DNA from: Bacteroidota bacterium | Lineage (GTDB): Bacteria; Bacteroidota; Bacteroidia; Chitinophagales; Saprospiraceae | Direction: 5' to 3' | NCBI GenBank assembly: GCA_020160935.1 | Contig: JAIUPL010000005.1 | Location: 62,001 to 126,000 of the forward strand | DNA length: 64,000 nucleotides | Shown: positions 1-64,000 of the stretch, piece by piece | Layout of the letters: each line of letters starts with the position of its first letter | How positions within the stretch are numbered: position 1 is the first letter of the stretch | Notes under the pieces: model-generated | The model's input: only the letters and a program-made list of their open reading frames with translations | Told to the model about the DNA's origin: nothing | Databases searched by the model: none | Made by a program: the position numbers and the translations under genes

Positions 1-345
1 ATGAAATCTGCATTTTTGTTCAGCATACTTTTCCTGGCCCAACTGGGTTTTTCAGGCTTTTCCGCCCTGGATGGAGGCACTATGACCACCAAATTCAAGG
101 TAGGCGGTAATTGCAATATGTGCAAAAAACGCATTGAAACGGCCGCCAAAATCGACGGCGTCATTTCTGCTGAGTGGGACAAGGAAACGCATATTCTGTC
201 CGTCTCTTTTGATGAAAAAGTGGTAAAACCGCGCCAAATCCACCAGGCCATAGTAGCCGTCGGCCACGACACGGAACTGCTGCGTGCCGACGATGCCGTG
301 TACGACAAACTGCATGAATGCTGCCATTACGACCGGCTGCATTAA
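1..345 (+). CDS. Secreted heavy-metal-associated (HMA) domain protein
   Basis: This 114-residue protein has an N-terminal signal-like hydrophobic stretch (about residues 4-20) followed by one ferredoxin-like HMA domain. The metal-binding CxxC is visible as GNCNMC near residue 36-41, followed by KKRIE as in CopZ and MerP relatives. The C-terminus carries HECCHYDRLH, a second Cys/His cluster that could also bind metal. The likely role is binding or relaying a soft metal such as copper in the envelope; the metal is inferred. The start codon is the first base of the window, so an upstream extension cannot be excluded, but the signal peptide fits this start. Confidence 0.75.
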   Translation: MKSAFLFSILFLAQLGFSGFSALDGGTMTTKFKVGGNCNMCKKRIETAAKIDGVISAEWDKETHILSVSFDEKVVKPRQIHQAIVAVGHDTELLRADDAVYDKLHECCHYDRLH

Positions 346-373
346 TTTTTTCTGCTTTCAAAAGCGGTCGGTG

Positions 374-405
374 TTTGTAATATCGTACAAATGATATTAC
401 CTTTG
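374..405 (+). promoter_or_regulatory. Bacteroidota-type promoter of the tRNA-Met gene
   Basis: TTTG at 374-377 and TACCTTTG at 398-405 are separated by 20 bp, matching the Bacteroidota primary sigma consensus TTTG / TAnnTTTG. Transcription would start near 411-413, about 14 nt before the tRNA. Confidence 0.75.
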
Positions 406-425
406 CCGCCGCTTTTGAAAAGCAT

Positions 426-499
426 GGCGCGATAGCTCAGCTGGTTAGAGCGTGCGATTCATAATCGCAAGGTCGCGAGTTCAAGTCTCGCTCGCGCTA
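426..499 (+). tRNA. tRNA-Met (anticodon CAT)
   Basis: The cloverleaf folds completely: the acceptor stem pairs 426-432 with 492-498 (one G-U at the end), the D stem is GCTC/GAGC, the anticodon stem TGCGA/TCGCA encloses the loop TTCATAA, and the T stem GCGAG/CTCGC encloses TTCAAGT. The discriminator is A499 and CCA is not encoded. The initiator C1:A72 mismatch and GGG/CCC anticodon stem are absent, so it is elongator Met or, less likely, the lysidine-modified Ile tRNA that also has a CAT anticodon. Confidence 0.92.
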
Positions 500-560
500 C
501 GACCTTTGTTCCCGGATTTTTCCTGTGTGGAGAATTCGGGATTTTTTTTGGGTGTCAGAA

Positions 561-738
561 GGTGTTTTTGTGTTTTTGTGTTTTCGTGTTTTTGTGTTTT
601 TGTGGGCTTCGCTCATGGCATTTTCAAGTGAATATGCTCTGAAATCAAGTTTCCTTCCCATTCCTTTGGACAAATACCAGGAGCGAAGCACACAAAAACA
701 CAAAAACACGAAAACACAAAAACACAAAAAAAAACACC
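561..738. repeat. Palindromic word-repeat element 1 (TGTTTTTG words)
   Basis: The left arm (561-614) is made of TGTTTTTG-type words and ends in GCTTCGCTC. The right arm (681-738) begins GAGCGAAGC and continues with the complementary CACAAAAA words. About 50 bp pair with a single mismatch inside, around a 66-nt loop (615-680). The loop contains ATGGCATTTTCAAGTGAATA, resembling the loop of the element near 49.4 kb. The element lies between the tRNA and coaX and occupies nearly the whole gap. Confidence 0.9.
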
Positions 739-774
739 TCATCCCCTCCCTCCTTCCCCATCAACAATTATCCC

Positions 775-782
775 TACCTTTG
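775..782 (+). promoter_or_regulatory. coaX: -7 box (TACCTTTG) of coaX
   Basis: TACCTTTG matches TAnnTTTG and ends only 9 nt before the coaX ATG, so the transcript would be leaderless or nearly so. No clear -33 TTTG is seen at the expected distance. Confidence 0.5.
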
Positions 783-791
783 CGCCCGCAC

Positions 792-1523
792 ATGAATCTG
801 GTGATCGACATCGGCAATACGCGCAGTAAAATTGGCCTGTTTCAGGAAAATACACTGGTCGAGCAAGCGAATTGGACGGACTGGACGTTAGCAGAACTGC
901 TTCGGTACGGCAACCATAGTGGTGCAAATAACGTCTTGTTCAGCAGTGTGGCTGCTCCGAACCCTGCCCTGAAAGAAGGGCTGGAAGATCATTTTAACGT
1001 AGTGGAACTGACGCACGAAACGCCATTGCCTTTTCGCAACCTGTACCAAACCCCGCAAACGCTGGGCAAAGACAGGCTGGCAGGGGTAGCCGGCGCGCAG
1101 GCATTGTACCCGAACAGGCATTGTGTGGTGGTGGATTGTGGCACCTGCATCAAGTACGAATTACTCACAGCGAAGGCCGAATACCTGGGAGGCAACATTG
1201 CTCCGGGCGTTCGAATGCGGATTCAGGCGATGCACCATTTCACAGCGCGGCTGCCGGAAGTGCCGATGGAAATGCCGGAGCAAGCAGTGGGCGACAGTAC
1301 ACAAACAGCCCTGCAAAACGGCGCCATTCGGGGTGCCGTGCTGGAAATTGAAGGTTTTGTGCGTTTGTTCGGGCAGCAATTATCGCCCCTGCAAATCATT
1401 CTGACCGGCGGCGATGCTGCATTTTTGCTGCCTTTTTTGTCCGTAAGTAATCCCGGTATTTTGTACCAACCCGACCTGACGCTTTTTGGACTGAACCACA
1501 TTTTAAGACATCATTTTCAATAG
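792..1523 (+). CDS. coaX: Type III pantothenate kinase
   Basis: CoaX phosphorylates pantothenate, the first step of coenzyme A synthesis. The 243-residue protein has the family phosphate-binding motif DIGNTRSKIG at residues 6-15, GKDRLAG at 92-98 (pantothenate-site region) and DCGT at 115-118. The length is typical of CoaX. The ATG at 792 was chosen because it places DIGNT at the N-terminus; the longer open frame upstream runs through the palindromic element and is not credible. The next gene, an outer-membrane protein, follows after 35 bp and is probably cotranscribed. Confidence 0.95.
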   Translation: MNLVIDIGNTRSKIGLFQENTLVEQANWTDWTLAELLRYGNHSGANNVLFSSVAAPNPALKEGLEDHFNVVELTHETPLPFRNLYQTPQTLGKDRLAGVAGAQALYPNRHCVVVDCGTCIKYELLTAKAEYLGGNIAPGVRMRIQAMHHFTARLPEVPMEMPEQAVGDSTQTALQNGAIRGAVLEIEGFVRLFGQQLSPLQIILTGGDAAFLLPFLSVSNPGILYQPDLTLFGLNHILRHHFQ

Positions 1524-1558
1524 GAAAAACGACATAAGTTTTTCATTTTCAATAAATT

Positions 1559-2982
<1,424 letters not shown>

Positions 2983-3079
2983 TTTCCCCAAAGGTAGGAG
3001 GGCGGAGGAGGGAAGGGAAAAGCAGGTAACTGAAGTGCAGGATGGAGGGAGTGAAGTGTATGGAGGACTTGCTGGAAAT

Positions 3080-3112
3080 AAAAAGGGAGACACTTTCTTA
3101 CAAGTGCCTCCC
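3080..3112 (-). terminator. Intrinsic terminator of the 21-repeat surface protein gene
   Basis: Read on the minus strand, an 11-bp stem (GGGAGGCACTT pairing with AAGTGTCTCCC, one G-U) closes a 6-nt loop and is followed by TTTTTATTT. The stem arms are at 3102-3112 and 3085-3095, about 145 nt past the stop codon at 3257. Confidence 0.7.
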
Positions 3113-3256
3113 CATGTCAATTGAAACAGCAGCGATTCAATTGTCATACCGTAAACATAAACTAGACGTATTTCTACTTAATCATCCCTAATATCTATTT
3201 TCAACAACATCTTGATTCTGTGGACGATGAGAACATCAAAGGTTCAGTCCTTACAA

Positions 3257-6200
3257 TCATGGAGCATCTGTTTTGACCAGTCGTTTGGTAGACGCGCCCG
3301 ATTCATCGGCCAGGCGAATCAATAGCAATCCGGCAGGCATTTCACCTAGTTCAAGTACGATCTGGGTGGCGCCCGACATCACTTTTTGCTGGAGCATCAA
3401 CTGGCCCGCCAGGCTGTACACCTCCAGACGCACCTGACCACTCAGCGGCTCTTGCAGCAAAATGGTAGCGCGATCGGTGGCAGGGTTGGGCTGTATACTC
3501 CATGCTGCATCTGAAATGGGTTCATGTGTGCCCACTACCTGTACCAACTGGCATGCGGAAATGTCGGTGCAATTGCCCTGGGTGATAACTACCGAGTACT
3601 GGCCTGTTACGGTAGGCGTGAAACTGCTCCCTGTTTCGCCCGGTACCGGCACATTTCCGTTGCAATTGAACCACTGGAAGGTAGCACCCGTCGCTTGTGC
3701 GGTCAGTGTTCCGTCGGTGAGCGTAACCGTGTTATTCACGGTATTTACAGCAAGTGTCAATGTTACCAGGGTGTCGCAGCCGGTAGCAGAAGGCGCCAGG
3801 GCAGTGTATACGCCAGCCGTGCCCAGATTTTGTCCGTAGAATGAATAGGCTTCACCGGAGCAAATACTGGCTTCTCTTTGGGCCAGCACATTAGGCAATA
3901 TCGACAGGGTGAGGTTGATGATGGAGTCGCAACCCGTCGAGGATGACAAGTGCGCCACATAACTGCCTGCTACTGTGATAGGAGTGCCGTAGAAATCGTA
4001 CGACTCGCCGGGGCATACCGAGGCTTCCACATCGGTAGGTGGAATGGCAGGGAAAATATTCAGGAACAGGGTCACCACCGAATCGCAGCCATTGGCAGCC
4101 TCGCCCGGGAAGGTAAACGTGTAGGTTCCGCTTTCCGTCAATACCTCGCCATTGAACTCATACGAGGCGCCATTGCAAACCACGGCAGCCGTGGCGCTGA
4201 GTGCAGCAGGAAGTACGGTCAGGTGTACGGTTACAATGGAATCGCAACCATTGGCGCCTTCCAGTACAAACTCGTACACGCCTGTTTCTGTCAGTTCCTC
4301 GCCCTCAAATTCATACGCTTCGCCGGAGCAAATGCTGGCTTCCAGTGCGCTTTCATGTTCGGGCAATACCGTGAGGGTAAGCACTACAGTGGAGTCGCAA
4401 CCGTTGCTGCCTGTAAAGACAGCGGTATAGGTGCCCGATTCATGCAACAATTCGCCATCGAATTCGAAAGGCTCGGAAGCACAAACCGTAGCCGATAGTT
4501 GGGTGGTCACCACCGGCCGCACAGTCAGATGTAATACTGCGGTAGAGTCGCAGCCATTCTGACTGGTCAGCAGGGCCGTGAACGTGCCGCTTTCCGAATA
4601 GGTTTCCCCATTGAACGTATAGGATTCGCCCGCGCAAATGCTGGCAGTGGTAACACTTTCCGAGGTCGGCAGTACGGTCAGCACCAGCGTAATGACGGAG
4701 TCGCAGCCGCCTGCTGAAGTAAACGTCATGGTGTATTCTCCTGATTCTGAAAGGGTTTCACCATTGAACTCGTAGGATTCACCGGCGCAAATACTTGCTT
4801 CCAGGGTCGATTCGAAACCGGGCACGAACGTCAGGTGCAGGATTGCCGTGGAATCGCAGCCATTTTCACCCGTGAGCGTTGCGGTATAGGTACCCGATTC
4901 TGTCAGTTCTTCCCCATTGAAAGCGTAAGTGGCGCCTTCGCAAAGGGTTAGTTCCTGCTCAGAAACAGACAGCGGCAACAGCGTAAGTTCGACCGTAACG
5001 ACACTGTCGCAACCATTTTCCGCTGTAAATACAAACTCGTAACTGCCGCCAGCACTCAGGGTTTCACCATCGTATTCATACGTTTCGCCGGTACAGATCG
5101 AAACTGCCAAAGTGGTTTCCGCCACAGGCAATACCGTCAGGTGCAGCACCACAATCGAGTCGCAGCCGTTCGAACCGTCGAAACGGAATTCGTAAGTACC
5201 CGACTGATCGATGCTTTCGCCATTGTATTCGTATGGCTCGTTGGCGCAGGTTTCGGCTTCAATAGAGGTGCTGGCCAGCGGCAATACGTTCAGCGTAAGC
5301 ACTACGACAGAGTCGCATCCATTTTCAGAAGTAAATACAAACTCATATTCGCCCGATTCGGTGAGGGTGTCGGATGCATAGTAAAATGGAATACCATCGC
5401 AAATCACGGCCTCTTCGTGCGTCGTTTGAACCGGTAATACTTCCAGAATCAGGAAAACAGTGCTGTCGCAGCCATTTTCGCTCACCAGTACATACTCGTA
5501 TTCCCCGGTTTCCGTCAATTCATCGCCATCTATTTCATACGCTTCGCCAGCGCAGATAGAGGCGTGTATTTCCGTGCTGGAATTGGGTAGTACTGTTACC
5601 ACGATGGTTACAATGGAATCGCAGCCGTTTTCCGCAGTAAAAGTGAACGGATAATTGCCTTCCGCGTCGAGGCTTTCGTCTTCATACTCAAAGGTGGCGC
5701 CTTCGCACAGTGTCACCTGTATTTCCGTTTGTGGAACGGGCAAAACCGTCAGGGTCAGCGTAACGGTGGAATCGCAGCCATTTTCGGCTTCCAGCACACG
5801 TACATAGGTGCCGCTTTCATCGAGTTCGGCGCCATTAAATTCATATATATCACCTGCACAAATGGTGGCACTCAGGCTGGTAGTCGGTGAAGGCAATACG
5901 TGCAGGGTGAGGGTAACGGTTGAGTCGCAGCCGTTTTCAGCCGTCAACACAAATCCATATTCCCCGGCTTCCGTCAGTTTTTCTCCTTCATATTCCAGTG
6001 TTTCGCCTGCACAAATGGTAAATTCCGCAGTTCCGCTGCTCACAGGCAACACATCCAGATGCAGTGTAATGATGGAATCGCAGCCGCCTGCGGCAACAAG
6101 CGGAAGAGTGTAGTCGCCTGCTTCTTCTATGGTTTGCTCTCCCAACTGGTAGGATTCGCCCGCACAAATGGTAGCGTCGATGTTTACTTCAAAGATATCT

Positions 6201-7123
6201 GCTACCGTCAGGTCCAGCACCACCAGCGAATCGCAGCCACTGGCTGCTTCCAGTTGGGCGATGTAAATGCCGGCTTCCGTCAGGGTAGTATCCTGGAAAT
6301 GGTATTCTGACCCGGTGCAGATGCCTACTTCGAGGTGCGTTTCGGGTATGGGCAGCACCGTGAGGCGCAGCGTTACGGTGGAATCGCAGCCGCCGAGCGC
6401 CGTGAGCGAATCTACATAAATACCGGAAAGCCCTACGATAGTGTCTCCAAAAGTGTAGGTTTCACCTGCACAAATAGTGGCAGACTGCTGGATGTTAAAA
6501 AACTCAACAACTGATAACTGGAGGGTAACCGTAGAATCACAGCCGTTTTCGGCCTCATACACAGCATGGTACTCGCCACTTTCTGTAAGATCATCATCAT
6601 TGAAATGGTAGGAAGAACCTGCACAAATAGCCGCCGAAATGGAGGTGGCAGGGCTGTTCAGTACATTCAGGTGGAGTACTACAGTAGAATCACAGCCGTT
6701 TTCAGCAGCCAGCACCTTCTCATAGGTTCCGCTTTCTTCCAGTAGTTCTCCATGAAAAGGATAGGCATCACCCGAACAAATCGTGATATTGAGTGTGCTT
6801 TCAAAAATTGGCAAAACTTCCAGAAGGAGCGTTACAGTCGAATCCTGATCGTCAGAACCGGTAAAAACCGCTGTGTAAGTACCTGCTTCCTGCAGGGATT
6901 CTCCATTAAAAACAAAAGATTCGTTGGCACAAATAGTGGCCGAAATAGTGGAATCAGACACCACACTTCGGTTCACGTACCCAAGCACACCAGGCGAATA
7001 AGCCTGCGCACCAAAGCAGGTACACAACAGAAGCAGGAGTAGTAGCCAGGACCTGATCAGACCTTTTTGGGTTGAATCTGTGGACCGAGGAGCGGGCAAC
7101 AAAGGCGTAATTTGTTGGATCAT
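3257..7123 (-). CDS. Giant T9SS cargo with 21 cysteine-paired repeats of about 51 residues
   Basis: The 1288-residue protein has a long n-region and a hydrophobic signal segment around residues 26-41 ending AQA. Twenty-one tandem repeats of about 51 residues then run from about residue 60 to 1130. The consensus is ICAGExYxFNGExLTESGTY, followed by NGCDSxVxLxLxVLP. Each repeat carries one Cys in ICAG and one in GCDS, suggesting one disulphide per repeat; repeat 1 lacks the second (DDQDST). After the repeats come a short Cys-containing domain and a type A T9SS sorting domain (QPNPATDRATI, VYSLAGQLMLQQ, MPAGLLLIRL). The role is probably surface adhesion or spacing; the binding partner is unknown. 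It is transcribed alone and followed by an intrinsic terminator. Confidence 0.85.
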   Translation of the reverse strand: MIQQITPLLPAPRSTDSTQKGLIRSWLLLLLLLCTCFGAQAYSPGVLGYVNRSVVSDSTISATICANESFVFNGESLQEAGTYTAVFTGSDDQDSTVTLLLEVLPIFESTLNITICSGDAYPFHGELLEESGTYEKVLAAENGCDSTVVLHLNVLNSPATSISAAICAGSSYHFNDDDLTESGEYHAVYEAENGCDSTVTLQLSVVEFFNIQQSATICAGETYTFGDTIVGLSGIYVDSLTALGGCDSTVTLRLTVLPIPETHLEVGICTGSEYHFQDTTLTEAGIYIAQLEAASGCDSLVVLDLTVADIFEVNIDATICAGESYQLGEQTIEEAGDYTLPLVAAGGCDSIITLHLDVLPVSSGTAEFTICAGETLEYEGEKLTEAGEYGFVLTAENGCDSTVTLTLHVLPSPTTSLSATICAGDIYEFNGAELDESGTYVRVLEAENGCDSTVTLTLTVLPVPQTEIQVTLCEGATFEYEDESLDAEGNYPFTFTAENGCDSIVTIVVTVLPNSSTEIHASICAGEAYEIDGDELTETGEYEYVLVSENGCDSTVFLILEVLPVQTTHEEAVICDGIPFYYASDTLTESGEYEFVFTSENGCDSVVVLTLNVLPLASTSIEAETCANEPYEYNGESIDQSGTYEFRFDGSNGCDSIVVLHLTVLPVAETTLAVSICTGETYEYDGETLSAGGSYEFVFTAENGCDSVVTVELTLLPLSVSEQELTLCEGATYAFNGEELTESGTYTATLTGENGCDSTAILHLTFVPGFESTLEASICAGESYEFNGETLSESGEYTMTFTSAGGCDSVITLVLTVLPTSESVTTASICAGESYTFNGETYSESGTFTALLTSQNGCDSTAVLHLTVRPVVTTQLSATVCASEPFEFDGELLHESGTYTAVFTGSNGCDSTVVLTLTVLPEHESALEASICSGEAYEFEGEELTETGVYEFVLEGANGCDSIVTVHLTVLPAALSATAAVVCNGASYEFNGEVLTESGTYTFTFPGEAANGCDSVVTLFLNIFPAIPPTDVEASVCPGESYDFYGTPITVAGSYVAHLSSSTGCDSIINLTLSILPNVLAQREASICSGEAYSFYGQNLGTAGVYTALAPSATGCDTLVTLTLAVNTVNNTVTLTDGTLTAQATGATFQWFNCNGNVPVPGETGSSFTPTVTGQYSVVITQGNCTDISACQLVQVVGTHEPISDAAWSIQPNPATDRATILLQEPLSGQVRLEVYSLAGQLMLQQKVMSGATQIVLELGEMPAGLLLIRLADESGASTKRLVKTDAP

Positions 7124-7222
7124 AATTGATTAGCATTTAAACAAAAATTAAAATGCAAAAATGATCCGAGCCGGGTTGGGGTGAATTAAACAGGCATTAA
7201 AATAAAATTAAAAAGTCCCGAG

Positions 7223-7358
7223 ATTAAAGTCCTGAGTCGTATGTCCTGAGTCCGTAGAGTACACCGCATAATCATAGCATCTCTAACCGTGAATGCCGAA
7301 AGTACCAAGGTGTACTCTACGGACTCAGGACTCAGGACTTACGACTCAGGACTTTAAT
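7223..7358. repeat. Palindromic word-repeat element 2 (GACTCAG words, GTAGAGT core)
   Basis: The left arm 7223-7265 and right arm 7309-7358 pair completely except for one extra 7-nt word (TCAGGAC) in the right arm and one adjacent mismatch. The inner core is GTAGAGTACACC / GGTGTACTCTAC around a 43-nt loop containing GAATGCC. The right arm includes the stop codon (7346-7348) and the last codons of the histidine kinase gene. It lies between that gene and the downstream repeat-protein gene. Confidence 0.93.
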
Positions 7359-8719
7359 TGAAGTGAAACAGAAAACGAACTGCCATTGCCCAAAGTAGAG
7401 CGCAGCGCAATATGTCCGTTGTGCAGTTGAATAATGCGCCGGCAGAGCGAAAGGCCGATTCCATGGCCTTTGATGGTAGACTGTACATTGCTGCTGCGGA
7501 AAAAAGGATTGAAAATCAATTCCTGTTCTTCTTCCGGGATGCCAATGCCTCGGTCGCTAAAAATCACCTCGATGGAATTTGGGAGCGAAGCCAGGCGAAT
7601 CCGGACGGCGTGGTCGGGCGAGAACTTGCAGGCATTGTCCATCAGGTTAAGAAACGCTGTTTTCAGCAGTTGTTCGTTGCCCGGAACGGTGAGTTGCGAT
7701 TCATCTTCGGGAAAAGTATCGTATTCGAGCAGGAAACGATAATCGGGATGCGATTTGCTCAGTTCGTTCTGGGCCAGAAACAGCACTTCGTCCACGCGAA
7801 CGGGCTGAAACTGAAAACGTTGTTTGTCGATACCCGACTGGGCCAGGGTAAGCAATCCATTGGTCAGTTCTACGAGTGTTTGGGTATCGTCGAGCATCGA
7901 TTGGAGCGCTTGCCGGTATTCTGCGGGAGTACGTTCTTTACCGAGGATGAGTTGCAACTGGCTGGTGATGGCGGCCAGCGGATTGCGCATTTCGTGGGAA
8001 GCGTTGCTCACGAATTGCTGCTGCACCTCGAAAGCCGATTCGAGCCTGTGCAGCATATCGTTGAAATTCATAGCCAATTGCGCAATTTCGTCGTGCCGGT
8101 TGCCTTCGTCGATGCGCTGGCTAAGGTTGCCGGCACTGATGTTCGACACCTCTGAATTGATGCGCGCCAGCGGCTGCAATACCTGTCCGGCAAAGGCGGC
8201 GCCAGCCAGAATGATGATCAGGATTCCCACCAGCAATCCCGCAATGAGCACATTGCGCAGGTTCTGGAGTTTGCTGCGACCAAAACGGTCATACGCAGAG
8301 GAAATGACCACAAAATCGCCCTGCGATCCTTTGTACACAATTCCCACATTTTCGGTATCGTTGACGGTGTATTCCACTTTTTGCTTGCTTCGAATACTTG
8401 CAAGAAGGTCGAGGGAGTAGGGTACATCCAGGTCATCGAGACTGCTGTAAATCAATTTGTTATCCGGATTGAAAATCAGCACCCGTTCCTGATACATGGC
8501 GTGTATCGAGTTGCGGTCGATGATACGCAGCATGTTCTCGTCTACTTCCCGCACTGTTACAAACAGCCTGGCCGTCGTCAGCGCTCTGCTTTCCAGCCTG
8601 GCATAAAACTCTTCTCTGCGATAATTTTCCGATGAAAAATACACCGACAGCGAGAAAGCCAGCAGGATAGTGGCTACGATGGCTGTAAATAGCAGGGTGA
8701 GTTTGGTGCGAATGTTCAT
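7346..8719 (-). CDS. Sensor histidine kinase (HAMP, HisKA, HATPase)
   Basis: This 457-residue membrane kinase has two transmembrane segments (about residues 7-28 and 156-178) around a 125-residue periplasmic sensor region and a HAMP linker (about 180-232). The phosphoacceptor is His242 in SHEMRNPLAA. ATP-binding boxes are N362 in NLMDNACKFSP, DRGIGIP (389-395) and GHGIGLSL (418-425). All catalytic residues are present. Its ATG overlaps the stop codon of the upstream response-regulator gene (ATGA), so the pair is translationally coupled, with an arrangement like CusS/CusR. The signal sensed is not evident. The last residues and the stop are encoded by the flanking palindromic element. Confidence 0.93.
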   Translation of the reverse strand: MNIRTKLTLLFTAIVATILLAFSLSVYFSSENYRREEFYARLESRALTTARLFVTVREVDENMLRIIDRNSIHAMYQERVLIFNPDNKLIYSSLDDLDVPYSLDLLASIRSKQKVEYTVNDTENVGIVYKGSQGDFVVISSAYDRFGRSKLQNLRNVLIAGLLVGILIIILAGAAFAGQVLQPLARINSEVSNISAGNLSQRIDEGNRHDEIAQLAMNFNDMLHRLESAFEVQQQFVSNASHEMRNPLAAITSQLQLILGKERTPAEYRQALQSMLDDTQTLVELTNGLLTLAQSGIDKQRFQFQPVRVDEVLFLAQNELSKSHPDYRFLLEYDTFPEDESQLTVPGNEQLLKTAFLNLMDNACKFSPDHAVRIRLASLPNSIEVIFSDRGIGIPEEEQELIFNPFFRSSNVQSTIKGHGIGLSLCRRIIQLHNGHIALRSTLGNGSSFSVSLQLKS

Positions 8720-9423
8720 ACCGGCAACACAGTGAGGTAGTATCCCATGCCTTGTTTGGTATGGATCAGTTTGGGCTCGAAATTCCGGTCAATTTTTTTA
8801 CGCAAAAAATTGATGTACACGTCCACCACATTGGTACCGGTGTCAAAATTTACATCCCATACGTTTTCCACAATTTCGTGTCGGGAAGCGATGCGCCCGT
8901 TGCGGCGAACGAGGTATTCCAGCAGGCTGAATTCCTTGGCAGTCAGTGTAATAGGCACGCCGTTGCGGGTCACGGTCTTGTATCCTGTGTTCAGTTCCAG
9001 GTCGGCTACCCGCAACAATTCTCCTGCAGGTTCCTTGTCGTCCTCGGCGGCGGCGACATTTCTTTTCAGCAGGGTGCGCATGCGTACCAGCAATTCGCGC
9101 AAGTCGAATGGTTTTACCAGGTAATCGTCGGCGCCGGCATCAAATCCGGTCAGTTTTTGCTCCACGCTGCCCAGGGCTGTTACCAGAATAATGGGCAGAC
9201 GCGGATGCAGTGTGCGTATCTGACGACATACATCATAACCGTTGATAAAAGGCAGGTTCAGGTCGAGCAGCATGATATCGTAGACGTTGTTTTGGGCCAT
9301 ATGCCGTCCCACGGCGCCGTCGGGCGCCATTTCTACGCTAAAGTCGTTTTCCTCCAGCCATGTTTTGACGGAGGCAGCCACTTTAGGTTCGTCTTCGATC
9401 AGTAATACCCTGATTTTATTCAT
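8716..9423 (-). CDS. OmpR-family response regulator
   Basis: The 235-residue regulator has a receiver domain (residues 1-120) with acidic pocket ED at 10-11, phosphoacceptor D54 in MLLDLNLP and K104 in YLVKP, followed by a winged-helix DNA-binding domain (about 135-233). The start at 9423 gives MNKIRVLLIEDE, the usual beginning of the receiver fold; the 22 extra upstream residues of the open frame do not fit. It overlaps the downstream histidine kinase gene by 4 bp and is its obvious partner. The target genes are unknown. Confidence 0.93.
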   Translation of the reverse strand: MNKIRVLLIEDEPKVAASVKTWLEENDFSVEMAPDGAVGRHMAQNNVYDIMLLDLNLPFINGYDVCRQIRTLHPRLPIILVTALGSVEQKLTGFDAGADDYLVKPFDLRELLVRMRTLLKRNVAAAEDDKEPAGELLRVADLELNTGYKTVTRNGVPITLTAKEFSLLEYLVRRNGRIASRHEIVENVWDVNFDTGTNVVDVYINFLRKKIDRNFEPKLIHTKQGMGYYLTVLPV

Positions 9424-9503
9424 ACACGTGAATTGCGAAACGGGGCAATTCGCACCTGCGAAGATCGAACCTGTATTCAAATTGCCCAATAGTGCGCTGT
9501 GAT

Positions 9504-10427
9504 TTATTCAAGTTTGAAACTGGAAGCGCCCAAAAGCCCCGATTCGCAGTAAATAGCCGCTACATATGCGCCTGCACGCAGCCGCTCGTCGAGGGTATAG
9601 GTAAAAGAGAGGCGTTGGGTTTCAGCCAGCATCACCTGTTTGGTTTGCTGATAGGTGATGGAAACAGGCCCGGTTGGCGCCTGCACGCTGGTTTTCATCG
9701 GGTTGTCTGAAAACACGGGCCGCCCTTTATCGTCGGTAACCACGAGGAAAAGTTGTTGCGGGCCGCGGTAAGGTACGGGCACATTGGCCAGGTCGAAACT
9801 GATAAATATTTCCCGGGCTTTTTTTGCCCGCACGGTCAGTTTGTCATTTTTACGGGCCAATTGCACGCGGAAAGAGGTGGCTTTGAACAGGGCGCTTTGC
9901 GTTTTGCGAATTTGTTCTTCGAGTTGTTTCGACAAGTCCTGCATCCGGTCGTTGAGGGCGGTGTTTTCGCCGCGCAACTGCTCGTTTTCACCCGTCAATG
10001 TGCGATTGGCTTCGCGAAGTTGTTCGTTTTCGCTGCGCAGCGTGGCAATGATGGTTTCATATTCTATTTTGATGCGACGCAAATCCTCCACTTGTTGGCG
10101 CAGCGCCTGCTGGTCGCGGCGCTTTTGGGATTTGAGTTGGCGGATGGTCGCTTCTTTTTGATGAATCAGTTCGGCGCTGCTGGATTCTTTGCCGCGCAGG
10201 TCTTCATTCTCCTGCCTGACATTGAGATAGGATGTCGTCAGGCTGTCTAGTTGGCGCTCGATGAGGGACTTTTCCAGTTCCAGCGACTGTAAATTGGCAG
10301 TCTGTCGATTGCGTTCTATTTCAGCGTTTTCTGATTTTCGCCAGTAAAAAAATGCAAGCGCGGAAGCCAGCAGGATCAGAAGAATGGAAGCGGTCGTAAA
10401 AATGCGGGTGTTTCGCTGATCGGTCAT
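9504..10427 (-). CDS. Membrane-anchored coiled-coil protein of unknown function
   Basis: The 307-residue protein has a short cytoplasmic N-terminus, one transmembrane helix (about residues 11-28) and a long heptad-rich coiled coil (about 35-180) with repeated LRSENEQLREAN and LTGENEQLRGEN segments. A C-terminal beta-rich domain of about 110 residues follows, including ARKNDKLTVRAKKAREIFISFDL. This layout recalls Bacteroidota envelope proteins of unknown function, and no enzymatic motif is visible. It lies between the two-component pair and a TonB-dependent receptor on the same strand, so a link to envelope sensing is possible but unproven. Confidence 0.7.
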   Translation of the reverse strand: MTDQRNTRIFTTASILLILLASALAFFYWRKSENAEIERNRQTANLQSLELEKSLIERQLDSLTTSYLNVRQENEDLRGKESSSAELIHQKEATIRQLKSQKRRDQQALRQQVEDLRRIKIEYETIIATLRSENEQLREANRTLTGENEQLRGENTALNDRMQDLSKQLEEQIRKTQSALFKATSFRVQLARKNDKLTVRAKKAREIFISFDLANVPVPYRGPQQLFLVVTDDKGRPVFSDNPMKTSVQAPTGPVSITYQQTKQVMLAETQRLSFTYTLDERLRAGAYVAAIYCESGLLGASSFKLE

Positions 10428-10522
10428 GTGGTAAAGAAGATTTGAAAGTAAAAATTATACTTGCAAATCTTTCGGTGGAATGCCGGCGTACCCATTAAAC
10501 GGCTATTAAAAGTAAATTAAAA

Positions 10523-12694
10523 TCACTCCACGTCATTCTTGGTGGTATTGCGCTGGCTGTAATGCTGCCCGAAATTGATGAACAGACCTACAAACAGGAA
10601 ATTTTTTGCCGGGGGCGTAATGGCGCGCGATTCGAAACGCCCGTCGGGGCCCGGCGCAGTATCGAACTGATAACCATATATCTGCTTGAATCCCAATATG
10701 TTGGTGGCCGATGCGTACAAGATGGTAAAATGCCCGGCAATATTCGTCAGGTAACTGGCATTCACGCTCAGGTCGTGGAAGTTGCGGGTACGGCCGCCAT
10801 TAAAAACCGACGTATTCGGGTCGTTGTAGGGCCTGCCTGATTGAAAGGAATACGTAGCGCCGAAAAGCATGTTAAGGTTTGAAAACCAGTGTTTGTACAC
10901 CAGCGCTGCATTGTGCCGGGCTGCAAACACAGGCACGGCTTTCTCCGGAAAATCGCGGTAATCGCGCCGGGTATCCAGGAAGGAATACGACAGCCAGTAA
11001 TCGCCATTGCGGATAGTTTTCTGATCGCGGAAAAATACGTCGACCCCGCGGGCATAGCCGCTTCCCTGGTTGTTGGACAGGTAGGTTGCCGGGTCGGTTT
11101 TTACCAGATGTTCGTAGGTTTTGAAATAGGCTTCCACCCGCATAGTAAACCCGTGGCGGATACGCTGGTAGTTGACCATGTAATGTGTAGCCCGTTCGAA
11201 TTGCAGATCAGTATTGCGGCGCAACAGGTCGTATTCCGGGTTTTGGTAAAATTGACCGAGTGCCATGGCCACCTGTTCGTTTTCGCCCAGCAACCAGGCT
11301 GCCGACACGCGTGGGGCAAGGTTGGCTTTTCCGATCAAGCCGGAGTATTCTGCCCGAACACCTGTCCGAGCCACTATTTTTTTGGTGATAAACGCCTCCG
11401 ATTCGACAAAAACAGCGCCGTAGTGCTCCTTGCGATCCACCTGAAACTCCGTCTGGTTGGTATCCCGGAAATACTCCTTGTAGTTGCCATGCAAATATTC
11501 GCCGCCGCATTTCAGTCGAAAATCCCTGCCAAATGGCCTGCTCAGTGTAAAACGACCCTGCAGGGATTGTTGCGTTTTGTTCTGGGCCAGATCACTCAGA
11601 ATCGAATCGCGGTTCCACGTATATGCCAATCCTGCAAAAAACGTCCATTGGTCTATTTGTCCCCGATAGGAAGTGTTGAGATAAAGGTTGTCGGCGAGCA
11701 ACGACAAGGGGTTGGTTCTGGTCGGCTGAAAAGGATCGGGATAGTTCATGCGCATCAGCGAATGGTTGGCAGAACCATACACCTTGAACATACCTTCCTT
11801 GCGGGTACGGTGCCGCAGGATGGTTTCTGCACCTGTGGCCTGCGGCGCTCGTATCCAGTCGATACTTTGCGGGATCAGGGCAAAATAAGGCGCCAGGTTG
11901 CTGTAGCCGGCCCCTACGGCCGCCGAGGTGTTCTTCCAGCGATGGGTATGCGACACATTGGCGCCGATGCTCATGAGGGATAGCCCGGTGGTGGTTTGTG
12001 GGGCCAGGTCTTCCGTTTGCAACAGCAGCGCAGAAGAAAGCGCCTGACCGTATTCGGCAGAATAGCCGCCGGTGGAAAACAGGGTGCCTTTGAACAGGAA
12101 CGGAGAGAAGCGGTTGCGCGCGGGTACATTGGGCACCGAACTGCTATACGGATTTTGCACAAACATGCCGTCGATGAAGGTGCGGGTTTCGTAAGCAGCG
12201 CCGCCGCGTACCAGAATTTGGCCCGACTCTCCATTGCGCGTTGCGCCGGGCAGGGTGTTGATGGCGCCAGCAATATCGGCTGTCGCACTGGCTGTCATGG
12301 CGATGTCGACCGAAGTGAGCACTACGGCGCGTTTCCGGTCGCTGGCGGCTTCAAATGAGCCGGCCGAAATGACCACTTCCTGCAAGGCAGAAGCATTTTC
12401 TTTTAACCTTGGCGCCAGCACCAGATCGGCGCCGCTGAGTTGTACCGTTTGCCGCAAAGTATCGCAGCCGAGGTAAATAACGAGCAATTGCTGTGGGCCG
12501 CTTTCGTCGCTGCGAAATTTGAAAAAACCGTTGACATCGGTCGTGGCGCCATCATAAGTGCCTTCCAGCAATACATTGGCGCCGATGACGGTATCGCCAC
12601 GGGTAGTAAGTACAGTTCCCGATAAAGTAGTCTGGGCAGTCAGAAAACCCGTAAATAGCAAGCACCCCAGAAGAAAGGAAGAACAAATTTTCAT
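10523..12694 (-). CDS. TonB-dependent outer-membrane receptor
   Basis: The 723-residue protein has a signal peptide ending LTAQ, then a carboxypeptidase-regulatory-like domain (about residues 22-95, with LSGTVLTTRGDTVIGANVLL). A plug domain follows (about 105-225, with ILVRGGAAYETRTFIDGM), and then a 22-strand-type barrel ending near FLFVGLFINFG. It would import a ligand across the outer membrane using TonB. No SusD partner lies next to it, so the substrate may be a siderophore, metal complex or other small ligand rather than a glycan. The ATG at 12694 begins the signal peptide MKICSSFLLGC; a longer frame exists upstream. Confidence 0.88.
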   Translation of the reverse strand: MKICSSFLLGCLLFTGFLTAQTTLSGTVLTTRGDTVIGANVLLEGTYDGATTDVNGFFKFRSDESGPQQLLVIYLGCDTLRQTVQLSGADLVLAPRLKENASALQEVVISAGSFEAASDRKRAVVLTSVDIAMTASATADIAGAINTLPGATRNGESGQILVRGGAAYETRTFIDGMFVQNPYSSSVPNVPARNRFSPFLFKGTLFSTGGYSAEYGQALSSALLLQTEDLAPQTTTGLSLMSIGANVSHTHRWKNTSAAVGAGYSNLAPYFALIPQSIDWIRAPQATGAETILRHRTRKEGMFKVYGSANHSLMRMNYPDPFQPTRTNPLSLLADNLYLNTSYRGQIDQWTFFAGLAYTWNRDSILSDLAQNKTQQSLQGRFTLSRPFGRDFRLKCGGEYLHGNYKEYFRDTNQTEFQVDRKEHYGAVFVESEAFITKKIVARTGVRAEYSGLIGKANLAPRVSAAWLLGENEQVAMALGQFYQNPEYDLLRRNTDLQFERATHYMVNYQRIRHGFTMRVEAYFKTYEHLVKTDPATYLSNNQGSGYARGVDVFFRDQKTIRNGDYWLSYSFLDTRRDYRDFPEKAVPVFAARHNAALVYKHWFSNLNMLFGATYSFQSGRPYNDPNTSVFNGGRTRNFHDLSVNASYLTNIAGHFTILYASATNILGFKQIYGYQFDTAPGPDGRFESRAITPPAKNFLFVGLFINFGQHYSQRNTTKNDVE

Positions 12695-12811
12695 AGCAGA
12701 ATAAAATGTATCAGAATAGGCCAAAGGTGCTGCCTTGTTTGCTGCAGGGGAAATAATGCTGACCGAAGTGCAGATTTGCTGGAGTGAAATGTGAAGAATA
12801 GAAAAAAAAGT

Positions 12812-12819
12812 TATATTTG
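12812..12819 (+). promoter_or_regulatory. Possible -7 box (TATATTTG) of the metzincin-like gene
   Basis: TATATTTG fits TAnnTTTG and lies about 57 nt before the ATG at 12876. No convincing -33 element is seen, so this is tentative. Confidence 0.4.
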
Positions 12820-12875
12820 CGAGGGCTGCGCAGGCAGTTTGCTCCTTTCAACTTCATTTATTTACTCGCTCGCTT

Positions 12876-14636
12876 ATGAAATCTTTCTTCCTTCTGCTGC
12901 TCTTCGGAGCCTTTTTTTCCCGTACCCTTTCTGCCACCACCATCGTGCCTTTTGCCCATTTGGGAGAGGCTACTTTTTATTCCGACGCAGTCGTTCTGGC
13001 GCGTGCGGTACATGAGCAGGACAGCCGAACAAGCGGCGGCATGACATTCAGAGATGTTACTTTTCAGGTAAAAACCCTGGTAAAAGGTACTTTTCAACCA
13101 GGCGAAGAATTTGTGCTGCGCCCGGAATCCTGGTTTACAGAGGATTTTGCGATGGATGTTGCCGGCGATTTTGCTCCGGAAATTGGCAAGACCTACCTGC
13201 TTTGGCTTACTCCCCATCAGGGCATTTGGCGCGCCCAGATGCTGTCGTGGTATGTTTTTGAAGAACGCAACACACCTGATGGAACGTTATTGGTACCATT
13301 TTCAGGAAATGGTATGGAAACAGCCGCGCGCCCGGACGGCATTGTGCCCGAACCGCTTGACATATACGATCGCGATGAACTGATACAGGCACTCCGGCAT
13401 TCCCTGTCAGGCGCCTGGACAGCGCCATTGAAGAGCAATACTCCGGCAGGTATGCTGGAAGAACGCACTGCTCCGGATTTCTGCGATTTTTCTCTGGGGA
13501 CTTCTACCTACCTGTGTCGGTGGCAAAACCCGGCCCTGAATGTTTACTATGCACAAACAGGCGCTCCTGCCGGCTTTGGTACTTCGCTCGACAATATTTT
13601 GATCACGATGAAGGCTTCCTATACGGCCATTTTGCCGTCTAATCAGGGGCAGGTATCTTTCACTTCCGATTGTGTGGGGGGCGCTGCCACATCGTCGAGC
13701 AGTAATTTTCTTACGTTTTGCAATACAGCGCTTTCCGGCACCTCTTCGGCACTGATTATTTTTGACGACCCTTGCAGCGAGATTACCGATTTGTCGGGCT
13801 GTAGCGGCGTGCTGGCCCGGGGCGGCAGTTTTGCTTATACCAGTACACATACGTTCAAAAGTGAATCGTGGCGCGACGCCGGTTATGGCTTTGTAATTGT
13901 CAACAACGGTGTTACGACCTGTTACCCGTCTACCAGCCTTTATGAGATACTCATCACCCATGAACTGACCCACGTATATCGCCTGGATCATATCAGTACC
14001 AGTGCACCGGGCGCGCCAGGGCAAAACATGAACCCCAACTGCTGCAACCCGATCAACACGCTCGACGTGAGTTGTATGAATTATTCCTACGACATAGCGC
14101 TGCCAGTGGAATTGATACAATTTGATGTTCAGAAAACTGCCCGGCAGGAAGCGCTGGTGTCATGGACAGTGGGAATGGCCACCGGAAGCGGCCATTTTGT
14201 GCTGGAGCATTCGCCCGACGGCAGGCATTTTTCCGAACTCGCCACCATGCCCATCGGGAATGGCCATTTCGAATGGCTGGATCATCATCCCTTAGCCGGA
14301 CTGAATTATTACAGGCTTCTGCAAAAAGATGCTGACGGCAGCATCCATTACCTTGGTTGGCGCAGCCTGCGCTTTGAACAGGATTTGTCGCTGAAAATTC
14401 TTCCCAATCCGGTGTCGCACACAGAAGCAGGTATGCTCGAATTGACCTGCCCCTTGGGCGCCGAAGTACAGGTGGAAATCATTCGTGCCGACGGGGTAGT
14501 GGTATCGAAAGAGACGCTGGCCAACACGCTGGAAATGCAGCGCCTGCCGCTGGATGCCTCGCTCCAGCCGGGTTTGTACCACGTCGTGGCAAGTATGGGC
14601 AAACAGGTGGTATCCAGTGTTTTTGTAAAAAACTGA
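12876..14636 (+). CDS. Secreted metzincin-like metalloprotease with T9SS sorting domain
   Basis: The 586-residue protein has a signal peptide (about residues 1-20) and an N-terminal domain of about 190 residues. The catalytic region contains HELTHVYRLDH, which fits HExxHxxxxxH with Arg where metzincins usually have Gly. About 40 residues later SCMNYSY looks like a metzincin Met-turn. A fibronectin-III-like module follows (from LPVELIQFDVQ; FVLEHSPDGRHF; LNYYRLLQKDADG), then a type A T9SS sorting domain (LKILPNPVSH to the end). It is probably a surface-attached or released protease. The same penultimate module occurs in the next gene. Protease activity is inferred from the motif only. Confidence 0.75.
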   Translation: MKSFFLLLLFGAFFSRTLSATTIVPFAHLGEATFYSDAVVLARAVHEQDSRTSGGMTFRDVTFQVKTLVKGTFQPGEEFVLRPESWFTEDFAMDVAGDFAPEIGKTYLLWLTPHQGIWRAQMLSWYVFEERNTPDGTLLVPFSGNGMETAARPDGIVPEPLDIYDRDELIQALRHSLSGAWTAPLKSNTPAGMLEERTAPDFCDFSLGTSTYLCRWQNPALNVYYAQTGAPAGFGTSLDNILITMKASYTAILPSNQGQVSFTSDCVGGAATSSSSNFLTFCNTALSGTSSALIIFDDPCSEITDLSGCSGVLARGGSFAYTSTHTFKSESWRDAGYGFVIVNNGVTTCYPSTSLYEILITHELTHVYRLDHISTSAPGAPGQNMNPNCCNPINTLDVSCMNYSYDIALPVELIQFDVQKTARQEALVSWTVGMATGSGHFVLEHSPDGRHFSELATMPIGNGHFEWLDHHPLAGLNYYRLLQKDADGSIHYLGWRSLRFEQDLSLKILPNPVSHTEAGMLELTCPLGAEVQVEIIRADGVVVSKETLANTLEMQRLPLDASLQPGLYHVVASMGKQVVSSVFVKN

Positions 14637-14794
14637 GTTCGGGAAAACTTAAAAAACGGATTCAACGTATTTCTTGTACAACATGGTTCGTTGCTGTGCT
14701 TAGGCGACCCATACCTCTATTGTTGATACTCATTAGAAATAATCCTCAGATGCCGACGTTCAACCCATTTGCATATTTCAAAAACAGTTTAATC

Positions 14795-16969
14795 ATGACA
14801 AGAACATTTTCCGCCCTTTTGCTCCTTTTGGGCATGTCCAGTGCCCTGAACGCCACCGATTTTTATGTTTCACCAACAGGTAACAATGCGCTGGATGGAA
14901 CATCCGAAGCCAATGCCTGGGCTACTATCCAACATGCATGCGAAAACGCTACCCCCGGCAGTACCGTGTATATTAAAGGAGGAACGTACCACGAAGAGTT
15001 AACTATGAGTGTCAGCGGTACGGAAATGAATTACATCACCTTCCGCCCGTTTGAAAACGATGAAGTGATTGTAGATGGAACAGAAGATATGGTATCACCA
15101 ACCATATTGTTGAAGATTCAGGATCGAAGTTATATCCGCATCGAAGGATTAAATTTCAGGGACGCAAGTGGCGAGGGTGCCACTGGGATATATATTACCG
15201 GCGCTTCTAATCATATCGACATTGTAAATAATGAAGTTTCCAATATCATTGGCGAATTTGCGGTAGGAGTGCTCGTAAACGGAACTGCCGGGAATGTTAA
15301 CATTGAAGGAAATGACATTCACGATGTACACTTTTCATCTGTGCCTGTGGGTATCGGCGACCCTTTGCTAAATGCCAACCCCTTGTTAGTGGTCGGCGAT
15401 GACCCATACACTCCAGACCCTGACCCAATGAATCCCCCCACCGACCCCTCCTTTCCGGTTTCGGACATCACCATTGACGACAACACCATCCACGATTGCC
15501 GTACAGGCTATAGCGAGGGGCTCACGCTTACCGGGAATGTCGATGGCTTTTCGGTGACGAACAATATTTTGTATAACCTGTCGAATATTGGTATCGATAT
15601 CGCAGGTGGGTATGTGTACGACCCAATGACTCCCGTTGATCCTGAACAGAATTTTGCCCGAAACGGTCTCGTTGCACACAATTTTGTATCCAACTGGAAT
15701 CCTCCCATCACGGGTCTCGACGTAGCAGCAGGCATCTATGTCGACGGTGGCCGCGATAATGTAATTGAGCACAACAAAGTGACCAACTACGGCCGTGGTT
15801 ATGAAATCGGATGCGAGGTGAAAAATTGGACGACCTCCGGAATCATCCTCCGCAACAACATCGCCTATGGCAACCGGCAGGCAGGCATCGGTATCGGGGG
15901 ATACAATTACCCGGCTACGACCGGCAAAGTGACCGACTGTCAGGTGCTGAACAATACTTGCTACCACAATTCGCAGGCCGGCGTTTTTGTGGAAGGCGAA
16001 CTGGTGATCGATTACACGGAAAACTGTGCGATCAAAAACAATATTTTTTATGCTAAAAATGTATTGGATCGCCTGCTGGTTGCTCAACTCAATTCCAATA
16101 ATGCACAATCTGTAGGATTAATACTTGATTACAACCTGTACAATGCAGATCCTTTTACAATTGGTGGCAATCTTGCACTGAGTGTTCAATGGTATAACCA
16201 AATACTGACCAATATTACTTTTCAGCAGTATGTGACTACAACAATGTCGCAGGAAGCGCACTCCATTTACGCTGATCCCAAATTCATTGATGCTTCTATC
16301 CAGGATTTTCACTTAGGTGCATTGTCTCCCGCTTTCGACAAAGGAGACCCAACCTACATGCCCATGATAGATGTTTTGGACATGGATGATGAACTGCGCG
16401 TGCTTTGGACTAAGGTCGACATCGGCGCCGACGAAGCCGCAGTAAACCTCCCCGTCGAATACTCCAAAGCCCTCTATGGCCGCGCCGTACAAACCGGCAT
16501 CGACCTGCGCTGGGCCACTGCCAACGAACACAATGCCGCCCGTTTTGACATAGAGCGAAGCCCCGATGGCGCCTCGTTTGAAAAAATCGGCGCCGTAGCG
16601 GCAAAAGGCAACTCTTCGGCTCCCACCGACTACTATTTTCAGGATAAACACCCGCTCAGAGGTATCAACTACTATCGCCTGAAACAGGTCGACCTCGATG
16701 GCCGCGCCAACTACAGCCAGGTGGTGCAGGTGAACTGGGAGGCATCGCTTACCGGCATTTACCCCAACCCGACTACCGGCGCGGTGCAGATCAGCAGTGC
16801 AGCGCCCTGGGAAAAAGTGCTCCTGAAAAACCACCTCGGACAATTGGTAAAAACGCTGCTGCCCGGACAGGAAACCACCCTGCAAGGGCTTGAAAACGGC
16901 ATGTACCAACTGGAAGTATATGAAAAAGAAGGAGGCGTGCCACAGGTGTTCAAGGTGGTGAAGCAATAA
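14795..16969 (+). CDS. Right-handed beta-helix T9SS cargo protein
   Basis: The 724-residue protein begins with signal peptide MTRTFSALLLLLGMSSALNA (start at 14795; a longer frame upstream lacks a signal peptide). A DUF1565-type opening follows, DFYVSPTGNNALDGTSEAN and the AWATIQHA segment, then about 450 residues of parallel beta-helix turns rich in IxxNxI patterns such as ITIDDNTIHDCRTG and GIILRNNIAYGNRQAG. Then come the same fibronectin-like module as the preceding gene (FDIERSPDGASF, INYYRLKQVDLDG) and a type A sorting domain (IYPNPTTGAV). Such proteins are often polysaccharide lyases or hydrolases, but no catalytic residues can be assigned here. Confidence 0.8.
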   Translation: MTRTFSALLLLLGMSSALNATDFYVSPTGNNALDGTSEANAWATIQHACENATPGSTVYIKGGTYHEELTMSVSGTEMNYITFRPFENDEVIVDGTEDMVSPTILLKIQDRSYIRIEGLNFRDASGEGATGIYITGASNHIDIVNNEVSNIIGEFAVGVLVNGTAGNVNIEGNDIHDVHFSSVPVGIGDPLLNANPLLVVGDDPYTPDPDPMNPPTDPSFPVSDITIDDNTIHDCRTGYSEGLTLTGNVDGFSVTNNILYNLSNIGIDIAGGYVYDPMTPVDPEQNFARNGLVAHNFVSNWNPPITGLDVAAGIYVDGGRDNVIEHNKVTNYGRGYEIGCEVKNWTTSGIILRNNIAYGNRQAGIGIGGYNYPATTGKVTDCQVLNNTCYHNSQAGVFVEGELVIDYTENCAIKNNIFYAKNVLDRLLVAQLNSNNAQSVGLILDYNLYNADPFTIGGNLALSVQWYNQILTNITFQQYVTTTMSQEAHSIYADPKFIDASIQDFHLGALSPAFDKGDPTYMPMIDVLDMDDELRVLWTKVDIGADEAAVNLPVEYSKALYGRAVQTGIDLRWATANEHNAARFDIERSPDGASFEKIGAVAAKGNSSAPTDYYFQDKHPLRGINYYRLKQVDLDGRANYSQVVQVNWEASLTGIYPNPTTGAVQISSAAPWEKVLLKNHLGQLVKTLLPGQETTLQGLENGMYQLEVYEKEGGVPQVFKVVKQ

Positions 16970-16974
16970 ACACT

Positions 16975-17260
16975 GCAACACGGATTGCGCGGATTAAATG
17001 CGGATTACACGGAAGGCATTCCGATAGGGGCTGATTTCTGCAACACGGAGAAACACGGATTGCACGGAGAAGACGGATTTACACGGATAGCATTCCTGTT
17101 AAAGGAACTATCTCTTCATCGGAATGCCATCCGTGTAAATCTGCAACACGGATTACACAGAAGTTGCGGATTTCACGGATAGTATTCCTGTTAAAGGAAC
17201 TATCTCTTCATCGGAATGCTATCCGTGAAATCCGCATTCAATCCGTGTAATCCGTGTTTC
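16975..17260. repeat. Nested palindromic element 3 with two tandem hairpins (CACGGAT words)
   Basis: It fills the gap between two convergent genes. The outer arms are AACACGGATT-type words near 16978-17007 and their complement at 17230-17260. Inside are two near-identical hairpins. One pairs 17076-17096 with 17121-17141. The other pairs 17166-17188 with 17213-17235 perfectly over 23 bp. Both have the same 24-nt loop (TGTTAAAGGAACTATCTCTT plus CATC). The stop codon of the minus-strand gene touches the right arm. Confidence 0.93.
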
Positions 17261-17915
17261 AGAGGAGCCGCCCAATATGCAGCCCAAACATCATATCCGG
17301 TGTTGCATAGTAGTCTTCGTTCAGGGTAAAATCAAAAAAACCACGCTGCCTTACCCGTACGGCATCCGGTGGCGCCGCTCCTGGATAATTTTGTATCCAG
17401 CGCACGCCAAATCCCAAAAAGGGCTCGATGAGCCAACGTTTGTTCTTGCCCCAAAAATGAATGCCGCCAAACTGTACGGAAACACCGCCGGATATCTGGC
17501 GACGCCTGAGCAACAGCCATTCTTCATATTGCCCGCCTTGCCGCGTTGTACGATAATAGCGCCGATTGTATATGTCGCTGAATTTCAGCACAATACCCAC
17601 ATATCGGCGATCCAGTACATATGGCCGCAGGTAGTATTTAAAAATCGGCCTCAGTTTGTATCCAAGAAATGTTTCTCCGGTATACTGCGAAAAAATACTC
17701 GAATGAAATACGAAAGCAGCCCCTGCATCGAGCCCCCAGCGCCTACCGAGCGGGATGTCTGACTGCAGGGTGAGCGACTGCTGAACAATGTTGATCAACC
17801 CTGTTGGGGCGATTTTCAGGGAATAGGGCATGTGTCGCCTGTCGGAACTGTCGGGATTCGACTGTGCATGCAAATACAGGGGCAACACGGCCCAAAACAG
17901 GAGGGCGAAACGCAT
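17259..17915 (-). CDS. Probable small outer-membrane beta-barrel protein
   Basis: The 218-residue protein has a signal peptide (MRFALLFWAVLPLYLHAQ) and a body of short amphipathic strands rich in Tyr, Arg and Gly (for example FLGYKLRPIFKYYLRPYVL), ending MFGLHIGRLL. This is compatible with an 8- to 10-strand barrel resembling DUF3575-type proteins. Its start abuts the stop of the LVIVD lipoprotein gene, so it is the last gene of a three-gene unit with two lipoproteins, and the products may act together at the outer membrane. The function is unknown. Confidence 0.65.
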   Translation of the reverse strand: MRFALLFWAVLPLYLHAQSNPDSSDRRHMPYSLKIAPTGLINIVQQSLTLQSDIPLGRRWGLDAGAAFVFHSSIFSQYTGETFLGYKLRPIFKYYLRPYVLDRRYVGIVLKFSDIYNRRYYRTTRQGGQYEEWLLLRRRQISGGVSVQFGGIHFWGKNKRWLIEPFLGFGVRWIQNYPGAAPPDAVRVRQRGFFDFTLNEDYYATPDMMFGLHIGRLL

Positions 17916-18677
17916 TTATTTGGGAATTTGTCCGAGTTTTTTGAGGTGTACGACATCTTCCAGGTCAAAAATCTGGAAATCCGTTTTGGACGAAACGATC
18001 ATGCGCGCGCCATCCACAATCAGGTCGTACGGATCGACGATGTCTACCGCCCATGCTGTTTCTTTCACATCCAGCGGATTGCTGATATCGAAAATGCGGA
18101 GTTGGTCGCTGCCTTCATCACAGATGAACAGGTAGTTGTCCTTGTACCCAAGCCCGTTGGGGATATTCATAGGGTAAACGCCGACGGATACGGGCGCCGA
18201 TTTGTCGCTGATATCGTACACCACCAGCGCGCTTTGCGCGGCCACTCTTCCGCAAGCATTTCTGATAATTTTCAGGGTAGAATAGGCATAATCGCCTTTC
18301 ACAACGACCGGATCGCAGCCTGTGAATCCGATATCACTGAGCCGATCGCTTTTTGCCTGGATTTGCGGCGCTGCCGGGTTGTCGATGTTCAAAATATACA
18401 ACGCCGTATTGGAGCCCAGAAAAATGGTATGATCGTAAATAGTGATGGTCTCTAGGCCATAATCCGTTGCCAGGCGATGCAATAGTGTCGGCTGATCTTT
18501 TTGCGTGATGTCGTAAGTCTGTACTTCATTCTGGTTGAGAACGTACATGAAGTGGTCGTACACAGCAAAGCGTGTGATGGAGCCGGATTGGCCCTGATTC
18601 GACACGGATTCGGCGTCTTTGGAACAGGATGCCAGCAACAGGACAAGGACGGTGGTAAGTACAAAATATCGGCGCAT
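17916..18677 (-). CDS. LVIVD-repeat lipoprotein
   Basis: The 253-residue lipoprotein has lipobox LLASC with the modified Cys at residue 18. It contains several copies of a beta-propeller-like repeat resembling LVIVD: ALYILNIDNPAAPQ, ALVVYDISDKSAPV, QLRIFDISNPLDVK and DFQIFDLEDVVHLK. Such repeats usually form a surface-exposed propeller, with no enzymatic activity known to me. It sits between a second lipoprotein with a similar VVVDISN motif and a barrel protein in one tight operon, suggesting a surface complex. Confidence 0.8.
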   Translation of the reverse strand: MRRYFVLTTVLVLLLASCSKDAESVSNQGQSGSITRFAVYDHFMYVLNQNEVQTYDITQKDQPTLLHRLATDYGLETITIYDHTIFLGSNTALYILNIDNPAAPQIQAKSDRLSDIGFTGCDPVVVKGDYAYSTLKIIRNACGRVAAQSALVVYDISDKSAPVSVGVYPMNIPNGLGYKDNYLFICDEGSDQLRIFDISNPLDVKETAWAVDIVDPYDLIVDGARMIVSSKTDFQIFDLEDVVHLKKLGQIPK

Positions 18678-18699
18678 GGTGGTGTTTTTTTGAAGTTTT

Positions 18700-19227
18700 T
18701 TAATTCAGGGTGACACATTTGGCATTGCTCAGTTCTGCATCTTCCCAGCCGATAACGGCGCCTTTTGATTCGTCGACGCACTCGAAATACCCGTCATACA
18801 ACGGCGGGAACAGCGACGGACTAAGCACATTTCGTACCCGTGAGGATTCATGTACCTGAAACAGGTTGCTGATGTCGACCACAACAATATCTTTCCAACT
18901 ATCGGCATAAATATAGTGGTCGCTCAGGGTAAAATCGGTGATGGCCGGGATTTTGATAAACGTCAGGTTGACCGTCTGGATAGAATCTTTGAGACTGAAA
19001 ACGTGAATGCCCTTGTACTGTTCGAGCATAAACAGCAGGGTGTCGCGCAGGAAAATGGTGCCAGAAGCGACAATGGTTTGCGGCGCCTCGCTGCCAATAT
19101 CGGCCAATTGGTCGGCTGGCAGGTACACGGGTTTTTTACCCGGCCCGTCGTACAAATCCAGTTCCCTCTTGTCGCAGGCGTACAGGGACATTACCATCAA
19201 AGCAAGGGAAAGCAAGGGTTTTATCAT
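18700..19227 (-). CDS. Lipoprotein with LVIVD-like motif
   Basis: The 175-residue protein starts at 19227 with MIKPLLSLALMVMSLYAC, a clear lipoprotein signal (lipobox LYAC). The body contains KGIHVFSLKDSIQ and DIVVVDISNLFQVHESS, which match the repeat motif of the next gene, so the two lipoproteins are probably diverged relatives. The first gene of a three-gene unit, it ends 22 bp before the next start. The upstream 29 codons of the open frame lack a signal and were excluded. The function is unknown. Confidence 0.7.
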   Translation of the reverse strand: MIKPLLSLALMVMSLYACDKRELDLYDGPGKKPVYLPADQLADIGSEAPQTIVASGTIFLRDTLLFMLEQYKGIHVFSLKDSIQTVNLTFIKIPAITDFTLSDHYIYADSWKDIVVVDISNLFQVHESSRVRNVLSPSLFPPLYDGYFECVDESKGAVIGWEDAELSNAKCVTLN

Positions 19228-19436
19228 TGGGAAGAAATACGTCGTTTTCAGTGAAGACGCAGCGAAAGCCGCCGGAGTTGGGCAGGAGTTGACATTTTGA
19301 AAAGGCTCAAGCAAATACTGCTATTTGCCGATGCCAAAGATATTCGGGTTGCCGGAAAGGCAAAAAAAAATCCCGAACTTTTCGCAGTGGAAAAATTCGG
19401 GAACATACCGGCAGGAGCGTATCTCCGTATCCGGAA

Positions 19437-19901
19437 TTATTTATCAGACTTCAGGTCTTCCGATACTTTATCAAGTTTCATGGCAATGCTGTTTTTGAAA
19501 TCAGCCCAGCCGTCTTTCATATCATCGTTTACCTTTTGCATGTCGGCGCGAAGTTCGTCGCGTTCGGCAGCGAGGCGTTTGCGCCGCTCTTCCCAGCGTG
19601 CTTTTTCCTTGGCACTTGCTTTGGCCATTTTACTGTCGATTTTGGCAATTTCAGCGTCCAGGTCATCGGCAGCCTTGTCGATTTTCATGGCCACGCTGTC
19701 GCGCTCGGCGCGCATGGCTGCCATGGCTGCCTGGGAAGCATCTTTCATGTCTTCTTTGGCTTCTGCGGCTTTTTCTTTGGCTTCCTGCATGGCCTCATTG
19801 GCGGCGTCCTTTTTTTCGGAAGGGGTGTTGTTGCAGGAAGTGAGCGCCAGTGCGCCCAGGGCTATGGTCAGGAATCCTGCAATAAGGAATTGCTTTTTCA
19901 T
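19437..19901 (-). CDS. Small coiled-coil lipoprotein
   Basis: The 154-residue protein begins MKKQFLIAGFLTIALGALAL and has lipobox LTSC. The mature part is almost entirely charged alpha-helix with heptads (AMQEAKEKAAEAKEDMKDAS, then DLDAEIAKIDSKMAKASAKE), as in Lpp-like or stress-related helical envelope proteins. It has no catalytic motif. The start at 19901 was chosen because it gives the lipoprotein signal. It is followed by no obvious partner; the neighbouring DUF1328 gene on the same strand lies upstream. Confidence 0.7.
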   Translation of the reverse strand: MKKQFLIAGFLTIALGALALTSCNNTPSEKKDAANEAMQEAKEKAAEAKEDMKDASQAAMAAMRAERDSVAMKIDKAADDLDAEIAKIDSKMAKASAKEKARWEERRKRLAAERDELRADMQKVNDDMKDGWADFKNSIAMKLDKVSEDLKSDK

Positions 19902-20017
19902 GGTTTTTAATGTGTGTGGTGATGTATGGATTTGGGAAAAATGGCAAGGGCAACGCCACCTGGTGGCAACCATCGGGAGCGCTGCCCTGCAAGGTTTAGG
20001 GGGGATTTCAAATTGGG

Positions 20018-20185
20018 TTAAACGTCGATACGTCTGCGGCCACTTACAAGGCTCACTACGAAGACGATGAGGGCAACGAAGAACAGGATTTTAGCCAGGT
20101 ATGCTGCGCTGCCTGCGAGACCGCCGAAGCCGAGTACGGCTGCGATCAGGGCTATAACGAAAAAGGTGACGGACCATCTTAACAT
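20018..20185 (-). CDS. DUF1328-family small membrane protein
   Basis: This 55-residue gene begins [20 protein letters not shown] and ends SGRRRIDV. It has two hydrophobic helices separated by [12 protein letters not shown], matching the YtjA/DUF1328 family in length, order and the conserved opening LRW. These are inner-membrane proteins, often stress-associated, of unknown mechanism. It lies 116 bp upstream of the helical lipoprotein gene on the same strand, and both could be general stress genes. Confidence 0.85.
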
Positions 20186-20374
20186 GATAACAAGATTTTT
20201 ATGGTAGGAGAAAGGGTGAATGTGTTGTGCGGTTTTTCAGGGGCGGATTTATTTCAGGGCCCGGCGGCCTGGTACAACAGCGTTGTGCGTAAGGTGTGCC
20301 GGAGGGTTGGGATGGCGGAAGTATGAAAAGTCGGCATGGTTTCGAATGTTTTTGAATGCGGTATGCTATGGATA

Positions 20375-20406
20375 TAAAAAAGGCAGGCCACTGGGCGGTG
20401 CCTGCC
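20375..20406 (-). terminator. Intrinsic terminator downstream of the exporter operon
   Basis: On the minus strand, GGCAGGC pairs with GCCTGCC around an 11-nt loop and is followed by TTTTTTATATCC. It lies about 310 nt past the stop of the histidine kinase gene at 20718, beyond the repeat elements, and could end the operon transcript. Confidence 0.6.
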
Positions 20407-20492
20407 ATGGTGGGGAATTAATTGCGCAGATAGGTGGGAAATTGGTGATTGTTGGGGTGGGGGTTTTTCGTTTTTACGTGTTATTACGAAAA

Positions 20493-20546
20493 CACAGGGC
20501 GTTGCCCTGCGCTATTGAATACGCCCTTTCAGGGCTGGCGGTGGTG
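20493..20546. repeat. 54-bp dyad repeat, copy 1
   Basis: The copy contains two small hairpins, CAGGGC-GTT-GCCCTG and GCCCT-TTC-AGGGC, separated by CGCTATTGAATAC. It is almost identical to copies at 20564 and 41116. It resembles REP-like repeats and lies 3' of a histidine kinase gene. Confidence 0.9.
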
Positions 20547-20563
20547 AATGAACATACATTATA

Positions 20564-20617
20564 CACAGGGCGTTGCCCTGCGCTATTGAATACGCCCTTT
20601 CAGGGCTGGCAGTGGTG
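20564..20617. repeat. 54-bp dyad repeat, copy 2
   Basis: This copy has the same length and orientation as copy 1, differing at one position near the end (GGCAGTGG against GGCGGTGG). The two copies are 17 bp apart. A CTCTCAC tract starts 34 bp downstream. Confidence 0.9.
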
Positions 20618-20650
20618 ATTGTGGGTAAACTGGTGTAATCGGAATCGGTT

Positions 20651-20738
20651 CTCACTCTCTCACATCTCTCACCACTCTCACTCTCTCACCACTCTCACCC
20701 TCTCACTTCTCACCCTCTCACTTCTCACCTCTCACTTC
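20651..20738. repeat. One-armed CTCTCAC word tract
   Basis: The tract is built of CTCTCACN and CACTTCTN words, the same vocabulary as the two-armed elements at 47.2, 48.7 and 54.0 kb, but without a complementary arm. It includes the stop codon and the last six sense codons (EVRGEK) of the histidine kinase gene. Confidence 0.88.
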
Positions 20739-22013
20739 TATCCTGAACTCCGTCCACCCCGTTTTTTTCGTTTCCAGGCTGAACGTGTAGCCGTGAGCGG
20801 TCAATATTTCGCGGGCCAGGGTGAGGCCGATGCCTTGGCCGCCGTTTTTGCTGCTGAAAAAGGGAGAGAAAATTTTGTCTTTCAGCGCCTCCGGAATGCC
20901 CGTGCCATTGTCGGCAATGATGATTTGAAGCGGCTTTCTGGTAGTTTGAATGCTTACCATGCCGTTTCCACTGGCCGCTTCAATGGCATTTTTTATCAGG
21001 TTGATGAATACCTGTTCGAGTTGCCCGGCGTCGGCCGATATTAGAAGTGGCCCTTCTGCAAAAGCGCATTGCAGGGAAACACCCACCGTGCGTGCTTTGT
21101 AATCCATCAACTGCACCACTTTTCCCAGCAATGCATGTACGTCGATCAGTTCCAGGCGCGGCTCGGGCAGCCGGATCACGTCGGCAAAATTGCGCATAAA
21201 AGCACCCAAGTGCTCGTTGCGTTCGATGGCTACCCGAAGCGCATGGGCAATATCGGAATCGGGCTTTTGCAAGGCCAGGGTAGTGTCGAGTATGGAATTG
21301 ACGGCGCCGGTGGAGTTGTTTACCTCATGCGCCATCATGCGGATGACTTTACCATAGGAGCGTTTTTCGGCTTCCAGAATTTCCACCGTCAGTTCTTCCA
21401 GCATAACGAACGTGCAAGGGAACCCACGGTCTACAAACTGCGCCTTGCGCACTTTCAGGGTTTGAGAACCGGAGAGGCGGAGGATTTGCGAAGCGCCCGT
21501 TTTCATTTCCAGGATGGCTATAAAAATCGGATGCGGAAGTCCTGTCAGTGGCTTTCCAATGGTTTCTATTTCTGTGAAACCCGTAATTTCCAGGGCTCGC
21601 GGGTTGATGGATGCAATGTGCCCGTCGTAATCGAGCAGAATAATGCCCGTAGGAGAAGTTTGTACCAGTTTTTGCAGAAAAAAATGTTGCTCCTGTTGCA
21701 GCGTGCGTTCATGGCGGAGGCTATCCATCATCTGGTTGTACACCTCGATGAGTTGATCGGTTTCAAATTTGCCGGTTTTGACAAATTTGACGTTGAAATC
21801 GCGATCCCGAATGGCATCTAGTCCGCGCAAGAGCAGTTCGACCGGCCGAATGAGATCCTTGAACAAGGACCAGCAAAGGGCGATAGACACCAGAATCAGC
21901 AATTCCGAAACGAGGAACCACAGTTTGTTTTCCTGAAAAATATAGAACGACAGCCCGATGGCGACGGCATGGATGACGACGATAAAACCAATGAATTTAG
22001 TGCGAAGTTTCAT
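20718..22013 (-). CDS. PAS-containing sensor histidine kinase, partner of the NtrC-type regulator
   Basis: The 431-residue NtrY/NtrB-like kinase has two transmembrane helices (about residues 8-26 and 32-50), a HAMP-like segment, a PAS domain (about 113-205, with TGIILLDYDGHIASINPRA), His229 in MMAHEVNNSTGAV, N342 in NLIKNAIEAA, DNGTGIP and GQGIGLTL. All catalytic boxes are intact. It overlaps the upstream sigma-54 regulator gene by 4 bp and ends a seven-gene exporter operon, so it probably senses a cargo or envelope state and controls that operon. Its last six residues, EVRGEK, lie within a word-repeat tract. Confidence 0.92.
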   Translation of the reverse strand: MKLRTKFIGFIVVIHAVAIGLSFYIFQENKLWFLVSELLILVSIALCWSLFKDLIRPVELLLRGLDAIRDRDFNVKFVKTGKFETDQLIEVYNQMMDSLRHERTLQQEQHFFLQKLVQTSPTGIILLDYDGHIASINPRALEITGFTEIETIGKPLTGLPHPIFIAILEMKTGASQILRLSGSQTLKVRKAQFVDRGFPCTFVMLEELTVEILEAEKRSYGKVIRMMAHEVNNSTGAVNSILDTTLALQKPDSDIAHALRVAIERNEHLGAFMRNFADVIRLPEPRLELIDVHALLGKVVQLMDYKARTVGVSLQCAFAEGPLLISADAGQLEQVFINLIKNAIEAASGNGMVSIQTTRKPLQIIIADNGTGIPEALKDKIFSPFFSSKNGGQGIGLTLAREILTAHGYTFSLETKKTGWTEFRIEVRGEK

Positions 22014-23395
22014 GATTCCTCGTCGCTGTAAGGGATGCGGTATTTATCGAGTCGGCGATACAAGGCGCCTCGGGTGAGGCCGAGCGAGCGTGCCACGCGT
22101 GCCACTTTCCCTTTGTGAAATGCCATGGCGCGCTCGATCATCCGGATTTCCATTTCCTCCAGTGTCATGGCGCCCACTTCAGGCAAAGCACCACTGGTTT
22201 TTGTGCTCGAAGGCTGGTATTGCCGCTGAAAATCGTCGAGCGAAAGCACATCGCCGGGCGTAATGAGGACAGTCCGTTCCACCAGGTTTTTCAACTGCCG
22301 GATATTACCAGGCAAAGGGAGTTGGCGGAGCCATTGCATGGCGCTGCGCTCTACGCGTAGTGGCCGGGCGTACAATTCGCTCAGGTTCTGAATAAAATAA
22401 TCGACCAGCAGCGGAATATCGCCCGGGCGTTCGCGCAGACTGGGCAGCCGCAGGGCGATGAGGTTGATCCGGTAAAGCAGGTCTTCGCGGAATGTCCCTT
22501 TGTTTACCATCTCCTCGAGGTTGCGGTTGGTGGCAGCGATGACGCGTACATCCACCGTGCGGGTGCGGCTGCTGCCCAGCACCTCGTAGGTGCGATCTTG
22601 CAGTACGCGCAACAGTTTTACCTGACTGGCCAGTTCGAGGTCGCCGATTTCATCCAGAAAAATGGTGCCTTTCCCGGCCATTTCAAAACGCCCCGTGCGG
22701 TCGGTGCGCGCATCGGTAAATGCTCCGCGTACGTGGCCAAACATTTCCGATTCGAAGAGGCTGCTGGAAATACCGCCGAGGTTTACTTTTACAAATGCTT
22801 GCCGGCTGCGGCGGCTGTTCTGGTGTATGGCTTCTGCGATGAGTTCCTTGCCGGTGCCGCTTTCACCCATGATCAGCACGGAAGCATCGGTAGGCGCCAC
22901 ACGGCCCACCGTTTCGAGGATGCGCAGCATGTGCGGGTCTTCTCCGATGATGGAACTGAAATCGTACTGGCTGTCGAGTTTTTTGCGGGCGGCAGGGGTT
23001 GGGTCTGGCGTTTTTGGGGATGGCCCCAATTGGAGTATGGTGCGTACCGACTCCATGAAATGGCTGTTTTTCCAGGGTTTGTGGATAAAATCGGAGGCGC
23101 CGAGTTTCATGCCTCTCACAGCCAGATCGATGGTAGCCCAGCCGGTAATGAGCATGACAGGCGTGGCTGGCTGTTGTTTTTTGATTTGTTCGAGCAACTT
23201 CAGCCCGTCGGCCCCTGAAGTGTCGTTGGAAAAATTCATGTCCAGAATCACCAACTCGGGCGTTTGATTTTTCAAAAACGCCAATGCTTCCTCCGGACTG
23301 CCGACCGACACGACATCCAGCCCTTCTTTCTTCAGCAGAAGAGAGAGGGAAGTGCGTACTGCGATGTCGTCGTCGATGAGTAAAAAAGAGTTCAT
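22010..23395 (-). CDS. NtrC-family sigma-54-dependent response regulator
   Basis: The 461-residue activator has a receiver domain with D52 in VILDMNF and K107 in IHKP, a AAA+ domain with Walker A GESGTGKE (177-184), the sigma-54 contact loop GAFTDA (224-229), Walker B TIFLDEIGDL (244-253), and a Fis-type helix-turn-helix at the C-terminus (ARSLGLTRGALYRRLDKY). It is complete and should activate a sigma-54 promoter. It sits in the exporter operon next to its kinase, and a candidate -24/-12 site precedes the first gene of that operon at 29594-29610. The ATG shares one base with the stop of the permease gene. Confidence 0.94.
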   Translation of the reverse strand: MNSFLLIDDDIAVRTSLSLLLKKEGLDVVSVGSPEEALAFLKNQTPELVILDMNFSNDTSGADGLKLLEQIKKQQPATPVMLITGWATIDLAVRGMKLGASDFIHKPWKNSHFMESVRTILQLGPSPKTPDPTPAARKKLDSQYDFSSIIGEDPHMLRILETVGRVAPTDASVLIMGESGTGKELIAEAIHQNSRRSRQAFVKVNLGGISSSLFESEMFGHVRGAFTDARTDRTGRFEMAGKGTIFLDEIGDLELASQVKLLRVLQDRTYEVLGSSRTRTVDVRVIAATNRNLEEMVNKGTFREDLLYRINLIALRLPSLRERPGDIPLLVDYFIQNLSELYARPLRVERSAMQWLRQLPLPGNIRQLKNLVERTVLITPGDVLSLDDFQRQYQPSSTKTSGALPEVGAMTLEEMEIRMIERAMAFHKGKVARVARSLGLTRGALYRRLDKYRIPYSDEES

Positions 23396-24552
23396 TATTC
23401 TTCATGCAATGCTTCGGCCGGATAAATCCTGGCGGCCTGCATGCTTGGATAAAATGCACAAAGCACGGAAATCAGCAGCACAGAAACCAGCGCCAGAGCA
23501 ATGCCCCAAAGGTAAACGCCTGCTGCCACATCGAATACGCGCAGCAAAGGTAATTGTACGGCAAAAAATACGCCGAGCACCAGTCCGAATCCGGCAATCA
23601 CCACCGTTTCACCGATAAAATAGAATTGTATCTGGCGTTCGGTAGCCCCGATGGCCCTGCGCAAACCAATTTCGCCCTTGCGCCGACTGATGTTTTGAAA
23701 CAGCACGCCAAACATGCCTAGACCAACATTGAACACCAGAAAGGCACAAATAACAAACAGGATCAGGATGGGAATTTCAATGGTGTTGTCCTGCGTGTCG
23801 CGCATGTCGTCCATGTGTTGCACTTCGACAGTCCAGTCTTTGCCCAGTTGTTCGATCGATCGCGCCAGACGTGCCTCAAAATCGGCGGTGGCACTGGCCG
23901 AGACTTTCAGCAGCAGGTCGGTATCCCATTTGGACAGGGGTTGAAATGCGCAGTTTCCTACAGATTGATACGACGATTTGTGGCGAAAATAGGGCGCTAC
24001 GCCGACCACTTTTTTGGTCGATTCCTCTTCCTTAATGATCTTGCCAACCGGCTCTTCGTTCCCGAACAAAGCCGTCGCCAGGCATTGGGTGATTACAATA
24101 GGTACAATGCCGCCAATGGTATCATTGGGTTGAAACCATCGACCTGGCCCAAACGACATGCCCATCACAGCCGGATAATCATCGCCAACGAACATGACTT
24201 CGCTCAAAACTGCTTTGCCTTCGTAAGAGAATTCCCCATTCGAACTGCTGAAACCGAATGGCATATTCGAAGAGGTAAATGAGTAATGTTCTACTTCCGG
24301 AACACTTTTCAAATGGCGGCTCACCAACTCGCGGTATTGCTGCCGAAGGGTGTCGTTTTCGGTGTTGAAATTGAGGTAAACTGTCCATACCCGATCTACC
24401 GACAAACCGGTTGGATTTGCGTAGTTGCGGTAGGTATAAACGCTCAGGCTCCATACCGCGAACAGGATCAGAAAGGAAACGAAGATTTCGAGCATCATCA
24501 GAAAGTTGCTCTTTTTCTTTTTCCAGATGAGTTTGAGGATGTGGGATAGCAT
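23395..24552 (-). CDS. MacB-like ABC transporter permease (second copy)
   Basis: The 385-residue permease has an N-terminal transmembrane helix (about residues 19-41), a large periplasmic MacB-type domain (about 45-255) and three C-terminal helices with the FtsX signature NISRRKGEIGLRRAIGATERQIQF. It is probably half of a heteromeric MacB-type exporter with the permease encoded at 24764-26011 and the ATPase at 26015-26701. Such mechanotransmitters couple cytoplasmic ATP hydrolysis to export through a TolC channel. It is separated from the preceding permease gene by a 211-bp palindromic element although the other gene junctions nearby are nearly all short or overlapping. Confidence 0.88.
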   Translation of the reverse strand: MLSHILKLIWKKKKSNFLMMLEIFVSFLILFAVWSLSVYTYRNYANPTGLSVDRVWTVYLNFNTENDTLRQQYRELVSRHLKSVPEVEHYSFTSSNMPFGFSSSNGEFSYEGKAVLSEVMFVGDDYPAVMGMSFGPGRWFQPNDTIGGIVPIVITQCLATALFGNEEPVGKIIKEEESTKKVVGVAPYFRHKSSYQSVGNCAFQPLSKWDTDLLLKVSASATADFEARLARSIEQLGKDWTVEVQHMDDMRDTQDNTIEIPILILFVICAFLVFNVGLGMFGVLFQNISRRKGEIGLRRAIGATERQIQFYFIGETVVIAGFGLVLGVFFAVQLPLLRVFDVAAGVYLWGIALALVSVLLISVLCAFYPSMQAARIYPAEALHEE

Positions 24553-24555
24553 GGT

Positions 24556-24765
24556 ATTTTTTGTTATCAGTTATCTGTTATCAGGGTGGTGAAGGAGGCT
24601 TTCACGCTTCGTGTTTGATTGGTTATCGGTTATCAGTTATTGGTTATCAGGGTGGTAAGGAGCCATCTACACAAATGTTTGTTACTCATATTTATGTAGC
24701 CATGCAATTGTCTAGATGGCTCCTTACCACCCTGATAACCAATAACTGATAACCGATAACCAATC
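24556..24765. repeat. Palindromic word-repeat element 4 (TTATCAG words), inside an operon
   Basis: Arms at 24617-24669 and 24713-24765 pair perfectly over 53 bp around a 43-nt loop. The arm reads TTGGTTATCGG-type words, then AGGGTGGTAAGGAGCC. A second, unpaired copy of the words plus AGGGTGGTGAAGG precedes it at 24561-24600. The element fills the whole gap between two permease genes of the same operon and runs into the stop codon at 24764-24766. Confidence 0.95.
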
Positions 24766-26011
24766 ACGCCCTCAGCGCCTCCACAATCGGCAATTTCGAC
24801 ATGCGCCAGGCAGGCAGTACGCCCGACATCAATCCGAATACCAGGCTCAGTACGATGGTAATGATGACGACCGTCCAGTTGATGGTCAGGTCAGCATAAT
24901 CGATGAAATGGCTGTTGTTGAACCACCACAGGATGCCCGCGGAAATGAGCAAAGCCAGCGCTCCGCCTATCAGCGTAATCAGAATGTTTTCGAGCACAAA
25001 CTGGTACACCAGCGTCTGGGCAGAAGCGCCGAAAGACTTGCGAATACCGATTTCCGACGAGCGTTCGAGAATGCGGCTGACGTTGATATTGACCAGATTG
25101 ATGGCTGGCAGCGACATAAAAAACAGCGCAAATAAAATGGCAATGGTGAAAAAACGCTGCTGCGCTTTCCCTTCCTCAGCCCCCAGCAGCCCGCCCATGG
25201 AGATGCTTTCAAAATAGGGCAGCAGGCTGGTTTTCAGCACTTGTGGTTTGAAATCGCCGTATTGCTGCAGCGGAATCCTGCGCACCACATCATCAAATTC
25301 GGCTTGCATTGCAGCCACCTCCTGCTCGCTTTTCGCCACAACAATGGCCTGGAAGGGGCCATTGAATGAAGTGCTGGTTGGGTCGCCTTTTTGCAGTAAA
25401 TAAGGCATGTACACATCTGCCGACACCATCAAGCGCGTAATGGGGCTTCCGCGTACCACCCCGATAACGCGCAGGTTTTGACCATTGATTTCAATGGTTT
25501 TGCCCACTGCCGATACGTCTTTGCCAAAATAATCGTCGCGTGTCTGGTCGTTGATGACCACCACGGCTTCATTGCGGTCAAAATTCTGCTGCGTAATGGC
25601 CTGGCCTTCCAGAAAATCGAACGCGAGGATTTCCCAGAAAACCGGGTCGGTGTATTTGAAATAGAGTTTGAGTTTTTTCCCGTTTCCATAGGTGTTCACC
25701 GTATTGGGCGTGGAACTGAACCCCACTTTTTCGGGCGTTTTGAGCGTACTGATGTACTGTTTGATGAAATAAACACTCATGGGCCCCCGACGGGTAGCGT
25801 CGGTAGTCGTATCTATTTCTTCGATCATGGAAGAGAACAGCGAGCGATTGCGGTACACTTCCGGGTATTTCCCGCCAAACATGTGTTCGTAAAATGCCGT
25901 GAGCACGATCAGGATCGTCAGTGTCATGCAAATGCCGAACAGGCTGATGAAGGTAAAAAACTTGCGCCGCCGCATCACGGCCAGCGTGATTTTCAGATAG
26001 TTGGATAGCAT
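24764..26011 (-). CDS. MacB-like ABC transporter permease (first copy)
   Basis: The 415-residue permease has the same architecture as its downstream neighbour: an N-terminal helix (about 18-40), a periplasmic MacB_PCD domain (about 45-270) and three C-terminal helices with NVSRILERSSEIGIRKSFGAS. The two permeases are only distantly similar and likely form a heterodimer. It begins 3 bp after the ATPase gene, so the two are cotranslated. The substrate is unknown; relatives export peptides, lipoproteins or antimicrobial compounds. Confidence 0.9.
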   Translation of the reverse strand: MLSNYLKITLAVMRRRKFFTFISLFGICMTLTILIVLTAFYEHMFGGKYPEVYRNRSLFSSMIEEIDTTTDATRRGPMSVYFIKQYISTLKTPEKVGFSSTPNTVNTYGNGKKLKLYFKYTDPVFWEILAFDFLEGQAITQQNFDRNEAVVVINDQTRDDYFGKDVSAVGKTIEINGQNLRVIGVVRGSPITRLMVSADVYMPYLLQKGDPTSTSFNGPFQAIVVAKSEQEVAAMQAEFDDVVRRIPLQQYGDFKPQVLKTSLLPYFESISMGGLLGAEEGKAQQRFFTIAILFALFFMSLPAINLVNINVSRILERSSEIGIRKSFGASAQTLVYQFVLENILITLIGGALALLISAGILWWFNNSHFIDYADLTINWTVVIITIVLSLVFGLMSGVLPAWRMSKLPIVEALRA

Positions 26012-26014
26012 ATA

Positions 26015-26701
26015 TCAGGCGTTGTAAAAACTGTTGGAAGAAACCAGCGAACCGTCGAACAGGCGCACGAGCCGGTGGGTGCGTTTGGCCATGTTTTCGT
26101 CGTGCGTTACCATTACGATGGTCGTTTGGTCGTCGCGGTTGAGTTGTTCCAGGATTTCCATAATCTCGTTGCCCATCGCCGAATCGAGGTTGCCCGTCGG
26201 CTCGTCGGCCAGAATCAGGTGGGGGCGCCCCACAATGGCGCGGGCAATGGCGACGCGCTGTTTCTGCCCGCCTGACAGTTGGGAAGGGTAGTGCTTCATA
26301 CGGTTGGACAGGCCAACTTTTTCCAGGGCTTCCTGCGCCAGCCTGCGCCGTTCGCTACCCGATACATTGCGGTATAGCAAGGGCAGTTCCACATTGTCGA
26401 GCACGGGCAGGTCGTTGATCAGGTGGTAACTCTGAAAAATGAATCCGATTTTCTGGTTGCGGAATTGCGACAGTTTTTTGTCGGAAAAGCCCGTCAACGC
26501 TTCATTTTCAAAGGAAACTGCCCCGCCTGTAGGCGCGTCGAGCAAACCCATGATGTTGAGCAGGGTACTTTTTCCGCAGCCCGAAGGCCCCATGATACTC
26601 AGAAACTCTCCCTTGGCTACTTCCAGGTTGATGTTCTGCAAGGCCAACGTTTCGATCGTATCGGTGCGGTAGATTTTTTCGATGTTTTGTAGAGAAAGCA
26701 T
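26015..26701 (-). CDS. MacB/LolD-type ABC transporter ATPase
   Basis: The 228-residue ATPase carries Walker [10 protein letters not shown] (about 38-46), Q-loop FIFQSYHL, signature [14 protein letters not shown], Walker [13 protein letters not shown] and the H-loop MVTHD. The length and the EPTGNLDS sequence are typical of the MacB/LolD branch. It would power the two permeases encoded immediately downstream. It is separated from the upstream TolC gene by a palindromic element that fills the 129-bp gap. Confidence 0.95.
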
Positions 26702-26720
26702 AGATGGAGGAGTGATGAGA

Positions 26721-26826
26721 TATGAGTTATGAGTGATGAGTTATGATGCTGTACTCATGGCTTTTTTTATTAGAGTGGCCAATAGCAAAGTGAGTAAAAC
26801 TCATAACTCATCACTCATAACTCATA
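26721..26826. repeat. Palindromic word-repeat element 5 (TGAGTTA words), inside an operon
   Basis: Arms 26721-26746 and 26801-26826 pair perfectly over 26 bp and consist of TATGAGTTATGAGTGATGAG words. The inner part holds GATGCTGTACTCATGGC, similar to the cores at 54.9 and 55.8 kb. The element fills the gap between the TolC-like and ATPase genes of the exporter operon and starts directly after the TolC stop codon. Confidence 0.93.
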
Positions 26827-26830
26827 CCTC

Positions 26831-28270
26831 TTAAAGTTTTTGTTGTTTTTCAAAATCATACAAAGTAAGTTTTCGGAGTTGGTAAAATGCGGTCCAGTAT
26901 TCGCGCAGGGCGCCGACAAAATCGCGGCGGGCCTGGTCTTTTTCAGCAAATGCGATGCTCAGGTCGGTAATGCTCAAGTCGCCGAGCACATAGCGCTCGC
27001 GGGCGATCTGGTATTTTTCGGCAGCGATGGCATCGGCTTGTTGGGTGAGCGACAACTGACTTTTAAGCATATCGAACAGCGTCACTTGTGTGTAAATCGC
27101 CTGCCGGAAATTCTGTTTGTCCTGCTCGATAGAGTACTGGGCTAACTGCCGATTGGCCTGAGCCGTTTTCAGGCTTGATTGCCCTCGGCCCCAATCCAGA
27201 ATAGGCATGGTAAATTCGAGCGACACAAGTTCCTGGTTTTGAGGCTGTTGGTAAAGATCTCCGATGTTTTGCCCGCGGTTGGAATAACCCAGATTGGCTG
27301 TCAGCGTGGCGCGCAGGCCGCGTTGTTTGGCTGCTTCGGCCACATTGCGCTCGGCTTCCAGGGCGCGGCGGCCGAAGCCGATGGCGTCGGCCCGATTGGC
27401 AAAGGCCTCGTCGATGGCTGTTTCGGCCGAAATGTTCGGTGGTGCAGCGGGCACGGGTTCTTGCAGAGAAAGCGGTAAATCCTGCTGCAAACCCGTGTAG
27501 GCTTTCAGGTTGAGGGTAGCAATTTCGAGGTCGCGCCGGGCGGTCCCGAGCGCTTTTTCGGCTTTTAGTTGTTCGAGTTGGAGTTGCAGGATTTCATTGC
27601 GGCTGGTTTTACCCAGTTCGAATTTTTCGCGGGCAATGGCCAGAATGTCGCGCGTGTTCTTCAGGTTGGTTTCCGAAATTTGCTGGTTCACCTGCGCCAG
27701 CAGCAGATCGAAGTACAACGAAGTGGCTGTTGCGGCAATGTTTTCCATGTCTTCGATGTATTCCTGTGTGCTTTCCCGGTATTTTAAGGGTTCAATTTTT
27801 TTGTCCCATTTCAGTTTGTTGAACTGAAACAGGGGCTGGCGAACGCCAATGGCAAAAACCGTCCCGTTGTACAGCGTCGAACTGCGAATAAAATCGTCGA
27901 AACGCTGCACCTGCGTAGCCGCGTAAATGGTGCCGCCGGTGCGCGCGATGTTCTGTTCCAGCGATACTCCCAGCGAAGAATTGTTGTAGCGGATCGGCTG
28001 AAACAACACGGTGCCATCGGGCTGAATGACCTCCTGAAACGAGCGCGAGAAGGCCGGCAAACGCCCGTCGAGCAGGAGTTGAGGCTTGTAGTTCGACTGA
28101 AATGTGCGAAATTCCCAATAACGTGTTTCTTTCGTCGTGGCCACCTGTCGCGCTGCAATCGACTGGCTTTTAGCCAGTTGCACTACCTCCGCCAGCGTAA
28201 GTTGCCCGCCGGTTTGCGCCCCCAGGTGGAGGCGCAGGAGCAAAAGTACCGGAAGCATGTAGTATTTCAT
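26831..28270 (-). CDS. TolC-family outer-membrane efflux protein
   Basis: The protein (479 residues from the ATG at 28270, which gives signal peptide MKYYMLPVLLLLRLHLGAQ; an ATG 12 nt upstream is possible) has two tandem outer-membrane efflux repeats with long helical hairpins. Typical segments are ALRDLLLAQVNQ-like YFDLLLAQVNQQISETNLKN and TARRDLEIATLNLKAYTG in the first half, and LDWGRGQSSLKTAQANRQLA in the second. It would form the trimeric outer-membrane channel for the adaptor and ABC transporter of the same operon. It starts 33 bp after the adaptor gene. Confidence 0.88.
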   Translation of the reverse strand: MKYYMLPVLLLLRLHLGAQTGGQLTLAEVVQLAKSQSIAARQVATTKETRYWEFRTFQSNYKPQLLLDGRLPAFSRSFQEVIQPDGTVLFQPIRYNNSSLGVSLEQNIARTGGTIYAATQVQRFDDFIRSSTLYNGTVFAIGVRQPLFQFNKLKWDKKIEPLKYRESTQEYIEDMENIAATATSLYFDLLLAQVNQQISETNLKNTRDILAIAREKFELGKTSRNEILQLQLEQLKAEKALGTARRDLEIATLNLKAYTGLQQDLPLSLQEPVPAAPPNISAETAIDEAFANRADAIGFGRRALEAERNVAEAAKQRGLRATLTANLGYSNRGQNIGDLYQQPQNQELVSLEFTMPILDWGRGQSSLKTAQANRQLAQYSIEQDKQNFRQAIYTQVTLFDMLKSQLSLTQQADAIAAEKYQIARERYVLGDLSITDLSIAFAEKDQARRDFVGALREYWTAFYQLRKLTLYDFEKQQKL

Positions 28271-28303
28271 GGTGTGTGGCATGACAGTTGGAGAGAGGCT
28301 GTT

Positions 28304-29557
28304 CTACTGACTGATTTTCAATTCCTGGATGTTTTTGTACGTGCTCATGTCGGTCAAAATCACCGTTTCGCCGGCTTGCAGCCCTTCGGTAATTTCCACA
28401 AAATCAAAATTGCTGAGCCCGATTTTCACGGTTCTGCGGCGCGCGGTACCATCGGCGCCCAGCACGAACACATCTTGCACCTGCCCGCCTTTGAATGCCG
28501 GGCCGTTGGCTACCCGCACCACATTGGCATGCACATCGGTGACGAGGTACAGTTCCACTTTCATGCGGGGGCGCAGGAGCGTGGCGGACTGCTGGTTGTC
28601 GAGTGTCACATCGAAATTGACCACATTGTTGGACACAGCCGGGCGAATATTGAGCAGGGTACCTCGCACATGGGTGTCGTTGATGCGTACCATGACCGGC
28701 ATGCCAACCTGCAATTGCGGCAGGTAACTGTCGGCAATCGAACCCAGGATTTTAAAACTGCGCAAGTCGGCGATACGGGCCAGCACTTCGCCCTCGGCGA
28801 TGCGTGCGCCCAGGCTGCTGTTGACGAACGTGAGTACGCCTGCGCGGTCGGCCACAATGTCGGCCTGCTTCATTTTTCGTTCGAATTCGCTTAGTGCCTT
28901 TTCCTGAATGGATGCAGAAATCTCCGATTCGCGGATACTCGTGCGCATGACTGCCTGGCGGCTTCGGATGTCGTTTTCCAGTTGGCGTTTTTCGAGTTCG
29001 GCGATGCGCAGGCTGGTTTCGGCCTGTTCGATGCTTTCGCGGGTGCCGCCACCGGCTTTGTACAGGCGTTTGGCGTTTTCGAGGTCGGCTTTCAGGCTGG
29101 CAATGCGGCAGGCTTTGATGGAATCCTGAATCTGGATATCGAAAAAACTTTTGTCGAGTTCGAGCCGGGTTTTCACAATGCCGTTGCGGCGCAGTTCAAG
29201 TTCGTCGCGCTGTTTTTCCAGTTCTATGGAAGTGGTGGTTTTGTCGAGTTCGAGAATTCTATCGCCCGCTTTTACCGAAGTACCGGTGTTGAAATAAACT
29301 TGCCGGAGGACAGCAGAAATGGGACTGGTCATCACCTGCTCGAATTCGGGCGACACCTCGCCAGCGGCCGTCAAGGCATTTTCCACCATGCCGGTTTCGG
29401 CCGTGGCGGTTCTGACGTCCGAACGTTTCAGCGTCGGCGACAGCGTACGGTACAACATCCAGGCCGCCCCCGCCAGCAACAGCACGGCCAGCGCTCCATA
29501 ACGCCAGATACGTGTGCGATTTTTTCTAATTACCTGTTGTGGAATGTCTCTGTCCAT
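28304..29557 (-). CDS. HlyD/MacA-type periplasmic adaptor
   Basis: The 417-residue membrane-fusion protein has one N-terminal helix (about residues 17-37), a split biotinyl-lipoyl domain (ISAVLRQVYFNTGTSVKAGD, later RAGVLTFVNSSLGARIAEGE), a long coiled-coil hairpin (about 110-230) and a beta-barrel domain (SYLPQLQVGMPVMVRIND). It links the inner-membrane ABC exporter to the TolC channel. It is the first gene of the seven-gene operon, and a candidate sigma-54 promoter lies about 37 bp upstream of its ATG. Confidence 0.92.
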   Translation of the reverse strand: MDRDIPQQVIRKNRTRIWRYGALAVLLLAGAAWMLYRTLSPTLKRSDVRTATAETGMVENALTAAGEVSPEFEQVMTSPISAVLRQVYFNTGTSVKAGDRILELDKTTTSIELEKQRDELELRRNGIVKTRLELDKSFFDIQIQDSIKACRIASLKADLENAKRLYKAGGGTRESIEQAETSLRIAELEKRQLENDIRSRQAVMRTSIRESEISASIQEKALSEFERKMKQADIVADRAGVLTFVNSSLGARIAEGEVLARIADLRSFKILGSIADSYLPQLQVGMPVMVRINDTHVRGTLLNIRPAVSNNVVNFDVTLDNQQSATLLRPRMKVELYLVTDVHANVVRVANGPAFKGGQVQDVFVLGADGTARRRTVKIGLSNFDFVEITEGLQAGETVILTDMSTYKNIQELKISQ

Positions 29558-29593
29558 ACGCGGTCATTTTTTTCAGGATGACGGCTATATGGA

Positions 29594-29610
29594 TTCAAGT
29601 CGTGTGCCAA
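29594..29610 (-). promoter_or_regulatory. Candidate sigma-54 (-24/-12) promoter of the exporter operon
   Basis: On the minus strand the site reads TTGGCACACGACTTGAA. GG of TGGCAC and the GA of TTGA are 10 nt apart, exactly the sigma-54 spacing; the only key deviation is A for C in the -12 TTGC. Transcription would begin near 29583, about 26 nt before the adaptor ATG. The operon encodes its own NtrC-type activator. Confidence 0.5.
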
Positions 29611-29651
29611 GTGGTAATTGTTTGAAAATCAGAAACTTGGAGTGTTTTTTG

Positions 29652-29682
29652 AAAAATAAAAGTGCCCATTTCCGGACACTTT
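29652..29682 (-). terminator. Intrinsic terminator of the DUF4153 gene
   Basis: On the minus strand AAAGTGTCC pairs with GGGCACTTT (one G-U) around a 6-nt loop and is followed by TATTTTTC. It lies 15 nt after the stop at 29698. Confidence 0.6.
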
Positions 29683-29697
29683 GACTGAAAACAGACG

Positions 29698-31500
29698 CTA
29701 TTTTTCTTTCAGGAATAATTGCCCGTTCAAATAGTTCAGGCGCAAGCCGCTGGAGTCTTTTAACACCTGCGCATTGTTGACCCGTATACGTACGGATGCC
29801 TTGCGGGTTGCAAGGTCGATCGTGTTGTCAGGTTCTTTCAGTTGCAGCGAGGTCACATCATCCGTAACGCGGTTGGCCCAGGATTGCAGGGTCGGCAGGA
29901 GGTAAAACGAATCGAGCGGCGTCGCCGTGCCATTTTTTGCAAGCAGCCAAACCAGTTTTTTCCCGTCTGTAGAAGCCTTGAAAAACTGGCCGTTTTCCGG
30001 TTCATTGTTTTGGGCACGTTCGGTGTACAAGGGGAAATAACGGGAATACCCACCGATTTCGGTCTTGCTTTGTTGATCCTCATCGGAAATATTAATCAGG
30101 ATTTCCTGTGCAACGGCCGAGCGGAATCCCAGCCACCGCGCCACGCGCTCATGCTGAAAGTAAGCCGTGGAAACCGAAGGAAAACTGTCGATGGGCATGG
30201 GCAGCCAGGCCGCATCTTCCAGCAACCCGCGCCGTTCAAAAAAATCAAGGATAGAAGTGGCCTGACTGATTTCTTCCTGGAGCATCGGCGCTGTGCCTTG
30301 CTTGAGCGAGCCGTTGGCCCAGCGCTCGTTGCGCGACAATAATTTTTCCAGCAAAGCCGCCTGGCTGCGTTCGGCTACCGCAAATGTGCTCAATGGCCCA
30401 ACCGCCGCCACCAGCGCCACGGCGCCCAGCGAAATGGGGATGAACTTGATATCGTCCGTTTTTGAAAGCAAAAAATACACACATGCGCCGGCCAGCCAAA
30501 TGCCCGTGAGCAGCACCACATAACGCGGTTCGGTAAAACCGTAGTCGCCCACGCGTTTGAAAACAGCCGCAAACAACAACACGGTCAATGGCAGCAACAC
30601 TGGCCAGAACCAGCGGTGGTACAAATGCACGATTTTGCTGTTGTCGAAATCCGGTAAATAGTAATTCAGTAGATAGGTGAAAATGCCCGCCACGGAAAAT
30701 CCGATTACCAGCGAACCCACAAAACCGCGCGGTAGCGACCACAGGCCGATGATTTTAGCGCTGTAAGCATACAAAATCAGGAAATACAATACCACAATCG
30801 GAATCAGGATGTACTTGCACAGGTTGCGGAAAACCACATTGTAGGAGGCATCCTGGGCCTCAAATTCGTATTGTTTCGGAAAATGATACAGGAAATAACT
30901 CGTGTTGAAAATACCAGCCAGCAGCACAAAGAGGCGACCGTAAATCCGCCCGTCGATGTCGAGGTTGAACAATTGGTTCAATGCCACTATCGCCAGCGAC
31001 AAACCCGCAAACAGAATGAGCGTAAACGTGGCGCCCACCACGAAATTGGCAAACAACAGCCGGTTGTACTCCCAGAAGTCGGCCACTGAACGCCGGTTGA
31101 GGTACGGCGCTACCGACACAAACAGGTGCGCTACCAGCGCCAGCAGGAAAAAGCGTGGCAAATGCAGGTACTCGAAACGGGCACGATCCAACTGAAAAAT
31201 CAGGTGCGCCCCATAGGCCAGCAAGGCCAGTATTCCCACTCCCTGCGCCAGCAAAATGCGCTGTGCCGACCAGTTTCTGGATTCGGTAAAAGCAACAATG
31301 CCCGTCAGCAATGCCAGTCCGAGTTGGGCCGTCAGCCAAACCCGGCCGAGCACATCATCCTCGATGCCCGAGTTGTAACTCGAATCGATCAGGATCATTA
31401 CGGCCACTACGCCAACGGCTGCTGAAAGCATGGTGCCGGGAAAACGCTGGCAAACCTGGAGAAAAGCGCGGAGTAAAAAGCCGGGTGAAGGAAGTCTCAT
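29698..31500 (-). CDS. DUF4153 polytopic membrane protein
   Basis: The 600-residue protein has about 11 hydrophobic helices in residues 20-385, then a soluble C-terminal half of about 200 residues. The helical pattern and segments such as FNTSYFLYHFPKQYEF, and the run just before IVVLYFLILYAYSAKIIG, match the DUF4153 family, a Bacteroidota-rich membrane family of unknown function. The C-terminal part ends SGLRLNYLNGQLFLKEK. It stands alone with its own terminator, and nothing in the neighbourhood reveals its role. Confidence 0.75.
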   Translation of the reverse strand: MRLPSPGFLLRAFLQVCQRFPGTMLSAAVGVVAVMILIDSSYNSGIEDDVLGRVWLTAQLGLALLTGIVAFTESRNWSAQRILLAQGVGILALLAYGAHLIFQLDRARFEYLHLPRFFLLALVAHLFVSVAPYLNRRSVADFWEYNRLLFANFVVGATFTLILFAGLSLAIVALNQLFNLDIDGRIYGRLFVLLAGIFNTSYFLYHFPKQYEFEAQDASYNVVFRNLCKYILIPIVVLYFLILYAYSAKIIGLWSLPRGFVGSLVIGFSVAGIFTYLLNYYLPDFDNSKIVHLYHRWFWPVLLPLTVLLFAAVFKRVGDYGFTEPRYVVLLTGIWLAGACVYFLLSKTDDIKFIPISLGAVALVAAVGPLSTFAVAERSQAALLEKLLSRNERWANGSLKQGTAPMLQEEISQATSILDFFERRGLLEDAAWLPMPIDSFPSVSTAYFQHERVARWLGFRSAVAQEILINISDEDQQSKTEIGGYSRYFPLYTERAQNNEPENGQFFKASTDGKKLVWLLAKNGTATPLDSFYLLPTLQSWANRVTDDVTSLQLKEPDNTIDLATRKASVRIRVNNAQVLKDSSGLRLNYLNGQLFLKEK

Positions 31501-31501
31501 T

Positions 31502-31560
31502 TTGTTATCTGTTATCAGTTATCTGGTATCAGGGTGCGTTGCGAGCGCATCTGCTTGTAG
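31502..31560. repeat. One-armed TTATCAG word remnant
   Basis: The sequence reads TTGTTATCTGTTATCAGTTA then CTGGTATCAGGGTGCGTTGCGAG. It has the same words and AGGGT junction as the elements at 24.6, 32.3 and 50.2 kb, but no complementary arm. It lies directly upstream of the DUF4153 start codon, one of the few members not at a stop codon. Confidence 0.75.
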
Positions 31561-31650
31561 CCCGAAAGGTATCAGACAATGGAAGAATTACAAAAAGGTA
31601 AAACAGAAACCGGTGCTACTTCTCTATTTTTGCTGCAAATTCATACAGAC

Positions 31651-32214
31651 ATGCGTTTCTTATTCCTTTGTTTATCAGTACTTTATGGACAGTTTTTAAT
31701 TGCCCAAAAAATAGAAATTGCCGAGGTCAGTACATCGGAAACGGAATTTCCGGCAACCTGGGAAGGCGACTGGAAGGGTACGCTCGATATTTATTCGGGC
31801 AAAGGCAAAATACAATCGGTGTCGATGCAACTGGAAATTCACGCCATCGACACCTCCAAAGAAAAGCGCTACACCTTCGGCATGGTGTACGGCTCCAAAG
31901 AGCAGGACTGGCGCCCGTACGAACTGGTGCCTGTAGCCCCCGAGCGCGGCCTCTGGAAAGTAGATGAAAAAAATTCCATTGTGATGGAAAGTTACTTCTA
32001 TGGCCCCAAACTGCTCTGCTGGTTTGTGGTAGAGGGCAATCGCATTTTGTGTACTTATGAAAAGGTCGATGAACGCACCCTGGTATTCGAAGTCATGTCG
32101 GGCCCGGAAAAAGAGGTCAGCACCACCGGACAAAGCAAACAGGGTGAGGAGGTGATCCCGCCGGTAAAAACATTTCCGTTTTCGGTGTTTCAGCGCGCCA
32201 TACTTTCCCGATAG
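31651..32214 (+). CDS. Secreted protein of unknown function
   Basis: The 187-residue protein starts with a signal peptide (MRFLFLCLSVLYGQFLIAQ) and contains a beta-rich domain beginning FPATWEGDWKGTLDIYSG, reminiscent of small lipocalin-like or META-type domains that measure about 130 residues. It has no catalytic motif. The start at 31651 gives the signal peptide; the open frame extends 24 codons further upstream without one. A palindromic element starts 2 bp after its stop codon. Confidence 0.65.
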   Translation: MRFLFLCLSVLYGQFLIAQKIEIAEVSTSETEFPATWEGDWKGTLDIYSGKGKIQSVSMQLEIHAIDTSKEKRYTFGMVYGSKEQDWRPYELVPVAPERGLWKVDEKNSIVMESYFYGPKLLCWFVVEGNRILCTYEKVDERTLVFEVMSGPEKEVSTTGQSKQGEEVIPPVKTFPFSVFQRAILSR

Positions 32215-32215
32215 G

Positions 32216-32403
32216 GTTATTTGTTATTGGTTATTAAGTTATTAGGGTTGGTAAGGGTACATTGACATGTATGTTTTGCCGCTCTAAAGTGCGCACTTTG
32301 ACTTTTTATTTATCAGGAACTCGTACCCCATTTGAGTTGCCAAACTTCTACACCAATGTACCCCTACCACCCCTAATAACTTAATAACAAATAACTTAAT
32401 AAC
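32216..32403. repeat. Palindromic word-repeat element 6 (TTATTGG words)
   Basis: Left arm 32216-32264 and right arm 32354-32403 pair imperfectly over about 49 bp (several mismatches and G-U pairs). Words such as GTTATTGGTTATTAAG lead into the core AGGGTTGGTAAGGGTACATTG. The element runs from 2 bp after one stop codon to 6 bp before the next start codon. Confidence 0.92.
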
Positions 32404-32408
32404 AAAAC

Positions 32409-33647
32409 ATGGATTCCCTCACCCAAATCGTACTCGGCGCCGCCTGCGGAGAAGTAGTAGCCGGTAAAAAACTCGGCAACCGGGCCATGCTCTGGGGTGC
32501 AATTGGAGGCACCATTCCGGACCTGGATGTATTTGCCACTTTTTTTACCGACGAGATAGCGGCTACCTCGTTTCACAGGGGTTTTATGCACTCTTTTTTG
32601 TTTGCTGCACTGGCGCCCTGGGCGCTGGCGCGGCTGACGATCTGGTTTTATGGCGAAGGCGTCTACAAAAACCGGGCATATAAAGCGGTGGCGATGCTGT
32701 TGTGGCTTTTGTTTTATGTGGGAGCAGCAGCAGGCATCAATTTTATACCCGTGCTCATGGGTGAAGGGCTCAACTGGTACATCCTCACGCCTACGCTGGT
32801 GCTGGGCGCCTGGTTTGTCTGGAAACTCTGGAATGACTACTGGCGCCGCGATTTGAGTCTGGTGCAAGCGCCGTATAGCAGCTGGGTGGCGCTGTTTTTC
32901 TGGAGCATTTTTACCCACCCGATCCTCGATTGTTTCACGAGTTGGGGTACACAAATTTGGCGACCATTTTCCGACCTGCGGGTGCAATGGTGTACGGTAT
33001 CGGTAGTAGATCCGGTGGCAACGGTGCCCTTTTTGCTGGCACTACTCATAGCGGCGCGTTTTGCACGCGAACAACCCTGGCGCGCCCGCTGGAATTATAT
33101 CGGACTGGGATGGTTTTGCGCTTATCTGTGCGTGTACACCATTTGGCACAAGGTGCAGGTAAACCGCATTTTTGAAACCTCACTAGCACAAAAGAATATT
33201 TCCTACACCCGCTACTACACCAACCCGACCATTTTCAACAACATCCTTTGGATGGGCGTGGCAGAAGGCGACACGGCGTTTTACTTCGGACAATACGGTT
33301 TCAACGACCGCGAACCCGCCTTTACCCGTATTTCCACCATTCCGAAAAACCATCAATTGCTCGATCAGGTGGCGCCTGATTCGCGAGCCGGGTATTTCCT
33401 GCGCTGGTTCAGCAACGGATTTTACAGTGTTCAGCCATATCGGGGCGATACGCTGCAAGTGAACGACCTGCGCTTCGGGCTGATGGGCGACACGCTCGTC
33501 AATGACAACTACGTATTTCCGTTTCTGGTGTTCAAAAATGAAAAAAGCGAATGGGACGTACACCAGAACAACCGCCGCCGGGAAAGTATAGACACTCAAA
33601 AAAGTGCATTCGGCGATATGTGGCGGCGCATCAAGGGGGTGGAATAG
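32409..33647 (+). CDS. YdjM-type (DUF457) membrane-bound hydrolase-like protein
   Basis: The 412-residue protein opens MDSLTQIVLGAACGE, then has GTIPDLDVF, HRGFMHS and THPILDCFTSWGTQIWRPFS, the His/Asp motifs of the YdjM/LexA-binding membrane family often labelled metal-dependent hydrolase. Several transmembrane helices lie between residues 20 and 240. A soluble C-terminal region of about 150 residues follows. The metal ligands are present, but the substrate is unknown. Its end overlaps the convergent GH32 gene by 17 bp. Confidence 0.85.
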   Translation: MDSLTQIVLGAACGEVVAGKKLGNRAMLWGAIGGTIPDLDVFATFFTDEIAATSFHRGFMHSFLFAALAPWALARLTIWFYGEGVYKNRAYKAVAMLLWLLFYVGAAAGINFIPVLMGEGLNWYILTPTLVLGAWFVWKLWNDYWRRDLSLVQAPYSSWVALFFWSIFTHPILDCFTSWGTQIWRPFSDLRVQWCTVSVVDPVATVPFLLALLIAARFAREQPWRARWNYIGLGWFCAYLCVYTIWHKVQVNRIFETSLAQKNISYTRYYTNPTIFNNILWMGVAEGDTAFYFGQYGFNDREPAFTRISTIPKNHQLLDQVAPDSRAGYFLRWFSNGFYSVQPYRGDTLQVNDLRFGLMGDTLVNDNYVFPFLVFKNEKSEWDVHQNNRRRESIDTQKSAFGDMWRRIKGVE

Positions 33648-35232
33648 CGCTTTTCAACCCGAAAATTTCTCCTGATATGAGCCGCACTGTCCCGTTTTCA
33701 GCAAACAGGCGCGCCTTATTGTAGTCGCTATTAGGGAAAAATACATCCGTCAATACTGTACTGCCTTCGTCGGCAAACATTTCTGCGGAAGCAACATCGA
33801 CGAGTATGCGCATGCGAACGGTTTTTTCAGATGAAAAGCGCGGAGCAGTGTGTATTTGTGTAGCGAATTTGGGTGAAAACGCGATTTTGCCCGATTGCCG
33901 ACGATCGCTGAAAAACTGTTTCGCGGCCGCGTCGTAGCCAATTCTGTATCGTTCGCCCGAGTTGTTGTACAGTTCCAGCCCGAAAATGGTGGCGCTTCCT
34001 TCGGCAGGTTCAAATTCCAGTACCACTTCCATAGCGCCCGCGGCAATGCTTTGCAAGGATTTCAGTTCATATGTGCCGTTGATGTCGCGGGTTTGGAGTG
34101 TATATTTCCCCTGGCGTAAAGTGTGAAGTTCCTTAACTGGCTGTGAAAAAAGCCGGTACCCCTGCGCGCTGCGCTGCAGGTTCATGCTTCGTGGCAGTGT
34201 CATGGCGCTTCGCCAGGACACCGTCGGCACCAGCGTGGCATAGTCCCAGTTGCTCATCCAGCCCAGAAAAAGGCGACGGCCATCGCGGGCTGGAATGTCC
34301 GACCAGGTGACGCCTGCATAATCGTCGCGCCCGTAGTCGATCCAAACAGGCTTGTTTTTCTGTACCGAAGGATCGGGCGTAAATGTTTTTCCATCAAAAT
34401 CGCCCACAAAATACTGGGTGCCTGAGCCGCCATTGGGCGCACCGGGATTTATACTCACCAACAATACCCAACGCGTTTCATCCGAACCTTCTACTTTCAT
34501 GGGAAACAAATCGGGACATTCCCACACGCCGCCGTGTGCGCCCCATTCCTTGCCGAATTCGCTGAGCCGTTGCCAGTGTTTAAAATTGGGCGAACCCCAG
34601 AATTCGACATGGTCGGCCACGGCCAGCACCATTACCCATTGTTGCGAAGCGACGTTCCAATGCACTTTCGGGTCGCGAAAATCACGCATGTTACCGGGGT
34701 TGGGTATCACCGGGTTGTCGGCATACTTCGTCCAGGTACGCCCCTGGTCGTTGCTGTAAGCGATGCCTTGCGACTGTGTTTCTGTTTTGCCGGCTTTTTC
34801 AGCAGCCATGTCGTGGTAGGTAAAAATGGCTACAAGCGGCGGCTTTCCGTTTTTCCCAAATCCACTGGTGTTTTTCCAGTCGACTACGGCACTGCCCGAA
34901 AAAATATAGCCCAGAGAATCAGGATACAGCGCTATGGGCAGGTGTTGCCAGTGCAGCAGGTCGGTACTCACAGCATGTCCCCAGTGCATGGGCCCCCATA
35001 CCGTGCCATCAGGATAATATTGATAAAACAGATGGTACTCGCCGTCGAGGTACACCATTCCGTTCGGGTCGTTCATCCAGTGCGCCGGCGGTGTGAAGTG
35101 AATCAGCGGGCGGTGTTTTTCTCGCGGGGTGATGCTGTCGTCGACGTGTTCGTCCTGGTAATGCACACGTTTGGTACAGGCTGCCATCAAGGCAAGCAGG
35201 GCGAAAAGGAGGATGAAAGTGGCGTTTTTCAT
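33631..35232 (-). CDS. GH32 family fructan hydrolase (levanase/inulinase/invertase-like) lipoprotein
   Basis: The 533-residue enzyme has lipobox MAAC (Cys19), so it is anchored to a membrane. GH32 hallmarks are present: HWMNDPNG with the nucleophile Asp (about residues 51-58), FRDPKV with the transition-state Asp, and WECPDLF with the acid/base Glu. A C-terminal beta-sandwich begins around residue 375. It would hydrolyse beta-fructosides such as levan, inulin or sucrose. No SusC/SusD pair or fructokinase is adjacent, so it is not part of a visible utilisation locus. Confidence 0.93.
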   Translation of the reverse strand: MKNATFILLFALLALMAACTKRVHYQDEHVDDSITPREKHRPLIHFTPPAHWMNDPNGMVYLDGEYHLFYQYYPDGTVWGPMHWGHAVSTDLLHWQHLPIALYPDSLGYIFSGSAVVDWKNTSGFGKNGKPPLVAIFTYHDMAAEKAGKTETQSQGIAYSNDQGRTWTKYADNPVIPNPGNMRDFRDPKVHWNVASQQWVMVLAVADHVEFWGSPNFKHWQRLSEFGKEWGAHGGVWECPDLFPMKVEGSDETRWVLLVSINPGAPNGGSGTQYFVGDFDGKTFTPDPSVQKNKPVWIDYGRDDYAGVTWSDIPARDGRRLFLGWMSNWDYATLVPTVSWRSAMTLPRSMNLQRSAQGYRLFSQPVKELHTLRQGKYTLQTRDINGTYELKSLQSIAAGAMEVVLEFEPAEGSATIFGLELYNNSGERYRIGYDAAAKQFFSDRRQSGKIAFSPKFATQIHTAPRFSSEKTVRMRILVDVASAEMFADEGSTVLTDVFFPNSDYNKARLFAENGTVRLISGEIFGLKSAIPPP

Positions 35233-35261
35233 GATGAGTTTGTAGATTTTTCCGGTAGAGT

Positions 35262-35462
35262 GGTTTTTCTGCAGAGTAATTTTATGTAGAGTAGTTTCCG
35301 TAGAGTAGGTTCCCGCAGAGTAGTTTCCCGCAGAACTCGCAGATTTACCCGCAGAACTCGCAGAATGTAGAGTACACCTATTTCTTCAAAGCGATATTTA
35401 TGTGTACTCTACATTCTGCGAGTTCTGCGGGTAAATCTGCGAGTTCTGCGGGAAACTACTCT
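35262..35462. repeat. Palindromic word-repeat element 7 (CGCAGAACT words, GTAGAGT core)
   Basis: Arms 35317-35377 and 35402-35462 pair perfectly over 61 bp around a 24-nt loop. The arm alternates CCCGCAGAACTCGCAG words and ends in GTAGAGTACAC, the core also seen at 7.2 kb. To its left, 35262-35316 has extra GTAGAGTAGGTT-type words without a partner. The element lies between the SH3-domain protein gene and the GH32 gene. Confidence 0.96.
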
Positions 35463-35491
35463 ACGGAAAAATCTGCTGCAAGAAACCTGAT

Positions 35492-36547
35492 TCAACAACA
35501 GTACCAGTGCCACAACAACGCCACCAATCCGGCCACTTCTCCTTTTTTGGCCTGGCTACTCAGGTACAACATATAAGCCCCGATTTCGCCAGCAACGTTA
35601 AAAATGTAATCGTACCGGCCATCGCCGTCGAGATCGCCTACCCACATCACTTCATAGGGCGATTGCTGGTAATGATTGTCAGGGTAGTGAAGAAGTAGTT
35701 TCTGGCGTTTGCCCGACTTGTCGGTCAGGTAAAACTGGTTGACAGGAGATTGCTCTTCCGTTCTTTCCACCAGAATGCCGAATTGCCGGAGAAGATCGGG
35801 GTACGGTTCGTTATCTGGTGCATTGAATGCAGATTTTTTTCCTTCGACAGGGTAGGCTTCGATACCTTTTATGTTGGTGCGTTCCGTCCAGGCGCCTTTT
35901 TTCCCGATTAAATAAAGCGGCTGATCCGGCTCATTGGCCGCCAGTACCATAAGTTCGCGTGGAATCAGATCGTAATAACCATGCTGATCGCTGTAATCGG
36001 CTACTTTATAGGTCAATGTAACGGATCGCAGGTCGAATGTACCGTCTTTGCGTTGGAAAACACCGTACCAGTTCCACTCATTCCTCCAGTCGGGTCTGAA
36101 TGAAACACATATGGTACCACCCGGTGCTACAAGCCGCCATTGATCATTGGGATATGGGTAGTCGGGGTTGCCCATGTCATTTTCTAATGCCAGAAACCCG
36201 CTAAACATGTAGCCTGTTTTACCCTGGTAGCGCACTTTCCACCAATAACCAATATGCAGATCGTTACGGGTTTCCAGTGCCTGTGTCTGGTTGTTCCAGA
36301 AGGTGATGCGTCGCAATTCACCTACGGTGTCGCGCATTTCAGAAAAAGTGTTGGTATGCGTGTAGTCGGGGTATGCTTGCAGTACGGTCACCTGCGCGCC
36401 AAAAGGTGCCACAGCGAGTGTTTTGCCCTGTTGGCCGGGTGTGGCGCGCAGGCGCAGGCCGGAAGTGGCTACGACGGTGCAGGTTGACTGAGCAGGCATT
36501 TGCGAGGCAAACGCCCACAAAAAAACGATTGAAAAAATAATTCTCAT
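35492..36547 (-). CDS. Secreted SH3-like domain protein with a calcium-binding-type repeat
   Basis: The 351-residue protein starts with signal peptide MRIIFSIVFLWAFASQMPAQ (ATG at 36547). A bacterial SH3 domain follows (about residues 22-105, VVATSGLRLRATPGQQGKTL). Near the C-terminus VWVGDLDGDGRYDYIFN resembles an FG-GAP or EF-hand DxDxDG loop. The last residues are ALLWHWYCC. It may bind the cell wall or a surface ligand, but the partner is unknown. The open frame extends 89 codons upstream into the cdsA gene; that part is rejected. Confidence 0.75.
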   Translation of the reverse strand: MRIIFSIVFLWAFASQMPAQSTCTVVATSGLRLRATPGQQGKTLAVAPFGAQVTVLQAYPDYTHTNTFSEMRDTVGELRRITFWNNQTQALETRNDLHIGYWWKVRYQGKTGYMFSGFLALENDMGNPDYPYPNDQWRLVAPGGTICVSFRPDWRNEWNWYGVFQRKDGTFDLRSVTLTYKVADYSDQHGYYDLIPRELMVLAANEPDQPLYLIGKKGAWTERTNIKGIEAYPVEGKKSAFNAPDNEPYPDLLRQFGILVERTEEQSPVNQFYLTDKSGKRQKLLLHYPDNHYQQSPYEVMWVGDLDGDGRYDYIFNVAGEIGAYMLYLSSQAKKGEVAGLVALLWHWYCC

Positions 36548-36770
36548 ATGAATATTCGCTGGTATGGGCTGCAAATTGGTCATTTTGACACTCATTTCGC
36601 CGACATTCCAGAAAGTGTTGGGGGCCGTCAAGTATTCGTAAGTAGATGTTGGGAAATTGCCGACAGACCTGATCTGTAAAGATTCAAACCCGAATTGCTC
36701 TAAAACAAGCGCTTTTTTTGGAATCTTGTCGCGGTTTTCCGCCCAGCCTAACCAGGGCGCACTATTTTTT

Positions 36771-37610
36771 ATGAAACAACGCACCATTACGGCTGTCTTT
36801 TTTGCAGCAGCCATGATAGGAGGGATTTACGGCGGCGTATGGCCTTTCTTCATATTGTTTTTTGTGATCGCGGCGGGCAGCCTGTGGGAGTTTTTTGGAC
36901 TGTTGTTGCCTCGCGATGGCTCCTGGTTTGAATTGCGCAGGTTGATGGGACTGAAACTCGGACTCATCACGCTGTTGGGCGTCGTGCTCTATCGTTTTCC
37001 CGGTTTTATGGGTTCGGAAATGCTGCATGGCTGGCTGGCAGAATGGCCGTTTTTGCTGGTGTTTTTGATGAGTGTGGCGCTGTTGTTCGAATTGTTCGGC
37101 ACGTCGCCGACTCCATTTGGTAATTTCGGCTATTACAGCGCCGGTATTTTTTATATCGCTTTGCCGGTCGCCATGCTATTCGACATTGCCTCGCTGAGCG
37201 ATTACCACCCCCACCGGGTAATGGGCATTTTCTGGCTTATCTGGACCAACGATACCATGGCCTACCTGATCGGTTCGCGCATCGGCCGCACCAAACTTTT
37301 CGAACGCATTTCACCCAAAAAAACCTGGGAAGGTACCATTGGCGGGGCTATCTGTACGGTACTTATGTCGGCCCTCATTGGTCGCTTCAATCCTGATTTT
37401 ACCATTTCTGAATGGCTGACGGTGGGCGTCATGGTGGGTATTTTCGGCACCCTCGGCGACCTGGTGGAGAGTATGCTCAAACGCAGTGTCGGCGTAAAAG
37501 ACTCGGGTACGCTGCTGCCGGGCCACGGCGGCCTGCTGGACCGCTTCGATTCGTTTTTGTTTGTGCTGGTGTGGGTGTGGATCGGGGTGAAGGGGTGGGT
37601 TATGATGTAG
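36771..37610 (+). CDS. cdsA: Phosphatidate cytidylyltransferase
   Basis: CdsA makes CDP-diacylglycerol from phosphatidate and CTP, the branch point of phospholipid synthesis, in the inner membrane. The 279-residue protein has about seven transmembrane helices and the family signature near the C-terminus: SMLKRSVGVKDSGTLLPGHG followed by GLLDRFD. The ATG at 36771 gives MKQRTITAVFFAAAM; the 38 codons upstream lack support. The 223-bp gap to the divergent SH3-protein gene shows no repeat element. Confidence 0.95.
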   Translation: MKQRTITAVFFAAAMIGGIYGGVWPFFILFFVIAAGSLWEFFGLLLPRDGSWFELRRLMGLKLGLITLLGVVLYRFPGFMGSEMLHGWLAEWPFLLVFLMSVALLFELFGTSPTPFGNFGYYSAGIFYIALPVAMLFDIASLSDYHPHRVMGIFWLIWTNDTMAYLIGSRIGRTKLFERISPKKTWEGTIGGAICTVLMSALIGRFNPDFTISEWLTVGVMVGIFGTLGDLVESMLKRSVGVKDSGTLLPGHGGLLDRFDSFLFVLVWVWIGVKGWVMM

Positions 37611-38259
37611 ACAGTTTGCAGGTTGCTTTAAACCAATCTAGAAAGACTTGCACGACCTCAACAGAGACATCAAAGTAGTCAGCAGTAATAGCCTGCCCGA
37701 ATGGCAAACCGGGCACTTTTTGCCATGCTAACCATGTATGCAACAGGGCTTTCTGCTCTTTTGATGCAGTAATTTTGTTGAATGACTGTTGTCGAATTGC
37801 AGCCACAGTTTGCTGCGCGTAACTCCAAAGTTGATCATCTTGTGGAATTAACTTGCAGAGAAAATGCTCTAAATAGCCTTCTGTATTGTTGTCTGGCATA
37901 ATCCAGATTCCGACAACGGGCATGCCTTCCTCTTTTATGATTCTGTAGCCAGTATCTGGGTTATCTATTCCTAGTGATTCAGGTCGGAATTTTTTGGACA
38001 ATATATTTTTGATAGACTGCCAACGAGCGGCTGCTCCAACATCATTGGCGTCAACTATTATACCGATGTTATCTATGTCACTTTTGTCAAGTGCTTCTTC
38101 CAGCAATTGAAGTGCACCTTCAAAGCCGTTGCCCTTTTTGACAAAATCCTTGAATTTGCTTGTTGACTCATATCCTGATGGGCTGGGGAGCCCCCGTTTT
38201 TGGCACATTACTGCTAATGAGTAGGCATCGTTGCCTTCCACGATTAATTGCTGCGACAT
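37600..38259 (-). CDS. DUF3226 (TOPRIM-like) protein, partner of the AAA ATPase
   Basis: The 219-residue protein opens MSQQLIVEGNDAYSLAV, with the Glu of a TOPRIM fold at residue 8. It continues with IGIIVDANDVGAAARW, matching the DxD region (VDAND, about 67-71). This is the pattern of DUF3226, a family frequently paired with OLD-like AAA ATPases. TOPRIM partners of this kind are often nucleases in anti-phage systems. It starts 3 bp after the ATPase stop and overlaps the cdsA end by 11 bp on the opposite strand. Its base composition is visibly more AT-rich than cdsA. Confidence 0.8.
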   Translation of the reverse strand: MSQQLIVEGNDAYSLAVMCQKRGLPSPSGYESTSKFKDFVKKGNGFEGALQLLEEALDKSDIDNIGIIVDANDVGAAARWQSIKNILSKKFRPESLGIDNPDTGYRIIKEEGMPVVGIWIMPDNNTEGYLEHFLCKLIPQDDQLWSYAQQTVAAIRQQSFNKITASKEQKALLHTWLAWQKVPGLPFGQAITADYFDVSVEVVQVFLDWFKATCKLSTS

Positions 38260-38262
38260 AAT

Positions 38263-39210
38263 TTATCGGGGCTCCAGGTTTGCATCCAGGGTTAATTCCA
38301 AACGCTCCAGATCGTAAGGAATCACTTCTATATCATCTGAATTGCGCTTTTTCTGCAAGCGAAAATATGCGCCAGTCTCTGCGCAGCCTGGTTGCTCCAG
38401 ATGATGGGTAAAACTTTTTACGGTGTCCTGGCTATGCGTAGTTACAAATACCTGGATATCCCATTTTTCTGCGTATTCAAAAATAAGGGACCACAATTGC
38501 TCTTGAACGGTATAGTGCAAGCCTGCTTCGATTTCATCAATCAGCAACATTTTCCCTTTTGCACTGACCAAAGCAATGGCCAGAAGCAGTAAGCGCTGGG
38601 CCCCGTCGCCCAGGTTCTTCAACGGAATGGGAGAGGGTTCGCTGGACAGCCTGACCAACGTTCGATCTTCCCGAATGTCTACTCGTTTTATGTCCGGAAG
38701 AATCGTTTGTTGAAGAATACTGACAACATCATCTTCAGCAGGCGTCAAAACAATGCCATCCCATAATTGCTGCAACGGAAAGGAAGACTCGTTGCCAAAC
38801 GGGACAAAAACACAGCCGTCTTTTGGGTGATCGAAGGGAATGTGGGTGCCCCATGTTCCCGAGGTTTTTGTTGCGGTAAATTTGACTTTACCATCACTTA
38901 CTCCCGGCTTGGTTATCTTGATAGGACCCAGTCGGATTCTTAATTCGGTACCAGGTTCCTGATGTTGCAGGCTGTTTCGATTAAACAATGATTCATACGA
39001 CTCCTCCTGCCCGGCAATCAGCTGTCCCCTTCTTGCAATAATATTGTTCACCACTGTTACATGCGCGTCGGCCGCAATGATTCGAAGCGCTTCCAGCAGG
39101 GCTGTTTTTCCCGTATTGTTTTTACCCGCAAAGAGGTTGATTCTTCGCAAACCTTTTAATTCCAGTTTCTTGAAAAGGCGAAAGTTCTCAATGTTTAATT
39201 CTGTAAGCAT
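38263..39210 (-). CDS. OLD/AAA_15-type ATPase of a two-gene ATPase-TOPRIM cassette
   Basis: The 315-residue ABC-like ATPase opens MLTELNIENFRLFKKLELKG, with Walker A GKNNTGKTALLEAL (about 30-43), a signature-like region LGDGAQRLLLLAIAL, Walker B MLLIDEIEAGLHYTV and the H-loop VTTHSQDTVK. This is the SMC/RecF-like domain of OLD and AriA proteins, without a fused TOPRIM; the TOPRIM is supplied by the next gene. The ATG at 39210 starts the canonical LxxLxIxNFR motif. The pair may be a phage-defence module, but it could be a DNA-repair unit. Confidence 0.85.
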   Translation of the reverse strand: MLTELNIENFRLFKKLELKGLRRINLFAGKNNTGKTALLEALRIIAADAHVTVVNNIIARRGQLIAGQEESYESLFNRNSLQHQEPGTELRIRLGPIKITKPGVSDGKVKFTATKTSGTWGTHIPFDHPKDGCVFVPFGNESSFPLQQLWDGIVLTPAEDDVVSILQQTILPDIKRVDIREDRTLVRLSSEPSPIPLKNLGDGAQRLLLLAIALVSAKGKMLLIDEIEAGLHYTVQEQLWSLIFEYAEKWDIQVFVTTHSQDTVKSFTHHLEQPGCAETGAYFRLQKKRNSDDIEVIPYDLERLELTLDANLEPR

Positions 39211-39284
39211 ACCATGCAAAAATAGTAGATATTGACTAAAAGTCCTGGTTCTTTTCCAGATATGCATTTAGATGGATAAAAAAA

Positions 39285-39352
39285 TCCTCTTCAAAACAAA
39301 AAGGATCAGAGAAACGCGCCCCTTTCCTCAGGAGCACTCGTTCTTCTGATCC
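39285..39352 (-). terminator. Intrinsic terminator-like hairpin upstream of the barrel gene
   Basis: GGATCAGA (39303-39310) pairs with TCTGATCC (39345-39352), and on the minus strand the stem is followed by TTTTTGTTTTG. It lies between the ATPase start and the barrel-protein stop, so it would stop minus-strand transcripts that pass the ATPase gene start; it may therefore act as a boundary rather than the end of a gene. No other gene lies in the gap 39211-39396. Confidence 0.45.
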
Positions 39353-39396
39353 CTTATTCTGCAGGCATCCCAGCCCGCTATTTAACCATGCTACTT

Positions 39397-41028
39397 TCAG
39401 AACCTAGCTGTCAAACCCGCCAAAAAGTTGAGCCCCACGGTCGGGTAGTCGCGCCAGCGTTCGCGGCGGTTGTTCAGTATGTTATTGATATCCAGGAACG
39501 CGCCGATGTTTTTTGAGAAATAGTACGATCCGCCCACATTCAGGTCGAGCAGCACTTCGCTGCGGCGGGCGGTGCCTTCCGAGTCGAGGAACCAGATACC
39601 GTCGGCCACATACAGGTTGCTTTTCAGGATGGCTTTGCCGTCGAGTGCGGTGTACACAGCGCCGAAATTGCCCTCCAGTTTGGGCAGGCCCCATGCTTTG
39701 AATTCGCGCACGGGGTCCATGATAAAGTTCTGGCTCAGCGTACCGGTTAACACGAGGTCTTTGAGCGGCGAAAATTTGATCGTGCCCTGTATATTGCTGA
39801 TTTTCACCGTGTCGTACATCACATGGAAGCGCGTGATGTCTTCCGAGGTGTACTGCGTCTGGAACAGTGCCAGGTCGGACGCTTTGGAATAGTTGACCTG
39901 GCCAGAGTAGTCGAGCCAGCCGAGGTTGCCTTTTACACCGGCGTAGTAGTTGTCGAAACGGGTGTTTTTGAGTTTCGTTTCGCGGATTTGCACAAATGGG
40001 CTGTACTCCGACAGGCTGCGGTAGGTGTTTTTGCGCAGGTCGCCATTGGCGCCGGCAAAAACCTGGATACCGTCGCCGAATACGCGCAGGGCAATTTCGG
40101 CATCGGGGAAAATGCTGAACACGTCGCGGTTGCTGGCGAAATTACCACCCACCTTGATTTTTACGATATCGGAATGGAACGTGAAAGAAGGTTGCAGGTA
40201 AATGTTGTTGAGACGCTGCGTGAGCGTATCATGAAACTTGGTCATGTCGGTACGAATGGCGAGTCGCAGGGCATGTTTCTCCGCAAACCATTTTGTAGCG
40301 CTCATATTGAGGTCGAAGCCCGATTCCTTGTTGGAATAGTAGTCGTTGAGCACATAAAACTGCGGCGCTACGGAGAAATTCAGGTCGTTTGAATTGCGTT
40401 CCTTGTTGTACACGCGGCCGCCGACATTGACGAGGTTGAATTTTTGTAGGGTACGATCGCGCGAGTACTCATGCAGCGAATCGTGCGGGTAGCCATAAAA
40501 ATGGAAACGATCGGCGCTGACGGCGACTTTGGCTTCTGCGGCAATTTGCTCGTTGATGTAGTAGTTGCCATTGAGCAGGAAGTCGTTGTTGGCAAAACGC
40601 TGGTTGTCAATGTTTTTGCTGGCGTCGAGGCTGTGGTGGCGGAACCACACCTTGCCGTCGAATTTTTCCTTGGCAGCAAAGTAGTAGCCCAGTTCGCCCC
40701 AGAATGTTTTGGGGGCGCCTGCGCCGGCTTTGGCAAATCCGTTGTACGATTCTTCTTTGGCGCCGGCTTTCATACCGATGGGGCGCAGTTTGGGCGCCTC
40801 GTACTGCACGGTCAGCGGGCGGGGCGGCACCACGTAGTTCTGGAGTTGGGTGTTGGTATCGAGCGGCGGCAACGAAGGTGGTACGCTGAGTTTGTTCGAC
40901 TCGAGCAGACGCGCGTCAAAGTCTTTGATCACCGTCACGTTGTCGCCTTCGAGTTCTTTTTGGGCAAATGCCGGAACGCTCAGGCATCCCAGCAATATGG
41001 CAGCAAAGAGATTTTTATATGGAAACAT
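39397..41028 (-). CDS. TonB-dependent-receptor-like outer-membrane barrel without plug
   Basis: The 543-residue protein has a signal peptide ending AFAQ, then a proline-rich stretch (PPSLPPLDTNTQ, VVPPRPLTVQYEAPKL). A beta-barrel with periodic aromatic strands runs to a C-terminal FLAGLTARF. DINNILNNRRERW near the end is typical of TonB-receptor barrels. No plug domain motif is present and the length is below that of full receptors. It lies downstream of a TPR gene in the same direction, an order I associate with a conserved Bacteroidota envelope pair, possibly working as a complex. Confidence 0.75.
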   Translation of the reverse strand: MFPYKNLFAAILLGCLSVPAFAQKELEGDNVTVIKDFDARLLESNKLSVPPSLPPLDTNTQLQNYVVPPRPLTVQYEAPKLRPIGMKAGAKEESYNGFAKAGAGAPKTFWGELGYYFAAKEKFDGKVWFRHHSLDASKNIDNQRFANNDFLLNGNYYINEQIAAEAKVAVSADRFHFYGYPHDSLHEYSRDRTLQKFNLVNVGGRVYNKERNSNDLNFSVAPQFYVLNDYYSNKESGFDLNMSATKWFAEKHALRLAIRTDMTKFHDTLTQRLNNIYLQPSFTFHSDIVKIKVGGNFASNRDVFSIFPDAEIALRVFGDGIQVFAGANGDLRKNTYRSLSEYSPFVQIRETKLKNTRFDNYYAGVKGNLGWLDYSGQVNYSKASDLALFQTQYTSEDITRFHVMYDTVKISNIQGTIKFSPLKDLVLTGTLSQNFIMDPVREFKAWGLPKLEGNFGAVYTALDGKAILKSNLYVADGIWFLDSEGTARRSEVLLDLNVGGSYYFSKNIGAFLDINNILNNRRERWRDYPTVGLNFLAGLTARF

Positions 41029-41115
41029 GGATTTCGTTTTTTTGTGTGAATAACGAGCATCCGGGCGTTATGCCGGAATTGGTTGGTTCTCCGGAGGTTG
41101 GGGGCGATTCGAATA

Positions 41116-41170
41116 CACAGGGCGTTGCCCTGTGCTATTGGATACGCCCTTTCAGGGCTTGCTTGTGGTG
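41116..41170. repeat. 54-bp dyad repeat, copy 3
   Basis: CAGGGCGTTGCCCTG and GCCCTTTCAGGGC hairpins in the same order as the copies at 20493 and 20564, with a few base changes (GTGCTATTGGATAC). As there, it is followed within 20 bp by a CTCTCAC tract at the 3' end of a minus-strand gene. Confidence 0.9.
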
Positions 41171-41188
41171 GCAATGAGTGGCTATTTT

Positions 41189-41250
41189 CTCACTCTCTCA
41201 CTCTCTCACCCTCTCGCTTCTCGCTTCTCGCTTCTCACCTCTCACCTCTA
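41189..41250. repeat. One-armed CTCTCAC / CTTCTCG word tract
   Basis: Words CACTCTCT, CCCTCTCG, CTTCTCGCTTCTCG run from 41189 to the stop codon of the TPR gene (41252-41254). There is no complementary arm. The organisation, a dyad repeat followed by this tract, repeats that at 20.5-20.7 kb. Confidence 0.85.
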
Positions 41251-41251
41251 T

Positions 41252-44200
41252 TCAATTCCCCTCGTCCATATCCAGCAAGTTCTTCGCGCCCTTCTGCGTA
41301 GTGTTGTTCATCACCGGATTCGTACCGGTAATGCGGTTGTATTTCTGCCGCGCGGTAGTCATGATGGTCTGGTCGTTGCCGTTGTAGTTTTCCAGCACGG
41401 CTTCCAGCGCAGCGGAGGCGCTGTTTTTATCGCCCTGATCCATGTACACATCGGAAAGCAGGATGAGGTTGCGGGCAATCCAGTCGTCGAAGCCAGCGCT
41501 GGCCTTGTTGGCGTCGCCGATAGCCTGTTCGGCATCGGCATATTTGCGTTGCTTGTACAGGATCTGGGCCATCAGGTGCCAGGACTCGGCCATGATTTCC
41601 GTGGTAGCATTTTCCGTTACCGATTGCAGGGCAGGGTAGGCGCGGGCAAAATCGTTTTTGTCGTAGGCCATCTTACCGAGGTAGAAATTGGCCAGGGCAA
41701 TCTGGCTGTTGGAGGCGAGGTTGCTGCTGGTCACCTTGTTGGCGTATTCGCTCACAGCAACAGAGTTGTTGGTGAAATACGCGGCTTGCAAGGCGCTGAG
41801 TTGAGCGTCGAAACGAGAATTGTTCGTGGTTGCCGACTCCTCCCATTTCCTGGAAAATTCGAATGCCTGCGTGTAGTTTTTATCCACATTCAAGGCTAGC
41901 AATGCTGCTTTTTCGGCTGCTTTCGGGTACAGGCGGCTGGGGCCTTTGGCTACTACGGCAGCGTAATCCTGCAGGGCTTTCGGGTATTGTTTGATGTTGT
42001 TGGAGGCATACGATTCGGCGCGGTAGTAATAGGCCGGAATGGCATTCTGGCCATTCGGATATTTCGCCAGGTAGTTGGTGAAACCTTCGATCGCCTGCTG
42101 GTATTTGCCTTGCTGGAACTGAATTTCGGCCGATTGGTATGTCACGCTGTCTTTGGAAGAAGTGCTCACGTTGCCATAGCCGGGCACCGTTTCGAGGAAA
42201 GCAAAATACTCGTCGGGGCGGTTCAAGTCTTTCACATAAATTTCATTCAGAGCAGCCAGGGCATCTTTGGCTTCACCCGATTCCGGGTTGTTGGAGAACA
42301 CCTGTTTGTAGTAACTGATGGCGGCGGTGGTATTGCCCTGGTTGTAGGAAATAAGGCCGAGGCGCAGCAGTGCCTGGTTGATCAGCGGCGATTTGCCACG
42401 GAAATCGGCCACCAGTTTGCGCAGCGGCGAAATAGCCTGGTCGTATTTGCCCATTTCCTGATAGGTTTCACCCATCTGGAACAGTGCTTCGTCGGTGTAG
42501 CGGCTGTTCGGGTATTTGTTTACGAGGTCTTCGAGCGCCAGCACTTTGTCGACCGGGCTGCCTTGCAGGCCACGGATAATGGCTTTCTGGTAGAGCGCAT
42601 ATTCGAAACCTTCATATTTGCGGTTGATGGCTTCATTGTAGTAGGCCAGTGCGTCGGCGTACTGGTTGTTTTTGAAATTGGCGTCGCCGGCGCGCAGCAC
42701 AGCATCACCCAGCACAGCGGTTTTGATCTGGTCGCTTTTGATGGTGTTGATATTGCGCTTGATGTCATCGACCACAATCCGGAAATTGGCCAGCGCCTGT
42801 TTGTAATCTTTCAGGCGCAGGTTGTTGTAACCCTGCACGTAGTTGGCCATGGTGATATTGCTTTCCTCGGGCAGGTCGTTCATGCCGCGTGCAGCGCCCA
42901 CAAACGAGGAAATGTGCTGCTTGCTGATGGCATATTCGCCGCTTTCATTGGAAATAGCGCCCATCCAGTAGGAACAAAGCGCCATAATACGCTTGTCGAT
43001 GGGGTTTTCAAGCGATTTGTTGAAATAGCGACGCGCTTCGTCTTTTTGTTTGTTCTGGTACAATTGCAGGCCGCGGTAGTAGCACACTTTCTGGTACGTC
43101 TCGTTGAGGCGTGGCGTGCGGTTGGGCACGGCTTCCAGGGTGGCGATAGCGCGGTCGTAGTCGCGGGTATTGAGAAACACTTCGCTCATCAGCGCTTGTG
43201 CATCTTCGTAGTATTTGGAGTTGGAAGGTATTTTTTGCAGGGCATCGATGGCGTCGCGGTCGAATTTGAGTTCGTAACTCAATTTCGCATAGTTGATCAA
43301 CGCATCTTCCTTCACCGTTTTATCGTAATTCATACTGGCCGCCTGTCCGAAGGCATTGCGGGCCGCGAATTTGTTCTTGGTTTTCAGGTACGAATCGCCG
43401 AGGTGGTACAAACCATTCTGTCCGAGCAGGGAGTCTTGCTTGTTGAGTTGCTCGAAATTTTCAATGGCCGGTTTATAAAATCCGCTCTGATACTGCGCAT
43501 AGCCGAGTTGGTAGTAGTCGGCCGCGCGCAGGGTAGCGCCGTTGTTGGCGGCAAATTCGAGGTACGGCAACGCGCTTTTGTAGTCGCCGCGTTCGTAATA
43601 GGCCTGGCCCACGAGTTGGTTGAGTTCCGGGCGGTTTTTGATGTTGCTGTCTTTGGCTTTGGCAGCACCAAAAGAAATCACCTGATCGTATTTTTTCTGG
43701 TGCGAATAAATCTGTGCAATGTAGTACGGTACGTACTGCTTATACTTGTCCGATTGTTCGCAGCGCTGGAAACCCTTGAGTGCTTCGTCAAACTTTTTTT
43801 CAAAAAACGAGCAACAGGCGGAATAGTAGTTGGCCGGGTAATACCATTCGCTGCGCGTATTTTCTTTCAAAGAGGCAAAAGCGCCTTTCGAACGGCTGAA
43901 TTGTTTGGTTACGAAATAGGCGTACCCTTTTTTGAACTGGATTTCGTCGCGCGTGGCGCCCGAACCCGCCGGAGCCATGTCGTAGTAAATCAGCGCCTTG
44001 TCGTATTCCTTGTTGTCGAAATAGTAATTGCCGATTTCAAGGGCAGCCTGGCTGGCTACGGGCGAAGGAGAATTCTCGCGCAGGAAATCGAGCGTGAGTT
44101 TTTCGGCTTCCGGCTGGCCGAGGCGCACGGCTGACTTGGCGTAATAGAGTTCGGCGTCGGTTTTAACGGCTTTCCATTCCGGCTCGTTTGCCGGACGTAG

Positions 44201-44377
44201 CAGATCGATAGCCGAGCGAAACTCTTTTTGCGCCAGCCCGTACAGGTGCTGATCAAAGAAGTCCACCCCGCGCTTGTAAGCGAGTGTGGCCTCGGTGAAG
44301 ACGGTTGTTTGCTGGGCATGCACTGCGAAGACGCACAGCAACAAAACGAAGGAAGTGATGCCTTTCCGAAGGTTCAT
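41252..44377 (-). CDS. Large periplasmic tetratricopeptide-repeat protein
   Basis: The 1041-residue protein has a signal peptide (MNLRKGITSFVLLLCVFAVHAQ) and TPR units over nearly its whole length. Examples are ALEIGNYYFDNKEYDKALIY, LPYLEFAANNGATLRAADYY, LYHLGDSYLKTKNKFAARNA, EALFQMGETYQEMGKYDQAI and QALLRLGLISYNQGNTTAAI. The size suggests about 25 repeats forming a superhelical scaffold in the periplasm. It is transcribed toward a plug-less outer-membrane barrel gene, so it may chaperone or assemble an envelope complex. No enzymatic motif is present. Confidence 0.85.
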   Translation of the reverse strand: MNLRKGITSFVLLLCVFAVHAQQTTVFTEATLAYKRGVDFFDQHLYGLAQKEFRSAIDLLRPANEPEWKAVKTDAELYYAKSAVRLGQPEAEKLTLDFLRENSPSPVASQAALEIGNYYFDNKEYDKALIYYDMAPAGSGATRDEIQFKKGYAYFVTKQFSRSKGAFASLKENTRSEWYYPANYYSACCSFFEKKFDEALKGFQRCEQSDKYKQYVPYYIAQIYSHQKKYDQVISFGAAKAKDSNIKNRPELNQLVGQAYYERGDYKSALPYLEFAANNGATLRAADYYQLGYAQYQSGFYKPAIENFEQLNKQDSLLGQNGLYHLGDSYLKTKNKFAARNAFGQAASMNYDKTVKEDALINYAKLSYELKFDRDAIDALQKIPSNSKYYEDAQALMSEVFLNTRDYDRAIATLEAVPNRTPRLNETYQKVCYYRGLQLYQNKQKDEARRYFNKSLENPIDKRIMALCSYWMGAISNESGEYAISKQHISSFVGAARGMNDLPEESNITMANYVQGYNNLRLKDYKQALANFRIVVDDIKRNINTIKSDQIKTAVLGDAVLRAGDANFKNNQYADALAYYNEAINRKYEGFEYALYQKAIIRGLQGSPVDKVLALEDLVNKYPNSRYTDEALFQMGETYQEMGKYDQAISPLRKLVADFRGKSPLINQALLRLGLISYNQGNTTAAISYYKQVFSNNPESGEAKDALAALNEIYVKDLNRPDEYFAFLETVPGYGNVSTSSKDSVTYQSAEIQFQQGKYQQAIEGFTNYLAKYPNGQNAIPAYYYRAESYASNNIKQYPKALQDYAAVVAKGPSRLYPKAAEKAALLALNVDKNYTQAFEFSRKWEESATTNNSRFDAQLSALQAAYFTNNSVAVSEYANKVTSSNLASNSQIALANFYLGKMAYDKNDFARAYPALQSVTENATTEIMAESWHLMAQILYKQRKYADAEQAIGDANKASAGFDDWIARNLILLSDVYMDQGDKNSASAALEAVLENYNGNDQTIMTTARQKYNRITGTNPVMNNTTQKGAKNLLDMDEGN

Positions 44378-44419
44378 AATTTACTGGTTGGTTTAGCGAT
44401 AGGAACTGATGGGCGGGAG

Positions 44420-44500
44420 GAGATGAGGGTTGATAAATGTTGATAAGGTTGATGAGGGGTTGAGAGTTGAGGGGTTGAGCGTTGAGGGGGTGAGAAGGGG
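44420..44500. repeat. One-armed TTGAGGGG word tract in a divergent intergenic region
   Basis: Words TTGATAA, GGTTGATGAGGGG, TTGAGAGTTGAGGGG repeat without a complementary arm. The vocabulary matches the inner arm of the element at 50.2 kb. The divergent gap 44378-44761 otherwise shows no gene. It probably contains the promoters of both flanking genes, but I cannot place them firmly. Confidence 0.75.
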
Positions 44501-44761
44501 GGCTTTTGGTGTATGATGTAAAAAAATGCTTCTAAAAAACGAGGCTGAAAAACCTGACGTTTGCTGCGCCGCCGTTTTGAGGAAATTTTAACATGCGGAA
44601 CAAACGTCAAATTTGAGGCGAAAATATGTATTGCTGATAAAAGGTAGCAAAAGAGTGTTAAAATCCGTCCGGCGGCTGGCAAAAAACAGCGCTTTCTTTG
44701 CATCAGACATCTTGTAGAGACAGCATACAATCTGTCTGTGCGTTATCAAATGACCCGGAAC

Positions 44762-47185
44762 ATGTCAAGCATGAGCGATTATTTTTTCAAACGGTTGATC
44801 GTGGTTGTAGTGGCCCTGGTGGCTGCACAGACCATACAGGCCCAACTGGACTCCATCCACTGGATACCGCCCATGCATGCCCGTTCGGAATGGGGGCCGC
44901 AATACCTGTACATTTCAACACCCGAAACCACGCCATTTCCCGTGGAGGTTCGCACCGGCCAGGGCGCGGTTGTGACCACGCTGACTGTGTCGAATACGCA
45001 ACCGCAGCGTTTCAGCCTGGGCTCTACCGACGATACCTATACACTCGTGCCCGACAACGATTTGCATAAACCTTTGCAAGACAAAGGGTTGATCCTCGTA
45101 GGCCCTCAAAAATTTTATGTCAATTTCAGGGCGCACAGCAGTTCGCAGTATCAGGCTTGCGACCTTACCTGCAAAGGCCGCGCTGCACTGGGAAAAGTTT
45201 TTCGTATCGGGCACCTCATTCAGGGCAGCAGCAGCAGTCCGAGCCGATCCAACTTTGTCGGGGTCATGGCTACCGAAGACAGCACGCTCGTGACGCTTTC
45301 CGGCTATGATCCTTCGGTAAAATTTCGCATCAATGGCGTCGATACCGGCGTTCCGGGCTCTGTGCAAATCACCCTGCAGGCTGGCGAATCGGCCGTGGTT
45401 TCGCAGTACATTTCCAGCAGTTTTATCCAGCAGCCGCCCAACGGGCTCATCGGCGCCCTGCTGGAAAGCACCAAGCCAATTGCGGTGGATGTGGGCTCGT
45501 GGACGGGCGCGCCTGTGAATGACAATGCTAATGATGTGGGCATCGACCAGATTGTGCCCTACGAACTGGTAGGGGAGGAATACATTTTATGCAAGGGAAA
45601 TGGCTCCAGCATCCTGGAAATTCCAATTGTAGTGGCGCACGAAAATGGCACGAGCGTTTTTCTGAACGGCAGCACCACTCCTGCCGCCGTGCTGAACGCG
45701 GGGCAATTTTACCAGGTACCCACCACGATGTACACTGCGGCGGGCAATTTGTATATCCTGTGCTCCAAACCCGCTTTTTTGTACCAGATGGTGGGTGGAA
45801 CGCCTACTGGCGACGACCAGAAACGTACCGCCGGGCTGATTTTTGTGCCGCCTATTTCCTGCAGCATCCCCAATGCGGTGGATAATATTTACCAGCCCAA
45901 TCAAATCGGGGTGGTCAAATACGACGGTGGTCTGATGATCGTAGCCATGAAAGATTCAGTTGTGACCCTGCGCATCGACGGCAATGTGGTGCCCCTCGGT
46001 ACGCCCGACCCGGTGCAGGGCAATCCCGATTTTGTGACCTATCGCCGACTTACACTGTTTCAGGCAAATAATCCACCCGAAACGGCCAGTGTCATCGCAC
46101 AGGGCGCCATTCAGGTGGCGTTGTTTGGCCGCAATGGCGCGGCAGGTTTCGGCGGATTTTACAGCGGTTTCAGTAAAACCAAAAAGCCGGATATCAGCCT
46201 GGGCATCATTGGCGACGGCGTTTGCCCCGATACGCTGGTGGCCAGTGGAAATTTCGATGGGGTACAATGGTACCACGCCGATTCGTTGCTGCAATACGGC
46301 GCTGATACCATGTATATCGCCTATTCTCCAGGTGTTTACACTGCGCGCGGTTACCTCGGCGTTTGCCGCCGCACCGACTATGCCGAAGACGATGTAACAG
46401 CCAGTTTTAACTCGCCCGAATTTCCCTACACGGTGGAAGAACCTTCCTGTTATGGTTTTTCCGATGGTCAAATTATGTTCGGAATGCCAACGGGAGGGCT
46501 CGAACCTTATGAATATTCGGTAGACAACGGCGCTCATTTTTTTGATTCGCCATTGGCCGAAAACCTCCGCGCCGGGCAATACAAACTCATTGTGCGGGAT
46601 TCTACCGGCTGCTACAACAGTCCGCTGGAAACCACCATCGGACAGCCCGATAGCCTGGGCGTCGATCTGGTATTTGCCTACATTCAGGAGCCTGTGAAAG
46701 TGGGCGACCGGGTCGTTCTGGAGGCGCAACCTGATCGCGAGGTCGTTCTACACGCCTGGTCGCCGGGCGATACCACTACCTGCGGTCAATGCTCGCGCCT
46801 GACCGTCCGGCCCGAAGAAACGACCTGGTACACGGTCACTGTAACTGACCCGATGGGCTGTACCGCCACCGCCCGCATTCAGGTGATTCTGGAGCCCAAT
46901 ATTTATGTGCCGAACGTTATTTCTGCCGCATCCCAACTGGGCAATGATCGTTTTACCCTGTTCAGCAAAGAGCCACAGCCGATCAACTGGCTGCGCATTT
47001 ATGATCGTTGGGGCAATCTGGTGTTCGAGCGCACCCACATTGTCACCAATGATCTTTCCGAAGGCTGGGATGGCACTTTCCAGGGCCGTGAAGTCAACCC
47101 CGGCGTGTTCGTTTTTGTAGCAGAAGTGCAATACGCGCCGGGCAGGAAATTGGTGTTTAAGGGGGATGTGAGCGTCTTAAGATAG
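44762..47185 (+). CDS. IgGFc-binding-like T9SS cargo with gliding-type C-terminal domain
   Basis: The protein (807 residues from the ATG at 44762; other nearby ATGs are possible) has an N-terminal signal segment ending TIQAQ. An IgGFc-binding-like domain of about 350 residues follows (with RSNFVGVMATEDSTLVTLSG and AVVSQYISSSF), then beta-sandwich domains with a SprB-repeat-like segment (PSCYGFSDGQIMFGMPTGG). A type B T9SS / gliding-motility-associated sorting domain is at the end (NIYVPNVISA, WLRIYDRWGNLVFE, WDGTFQGREVNPGVFVF). It is probably a surface adhesin. The stop is followed at once by a palindromic element. Confidence 0.85.
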   Translation: MSSMSDYFFKRLIVVVVALVAAQTIQAQLDSIHWIPPMHARSEWGPQYLYISTPETTPFPVEVRTGQGAVVTTLTVSNTQPQRFSLGSTDDTYTLVPDNDLHKPLQDKGLILVGPQKFYVNFRAHSSSQYQACDLTCKGRAALGKVFRIGHLIQGSSSSPSRSNFVGVMATEDSTLVTLSGYDPSVKFRINGVDTGVPGSVQITLQAGESAVVSQYISSSFIQQPPNGLIGALLESTKPIAVDVGSWTGAPVNDNANDVGIDQIVPYELVGEEYILCKGNGSSILEIPIVVAHENGTSVFLNGSTTPAAVLNAGQFYQVPTTMYTAAGNLYILCSKPAFLYQMVGGTPTGDDQKRTAGLIFVPPISCSIPNAVDNIYQPNQIGVVKYDGGLMIVAMKDSVVTLRIDGNVVPLGTPDPVQGNPDFVTYRRLTLFQANNPPETASVIAQGAIQVALFGRNGAAGFGGFYSGFSKTKKPDISLGIIGDGVCPDTLVASGNFDGVQWYHADSLLQYGADTMYIAYSPGVYTARGYLGVCRRTDYAEDDVTASFNSPEFPYTVEEPSCYGFSDGQIMFGMPTGGLEPYEYSVDNGAHFFDSPLAENLRAGQYKLIVRDSTGCYNSPLETTIGQPDSLGVDLVFAYIQEPVKVGDRVVLEAQPDREVVLHAWSPGDTTTCGQCSRLTVRPEETTWYTVTVTDPMGCTATARIQVILEPNIYVPNVISAASQLGNDRFTLFSKEPQPINWLRIYDRWGNLVFERTHIVTNDLSEGWDGTFQGREVNPGVFVFVAEVQYAPGRKLVFKGDVSVLR

Positions 47186-47379
47186 AGCGTGAGAGAGTGA
47201 GAGATGTGAGAGCGTGAGAGATGTGAGAGGGTGAGAGATGTGAGAGGGTGAGAATACGTAGAGTAGACCGGCTCCGTGCTGAAAATGCCGAGTGCGGAGC
47301 GGTCTACTCTACGTATTCTCACTCTCTCACCCTCTCACATCTCTCACGCTCTCACATCTCTCACTCTCTCACCCTCTCA
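47186..47379. repeat. Palindromic word-repeat element 8 (GTGAGAG words, GTAGAGT core)
   Basis: It lies between two convergent genes and fills the gap. The inner arms 47248-47270 and 47300-47322 pair perfectly over 23 bp, including GTAGAGTAGACCG, around a loop with GAAAATGCCGAG. Outward, GAGATGTGAGAGCGTGAG words on the left align with their complement on the right for about 60 bp more, with word slippage. The right end contains the stop codon and penultimate codons of the glycosyltransferase gene. Confidence 0.95.
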
Positions 47380-48435
47380 CCCTCTAAAAAATTCCAGCGC
47401 TTCCCGAAAACCGTCCGTTTCAAACTGGCCTGGCCGGAAACCGGTGGTTTTACTGAGTCCGTTCAGGCCGCTTTCCAGGTCAATGGCATCTTGCGACTGG
47501 CTCACAAACAATTGTTGTTCACTTAAATACCGGGCCAGGTATTCTTGTTCCGTCTGGCCGGGAGTCGGGATGAGAAGTGCCTTTTTTCCGAGTGCTACCA
47601 AATCCATGATACTGCTGTAACCAGCGCGGCAAACGATGACCTTGCTAGCCATGAGCACCTCATTGAGGTCGCGGGAGGTGAGGTAGGACACCAATTCTAC
47701 ATTTTCGGAAACAAAATACTGCTCGCGCGACTGGGTTTTACCGCGGATGAAGATAAACCTGCGCGGCAGCGTCATGGCTTGTTCCAGCAGGCGCTGTTCG
47801 AGAATGCTGCGCTGCGGTTCCGGCCCCGAGAGTACTACGGCCACATCGTATTCGGGCGTGCTGTCAAATTTTTCCATGCGGGTGAGCGGCCCGATGTATT
47901 GTACAGGCAGGGAAAGCGATTCGGTACTGTGCGACAGTTTTCCGGAAAGGTTGGGGGCCCCGGCCACGTCGGGCACCCAGATGCGGTCGAACTTTTTGAG
48001 TGCCTGCCGAAGTACCCGATTGGCGCCCCATTCGAGCAGGGCATTGGGTACCTGCAAATGCAGTTGGTGTGTAATAAAAGCGCTTTTCGCCCGCTTGCTG
48101 AAACACCCGTATCGGTTGTCGGAAATGATGCCGTCTATCTGGTGTTCGGCTACCAGTCGCTCTGTAGCCCATTGTTCGGCCCGGATGGCATAGGTGATGC
48201 GCGGCAGTTGCCAGGCGATATTGCGCACCATATTGGCCGTTTCGTACCGGATGCGGTAGGATGGCAGTTCAAATGCCGGCAAATGTGGGCACTCCGCCTT
48301 GAGCAATTGGAGCGCGGCGCCATCGGAAGCCAGTAATACCTCGATGCCCATTTCATCCAGCGCACGGATGATGGGAATACAACGGGCTACATGGCCCAGC
48401 CCCCAGTTGAGCGGTGTGACAAGAACGCGTTTCAA
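47377..48435 (-). CDS. MurG/GT28-like glycosyltransferase
   Basis: The 352-residue protein opens MKRVLVTPLNWGLGHVARCI, the GLGHxxR motif of nucleotide-sugar transferases, and has a GT-B-type C-terminal half with VYLTSRDL-like VELVSYLTSRDLNEVLMASK and CRAGYSSIMDLVALGKKALLI followed by PTPGQTEQEYLAR. This domain order matches a GT28-type transferase acting at the inner-membrane face. Acceptor and donor are not known; it lies apart from any visible cell-wall cluster. The last residues, ...FFRG and the stop, are encoded by the flanking repeat element. Confidence 0.82.
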   Translation of the reverse strand: MKRVLVTPLNWGLGHVARCIPIIRALDEMGIEVLLASDGAALQLLKAECPHLPAFELPSYRIRYETANMVRNIAWQLPRITYAIRAEQWATERLVAEHQIDGIISDNRYGCFSKRAKSAFITHQLHLQVPNALLEWGANRVLRQALKKFDRIWVPDVAGAPNLSGKLSHSTESLSLPVQYIGPLTRMEKFDSTPEYDVAVVLSGPEPQRSILEQRLLEQAMTLPRRFIFIRGKTQSREQYFVSENVELVSYLTSRDLNEVLMASKVIVCRAGYSSIMDLVALGKKALLIPTPGQTEQEYLARYLSEQQLFVSQSQDAIDLESGLNGLSKTTGFRPGQFETDGFREALEFFRG

Positions 48436-48530
48436 TTCAGGTGGATTGGAAAACCGACAGGTAAAATTTAGCGGCGGTTTCGGCGTTTGGAATTACATTC
48501 GCCTTTGTAAAAGTAAACAGACTTTTGATT

Positions 48531-48638
48531 ATGAAAAAAATTAACTGGATACGCGCCGCCTTTTTTCTGCTCACGATTTTTATGACGCTGGAAAGTTGTG
48601 GCTTGTTCAAACCGAAATGCAACTGCCCGCACTTTTAG
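48531..48638 (+). CDS. Very small lipoprotein (35 residues)
   Basis: The gene encodes MKKINWIRAAFFLLTIFMTL followed by ESCGLFKPKCNCPHF. The lipobox is LESC, leaving a mature peptide of only 14 residues that includes two more cysteines in CNCP. Its promoter is not obvious. Small Cys-rich lipoproteins of this kind occur in Bacteroidota; the function is unknown. A palindromic element starts directly after the stop codon. Confidence 0.7.
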   Translation: MKKINWIRAAFFLLTIFMTLESCGLFKPKCNCPHF

Positions 48639-48909
<271 letters not shown>

Positions 48910-49005
48910 CTTCTGTTAATATTTGTTGCCACCCGTTAAGCACGGGTTAAACCGCTTTCATGCCATTTTTTTTACTTTTTTCTTTGTTCGAAAATCATTT
49001 TGACC

Positions 49006-49341
49006 ATGAAAAAAGTTTTGCTCACCTGTTTTTTCGCCGCACAGGCGTTCTTCGCTTTCAGCCAGATTTATGTAGAAGGCGTAAAACTGGAACCCTCCAA
49101 TACGGGCCAGTACATCGAACTGGACCCACAATTTCGCTCCGACGGCCGCTGCACATTTACCGTAGATTACGGCCAGCCCAATGCACGGGAAAAATATGTA
49201 ACCGATGAAGCCGGCCACCATTTCGACTTTCACAGCCTCGTCGACGGGCTGAATGCATTTTATGATGAAGGCTGGGAAGTGGCGCAGGTAACGGATACCC
49301 AGGAACGGGGGAGGCGGTTTTTGCTGAAAAGAAGATACTAG
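49006..49341 (+). CDS. Small secreted protein of unknown function
   Basis: The 111-residue protein has a signal peptide (MKKVLLTCFFAAQAFFAFSQ) and a compact domain ending DGLNAFYDEGWEVAQVTDTQ then RRFLLKRRY. The Trp-containing GWEVAQV and FLLKR ending resemble DUF4177-type small domains, but the match is weak. The start at 49006 gives the signal; a TTG codon is in frame six bases earlier. A palindromic element begins 11 bp after its stop codon. Confidence 0.65.
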   Translation: MKKVLLTCFFAAQAFFAFSQIYVEGVKLEPSNTGQYIELDPQFRSDGRCTFTVDYGQPNAREKYVTDEAGHHFDFHSLVDGLNAFYDEGWEVAQVTDTQERGRRFLLKRRY

Positions 49342-49351
49342 CAAAGTCGCA

Positions 49352-49471
49352 AGTCCTAAGTCGTGAGTCCTAAGTCTGTAGAGTGGACCGCGTTGCTAAT
49401 GGCATTCATGCAAGTGAATACTAATAGCAACGCGGTCCACTCTACAGACTTAGGACTCACGACTTAGGACT
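49352..49471. repeat. Palindromic word-repeat element 10 (AGTCCTAAGTC words, GTAGAGT core)
   Basis: Arms 49352-49398 and 49425-49471 pair perfectly over 47 bp around a 26-nt loop. The arm reads AGTCCTAAGTCGTGAGTCC, then GTAGAGTGGACCGCGTTGCTA. The loop contains ATGGCATTCATGCAAGTG, similar to the loop of element 1 at 0.6 kb. The two flanking genes are convergent and the element fills the space between their stops. Confidence 0.96.
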
Positions 49472-49482
49472 CAGGACTATTT

Positions 49483-50058
49483 TCAGCCTTTCTGGCTGAA
49501 AAACCGCATTCTATAATCCGCACTGATTTTTCCCTGGCGGATTTCTTCCATTTTCCGCTGAATGAGTCGTCTTTTCAGCGGTTTCAGGCGTTCGGTAAAC
49601 AGAATTCCCTGAATATGGTCGTATTCGTGCTGGATCACGCGGGCGTCGATGCCACTGAACGTTTCTTCCAGGGTTTCGAACTGCTCATTTTGATAGCGAA
49701 TGCGAATAATGGCCGGACGTTCCACGTCGCCGCGAATGCGCGGAATGCTCAGGCAACCTTCTTCATAGGCCCAGGGGTCGCCGGTTTCCTCGAGCATTTC
49801 GGCATTGATAAACACCTTTTTAAAACCTTTGTCGGTAGGGTCGATCTCTTCTTTTTTGCGCTCGAGTTGGAGGGTGTCGATCACAAACAGGCGAATGCTC
49901 AGGCCTATTTGAGGTGCTGCGAGCCCTACGCCATCTGCATGGTACATCGTTTCCCACATATTGGCAATCAGGGCCGACAACTCGGGGTACTCCGGCGTGA
50001 TCGGCGTGGCTACTTTCTTTAAGACCGGTTGCCCGTAGGCGTAGATGGGAAGAATCAT
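49483..50058 (-). CDS. def: Peptide deformylase
   Basis: The enzyme removes the formyl group from nascent N-terminal methionine. The 191-residue protein has all three metal-site motifs: GVGLAAPQ (about 43-50), EGCLS with the Cys ligand (about 98-102) and QHEYDH with both His ligands (about 142-147). It is full length with a slightly extended, basic C-terminus (KRRLIQRKMEEIRQG). It lies downstream of ruvX on the same strand with a large palindromic element between; no promoter is seen in the short space before the ATG. Confidence 0.96.
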   Translation of the reverse strand: MILPIYAYGQPVLKKVATPITPEYPELSALIANMWETMYHADGVGLAAPQIGLSIRLFVIDTLQLERKKEEIDPTDKGFKKVFINAEMLEETGDPWAYEEGCLSIPRIRGDVERPAIIRIRYQNEQFETLEETFSGIDARVIQHEYDHIQGILFTERLKPLKRRLIQRKMEEIRQGKISADYRMRFFSQKG

Positions 50059-50067
50059 TTCCTTTCT

Positions 50068-50325
50068 GTTATTGGTTATTGGTTATTAGTTATTGGTTAT
50101 TAGGGTAGGTAAGGGATGATAGGTTTTTCAGGCCTGCGGCTCGGGGAACTTGAGAGGTTGAGAAGTTGAGTGGTTGAGATTCAATTACTGTTGTGATACA
50201 AAATCTGTTGAGTGGCTGCATCTCAACCCCTCAACCCCTCAACATCTCAACTTCCCCGAGCCGCCGGCCTGAAAAACCCATCATCCCTTACCTACCCTAA
50301 TAACCAATAACCAATAACCAATAAC
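50068..50325. repeat. Composite palindromic element 11 (TTATTGG outer, TTGAGGGG inner)
   Basis: The outer arms pair GTTATTGGTTATTGG words, then AGGGTAGGTAAGGGATGAT and TTTTTCAGGCC, then GCGGCTCGGGGAA, with their complements ending at 50325. A second vocabulary, TTGAGAGGTTGAGAAG, fills the middle. It therefore combines two word types nested in one structure. The stop codon of ruvX (50330-50332) lies just outside the right arm. Confidence 0.94.
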
Positions 50326-50329
50326 TAAA

Positions 50330-50746
50330 CTACCAATAGTTTGCTTCCATATACTGCTCCAAAATCAGGGCGGCAGCAATTTTGTCGACCAGCGCCTTGT
50401 CGCGACGTTTTTGTTTTTTGACGCCGCTTTGAAGAATGATGCGTTTGGCCTCGTTGGAAGTGTACCGCTCGTCTTGCCGTACTACCGGCTGAGCGGGAAA
50501 TTTTTTTTGAAGTTGTTCAGCAAAACGATCGGCCTGATCGGCTATTTGGGCCGGGTTTCCGTCCGGATAGAGTGGCAACCCGACTACAAAACATTCAACC
50601 TCTTCTGCTGAACAGTATTTTTCCAGGAACTCCATCGCTTCGGCCGTCGGAACCGTCGTCAGGCCGCTGGCAATAATTTTCAGCGGGTCCGTGACGGCGA
50701 TTCCGGTGCGTTTCGTGCCGAAGTCAATAGCAAGAATTCGGCCCAT
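50330..50746 (-). CDS. ruvX: Holliday junction resolvase-like RuvX (YqgF)
   Basis: The 138-residue protein opens MGRILAIDFGTKRTGIAVTD, the RNase H-like fold with the catalytic Asp. Then come VVGLPLYPDGNPAQIADQ and VVRQDERYTSNEAKR, and a C-terminal Asp in DKALVDKIAAALILEQY. YqgF proteins act in ribosomal RNA processing and possibly recombination. Its ATG overlaps the stop of the DUF2723 gene by one base, so the two are translationally coupled, an order I recall as conserved in some Bacteroidota. Confidence 0.93.
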   Translation of the reverse strand: MGRILAIDFGTKRTGIAVTDPLKIIASGLTTVPTAEAMEFLEKYCSAEEVECFVVGLPLYPDGNPAQIADQADRFAEQLQKKFPAQPVVRQDERYTSNEAKRIILQSGVKKQKRRDKALVDKIAAALILEQYMEANYW

Positions 50747-53700
50747 TACTGTGGCAATTGGCCCGGCAGCGAAGGCGCCGTGGGCAGGTAGGGTCCGAAT
50801 TTCTGGTTCAGTTCGTTTTTCAAAGTCTGATCTTTCATGGTCTCTGCCATACCGATCATATTTTGAACGGTGGTCATGGTAAACTGGTTGTCCTGCTGGT
50901 ACGACGCCTGGAAGCGTGGCGCCAGTGATTTGTAGAACTTCAGTTGTTGCTCGAGCGGCACAGCCATGTCACGGATTCTGGCAGCCGCCTTGTCGTTGGC
51001 GCCGGCCCGCACATAGATGTCGCACATGAACGCAGAAAACTGGTCGTACTGGAAGTTGTAGGACGGGAACACCTCGAAGTATTTATCCGTCAGGGCGATG
51101 GCCTTGTCTTTTTTGCCTTCTACGACCAACTGGCGTGCGAGGCGGATCATGCTGACGCGCATGGTTTGCAGGCTGGGCAGGTAAGCGCGATCGACATGGA
51201 GGTGTTCTTTATCGAAATTTCCCCATTTCCATTTGTTCATGATGTTGTCAAATGCCACATCTGAATCGACGCCACCGCTACCAATGATACCATACGCTTC
51301 GTTGGCGCCTACGCCGATACGCGGTACCAGGCGCAGGCTCAGGCCTTCTAGTTGCAGGTAATCCTGCAAGCCCATCAGTTTGTCTTCACGGCAGGTAACA
51401 GCCCAGTAAATCGGACGTTTCCAGATATTGGAAGAAATGATGTCGAGAATGGCCAGTTCATCCTTGATGAGGAACGGATTTTTGTCGTCCACATCCAGTT
51501 GAAAATGCATGGTGTCGACAATGGCCGTATCCGTAGGAGCAATGATCTTATTGGCAAGCGCCTCCTGTTTGTTAACAGGAATGGAAATTTTGTTGGTCGG
51601 CAGGTAGGTATCAAAATCACGACCGCCTTGCGATGGCAATTTATGGTCTTCACCCAGGAATTTCATCACCTGTTGAATGGTCATTTCCTTGCCGCCGCCC
51701 GGAGCATAATAAGGCGTTTGAATGCGTTTGAAACCACGCAATTGATCGCTTGGAATGCTCATTTCAATAGCCGGCGAGTTGTTCACGGCGCGGCGCAACT
51801 GGTCGATGTACCAATCCACGGCAATCAGCGACAGATTGACCACACGCACATCGGTACGAATCCCTTCTACTTCCTGGCAGTACCAGAGCGGGTAAGTATC
51901 GTTGTCGCCATAGGTAAAGATGATGGCGTTGGGAGCGCAGGAATTCAGGAAGTTGCTGGCGTAATCTCGGCTGGCATAGTGCTTGGCGCGGCTATGATCG
52001 TCCCAGTTTTGAGTGACCATCAGCAGCGGCGCTGTCAGGCCGATCAGGCCTGCAACGGGGGCTGCAATGCCCGACATTTTCAAGCGGTTGGCCAGCAGGT
52101 CGTACAAGGCAATGACGCTGAGGCCGATCCAGATTGTGTAGGTAAAGAACGAACCAGCCAGTACGTAGTCGCGTTCGCGCGGCTCATTCGGCGGCTGGTT
52201 GGAATATACGATGATACCAATACCAGTGATGATGAACAAGGCCATCAGGGCCGCAAAATCGCGCGGACGGCGCTGGTAATGGAAGAACATACCAATCAGG
52301 CCCAGCAGGAAAGGGATGAGGTAGTATTTGTTGCGTGCCTGGTCGTTCTTTTGGAAATCAGGCAGTTGCGACTGGTCGCCCAGACGAGCGTTGTCGAGAG
52401 GAGCAATCCCGCTGAGCCAGTTGCCCGAGGTTACATCCCAGGAATAGTAGCCTTGTTCGCCGTTTTGGCGGCCGGCAAAATTCCACATGAAATAACGCCA
52501 GTACATCCATCCCAACTGGTAACGCCAGAAAAACTCGATATTGTCGGCAAAGGTTGGTTCGCCGGAAGGTTTGTCGATCCATCTGCGGTACAGCGCCGGG
52601 CGTCCTTGCGAATAGTCGCCCATACGTGGAAACATCGTTTCGGTATTGGATGGATAGGTATAGTCCAGTTTTTCATCGACTACCTCGTAACGGTTGCCAA
52701 CCCGGCCATAGCGGTCTTCCGATTCCATGCCGCTGGGGCGGGCGTCGAAGTGTGGGCCACGAAGCAGCGGACGCTCTCCATATTGCTCGCGGTTGAGGTA
52801 CGGCAGCAGGCGCATCGGATCGGATGGGTCGTTCATATTGATCGGCGTATTGGCTTTTGCGCGGATGATTACCATGCCATACGAGGTGTAGGCGATCACG
52901 ACCACCGCCAATGCCACAACGATGCGCTGCAACAGACCATTGCCACTGCGTTCTGCGCGGCGGAGGCCATACCAGATAGCGCCGCCAAAAAGCAGGATGA
53001 CTGGAATAATGCCGGAATAGAACGGCATACCCAGGCTGTTAACCATGAATTTGTCGAAACCAGACCACAAACCGGGAATACCGGCAATCACTATTTTTTG
53101 AATAGCCACAATAAATACCACACCGATAGCGGCTGCTGTCAGGGTGCCTTGCACTGTTGGCTTCGAATTTTTCTTGAAATAATACAGCATGGCCAACGCC
53201 GGGAACGTCAGCAAACTGAGCAAGTGAACGCCGATGGAAAGGGCTGTAGAGTACACCGCAAATACCAGCCAACGGTCGGCATCGGGCGTGTCCGGCAGGT
53301 TGTACCATTTCAGGGTGGCCCACAGCGTCATGCAGGTGAAAAAAGTAGACATTGCATATACCTCGCCTTCTACTGCTGAAAACCATACTGAAGATGTGAA
53401 AGCAGTAGCCAGACCGGCTACGATGCCTGCCAGAAGGGTAGCAATAGCGGCTCCACCTTGCGGATCGGCTGCGCGACCCACCAGAATCAGGCGTGCCAGA
53501 ATGGTGGTGCTCCAGCAAACAAACAGTGCTGCAAATGCCGTGGAAATTGCCGACAACAGGTTGACAGAATAGGCAATGGTAGCAGGATCGCTGGAAACCA
53601 GGGAGGCTACCCAGGTAAACAGGCGGCCGACAAGCAGGAAGATCGGCGCACCTGGCGGGTGTACTACCTGCAGTTTATAGGCTCCGGAGATAAATTCGCC

Positions 53701-53808
53701 GCAGTCCCAAAGGCTACCTGTGGGTTCGGCAGCCGCACCCAGTACCAGCGCTGCAATGAGAAAAGTCAGCCAGCCGGCCAGGTTATTCAATGTCTTAAAG
53801 GAAGTCAT
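50746..53808 (-). CDS. DUF2723 polytopic membrane protein (glycosyltransferase-39-like)
   Basis: The 1020-residue protein has about 12 transmembrane helices in the first 640 residues, including an early acidic motif LWDCGEFISGAYKLQVVHPP resembling the DE motif of GT-C enzymes. A large soluble C-terminal domain follows. This is the DUF2723 family, considered a GT-C-like protein-O-mannosyltransferase relative widespread in Bacteroidota. It may glycosylate secreted proteins, but activity is unproven. A -7 box TAGTTTTG lies 43 nt before the ATG. It is the first gene of a unit with ruvX. Confidence 0.88.
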   Translation of the reverse strand: MTSFKTLNNLAGWLTFLIAALVLGAAAEPTGSLWDCGEFISGAYKLQVVHPPGAPIFLLVGRLFTWVASLVSSDPATIAYSVNLLSAISTAFAALFVCWSTTILARLILVGRAADPQGGAAIATLLAGIVAGLATAFTSSVWFSAVEGEVYAMSTFFTCMTLWATLKWYNLPDTPDADRWLVFAVYSTALSIGVHLLSLLTFPALAMLYYFKKNSKPTVQGTLTAAAIGVVFIVAIQKIVIAGIPGLWSGFDKFMVNSLGMPFYSGIIPVILLFGGAIWYGLRRAERSGNGLLQRIVVALAVVVIAYTSYGMVIIRAKANTPINMNDPSDPMRLLPYLNREQYGERPLLRGPHFDARPSGMESEDRYGRVGNRYEVVDEKLDYTYPSNTETMFPRMGDYSQGRPALYRRWIDKPSGEPTFADNIEFFWRYQLGWMYWRYFMWNFAGRQNGEQGYYSWDVTSGNWLSGIAPLDNARLGDQSQLPDFQKNDQARNKYYLIPFLLGLIGMFFHYQRRPRDFAALMALFIITGIGIIVYSNQPPNEPRERDYVLAGSFFTYTIWIGLSVIALYDLLANRLKMSGIAAPVAGLIGLTAPLLMVTQNWDDHSRAKHYASRDYASNFLNSCAPNAIIFTYGDNDTYPLWYCQEVEGIRTDVRVVNLSLIAVDWYIDQLRRAVNNSPAIEMSIPSDQLRGFKRIQTPYYAPGGGKEMTIQQVMKFLGEDHKLPSQGGRDFDTYLPTNKISIPVNKQEALANKIIAPTDTAIVDTMHFQLDVDDKNPFLIKDELAILDIISSNIWKRPIYWAVTCREDKLMGLQDYLQLEGLSLRLVPRIGVGANEAYGIIGSGGVDSDVAFDNIMNKWKWGNFDKEHLHVDRAYLPSLQTMRVSMIRLARQLVVEGKKDKAIALTDKYFEVFPSYNFQYDQFSAFMCDIYVRAGANDKAAARIRDMAVPLEQQLKFYKSLAPRFQASYQQDNQFTMTTVQNMIGMAETMKDQTLKNELNQKFGPYLPTAPSLPGQLPQ

Positions 53809-53850
53809 TATCCAGGTTTATATGATTATCCGCTTTTGAGAAAGGAAGCG

Positions 53851-53858
53851 CAAAACTA
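53851..53858 (-). promoter_or_regulatory. -7 box (TAGTTTTG) of the DUF2723 gene
   Basis: TAGTTTTG fits TAnnTTTG and lies about 43 nt upstream of the ATG. It sits just outside the palindromic element that separates this gene from ompH/skp. The -33 element is not clear. Confidence 0.45.
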
Positions 53859-53870
53859 ATAAAGTTTATT

Positions 53871-54090
53871 AGAGAAGTGAGAGCGTGAGAGAAGTGAGAG
53901 CGTGAGAGAGTGAGAGCGTGAGAGAAGTGAGAGCGTGAGAGGTGTGAGAGCGTGAGAGTTCGTAGAGTAGACCGCTCCGTGCTAAAAATGCCAAGCGCAG
54001 AGCGGTCTACTCTACGAACTCTCACATCTCTCACGCTCTCACACCTCTCACGCTCTCACATCTCTCACTCTCTCACGCTCTCACATCTCT
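53871..54090. repeat. Palindromic word-repeat element 12 (GTGAGAG words, GTAGAGT core)
   Basis: The inner arms 53952-53977 and 54000-54025 pair perfectly over 26 bp, including GTAGAGTAGACCGCTC, around a 22-nt loop with AAAATGCC. Outward both sides continue in GAGAGCGTGAGAG words and their complement with slippage. It occupies the gap after the OmpH/Skp stop codon, nearly identical in core to the elements at 47.2 and 48.7 kb. Confidence 0.95.
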
Positions 54091-54091
54091 A

Positions 54092-54610
54092 TCAAAGACC
54101 TAATTTCGCCTTCACCAGTGCCGTGACATCGTCTCCTTCTGCTGCAAACAGCGTTACACCCGAACTGGTGTCGAAAATCATGAGGTAACCTTTTTCCTTG
54201 GCTACTTCTTTTACTGCGGTTTCCACTTTGGCGAGGATCGGTGTCAGCAGGGCTTCGCGTTTGGCAGCGGCAAGTTGTTGGGCTTCCTGCTCGAATTTCT
54301 GGATGGCTTCCTGCTGTGTTTGCAGTTCAGCCTGACGTGTCTGTGCCTGTACAGGCGTCAGAATTCCGGCATTGTAATCTTTTTCCAGTGCAGCATAAGC
54401 AGCCTGGAAGGCTTTGGTCATGGCTTCGTCTTTGGCGCCGAGCGAGTCGGTGTAGACTTTCATCATGTCATTGGCCTTTTTGGTGTCTGGAAGGAGTTCC
54501 AGCAGGTTGCCCAGGTTCATGTGACCGTATTTAGGCTGCGTTTGAGCAGTGAGCGTAGTAGCGCCGATCAGAATGGCAATCAGGATTGCGAATGGTGTTT
54601 TACGAAACAT
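54092..54610 (-). CDS. OmpH/Skp-family periplasmic chaperone
   Basis: The 172-residue protein has a signal peptide ending LTAQ and the Skp/OmpH pattern: a short beta segment (KYGHMNLGNLLELLPDTKKA), long helical arms with AAYALEKDYNAGILTPVQAQ and TRQAELQTQQEAIQKFEQEA, and a closing segment GYLMIFDTSSGVTLFAAEGD. Skp carries unfolded outer-membrane proteins through the periplasm. A TACTTTTG box lies 47 nt before the start. Confidence 0.9.
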   Translation of the reverse strand: MFRKTPFAILIAILIGATTLTAQTQPKYGHMNLGNLLELLPDTKKANDMMKVYTDSLGAKDEAMTKAFQAAYAALEKDYNAGILTPVQAQTRQAELQTQQEAIQKFEQEAQQLAAAKREALLTPILAKVETAVKEVAKEKGYLMIFDTSSGVTLFAAEGDDVTALVKAKLGL

Positions 54611-54656
54611 CGTTTGAAAAAATGTGTTTTTTTAATAGAAAAACGAAAAACGGTCG

Positions 54657-54664
54657 CAAAAGTA
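54657..54664 (-). promoter_or_regulatory. -7 box (TACTTTTG) of the OmpH/Skp gene
   Basis: TACTTTTG fits TAnnTTTG and lies about 47 nt before the ATG. No clear -33 TTTG is seen. Confidence 0.45.
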
Positions 54665-54849
54665 ACATTTTGCGGCAGTTCAGCAGCGTGAAACGGCGGG
54701 TACTAAAAAAAAGCGGCATTCATTTTAGACAGGTAGAACGAATTTCACCCTGAAAACGCCTCCTGAGGCCGCATAAATGCCTGCTCAAACGTAATAAGTC
54801 CGTCAGAAGTTAAAGTTCAGTTAAGCCATATATGCTATCAGGGGCTATT

Positions 54850-54883
54850 TTTGCCGATGCTGCGTTTCTTTGATATACCTTTG
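54850..54883 (+). promoter_or_regulatory. Candidate promoter upstream of element 13
   Basis: TTTG at 54850-54853 and TACCTTTG at 54876-54883, 22 bp apart, resemble the Bacteroidota consensus. The start would fall at the first bases of the palindromic element, so the hairpin would lie in the leader of the gene at 55089. The long intergenic region 54611-55088 holds no other gene. Confidence 0.5.
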
Positions 54884-55053
54884 GGAGTTATGAGTTATGA
54901 GTGATGAGTTGTGGTGCTGTACACCTGGCATGGTAGATTGAGTGACTAAAGGTTGTTGCCTCAACCTCTCAACCCTCAACATCTCAACCTCCTCAACAAT
55001 GCCAGGAGTACAGCACCACAACTCATAATTCATCACTCATAACTCATAACTCC
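54884..55053. repeat. Palindromic word-repeat element 13 (GAGTTATGAG words)
   Basis: Left arm 54884-54931 and right arm 54999-55053 pair apart from one extra AATTATG word on the right and single mismatches. The arm is GGAGTTATGAGTTATGAGTG, then GGTGCTGTACACCTGGCAT. The loop carries TCAACCTCTCAACC words. It is unusual in lying between two divergent genes rather than after a stop codon. Confidence 0.94.
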
Positions 55054-55088
55054 ATTCACCCACTTTCGGCTAGCGCCATCCATTTAGT

Positions 55089-55751
55089 ATGAAACAAATT
55101 CTTGCGTTCTCCCTCTTTTTTATCGCTTTTTGCGCGGTTGGCCACGCTCAGGAAACGCCTGTCATTGACAAATCGACTCCGGTGCAACTTTCGGGTATTA
55201 TTGTGGCGGAAGTAGACGGCCGCCGTACCACTGTGCCGTATGCTACCGTGTATTTGCCGGAAAAACGCAGGGGCACGTACTCTGATTACCGCGGTTTTTT
55301 TACCATCGTGGTAGAATCGGGCGATAAAGTGCGCTTCAATTGCATCGGCTTCAAACCCGTTACCATTACCATTCCCGATACGCTCACGCAGGAACGATAT
55401 TCTATCATCCAGATCATGTCACAGGATACGATCAACCTGCCCATGACGATGATTTACCCCTGGCCCTCCAAGGAGCATTTTAAAGTGGAATTCCTGAAAA
55501 TGGATGTGACGCCCGAACTTCAACGCCGCGCTACCGAAAACCTGGCCAACGAATACCTCACCGAAGCACGCAAAAACCCTGATATTGTGCCGTATGGCGG
55601 TCGGGAAAGCGCTAACTTCTACCTGCGCCAGCAATCCCGCGAATATGTGTACCTGGGCCAGACACCGCCCATGAATATTTTCAGCCCGCTCGCCTGGGGC
55701 CAGTTTTTTAAGGCGTGGAAGGATGGGGATTTTAAGAAGAAGAAAGAATGA
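55089..55751 (+). CDS. Secreted carboxypeptidase-regulatory-like protein
   Basis: The 220-residue protein has a signal peptide (MKQILAFSLFFIAFCAVGHA) and a CarboxypepD_reg-like beta-sandwich with VQLSGIIVAEVDGRRTTVPY, YLPEKRRGTYSDYRGFFTIV and FNCIGFKPVTITIP. It has an additional C-terminal region of about 90 residues with a lysine-rich end (KAWKDGDFKKKKE). It is not a TonB receptor because no plug or barrel follows. Such proteins occur widely in Bacteroidota with unknown function. Confidence 0.78.
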   Translation: MKQILAFSLFFIAFCAVGHAQETPVIDKSTPVQLSGIIVAEVDGRRTTVPYATVYLPEKRRGTYSDYRGFFTIVVESGDKVRFNCIGFKPVTITIPDTLTQERYSIIQIMSQDTINLPMTMIYPWPSKEHFKVEFLKMDVTPELQRRATENLANEYLTEARKNPDIVPYGGRESANFYLRQQSREYVYLGQTPPMNIFSPLAWGQFFKAWKDGDFKKKKE

Positions 55752-55753
55752 TA

Positions 55754-55901
55754 GGTGGTGAGTAGTGAGTGGTGAGTAGTGAGTGGTGAGTTATGGTATT
55801 GTGCTATTGGCTTTGTCAGTAGATTGACCAAGAGTACAACACTATAACTCACCACTCACTACTCACCACTCACCACTCACCACTCACCACTCACCACTCA
55901 C
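55754..55901. repeat. Palindromic word-repeat element 14 (GGTGAGTAGTGA words)
   Basis: Left arm 55754-55805 of GGTGAGTAGTGAGTGGTGAG words pairs with complementary words at 55832-55901, the right arm being longer by several CACTCACC units. The inner part reads GGTATTGTGCTATTGGC, like the cores at 26.7 and 54.9 kb. It separates two convergent genes, and the MlaF-like gene takes its stop codon TGA from the element. Confidence 0.94.
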
Positions 55902-56656
55902 TTAAGCGCTGCTTTCCGCAGGCGTTGCAGGAAGGGGGAGGCGAAGATAAACGACTGTAAATTTTCGTTTTCGCTGCCCAGCACCTGATCCTTGTGGCCA
56001 CTCCATTCGAGGCGGCCTTCGTGCAGGAAACAGATGTTTTCGCCAATTTCCATCACCGAGTTCATGTCGTGCGTATTGATGATGGTGGTGATGTTGTTTT
56101 CGTGGGTGATGCTGCTGATCAGTTCGTCGATCAGGATGCTGGTTTTTGGGTCGAGACCCGAATTGGGTTCGTCGCAAAACAGGTATTGGGGCTCCAGCAC
56201 GATAGCGCGGGCGATGCCGACGCGTTTTTGCATGCCGCCTGATAGTTCCGAAGGATATTTTTTGTTGTTTCCGGCCAGGTTGACGCGTTCGAGGCAGTAA
56301 TTGACCCGCTCCAGTTTTTCCTTGTAGGTTTTGTTGGTAAACATGTCCAGCGGGAAACGGATGTTCTCCTCCACGGTGAGCGAATCGAACAACGCCGAGC
56401 CCTGGAACAACATGCCGATTTTCATGCGAATAGCGCGCATACCCGCCTTGTCGAGGGCGGTAAAATTGACGTCGTCGTAGAACACGTGCCCGGTGGTAGG
56501 CGTTTGCAGTCCGACGAGGATTTTCAGCAACACGGTTTTGCCGGCGCCAGAACGACCGATAATCAGGTTGTTTTTGCCCGCTTCAAAAGTAAAATTGATG
56601 CCTTTCAGCACCTGCTGAACGCCGAAAGTTTTAAAAACGTTTTCTGCTCGAATCAT
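55898..56656 (-). CDS. MlaF-like ABC transporter ATPase
   Basis: The 252-residue ATPase has Walker A GRSGAGKTVLLK, Q-loop MLFQGSALFDSLTVEENI, signature ELSGGMQKRVGIARAI, Walker B YLFCDEPNSGLDP and an H-loop ending NTHDMNSV. The sequence LFQGSALFDSLTVEEN and the GLDP ending fit the MlaF branch of intermembrane phospholipid transport. No MlaE permease or MlaD gene is adjacent, so the partners are encoded elsewhere or lost. The ATG at 56656 begins MIRAENVFKTFG; an ATG 24 nt upstream is possible. Confidence 0.88.
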   Translation of the reverse strand: MIRAENVFKTFGVQQVLKGINFTFEAGKNNLIIGRSGAGKTVLLKILVGLQTPTTGHVFYDDVNFTALDKAGMRAIRMKIGMLFQGSALFDSLTVEENIRFPLDMFTNKTYKEKLERVNYCLERVNLAGNNKKYPSELSGGMQKRVGIARAIVLEPQYLFCDEPNSGLDPKTSILIDELISSITHENNITTIINTHDMNSVMEIGENICFLHEGRLEWSGHKDQVLGSENENLQSFIFASPFLQRLRKAALK

Positions 56657-56713
56657 GTGGAGGTTGTTGGAACGGGACAAATGTAGGCAGTACGCACGAA
56701 AGCGTAGGTGCTG

Positions 56714-57178
56714 TCACCATTTTTCCAGACGAATCGTCGGCGGCACTCCTTCTTTTTTCCATTGGAAAAGTGCTTCCTCCCACCTGGGCGCCCGGAATTT
56801 TGGCCGCACATTGTTCGAAACCCCATACGGTTCGCTGGGAATGCCGAAAAGATTCGTGTCCAGTTCGCCATTGCTATTGATGTCGTGAAAACAAGTGATG
56901 GCATACGAACCCGGCGGCAATTCAGGAAATGTGCATGAAATAGAACCATTGCTGCGCACATCCAGCACCCGCCGCGCCCGGATTTTACTTTGGTCGTACG
57001 ACATGTAGTTGTTAGGAGAGTCGTACACGGCCACATAAATCTGTCCTTTGGCCTCCCGAATATCGGTCATGACAAGTTTCAGCTCGGGCTCCCTCGCCGG
57101 CAGCAAATGAAAAAGAAGGAAAAAGAAGAGGCTCATGAATATACTACTTTGAACATGCACAAACGCCCTGTTCTCCAT
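56714..57178 (-). CDS. DUF2141-family secreted protein
   Basis: The protein (154 residues from the ATG at 57178) has an N-terminal hydrophobic stretch (SIFMSLFFFLLFHLLPA) and the DUF2141 domain: KGQIYVAVYDSPNNY, PPGSYAITCFHDINSNGELD and GIPSEPYGVSNNVRPKFRAP. These are diagnostic of this small beta-sandwich family, of unknown function, found in many proteobacteria and Bacteroidota. The ATG at 57136 would give a shorter signal peptide and is also plausible. It lies downstream of fbp in the same direction. Confidence 0.85.
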   Translation of the reverse strand: MENRAFVHVQSSIFMSLFFFLLFHLLPAREPELKLVMTDIREAKGQIYVAVYDSPNNYMSYDQSKIRARRVLDVRSNGSISCTFPELPPGSYAITCFHDINSNGELDTNLFGIPSEPYGVSNNVRPKFRAPRWEEALFQWKKEGVPPTIRLEKW

Positions 57179-57233
57179 AGTGTTTAATATTACCCCACAT
57201 TTTCCTAAACAAACCAACCCCTTGAGCACAACC

Positions 57234-57345
57234 GTGTACTCTACAGACTGTCGACTGTCGACTGCCAACTGATGACTGTCAACTTACACCGCCCCCCATA
57301 CAACTGTGTACTCTACAGACTGAGGACTCAGGACTGTCGACTCAG
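57234..57345. repeat. Direct-repeat element (GTGTACTCTACAGACTG, two copies)
   Basis: GTGTACTCTACAGACTG occurs at 57234-57250 and again at 57306-57322 in the same orientation, each followed by GACTGTCGACT-like words. The unit contains CTCTAC, the complement of the GTAGAG core of the palindromic elements, but here it is duplicated directly instead of inverted. It lies at the 3' end of the fbp gene. Confidence 0.85.
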
Positions 57346-57348
57346 GAC

Positions 57349-58416
57349 TTATATGGGTAAGGCCGAATACCGCTCAATAAACGCTTTCAACTCATCCACC
57401 ATACCCGGCGACCCGATCGCGATAGTGCCGCGCTGGTGCAGTTCGGCAGGTTCCAGATCGAGGATGCGTTTGAGTTGGGTGTTCATGGCCTTGCCGCCCG
57501 CCTGCTCGACGATCATGGACAACGGATTGCATTCGTACAGCAGGCGCAATTTGCCTTTCGGGTACTTGCGGGTGCTCGGATACAGGAAAATGCCGCCGTG
57601 GATGAGAATGCGGTGGATATCGCTCACCATGCTACCGATGTAGCGCAGGCCGTAGTTCTGGTCGGAGCAATGGTCGATGTAGCGGCGCATTTCCAGGTCG
57701 AATTTGGAATAATAACCCTGGTTGACGGAGTAGGTGGAGCCTGTTTCCGGGATGCGCATGTTGCGATGGCTAAGGCAAAATTCGCCGATGCTGGGGTCGA
57801 GTGTAAAGCCGTTGACGCCCCGGCCGGTGGTGTACACCAGAATGGTGCTGGTGCCGTACAGCACATACCCGGCTGCTACCTGCCGCGAACCCGGCTGCAG
57901 AAAATCCTGGAGTGTAGCGGGCCCGCTGGCGTCGCTGGTGCGGCGGTAAATAGCAAAAATGGTGCCGACTGACACATTTACGTCGATATTGGAAGAGCCG
58001 TCGAGCGGGTCGAACATCACCACATAGTGGCTGCGTTTGGAGCCTACCTCGGGCACGTGGATAATGTCGTCGTCCTCCTCGGATGCAATGGCGCAGCATT
58101 CGCCGGAGTTTTGCAGGCACTCGATGAGTTTTTCGTTGGCATACACATCGAGTTTCTGCTGCGTGTCGCCGCTTTGGTTTTCGCCGCTGTCGGCTACGCC
58201 GATGATGTTGACGAGCCCGGCTTTGTTGACTTCCCGGTTGATGATTTTGGCGGCTACGCCGATGTCGCGCAGCAGGCCGGTGAGTTCGCCGGTAGCATAG
58301 TCGAAATCCTTTTCGGAGCGGATGATAAATTCGTCGAGCGTGATGATACGGGTACCTGGCAGGGCATTGTCTTTCAATGAATTGCGCGATGCCGTTTTCT
58401 TGGTGGTGGTAGACAT
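57349..58416 (-). CDS. fbp: Class I fructose-1,6-bisphosphatase
   Basis: This gluconeogenic enzyme dephosphorylates fructose-1,6-bisphosphate. The 355-residue protein has EKLIECLQNSGECCAIASEE (metal site), MFDPLDGSSNIDVNVSVGTI (the DPLDGSS signature) and C-terminal LLYECNPLSMIVEQAGGKAM. All signature residues are present and the length is normal. The ATG at 58416 begins MSTTTKKTASRNSLKDN and has a -7 box 48 nt upstream. The DUF2141 gene follows in the same direction after a repeat element. Confidence 0.96.
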   Translation of the reverse strand: MSTTTKKTASRNSLKDNALPGTRIITLDEFIIRSEKDFDYATGELTGLLRDIGVAAKIINREVNKAGLVNIIGVADSGENQSGDTQQKLDVYANEKLIECLQNSGECCAIASEEDDDIIHVPEVGSKRSHYVVMFDPLDGSSNIDVNVSVGTIFAIYRRTSDASGPATLQDFLQPGSRQVAAGYVLYGTSTILVYTTGRGVNGFTLDPSIGEFCLSHRNMRIPETGSTYSVNQGYYSKFDLEMRRYIDHCSDQNYGLRYIGSMVSDIHRILIHGGIFLYPSTRKYPKGKLRLLYECNPLSMIVEQAGGKAMNTQLKRILDLEPAELHQRGTIAIGSPGMVDELKAFIERYSALPI

Positions 58417-58463
58417 GGTGGTGGTGGTGCGGTTAGGTAAAAACTGCCGGGCAGGCAGTGGCG

Positions 58464-58471
58464 CAAATGTA
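58464..58471 (-). promoter_or_regulatory. fbp: -7 box (TACATTTG) of fbp
   Basis: TACATTTG fits TAnnTTTG and lies about 47 nt before the start codon. No well-spaced -33 TTTG is found. Confidence 0.5.
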
Positions 58472-58547
58472 CAAAACTGGCAGCATGAACGGTGATTGAA
58501 ACAAAGTTGTATTTTCGGGCGTTGAAACCTCAGCCAACTTCTCCACC

Positions 58548-58937
58548 ATGCGCCACTCACTTCTACCCCTCTTTTTGTTCCTTTCCGTCTTTGCCTGCCG
58601 GAAAGCGCCCGACACGATTCCTTTGCCCACCAAAATTTGTGTGCAAACCTCCCACCATTATTACCCCATTCCCAATGCAACGGTGTATGTGAAATTCAAT
58701 GCCGATTCTTTCCCGGGCTACCAACAGCCGCCTTCCTACTACGATGCCACCTTCAGAACCGGCGCCGATGCGCGCGGCTGCATCGAAGCGGTACCGGAAG
58801 GCACGCACTGGCTCGTGGCATTCGGGTACGACAGCATTCATTACCCGCACAATGTGTTTGGAAGTATAAAACTGGAGGTATCGTTGAAAGACCGGCCGGT
58901 AAGGGATACGATGTTGTTTGTGTCGGAGCAGCATTAG
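58548..58937 (+). CDS. Small lipoprotein with Ig-like domain
   Basis: The 129-residue lipoprotein has lipobox VFAC (Cys17) and a compact beta-sandwich with KICVQTSHHYYPIPNATVYV, DARGCIEAVPEGTHWLVAFG and IKLEVSLKDRPVRD, recalling a carboxypeptidase-regulatory-like or Ig fold. There is no known catalytic motif. It ends at TAG 58935-58937, which overlaps the first bases of a perfect palindrome flanking the RAYT gene. Confidence 0.7.
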   Translation: MRHSLLPLFLFLSVFACRKAPDTIPLPTKICVQTSHHYYPIPNATVYVKFNADSFPGYQQPPSYYDATFRTGADARGCIEAVPEGTHWLVAFGYDSIHYPHNVFGSIKLEVSLKDRPVRDTMLFVSEQH

Positions 58938-59031
58938 TGGTGGCATGGGAATTTGATTCCAAATGCGCTAAAAAAATTTTCAACTGAAAATTTTTTTAGC
59001 GCATTTGGAATCAAATTCCCATGCCACCACT
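58936..59031. repeat. Perfect 46-bp palindrome, RAYT-flanking copy A
   Basis: The arms 58936-58981 and 58986-59031 are perfectly complementary around the tetraloop AACT. The outer part TGGTGGCATGGGAA and the inner AGCGCT / TTTTTTTAGCG region are shared with the copy at 59665-59758, with variable positions between. It is followed by ACGCTACCACAA, also shared. The left end overlaps a stop codon. Confidence 0.98.
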
Positions 59032-59034
59032 ACG

Positions 59035-59634
59035 CTACCACAACTTCTTCACTACCTCAGTCGCCAATTCCTTTTCCAACAACCCTCCCAATTCCTTCTG
59101 TTCCAATCCCAACAATTCCATCGCCAAAGCGATATTGCACAAAGTGCCTGACCGAAGCCCGGCGAAATCCCGATAGGCAGAAAACTCCCAGTCTTCCGGT
59201 CGAACAACGAGCCCTGCCTTTTGTGGATTTTGCAGGATGTACAGAAAACACCACAAGGTGTAATCCTCCCAACTCCATTCGCTACTTACCCGCTTTGCTT
59301 TAGTGTTTTGTGTAAACAATGATCCTGTGAAATGCTCTTGCTTTTGTAGCGCCCGGGTGTATCGGGTGAGTAGTTGTTGGGTGCCTCGGGAAAATTGTGT
59401 CCAACGCACAGGGCCATCCTGGTTGCCATAAGGTAAAACCGTTTTTTCATGGGTTCGGATAAGGAAGTGGAAGTGATTGGGCATCAGGCAATAACAAAGA
59501 ATATCGCAGCAGGGAAGCCAGTATTGCCGAACTTTTTGAAGAAAGAAGAGGTAATTGTCGCGTGTGAAAAAAATGCGTTGGCGCTGGTTACCACGGTTAT
59601 ACACGTGGTAGATTTGGTTTGGATAAAGTTGCAT
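59035..59634 (-). CDS. REP-associated tyrosine transposase (RAYT, TnpA_REP)
   Basis: The 199-residue protein is a Y1 HUH nuclease of the RAYT type. It has the opening YHVYNRGNQRQRIFF, the HUH motif MPNHFHFLI near residue 51-59, the candidate nucleophile Tyr in LLTRYTRALQK, and YILQNPQKAGLVVRPEDWEF then SAYRDFAG, all in family order. RAYTs generate or maintain REP palindromes. The start at 59634 gives MQLYPNQIYHVYNRG; an extra 41 codons upstream belong to the palindrome. Both flanks carry a perfect palindrome, and its stop codon lies in the shared 12-bp tail. It is a single gene with no other transposase. Confidence 0.92.
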   Translation of the reverse strand: MQLYPNQIYHVYNRGNQRQRIFFTRDNYLFFLQKVRQYWLPCCDILCYCLMPNHFHFLIRTHEKTVLPYGNQDGPVRWTQFSRGTQQLLTRYTRALQKQEHFTGSLFTQNTKAKRVSSEWSWEDYTLWCFLYILQNPQKAGLVVRPEDWEFSAYRDFAGLRSGTLCNIALAMELLGLEQKELGGLLEKELATEVVKKLW

Positions 59635-59664
59635 AAATGAAGTTTGGATGATGAGAGGAAACTT

Positions 59665-59758
59665 AGTGGTGGCATGGGAAATCGAATATAAATCGCTAAA
59701 AATATTTTCGACTGAAAATATTTTTAGCGATTTATATTCGATTTCCCATGCCACCACT
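59665..59758. repeat. Perfect 45-bp palindrome, RAYT-flanking copy B
   Basis: The arms 59665-59709 and 59714-59758 are perfectly complementary around GACT. The outer TGGTGGCATGGGAA and inner TTTTTAGCG modules match copy A at 58936-59031, while the middle (ATCGAATATAAATCGC) differs. It is followed by ACGCTACCACAA, which leads into the stop codon of the O-antigen-ligase-like gene. Confidence 0.98.
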
Positions 59759-59772
59759 ACGCTACCACAAAC

Positions 59773-61215
59773 TTACTCCTCTCCCCCCAAATTCACCAGC
59801 ATCGCTACCGACATAAAAAACAGCGAACCAATCTTGTCCGTCTCCACAAAATCGTTCATCAGCATGAGCATGTCGATGAGGATAAAGCACATCAGCGCGG
59901 CGATGGCCATGCGGCGGCGCCAGCCGGGCTGGAGACGGTGGTACACGCGCTCGCCGTAGAGCATGACGAGCACCGAAAAAAGAATAAAGACGACCATTCC
60001 CGGCAAGCCCTGTTCCACAGCAGTCATCAGGTAATAGTTGTGGATACCTGAGCGTTCGGGGTTGTCGCTCACATAGGTTTTAAAACTCGACACCGTGTAT
60101 TTGGTGTAGTAGAAATAGAAATTGCCGGGGCCGAAACCTGTCCAGGGGTGTTCCTTGATCATGTACGTGGCTGCTACCCAGCGATACACGCGTTCCATGG
60201 TTGAAATATCTTCGAGTTTTGTGGTCGCTTCCAGCAGGTTGTCGAAGCGCTGGTGGGTAATGGCGCGTTCGTAGTCGGGCGCAAATTCCAGCCAGTTGTC
60301 GCTGGATGCCACGAAACTGATAAAAATACCCAGCACCACGGCAAAGCCCAGCAGGGCCATTTTCATCAATCGCCAGCGCATAATCCAGTAGATACCAATA
60401 GCGGCTACCAGGGCCACATAGGCTGCACGGGTGTAGGCAAAATTGATGGCCACCAGCAGAAACACGATGGTCAGCACCAGAAACCACCAGATGCCGCTCC
60501 AGCGTTTGTACCAATACGTGGCATACCACACAAATGGCAGAAAAATAGCCAGCAGACAAGCATACATCACGTGGTTGCGGAAAAAAGGCCCCATCACGTA
60601 CGCCACATCCTGAAAGGAAAAGTTGATGGCCGCGTGCCGCACAAAAACCGAAATAACCGCAATGAGCAACGGAATCAAAAACCACCAGAAAAAGGCCTTG
60701 AAATCGCGCTCTGTGCGCAACAAGTGTGCGGCCAGAAAATAAAATACAATGACGTACCAACCCTTGGCAAGGAAATATTTTACCGACACATACACGTCCT
60801 GAGAAGTCACCACACTCACAGCAATCCAGCACAAATGCAGCAACAGCGCCAGCGTGAGGGGGTGCCGCAAAAAACGCCCGTCTACCTTCGGAGCATTGCG
60901 TAAAAACCAGCCGATGCCGCACAAGGTGAGCAGCCACATCAGTTGTTCCGAAGGCAGGTCGGTGGCAAAGCCGCCCGGCAATTCCTGCTCCATCGACAGC
61001 GGCAGGGCTGCCAGTAAGAGGAAAAAGATGCGTTTGAAATCGACGACAGTGAGCCACAACAACGCCAGGCCCAGCGGAATGCCCATCAACCACCACATCT
61101 GAAAACCAATACCTGCCCAGATCGACGCCACCCCCAATACCGCCAGCACGCCGAACAACAGGCGCTGCGGGTGTTGGGCGGGGATGCCGAGTAGGGAGGA
61201 AAGGCGGTTTAGCAT
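59773..61215 (-). CDS. O-antigen ligase/polymerase-like membrane protein
   Basis: The 480-residue protein has about 12 transmembrane helices and the Wzy_C/WaaL-type loop with KEHPWTGFGPGNFYFYYTKY, then GIHNYYLMTAVEQGLPGMVV. It would ligate or polymerise a polysaccharide on the periplasmic face. It is encoded after a Wzz-like gene in the same direction, with a repeat element between, suggesting a small surface-polysaccharide unit. The exact reaction cannot be told from sequence. Confidence 0.82.
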   Translation of the reverse strand: MLNRLSSLLGIPAQHPQRLLFGVLAVLGVASIWAGIGFQMWWLMGIPLGLALLWLTVVDFKRIFFLLLAALPLSMEQELPGGFATDLPSEQLMWLLTLCGIGWFLRNAPKVDGRFLRHPLTLALLLHLCWIAVSVVTSQDVYVSVKYFLAKGWYVIVFYFLAAHLLRTERDFKAFFWWFLIPLLIAVISVFVRHAAINFSFQDVAYVMGPFFRNHVMYACLLAIFLPFVWYATYWYKRWSGIWWFLVLTIVFLLVAINFAYTRAAYVALVAAIGIYWIMRWRLMKMALLGFAVVLGIFISFVASSDNWLEFAPDYERAITHQRFDNLLEATTKLEDISTMERVYRWVAATYMIKEHPWTGFGPGNFYFYYTKYTVSSFKTYVSDNPERSGIHNYYLMTAVEQGLPGMVVFILFSVLVMLYGERVYHRLQPGWRRRMAIAALMCFILIDMLMLMNDFVETDKIGSLFFMSVAMLVNLGGEE

Positions 61216-61243
61216 GATGTTAGTTTATTTTGAAAAGACAACG

Positions 61244-61452
61244 AGCAAGGGGCAACGAGCAAGAGGCAAGGGGCAAGGGGCAATTAGCAAGGGGCAAGGG
61301 GCAAAGGGCAAGGGGCAAGAGGCAAGGGGCAAGAGGCAATGAGCAAAAGGCAAAAAGTAGGTGGCACTTTGGGTATTTGCCTCTTGCCCCTTGCCCCTTG
61401 CTCTTTGCCCCTTGCCCCTTGCTAATTGCCCCTTGCTCTTTGCTCATTGCCT
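61244..61452. repeat. Palindromic word-repeat element 15 (GGGGCAA words)
   Basis: Left arm 61244-61353 of GGCAAGGGGCAAGAG and GGGCAATTAGCAAGG words pairs with the complement at 61377-61452, with slippage of whole words. The long loop is AGTAGGTGGCACTTTGGG. The right arm includes the Wzz-like stop codon and its last residues KRQ. It fills the gap between the Wzz-like and ligase genes. Confidence 0.94.
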
Positions 61453-62568
61453 CTTGATATCTTCCCAGTTAATATCCCGATACGCATCGGCGATGAGCGC
61501 CCCGAGCACCGCAAAAAAGAAGGCAGCAATAACGGCTGCCAGCACAATGACCGTGCGGCCTGGGCGACTTTTGATGCGCGGTGTTTCAGCACTTTCCACG
61601 AGTTGCAAGGCGGGAATATCCGTTTTATAGGCAGCCAGAATCTGGTTGTAGCGTTCCAGGTCGTAACTCAACTGTTTGCGGCCCTGGTAGTGCAGGTCGG
61701 CAAGAGTCGACACCTGAGGCAAACCTTCGTTGAAACGTTCCAGGTTGAGCCGGTCGTCTTTATTGGGAGGAGAAGTAAGGCGTGCCAATTCGCGTTCATA
61801 GGCGCGTACATCGGCTTTGATGAACTGGATGGTGTCTTGGGGGATGAGCGGGTTATTTTCCAGAATTTCCAGACGGGCCTTGCCGCGGATGATTTCAGAT
61901 TCGGCTTTGGTAAGGTTTTCGGCCAGTTGTCCGCCCTGAGAGCCGGCATCGTAGATGTTGTAGAACTTTTTCAACCTGTTCAGGCTGTCGGCAAGTATCG
62001 TCAGTTCCGTCTTTTTCCGGGTCATATTGTCCTCGAACGTGGCCAACAAAGTGGCCTGGCTGCTTTTGATCAGGCGCTGCCCGATGGTATTCACCTTGTC
62101 GCGCGCGGCATTGGCCATCACGGCTGCCAATTCGGCATCGGTATCTTCGATGCTGAGTTCGATGGCGTCGTTTTTATTTTTCAGTACGGAGTAAAGTTTC
62201 CGAAATTGCTTGCGCACTTTATGCGGGCCTTGTTTGGACGTGGAATCAATATCGTAGTGTTCGTAGAGTTTGAACTTACCCACCATATAATCGACCACTT
62301 CATTGCTGACGGCCACTTCCACGAGTCGGTCGAGGTCGCGGTCGGAGCCAAAATACTCCGTTACCTTGCTGGTATAACCGAAAATAAGTTCTGGGTTGGC
62401 CAGTTCTGGGCTTGCAGGATAAAAAATAGTGGTCGCCTGGTAGTAATTATCCATCAAGAGGGTGATGCCAATACTTCCTATCAACGTAATCAGACAAATA
62501 TTCCGAATGGCTTTCCTCCATCTGTAAATAGTAGAGAAAACACCCAGCAGGTTGTCGCGGTTGCTCAT
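61444..62568 (-). CDS. Wzz-like chain-length determinant
   Basis: The 374-residue inner-membrane protein has a transmembrane helix near residues 18-38 and a second near 340-362. The region between is mostly helical with ETDAELAAVMANAARDKVNT and the GNVR-like segment with SPPNKDDRLNLERFNEGLP. Such proteins set polysaccharide chain length with the Wzy ligase encoded next. Its last residues KRQ and the stop codon lie in a repeat element. A leader unit with promoter and terminator precedes it (62765-62861). Confidence 0.8.
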   Translation of the reverse strand: MSNRDNLLGVFSTIYRWRKAIRNICLITLIGSIGITLLMDNYYQATTIFYPASPELANPELIFGYTSKVTEYFGSDRDLDRLVEVAVSNEVVDYMVGKFKLYEHYDIDSTSKQGPHKVRKQFRKLYSVLKNKNDAIELSIEDTDAELAAVMANAARDKVNTIGQRLIKSSQATLLATFEDNMTRKKTELTILADSLNRLKKFYNIYDAGSQGGQLAENLTKAESEIIRGKARLEILENNPLIPQDTIQFIKADVRAYERELARLTSPPNKDDRLNLERFNEGLPQVSTLADLHYQGRKQLSYDLERYNQILAAYKTDIPALQLVESAETPRIKSRPGRTVIVLAAVIAAFFFAVLGALIADAYRDINWEDIKRQ

Positions 62569-62764
62569 GTGTGTAACGATTGTGATGCCTCAAAGGGCTC
62601 AGCGCTAAAAAGTGATTTTTCTGACTGCCTGTCAAAAAGAGGCGCAAAAATAGAAAATGCCGCCTTTTCGAACAGGGTAGTTGTAAAAACTCCGGCACAG
62701 AGATGTGGAAGATTTCATGCGCGATAACGCCGAAGGTGTGAAAATGGCTGCTTGCCTGAGGAAA

Positions 62765-62800
62765 TAAAAAAACCCAGCAGCGCTCATACGCGCCGCCGGG
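62765..62800 (-). terminator. Intrinsic terminator between meaB and wzz
   Basis: On the minus strand CCCGGCGGCGC pairs with GCGCTGCTGGG (two G-U) around a 6-nt loop, followed by TTTTTTTATTTCC. It lies 68 nt after the meaB stop and about 25 nt after a predicted transcription start, so it could end meaB mRNA or act as an attenuator for the wzz gene. Confidence 0.7.
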
Positions 62801-62819
62801 CCATCAAAACACGCTTCAT
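62784..62819 (-). CDS. Possible leader peptide (11 residues) overlapping a terminator
   Basis: ATG at 62819 opens MKRVLMARRRV with TGA at 62784-62786. The 3' codons form the left arm of the terminator stem, the arrangement of ribosome-mediated attenuators. The candidate promoter at 62830-62861 lies directly upstream. There is no ribosome-binding site or homologue evidence, and the rest of the 300-bp gap (62569-62868) shows nothing else. Confidence 0.25.
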   Translation of the reverse strand: MKRVLMARRRV

Positions 62820-62829
62820 TTATGTGTTG

Positions 62830-62861
62830 CAAAGGTAAAAACAAAGAATTTAAATGTGCAA
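62830..62861 (-). promoter_or_regulatory. Bacteroidota-type promoter upstream of wzz
   Basis: On the minus strand a TTG at 62861-62859 and TACCTTTG at 62837-62830 are 21 bp apart, close to the consensus. Transcription would start near 62824 and read into the leader and terminator before the Wzz-like gene. Confidence 0.6.
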
Positions 62862-62868
62862 CACTTTT

Positions 62869-63870
62869 TTACATTTTTTTAAACATAAATATTTGCAACA
62901 GATCGCGGGCTGCGGAGAATGGCGACACTTTGCCTTCCTGTATCAGCGGTTCGAGCGTGGCCAGTTTTTCCTGAATTTCTGCTTGCTGAAAAAACAGGTT
63001 TTGCAGGCCTTCCTGCAAGGCTTCTTTGAACCAATAGGCGGCCTGTTGCCGTCGATTTTTGATCAAAAAACCGTTTTCTGTCACCTGTTGGCGAAATGTT
63101 TCCATGGCCAACCATAGTTCTGCAATGCCGCTGCCCTGCTCGGCGCTGCATTCCAGTACTTGTGGCGCCCATCCGCTGGGTTTGGCTGGCAACAGGTGTA
63201 CGGCATTGAGGTAGTGTGCGCGCGCCTGGCGCGCCAGTTTCAGGCGCTCGCCATCGGCTTTGTTGACAGCCAGCAGGTCGGCCATTTCAACAATGCCGCG
63301 TTTGATGCCTTGTAGTTCGTCGCCGGCGCCAGGCAACAGCAACAGCAAAAACAAATCGGTCATGCTGTGCACGGCAATTTCGGACTGACCAACGCCGACC
63401 GTTTCAATCAACACGATGTCGTAACCAGCGGCTTCTACCAACAGAATGGTTTCGCGTGTTTTGCGCGCCACACCGCCCAGCGATTCGCCGGATGGAGAGG
63501 GGCGAATGAAGGCATTGGGCTCGGTCGACAGTCGTTCCATGCGCGTTTTATCGCCCAGAATACTGCCTTTGCTGACGGCACTGCTGGGGTCGATGGCCAG
63601 AACGGCTACGCGGTGGCCTTGACTGACAAGAAAGAGTCCGAGCGCTTCGATGAGTGTGCTTTTGCCTACGCCAGGCGCCCCGGTGATACCGATGCGCAGG
63701 GTCGGGCGCGTGTTGGTGTGTTCCAGCAAACGGTTCACTACCTCCTCCGCCCGGGCCGTATGTTCGGGCAAAGTGCTTTCGACGAGCGTTATAGCCCGAC
63801 CCAGCAGCACCCGATCGCCGGAGAGAATGCCTTGTACCAATGTTTCCACAGAGGGAATTGTGCGACGCAT
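62869..63870 (-). CDS. meaB: MeaB/ArgK-type P-loop GTPase
   Basis: MeaB protects and reloads adenosylcobalamin in methylmalonyl-CoA mutase. The 333-residue protein has Walker A TGAPGVGKSTLIEAL (about 63-77), LAIDPSSAVSKGSILGDKTR, LIETVGVGQSEI (switch region) and a NKAD guanine motif (LLAVNKADG). It is full length. No mutase gene is within the window. A TACCTTCG-like box lies a few bases before its ATG, so it may be leaderless. The 130 bp after its start to the window end (63871-64000) show nothing else. Confidence 0.93.
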   Translation of the reverse strand: MRRTIPSVETLVQGILSGDRVLLGRAITLVESTLPEHTARAEEVVNRLLEHTNTRPTLRIGITGAPGVGKSTLIEALGLFLVSQGHRVAVLAIDPSSAVSKGSILGDKTRMERLSTEPNAFIRPSPSGESLGGVARKTRETILLVEAAGYDIVLIETVGVGQSEIAVHSMTDLFLLLLLPGAGDELQGIKRGIVEMADLLAVNKADGERLKLARQARAHYLNAVHLLPAKPSGWAPQVLECSAEQGSGIAELWLAMETFRQQVTENGFLIKNRRQQAAYWFKEALQEGLQNLFFQQAEIQEKLATLEPLIQEGKVSPFSAARDLLQIFMFKKM

Positions 63871-64000
63871 GCGGCGAAGGTAAGGCGCAAGCGTTCAGAA
63901 TTTCTTTTCCAATGACCGAACAATCGATTTACAAGGCCCGACAAACTGCATGCGATACATGTAGCCGGTGGTTAAAGTTCATTTGGCAGTTTAAGAATTT

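What the first reader, a model, noticed from the sequence alone, without database searches (positions are those of the whole stretch)
561..61452. Stop-codon-anchored palindromic word-repeat elements fill many gene gaps
Seventeen two-armed elements and about six one-armed relatives lie in the window. Each arm is a run of short words of about 7-10 nt, and the words change from locus to locus. All but a few of the two-armed elements abut or overlap a stop codon, and many fill the whole gap between two genes. They occur in convergent gaps and between co-directional genes, sometimes inside operons, so they are not ordinary terminators. Canonical terminators exist separately at five sites. This looks like an undescribed REP/BIME-like system that targets gene ends.
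Basis: partly seen in the sequence, partly recalled or inferred. Interest (0 to 1): 0.82.

Follow-up and report, generated by a model that had tools for sequence, protein, structure and literature searches.

The report
Swappable DNA hairpins at gene ends
This bacterium carries an estimated thousand long DNA hairpins made of short repeated words, mostly just behind its genes, and related species often keep a hairpin at the same place while replacing it with a completely different one.

Summary
The window (a Saprospiraceae genome, Bacteroidota) has 17 two-armed hairpins and six one-armed arrays; 15 of 17 lie within 25 nt of a stop codon. In 1.50 Mb of the genome I found 261, filling 18% of intergenic DNA. 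About half of convergent gaps (95 of 196) carry one; in co-directional gaps they hug the upstream stop.

Words fall into families (18 signatures). Against a relative (89% identical at one gene), 26 of 117 junctions are occupied in both genomes (14 expected), yet by my reading 8 of the 26 hold unrelated families. One window junction has a hairpin in all five species compared, of four word families. Some hairpins sit inside the loop of another.

On the sense strand GT and AC mismatches are equal (153:158; tRNA control 21:0), so pairing seems kept at DNA level, not by selection on mRNA.

Best reading: REP/BIME-like mobile palindromes that enter resident hairpins and keep their arms alike by DNA copying. 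A RAYT-like transposase in the window is flanked by two hairpins, but no mover was found for the word families. New variant of a known kind.

The parts
565..730 (.). hairpin, GTGTTTTT words, core GGCTTCGCTCATGGCAT; follows a tRNA, not a stop codon
7223..7358 (.). hairpin with GGACTCA words, overlapping the stop of 7346..8719(-)
16973..17262 (.). compound hairpin, CGGATT words, fills the convergent gap 16969/17259
24616..24766 (.). hairpin, GGTTATCAG words (one strand contains TAACTGA), overlaps stop at 24764
26717..26830 (.). hairpin, GAGTTAT words, abuts stop at 26831
32223..32395 (.). hairpin, GGTTATTA words, 9 nt after stop at 32214
35310..35469 (.). hairpin, CCGCAGAACTCGCAGA words with inner GTAGAGTACACC
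47184..47377 (.). hairpin, GAGAGNGTGAGAG words, fills convergent gap; in relative G043 the same gap holds a GGATTAGAAGGATT hairpin
48643..48798 (.). hairpin, GAGAGNGTGAGAG words, 4 nt after the stop of a 35-codon ORF
49352..49471 (.). hairpin, AGTCCTAAGTC words, inner GTAGAGTGGACC; G043 keeps the outer words but has a different inner stem
50072..50328 (.). nested element: GGTTGAG hairpin inside a GGTTATTGG hairpin; G043 and G016 have the outer words with other inner stems, G006 another family
53902..54084 (.). hairpin, GAGAGNGTGAGAG words, inner GTAGAGTAGACCG
54885..55045 (.). hairpin in a divergent gap (exception to the stop rule), GAGTTATGAG words, CTCAACC array in the loop
55755..55883 (.). 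hairpin, GTGAGTAGTGAG words, fills convergent gap 55751/55898; four word families at this junction in five species
58935..59032 (.). TAGTGGTGGCATGGGA-family hairpin, one flank of the RAYT-like gene
59035..59757 (-). ORF of a RAYT-like Y1 transposase (family match from residue 46), flanked on both sides by hairpins of one family; unit absent at this junction in G043 and G016
   Evidence: absence:
59664..59759 (.). TAGTGGTGGCATGGGA-family hairpin, other flank of the RAYT-like gene
61266..61443 (.). hairpin, GGCAAGAGGCAAG words, abuts stop at 61444; no hairpin at this junction in G043 (18-bp gap) or G016 (11-bp gap)
2884..2982 (.). one-armed array of 14 TGAATGA words overlapping the stop of 1559..2890(+)

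Best explanation
These are non-autonomous, REP/BIME-like mobile DNA palindromes that live behind genes and turn over in place. Each family has its own word arms and inner stem. SHOWN: high copy number in families; stop-side placement; site occupancy shared between species beyond chance while the family at the site often differs; hairpins nested in the loops of other hairpins; arms within an element more alike than the same arm between species; no sign that pairing is held by selection on RNA. INFERRED: (1) when a palindrome is single-stranded in replication it extrudes a hairpin whose loop is the preferred entry site for another palindrome, carried in by an HUH/RAYT-type single-strand transposase or by break repair; (2) the outer, older arms erode by deletion, leaving remnants and one-armed arrays, so a junction keeps a hairpin but not the same one; (3) template switching between arms (quasipalindrome correction) and slippage among the repeated words keep the arms complementary while their sequence drifts fast; (4) elements pile up behind stop codons because entry there harms neither reading frames nor the next gene's leader, and many first words themselves supply stop codons.
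For: Families and counts: 261 elements in 1.50 Mb. Placement. Occupancy shared: 26 of 117 junctions occupied in both own genome and G043, class-stratified permutation mean 14.4, maximum 22 of 20000. Identity exchanged: 8 of the 26 hold unrelated families (my reading), with arm identity between species 0.658 against 0.666 for random 40-mers but 0.956 between the arms of each element. Unshared occupants coincide at 8 junctions against 2.4 expected; reached in 0 of 20000 permutations in one run and 4 of 20000 in another. Leaving out the one doubtful swap gives 7 against 1.9 (3 of 20000); leaving out also the two swaps with visible remnants gives 5 against 1.6 (96 of 20000). One junction, five species, four families. 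Nesting: 17 nested pairs, 8 clear ones with outer and inner of different families by my reading; expected nested share from loop and gap lengths 0.21, binomial p about 0.0007 for 8 nested against 4 side by side. Newcomers flanked by remnants of the resident's words in G043 and G006. DNA-level upkeep: same-family pairs 0.938 within against 0.838 between species over 14 junctions; sense-strand GT 153 against AC 158 in 133 co-directional elements, 133:138 for those within 60 nt of the stop, tRNA control 21:0. Mobility partner for some families: Y1-type transposase genes beside their own palindromes.
Against: No transposase was found that is linked to the abundant word families; the RAYT-like genes go with compact palindromes. 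No target-site duplication or clean insertion joint was established. Flank complementarity around the sharply bounded GGATTAGAAGGATT family was only suggestive (mean 6.83 of 12 against 5.44 in controls, none of 6 reaching 9). Tolerance differs between junctions within a class, which alone would raise coincidence. The swap and nesting lists were made partly by eye. Some nested combinations recur (GGTTATTGG with GGTTGAG; CGGATT with TTTGTGNCC), so they are not all independent events. In convergent gaps alone shared occupancy is close to what class frequency gives (15 both, 1 and 2 one-sided, 5 neither).
Confidence: 0.6

Rival explanations
1. They are bidirectional transcription terminators or mRNA 3'-end protectors: each gene end needs a strong RNA hairpin, any sequence will do, so occupancy is conserved while sequence is free to change.
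For: Occupancy is shared and identity often is not; highest density in convergent gaps, 95 of 196; T-tailed terminators are rare, at 11 of 630 tested junctions, so something else must end transcripts; PMC12306157 cites work that REPs within 15 nt of a stop stall ribosomes (passage seen).
Against: RNA selection should tolerate G-U and penalise A-C on the sense strand; the ratio is 153:158 while tRNAs give 21:0. T-tailed terminators are equally rare with and without an element (0 of 131 and 5 of 303 co-directional, 3 of 95 and 3 of 101 convergent), so no division of labour shows. 101 of 196 convergent and 546 of 677 co-directional junctions lack an element. No Rfam family matches in the window except a tRNA.
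Confidence: 0.2
2. Ordinary REP/BIME/REPIN families, each moved by its own RAYT; the word families simply had RAYTs that are lost or lie in unread parts of the genome.
For: Five Y1-type transposase genes in the genome: three RAYT-like by protein search (C21, C24, C43) and two PF01797 matches (C42, IS200-type by its score; C29, not classified further). Each has a palindrome nearby: on both sides at C21, C24 and C29, on one side at C43 and C42. GTAG begins the inner module of three word families, and GTAGAGT is in 90 of 261 elements.
Against: Elements are 65-413 bp, median 143, with word-repeat arms, rather than 20-40 bp units; no Y1-type gene was found next to a word family, although one family (AGTCCTGAGTC) has 39 copies in a quarter of the genome.
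Confidence: 0.3
3. Purely mutational: word arrays grow by slippage and are mirrored by template switching at any tolerant intergenic site; no mobility is involved.
For: One-armed arrays exist and the GAGTTATGAG word occurs as a one-armed array in a cyanobacterial plasmid; concerted arms.
Against: The same inner modules recur at many unlinked loci (GTAGAGT in 90 of 261 elements; one 251-bp element has at least 19 matching places in the genome, where scoring stopped at 19), which slippage at separate sites cannot make.
Confidence: 0.08
4. Assembly artefact.
For: The genome is a draft in 51 contigs.
Against: Elements lie inside long syntenic contigs in separate genomes of several species, with flanking genes conserved to within a few nucleotides of the arms.
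Confidence: 0.01

Closest known systems
REP / BIME / REPIN elements with RAYT (TnpA-REP) transposases
   Same: High-copy palindromes behind genes, mostly between unidirectional and convergent ORFs; dimers and mosaics; RAYT genes flanked by palindromes; known also from Bacteroidetes with 'atypical secondary structures' (PMC3733652 abstract and section 16; PMC6006769 passages).
   Different: Arms are runs of 7-10 nt words, elements are 65-413 bp (median 143), families replace each other at one junction, and no cognate RAYT was found for the word families.
RAYTs with long terminal inverted repeats ('TIRtrons', PMC3733652 section 16)
   Same: The RAYT-like gene at 59035-59757 with a hairpin of one family on each side resembles this layout.
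   Different: Here each flank is itself a nearly perfect hairpin of 96-98 bp; the paper mentions some partly or wholly self-complementary TIRs, so this may be a matter of degree.
Intergenic heptamer word repeats (TAACTGA repeats, PMC4679880; GGGNATC repeats, PMC4692102)
   Same: Short words of about 7 nt in many intergenic copies in Cyanobacteria and, for TAACTGA, some Bacteroidetes; some words here contain TAACTGA; GGGNATC repeats are also reported near stop codons on the sense strand.
   Different: Those are described as direct repeats, in Beggiatoa mostly just before start codons; here arrays are paired into hairpins, mostly behind stop codons.
Quasipalindrome correction by template switching (PMC8794818 abstract; PMC8604942 search listing)
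   Same: Homogenises inverted-repeat arms at DNA level, as inferred here.
   Different: A mutational process, not an element; it does not explain family exchange.
IS elements that insert into REPs (PMC1525189, search listing only)
   Same: Palindromes as preferred targets for insertion.
   Different: Here the incoming element is itself a palindrome without a gene.

Membership tests
REP/BIME | high-copy palindromic repeat in intergenic DNA | tested here: met
   261 in 1.50 Mb, 259 in gaps
REP/BIME | preference for unidirectional and convergent gaps, near gene ends | tested here: met
   co 131 of 677, convergent 95 of 196, divergent 28 of 191 junctions; stop-side bias
REP/BIME | unit of 20-40 bp with GTAG or CGTC tag | tested here: inconclusive
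   elements are 65-413 bp; GTAGAGT is in 90 of 261, but families such as GGTTGATGAG or GGCAAGAGG lack a GTAG-tagged core; CGTC was not tested
REP/BIME | cognate RAYT flanked by the same repeat | tested here: inconclusive
   met for the TAGTGGTGGCATGGGA family and for compact palindromes at C24 and C29, one-sided at C43; not found for the word families
RAYT (window 59035-59757) | HUH motif and Y1 transposase homology over the curated cut-off | tested here: inconclusive
   NHFH and YILQNP are in the translation; NCBIfam REP_Tyr_transpos E 1.2e-12 over 8-146 of 146 but 47.9 bits against a cut-off of 80; Pfam Y1_Tnp E 0.0047, below cut-off
MITE | terminal inverted repeats plus target-site duplication | tested here: inconclusive
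   inverted repeats met; no target-site duplication recognised by eye at junctions empty in G043
Intrinsic terminator | hairpin followed by a T run | tested here: not met
   0 of 131 co-directional and 3 of 95 convergent occupied junctions have one by my strict test
Selected mRNA hairpin | G-U tolerated over A-C on the sense strand | tested here: not met
   153:158; control tRNAs 21:0
Known RNA family | match to a curated Rfam model | tested here: not met
   only a tRNA in the window at gathering scores

The most novel reading that the evidence does not exclude
A class of gene-free mobile palindromes that home into the loops of other palindromes. Junctions behind genes act as lasting hairpin sockets, inherited by descent, whose occupant is exchanged between unrelated families, with arms rewritten at DNA level; the mover is a single-strand (HUH) transposase acting in trans or the cell's own palindrome-break repair.
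Probability: 0.35. Interest if true: 0.8.

Novelty: new variant of a known kind. Interest (0 to 1): 0.64.

Why it matters
Nearly a fifth of the intergenic DNA read here is hairpin, and its evolution separates position (shared between species) from sequence (exchanged). That makes it possible to test how REP-like palindromes spread, why they sit behind stop codons, and whether stem conservation must mean RNA function: here paired change in stems arises without an RNA signature. Covariation searches for structured RNAs in such genomes could be misled.

Tried and rejected
Universal apex motif: TTGGC..GCCAA and near variants are enriched (47 of 261 against 4% of 5000 random intergenic 90-mers) and shared by several word families, but absent from others, so it is not a universal recognition site.

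Stop codons built into the words: the 5' arm has more stop trinucleotides than the 3' arm in 173 of 261 elements, fewer in 54, equal in 34; by family 12 of 18. Striking per element, not convincing per family.

Loss of the palindrome nuclease SbcCD as the reason for palindrome richness: no SbcD match in the own genome, but palindrome-rich kin G043, G016, G006 and G047 have one, all below the family's cut-off, so not the explanation.

Cross-phylum spread: the GAGTTATGAG element matches one cyanobacterial and five Serratia or Rahnella plasmids weakly, the cyanobacterial one being a one-armed array; four other elements had no plasmid match, perhaps because of the low-complexity filter.

Flank palindromes around the GGATTAGAAGGATT family: inconclusive (6 elements scored, 4 with unclear ends dropped). 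Of the 17 nested pairs, 7 were set aside as same-family word slippage and 2 as having short or unclear outer arms; the RAYT unit was left out of the 5 side-by-side junctions. The p values were computed for 8 of 12 and 9 of 13. One search compares 22 of the 26 doubly occupied junctions; the 4 with shared outer words and different insides were left out. The first-look counts include both strands of a palindrome.
Full report
WHERE IT IS. The window is bases 62001-126000 of contig 21 of a 5.84 Mb, 51-contig genome, 97.9% complete. Its relatives, found with the DUF2723 protein at 50746-53805, are mostly Saprospiraceae MAGs, so it belongs to Bacteroidota. I fetched 1.50 Mb of the genome and called 1081 genes with a hexamer-based caller of my own, coding fraction 0.845. 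Starts from this caller are approximate; small genes can be missed.

THE OBSERVATION. Seventeen hairpins score 22 or more in the window, and none of score 14 or more appeared in the one shuffle that ran. Fifteen of 17 lie within 25 nt of a stop codon (plus the small ORF ending just before 48643, read). Six one-armed word arrays are present. In 1.50 Mb there are 261 hairpins of score 28 or more, 174 per Mb, taking 18.4% of the bases between called genes. 259 of 261 lie in gaps: 133 co-directional, 98 convergent, 28 divergent. Occupied junctions are 131 of 677, 95 of 196 and 28 of 191. In co-directional gaps they sit at the upstream stop more than uniform placement predicts: 107 of 133 are nearer the stop (control maximum 86), 78 are within 20 nt of it (control maximum 58), and only 21 are within 20 nt of the next start.

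WHAT THEY ARE MADE OF. Word families recur across the genome. Examples are AGTCCTGAGTC (39 copies), GAGAGNGTGAGAG (25), GGGTTGATGAG (22), GAGTTATGAG (18), CCGCAGAACTCGCAGA (15), GGTTATYAG (13), GTGTTTTGGTG (13), GGCAAGAGGCAAG (11) and CGGATT (11). Signatures sorted 228 of 261; 33 stayed unsorted. Each family tends to have its own inner module. Three share GTAGAGTNNAC inside different outer words; GTAGAGT is in 90 of 261 elements; a TTGGC..GCCAA apex recurs in several families. So the elements are modular, outer words by inner stem.

TURNOVER IN PLACE. A relative, G043, has 89% identical DNA at the DUF2723 gene and is colinear with 98 kb of the contig in blocks of 83-91% identity. Over 117 orthologous junctions, 26 are occupied in both, 7 only here, 5 only there and 79 in neither; permutation within junction classes gives 14.4 in both, maximum 22 of 20000. 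Most of that excess comes from co-directional and divergent gaps; convergent gaps are so often occupied that sharing there is near expectation (15 both, 3 one-sided, 5 neither). Reading the 26 pairs: 14 are of the same family, 4 keep the outer words but differ in what lies inside, and 8 are unrelated, one of them (C21:156552) doubtful because both genomes share some word sequence beside it. For those 8 the arms of the two species are no more alike than random sequence (0.658 against 0.666), while arms within each element are 0.956 identical. Unrelated or one-sided occupants coincide at 8 junctions where 2.4 are expected (0 and 4 of 20000 permutations in two runs); without the doubtful case 7 against 1.9, and without the two remnant-bearing cases as well 5 against 1.6, reached in 96 of 20000. 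Several one-sided cases still show a remnant arm or a weaker hairpin in the other genome (for example C51:98841 and C51:107737), so complete gain or loss is rarer than the counts suggest. The clearest case is window 55751-55898. All five species compared have one hairpin in a gap of 130-150 bp between the same two genes, but the words are GTGAGTAGTGAG here, GAGTCCTGAGTC in G043, GGTTATTAGTTATC in G016, and GAGTTATAAGTGATGAG-type in G047 and G006.

NESTING. In G043 at C51:142807 a GGATTAGAAGGATT hairpin lies between leftover GAGAGGTGAGAG arms of the family that fills this junction in the own genome. At C43:163670 the own genome has a TTTGTGGCC hairpin inside a CGGATT hairpin that is plain in G043. 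In the 1.50 Mb, 17 nested pairs were found, 8 clear ones with different families outside and inside, against 5 junctions with separate hairpins side by side, one of which is the RAYT unit. From loop and gap lengths about 21% nesting is expected. The window element 50072-50328 is such a nest.

DNA OR RNA. If an RNA hairpin were selected, sense-strand G-U mismatches should outnumber A-C. In 133 co-directional elements they are 153 and 158, and 133 and 138 in those close to the stop, whereas 20 tRNAs give 21 and 0. In same-family orthologous pairs, arms are more alike within an element (0.938) than between species (0.838; 14 junctions), the usual mark of concerted evolution. Template switching is a known mechanism for this (PMC8794818, abstract seen; PMC8604942, search listing). 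Terminators with a T run are rare everywhere, 11 of 630 junctions, so a role in ending transcripts is not excluded; it just does not seem to be what keeps the stems paired.

MOVERS. The ORF at 59035-59757 is RAYT-like (match to REP_Tyr_transpos over model positions 8-146 of 146 at E 1.2e-12, below its curated cut-off) and has a hairpin of one family on each side. G043 and G016 lack the unit at this junction; G047, held also as L128, has hairpins of the same outer sequence at both places with different inner stems. Other RAYT-like genes at C24:40776 and C43:31416 lie beside compact palindromes of their own, on both sides and on one side. A PF01797 match at C29:2332 lies between two GTTGGCGAGGACGCCAAC palindrome pairs, and an IS200-type gene at C42:24808 has a palindrome on one side. 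I saw no word family beside any of the five. A second pair of the TAGTGGTGGCATGGGA family flanks a dihydrofolate-reductase-like ORF instead (function named from its look, not searched).

PHYLOGENETIC RANGE. Of 80 DUF2723 neighbourhoods, 10 contain a hairpin of score 28 or more. So the word families are lineage-specific.

LITERATURE. REPs behind genes and RAYTs with TIRs: PMC3733652 (abstract, section 16). RAYT subclasses of Bacteroidetes with atypical structures: PMC6006769 (passages). TAACTGA heptamers in Bacteroidetes and Cyanobacteria: PMC4679880 (abstract, section 10). Heptamer G-rich repeats: PMC4692102 (abstract and outline). REPs near stops: PMC12306157 (passages). Survey of inverted repeats: PMC10434271 (passages). 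IS into REPs and REPINs: PMC1525189 and PMC3116915 (search listing). I saw no paper in the listings that reports exchange of hairpin families at one junction; the library holds only openly licensed papers, and most of those listed were not opened.

VERDICT. The interpretation 'REP/BIME-like' is fair for kind and partly met for membership. The new part is the socket behaviour: shared position, exchanged identity, DNA-level upkeep.

Noticed in passing
window 59035-59757: RAYT-like transposase gene flanked on both sides by nearly perfect hairpins; the unit is missing at the same junction in G043 and G016.
   Followed up: yes
G000 C29:2105-3045 (L245): A Y1_Tnp match lies between two GTTGGCGAGGACGCCAAC palindrome pairs, a second transposase-palindrome unit of REPtron type.
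   Followed up: partly
G000 C7:30118-30208 and C7:30816-30908 (L022): A second pair of the window's RAYT-flanking hairpin family flanks a dihydrofolate-reductase-like ORF rather than a transposase.
   Followed up: partly
own genome, SbcD search: No SbcD match at E 0.001, although 38 of the 42 genomes searched have one (5 over the cut-off); could be a gap in the draft.
   Followed up: partly
window 2884-2982: Fourteen TGAATGA words in tandem, starting at the stop of the gene 1559-2890; the word itself carries TGA.
   Followed up: no
L217 about 3001-3053 (Kovacikia minuta plasmid pA): One-armed CTCATAACTCATAACTC array just before an ATG, the same word as a hairpin family here, in a cyanobacterium.
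   Followed up: partly
L121:4223-4754: A 149-nt-armed hairpin of GGTCATTTGGAGTCATTT words in a MAG titled Chitinophagales bacterium, a word family not seen in the window.
   Followed up: no
window 41188-41249 and 20650-20736: One-armed CTCTCAC arrays, perhaps decayed GAGAGNGTGAGAG hairpins.
   Followed up: no
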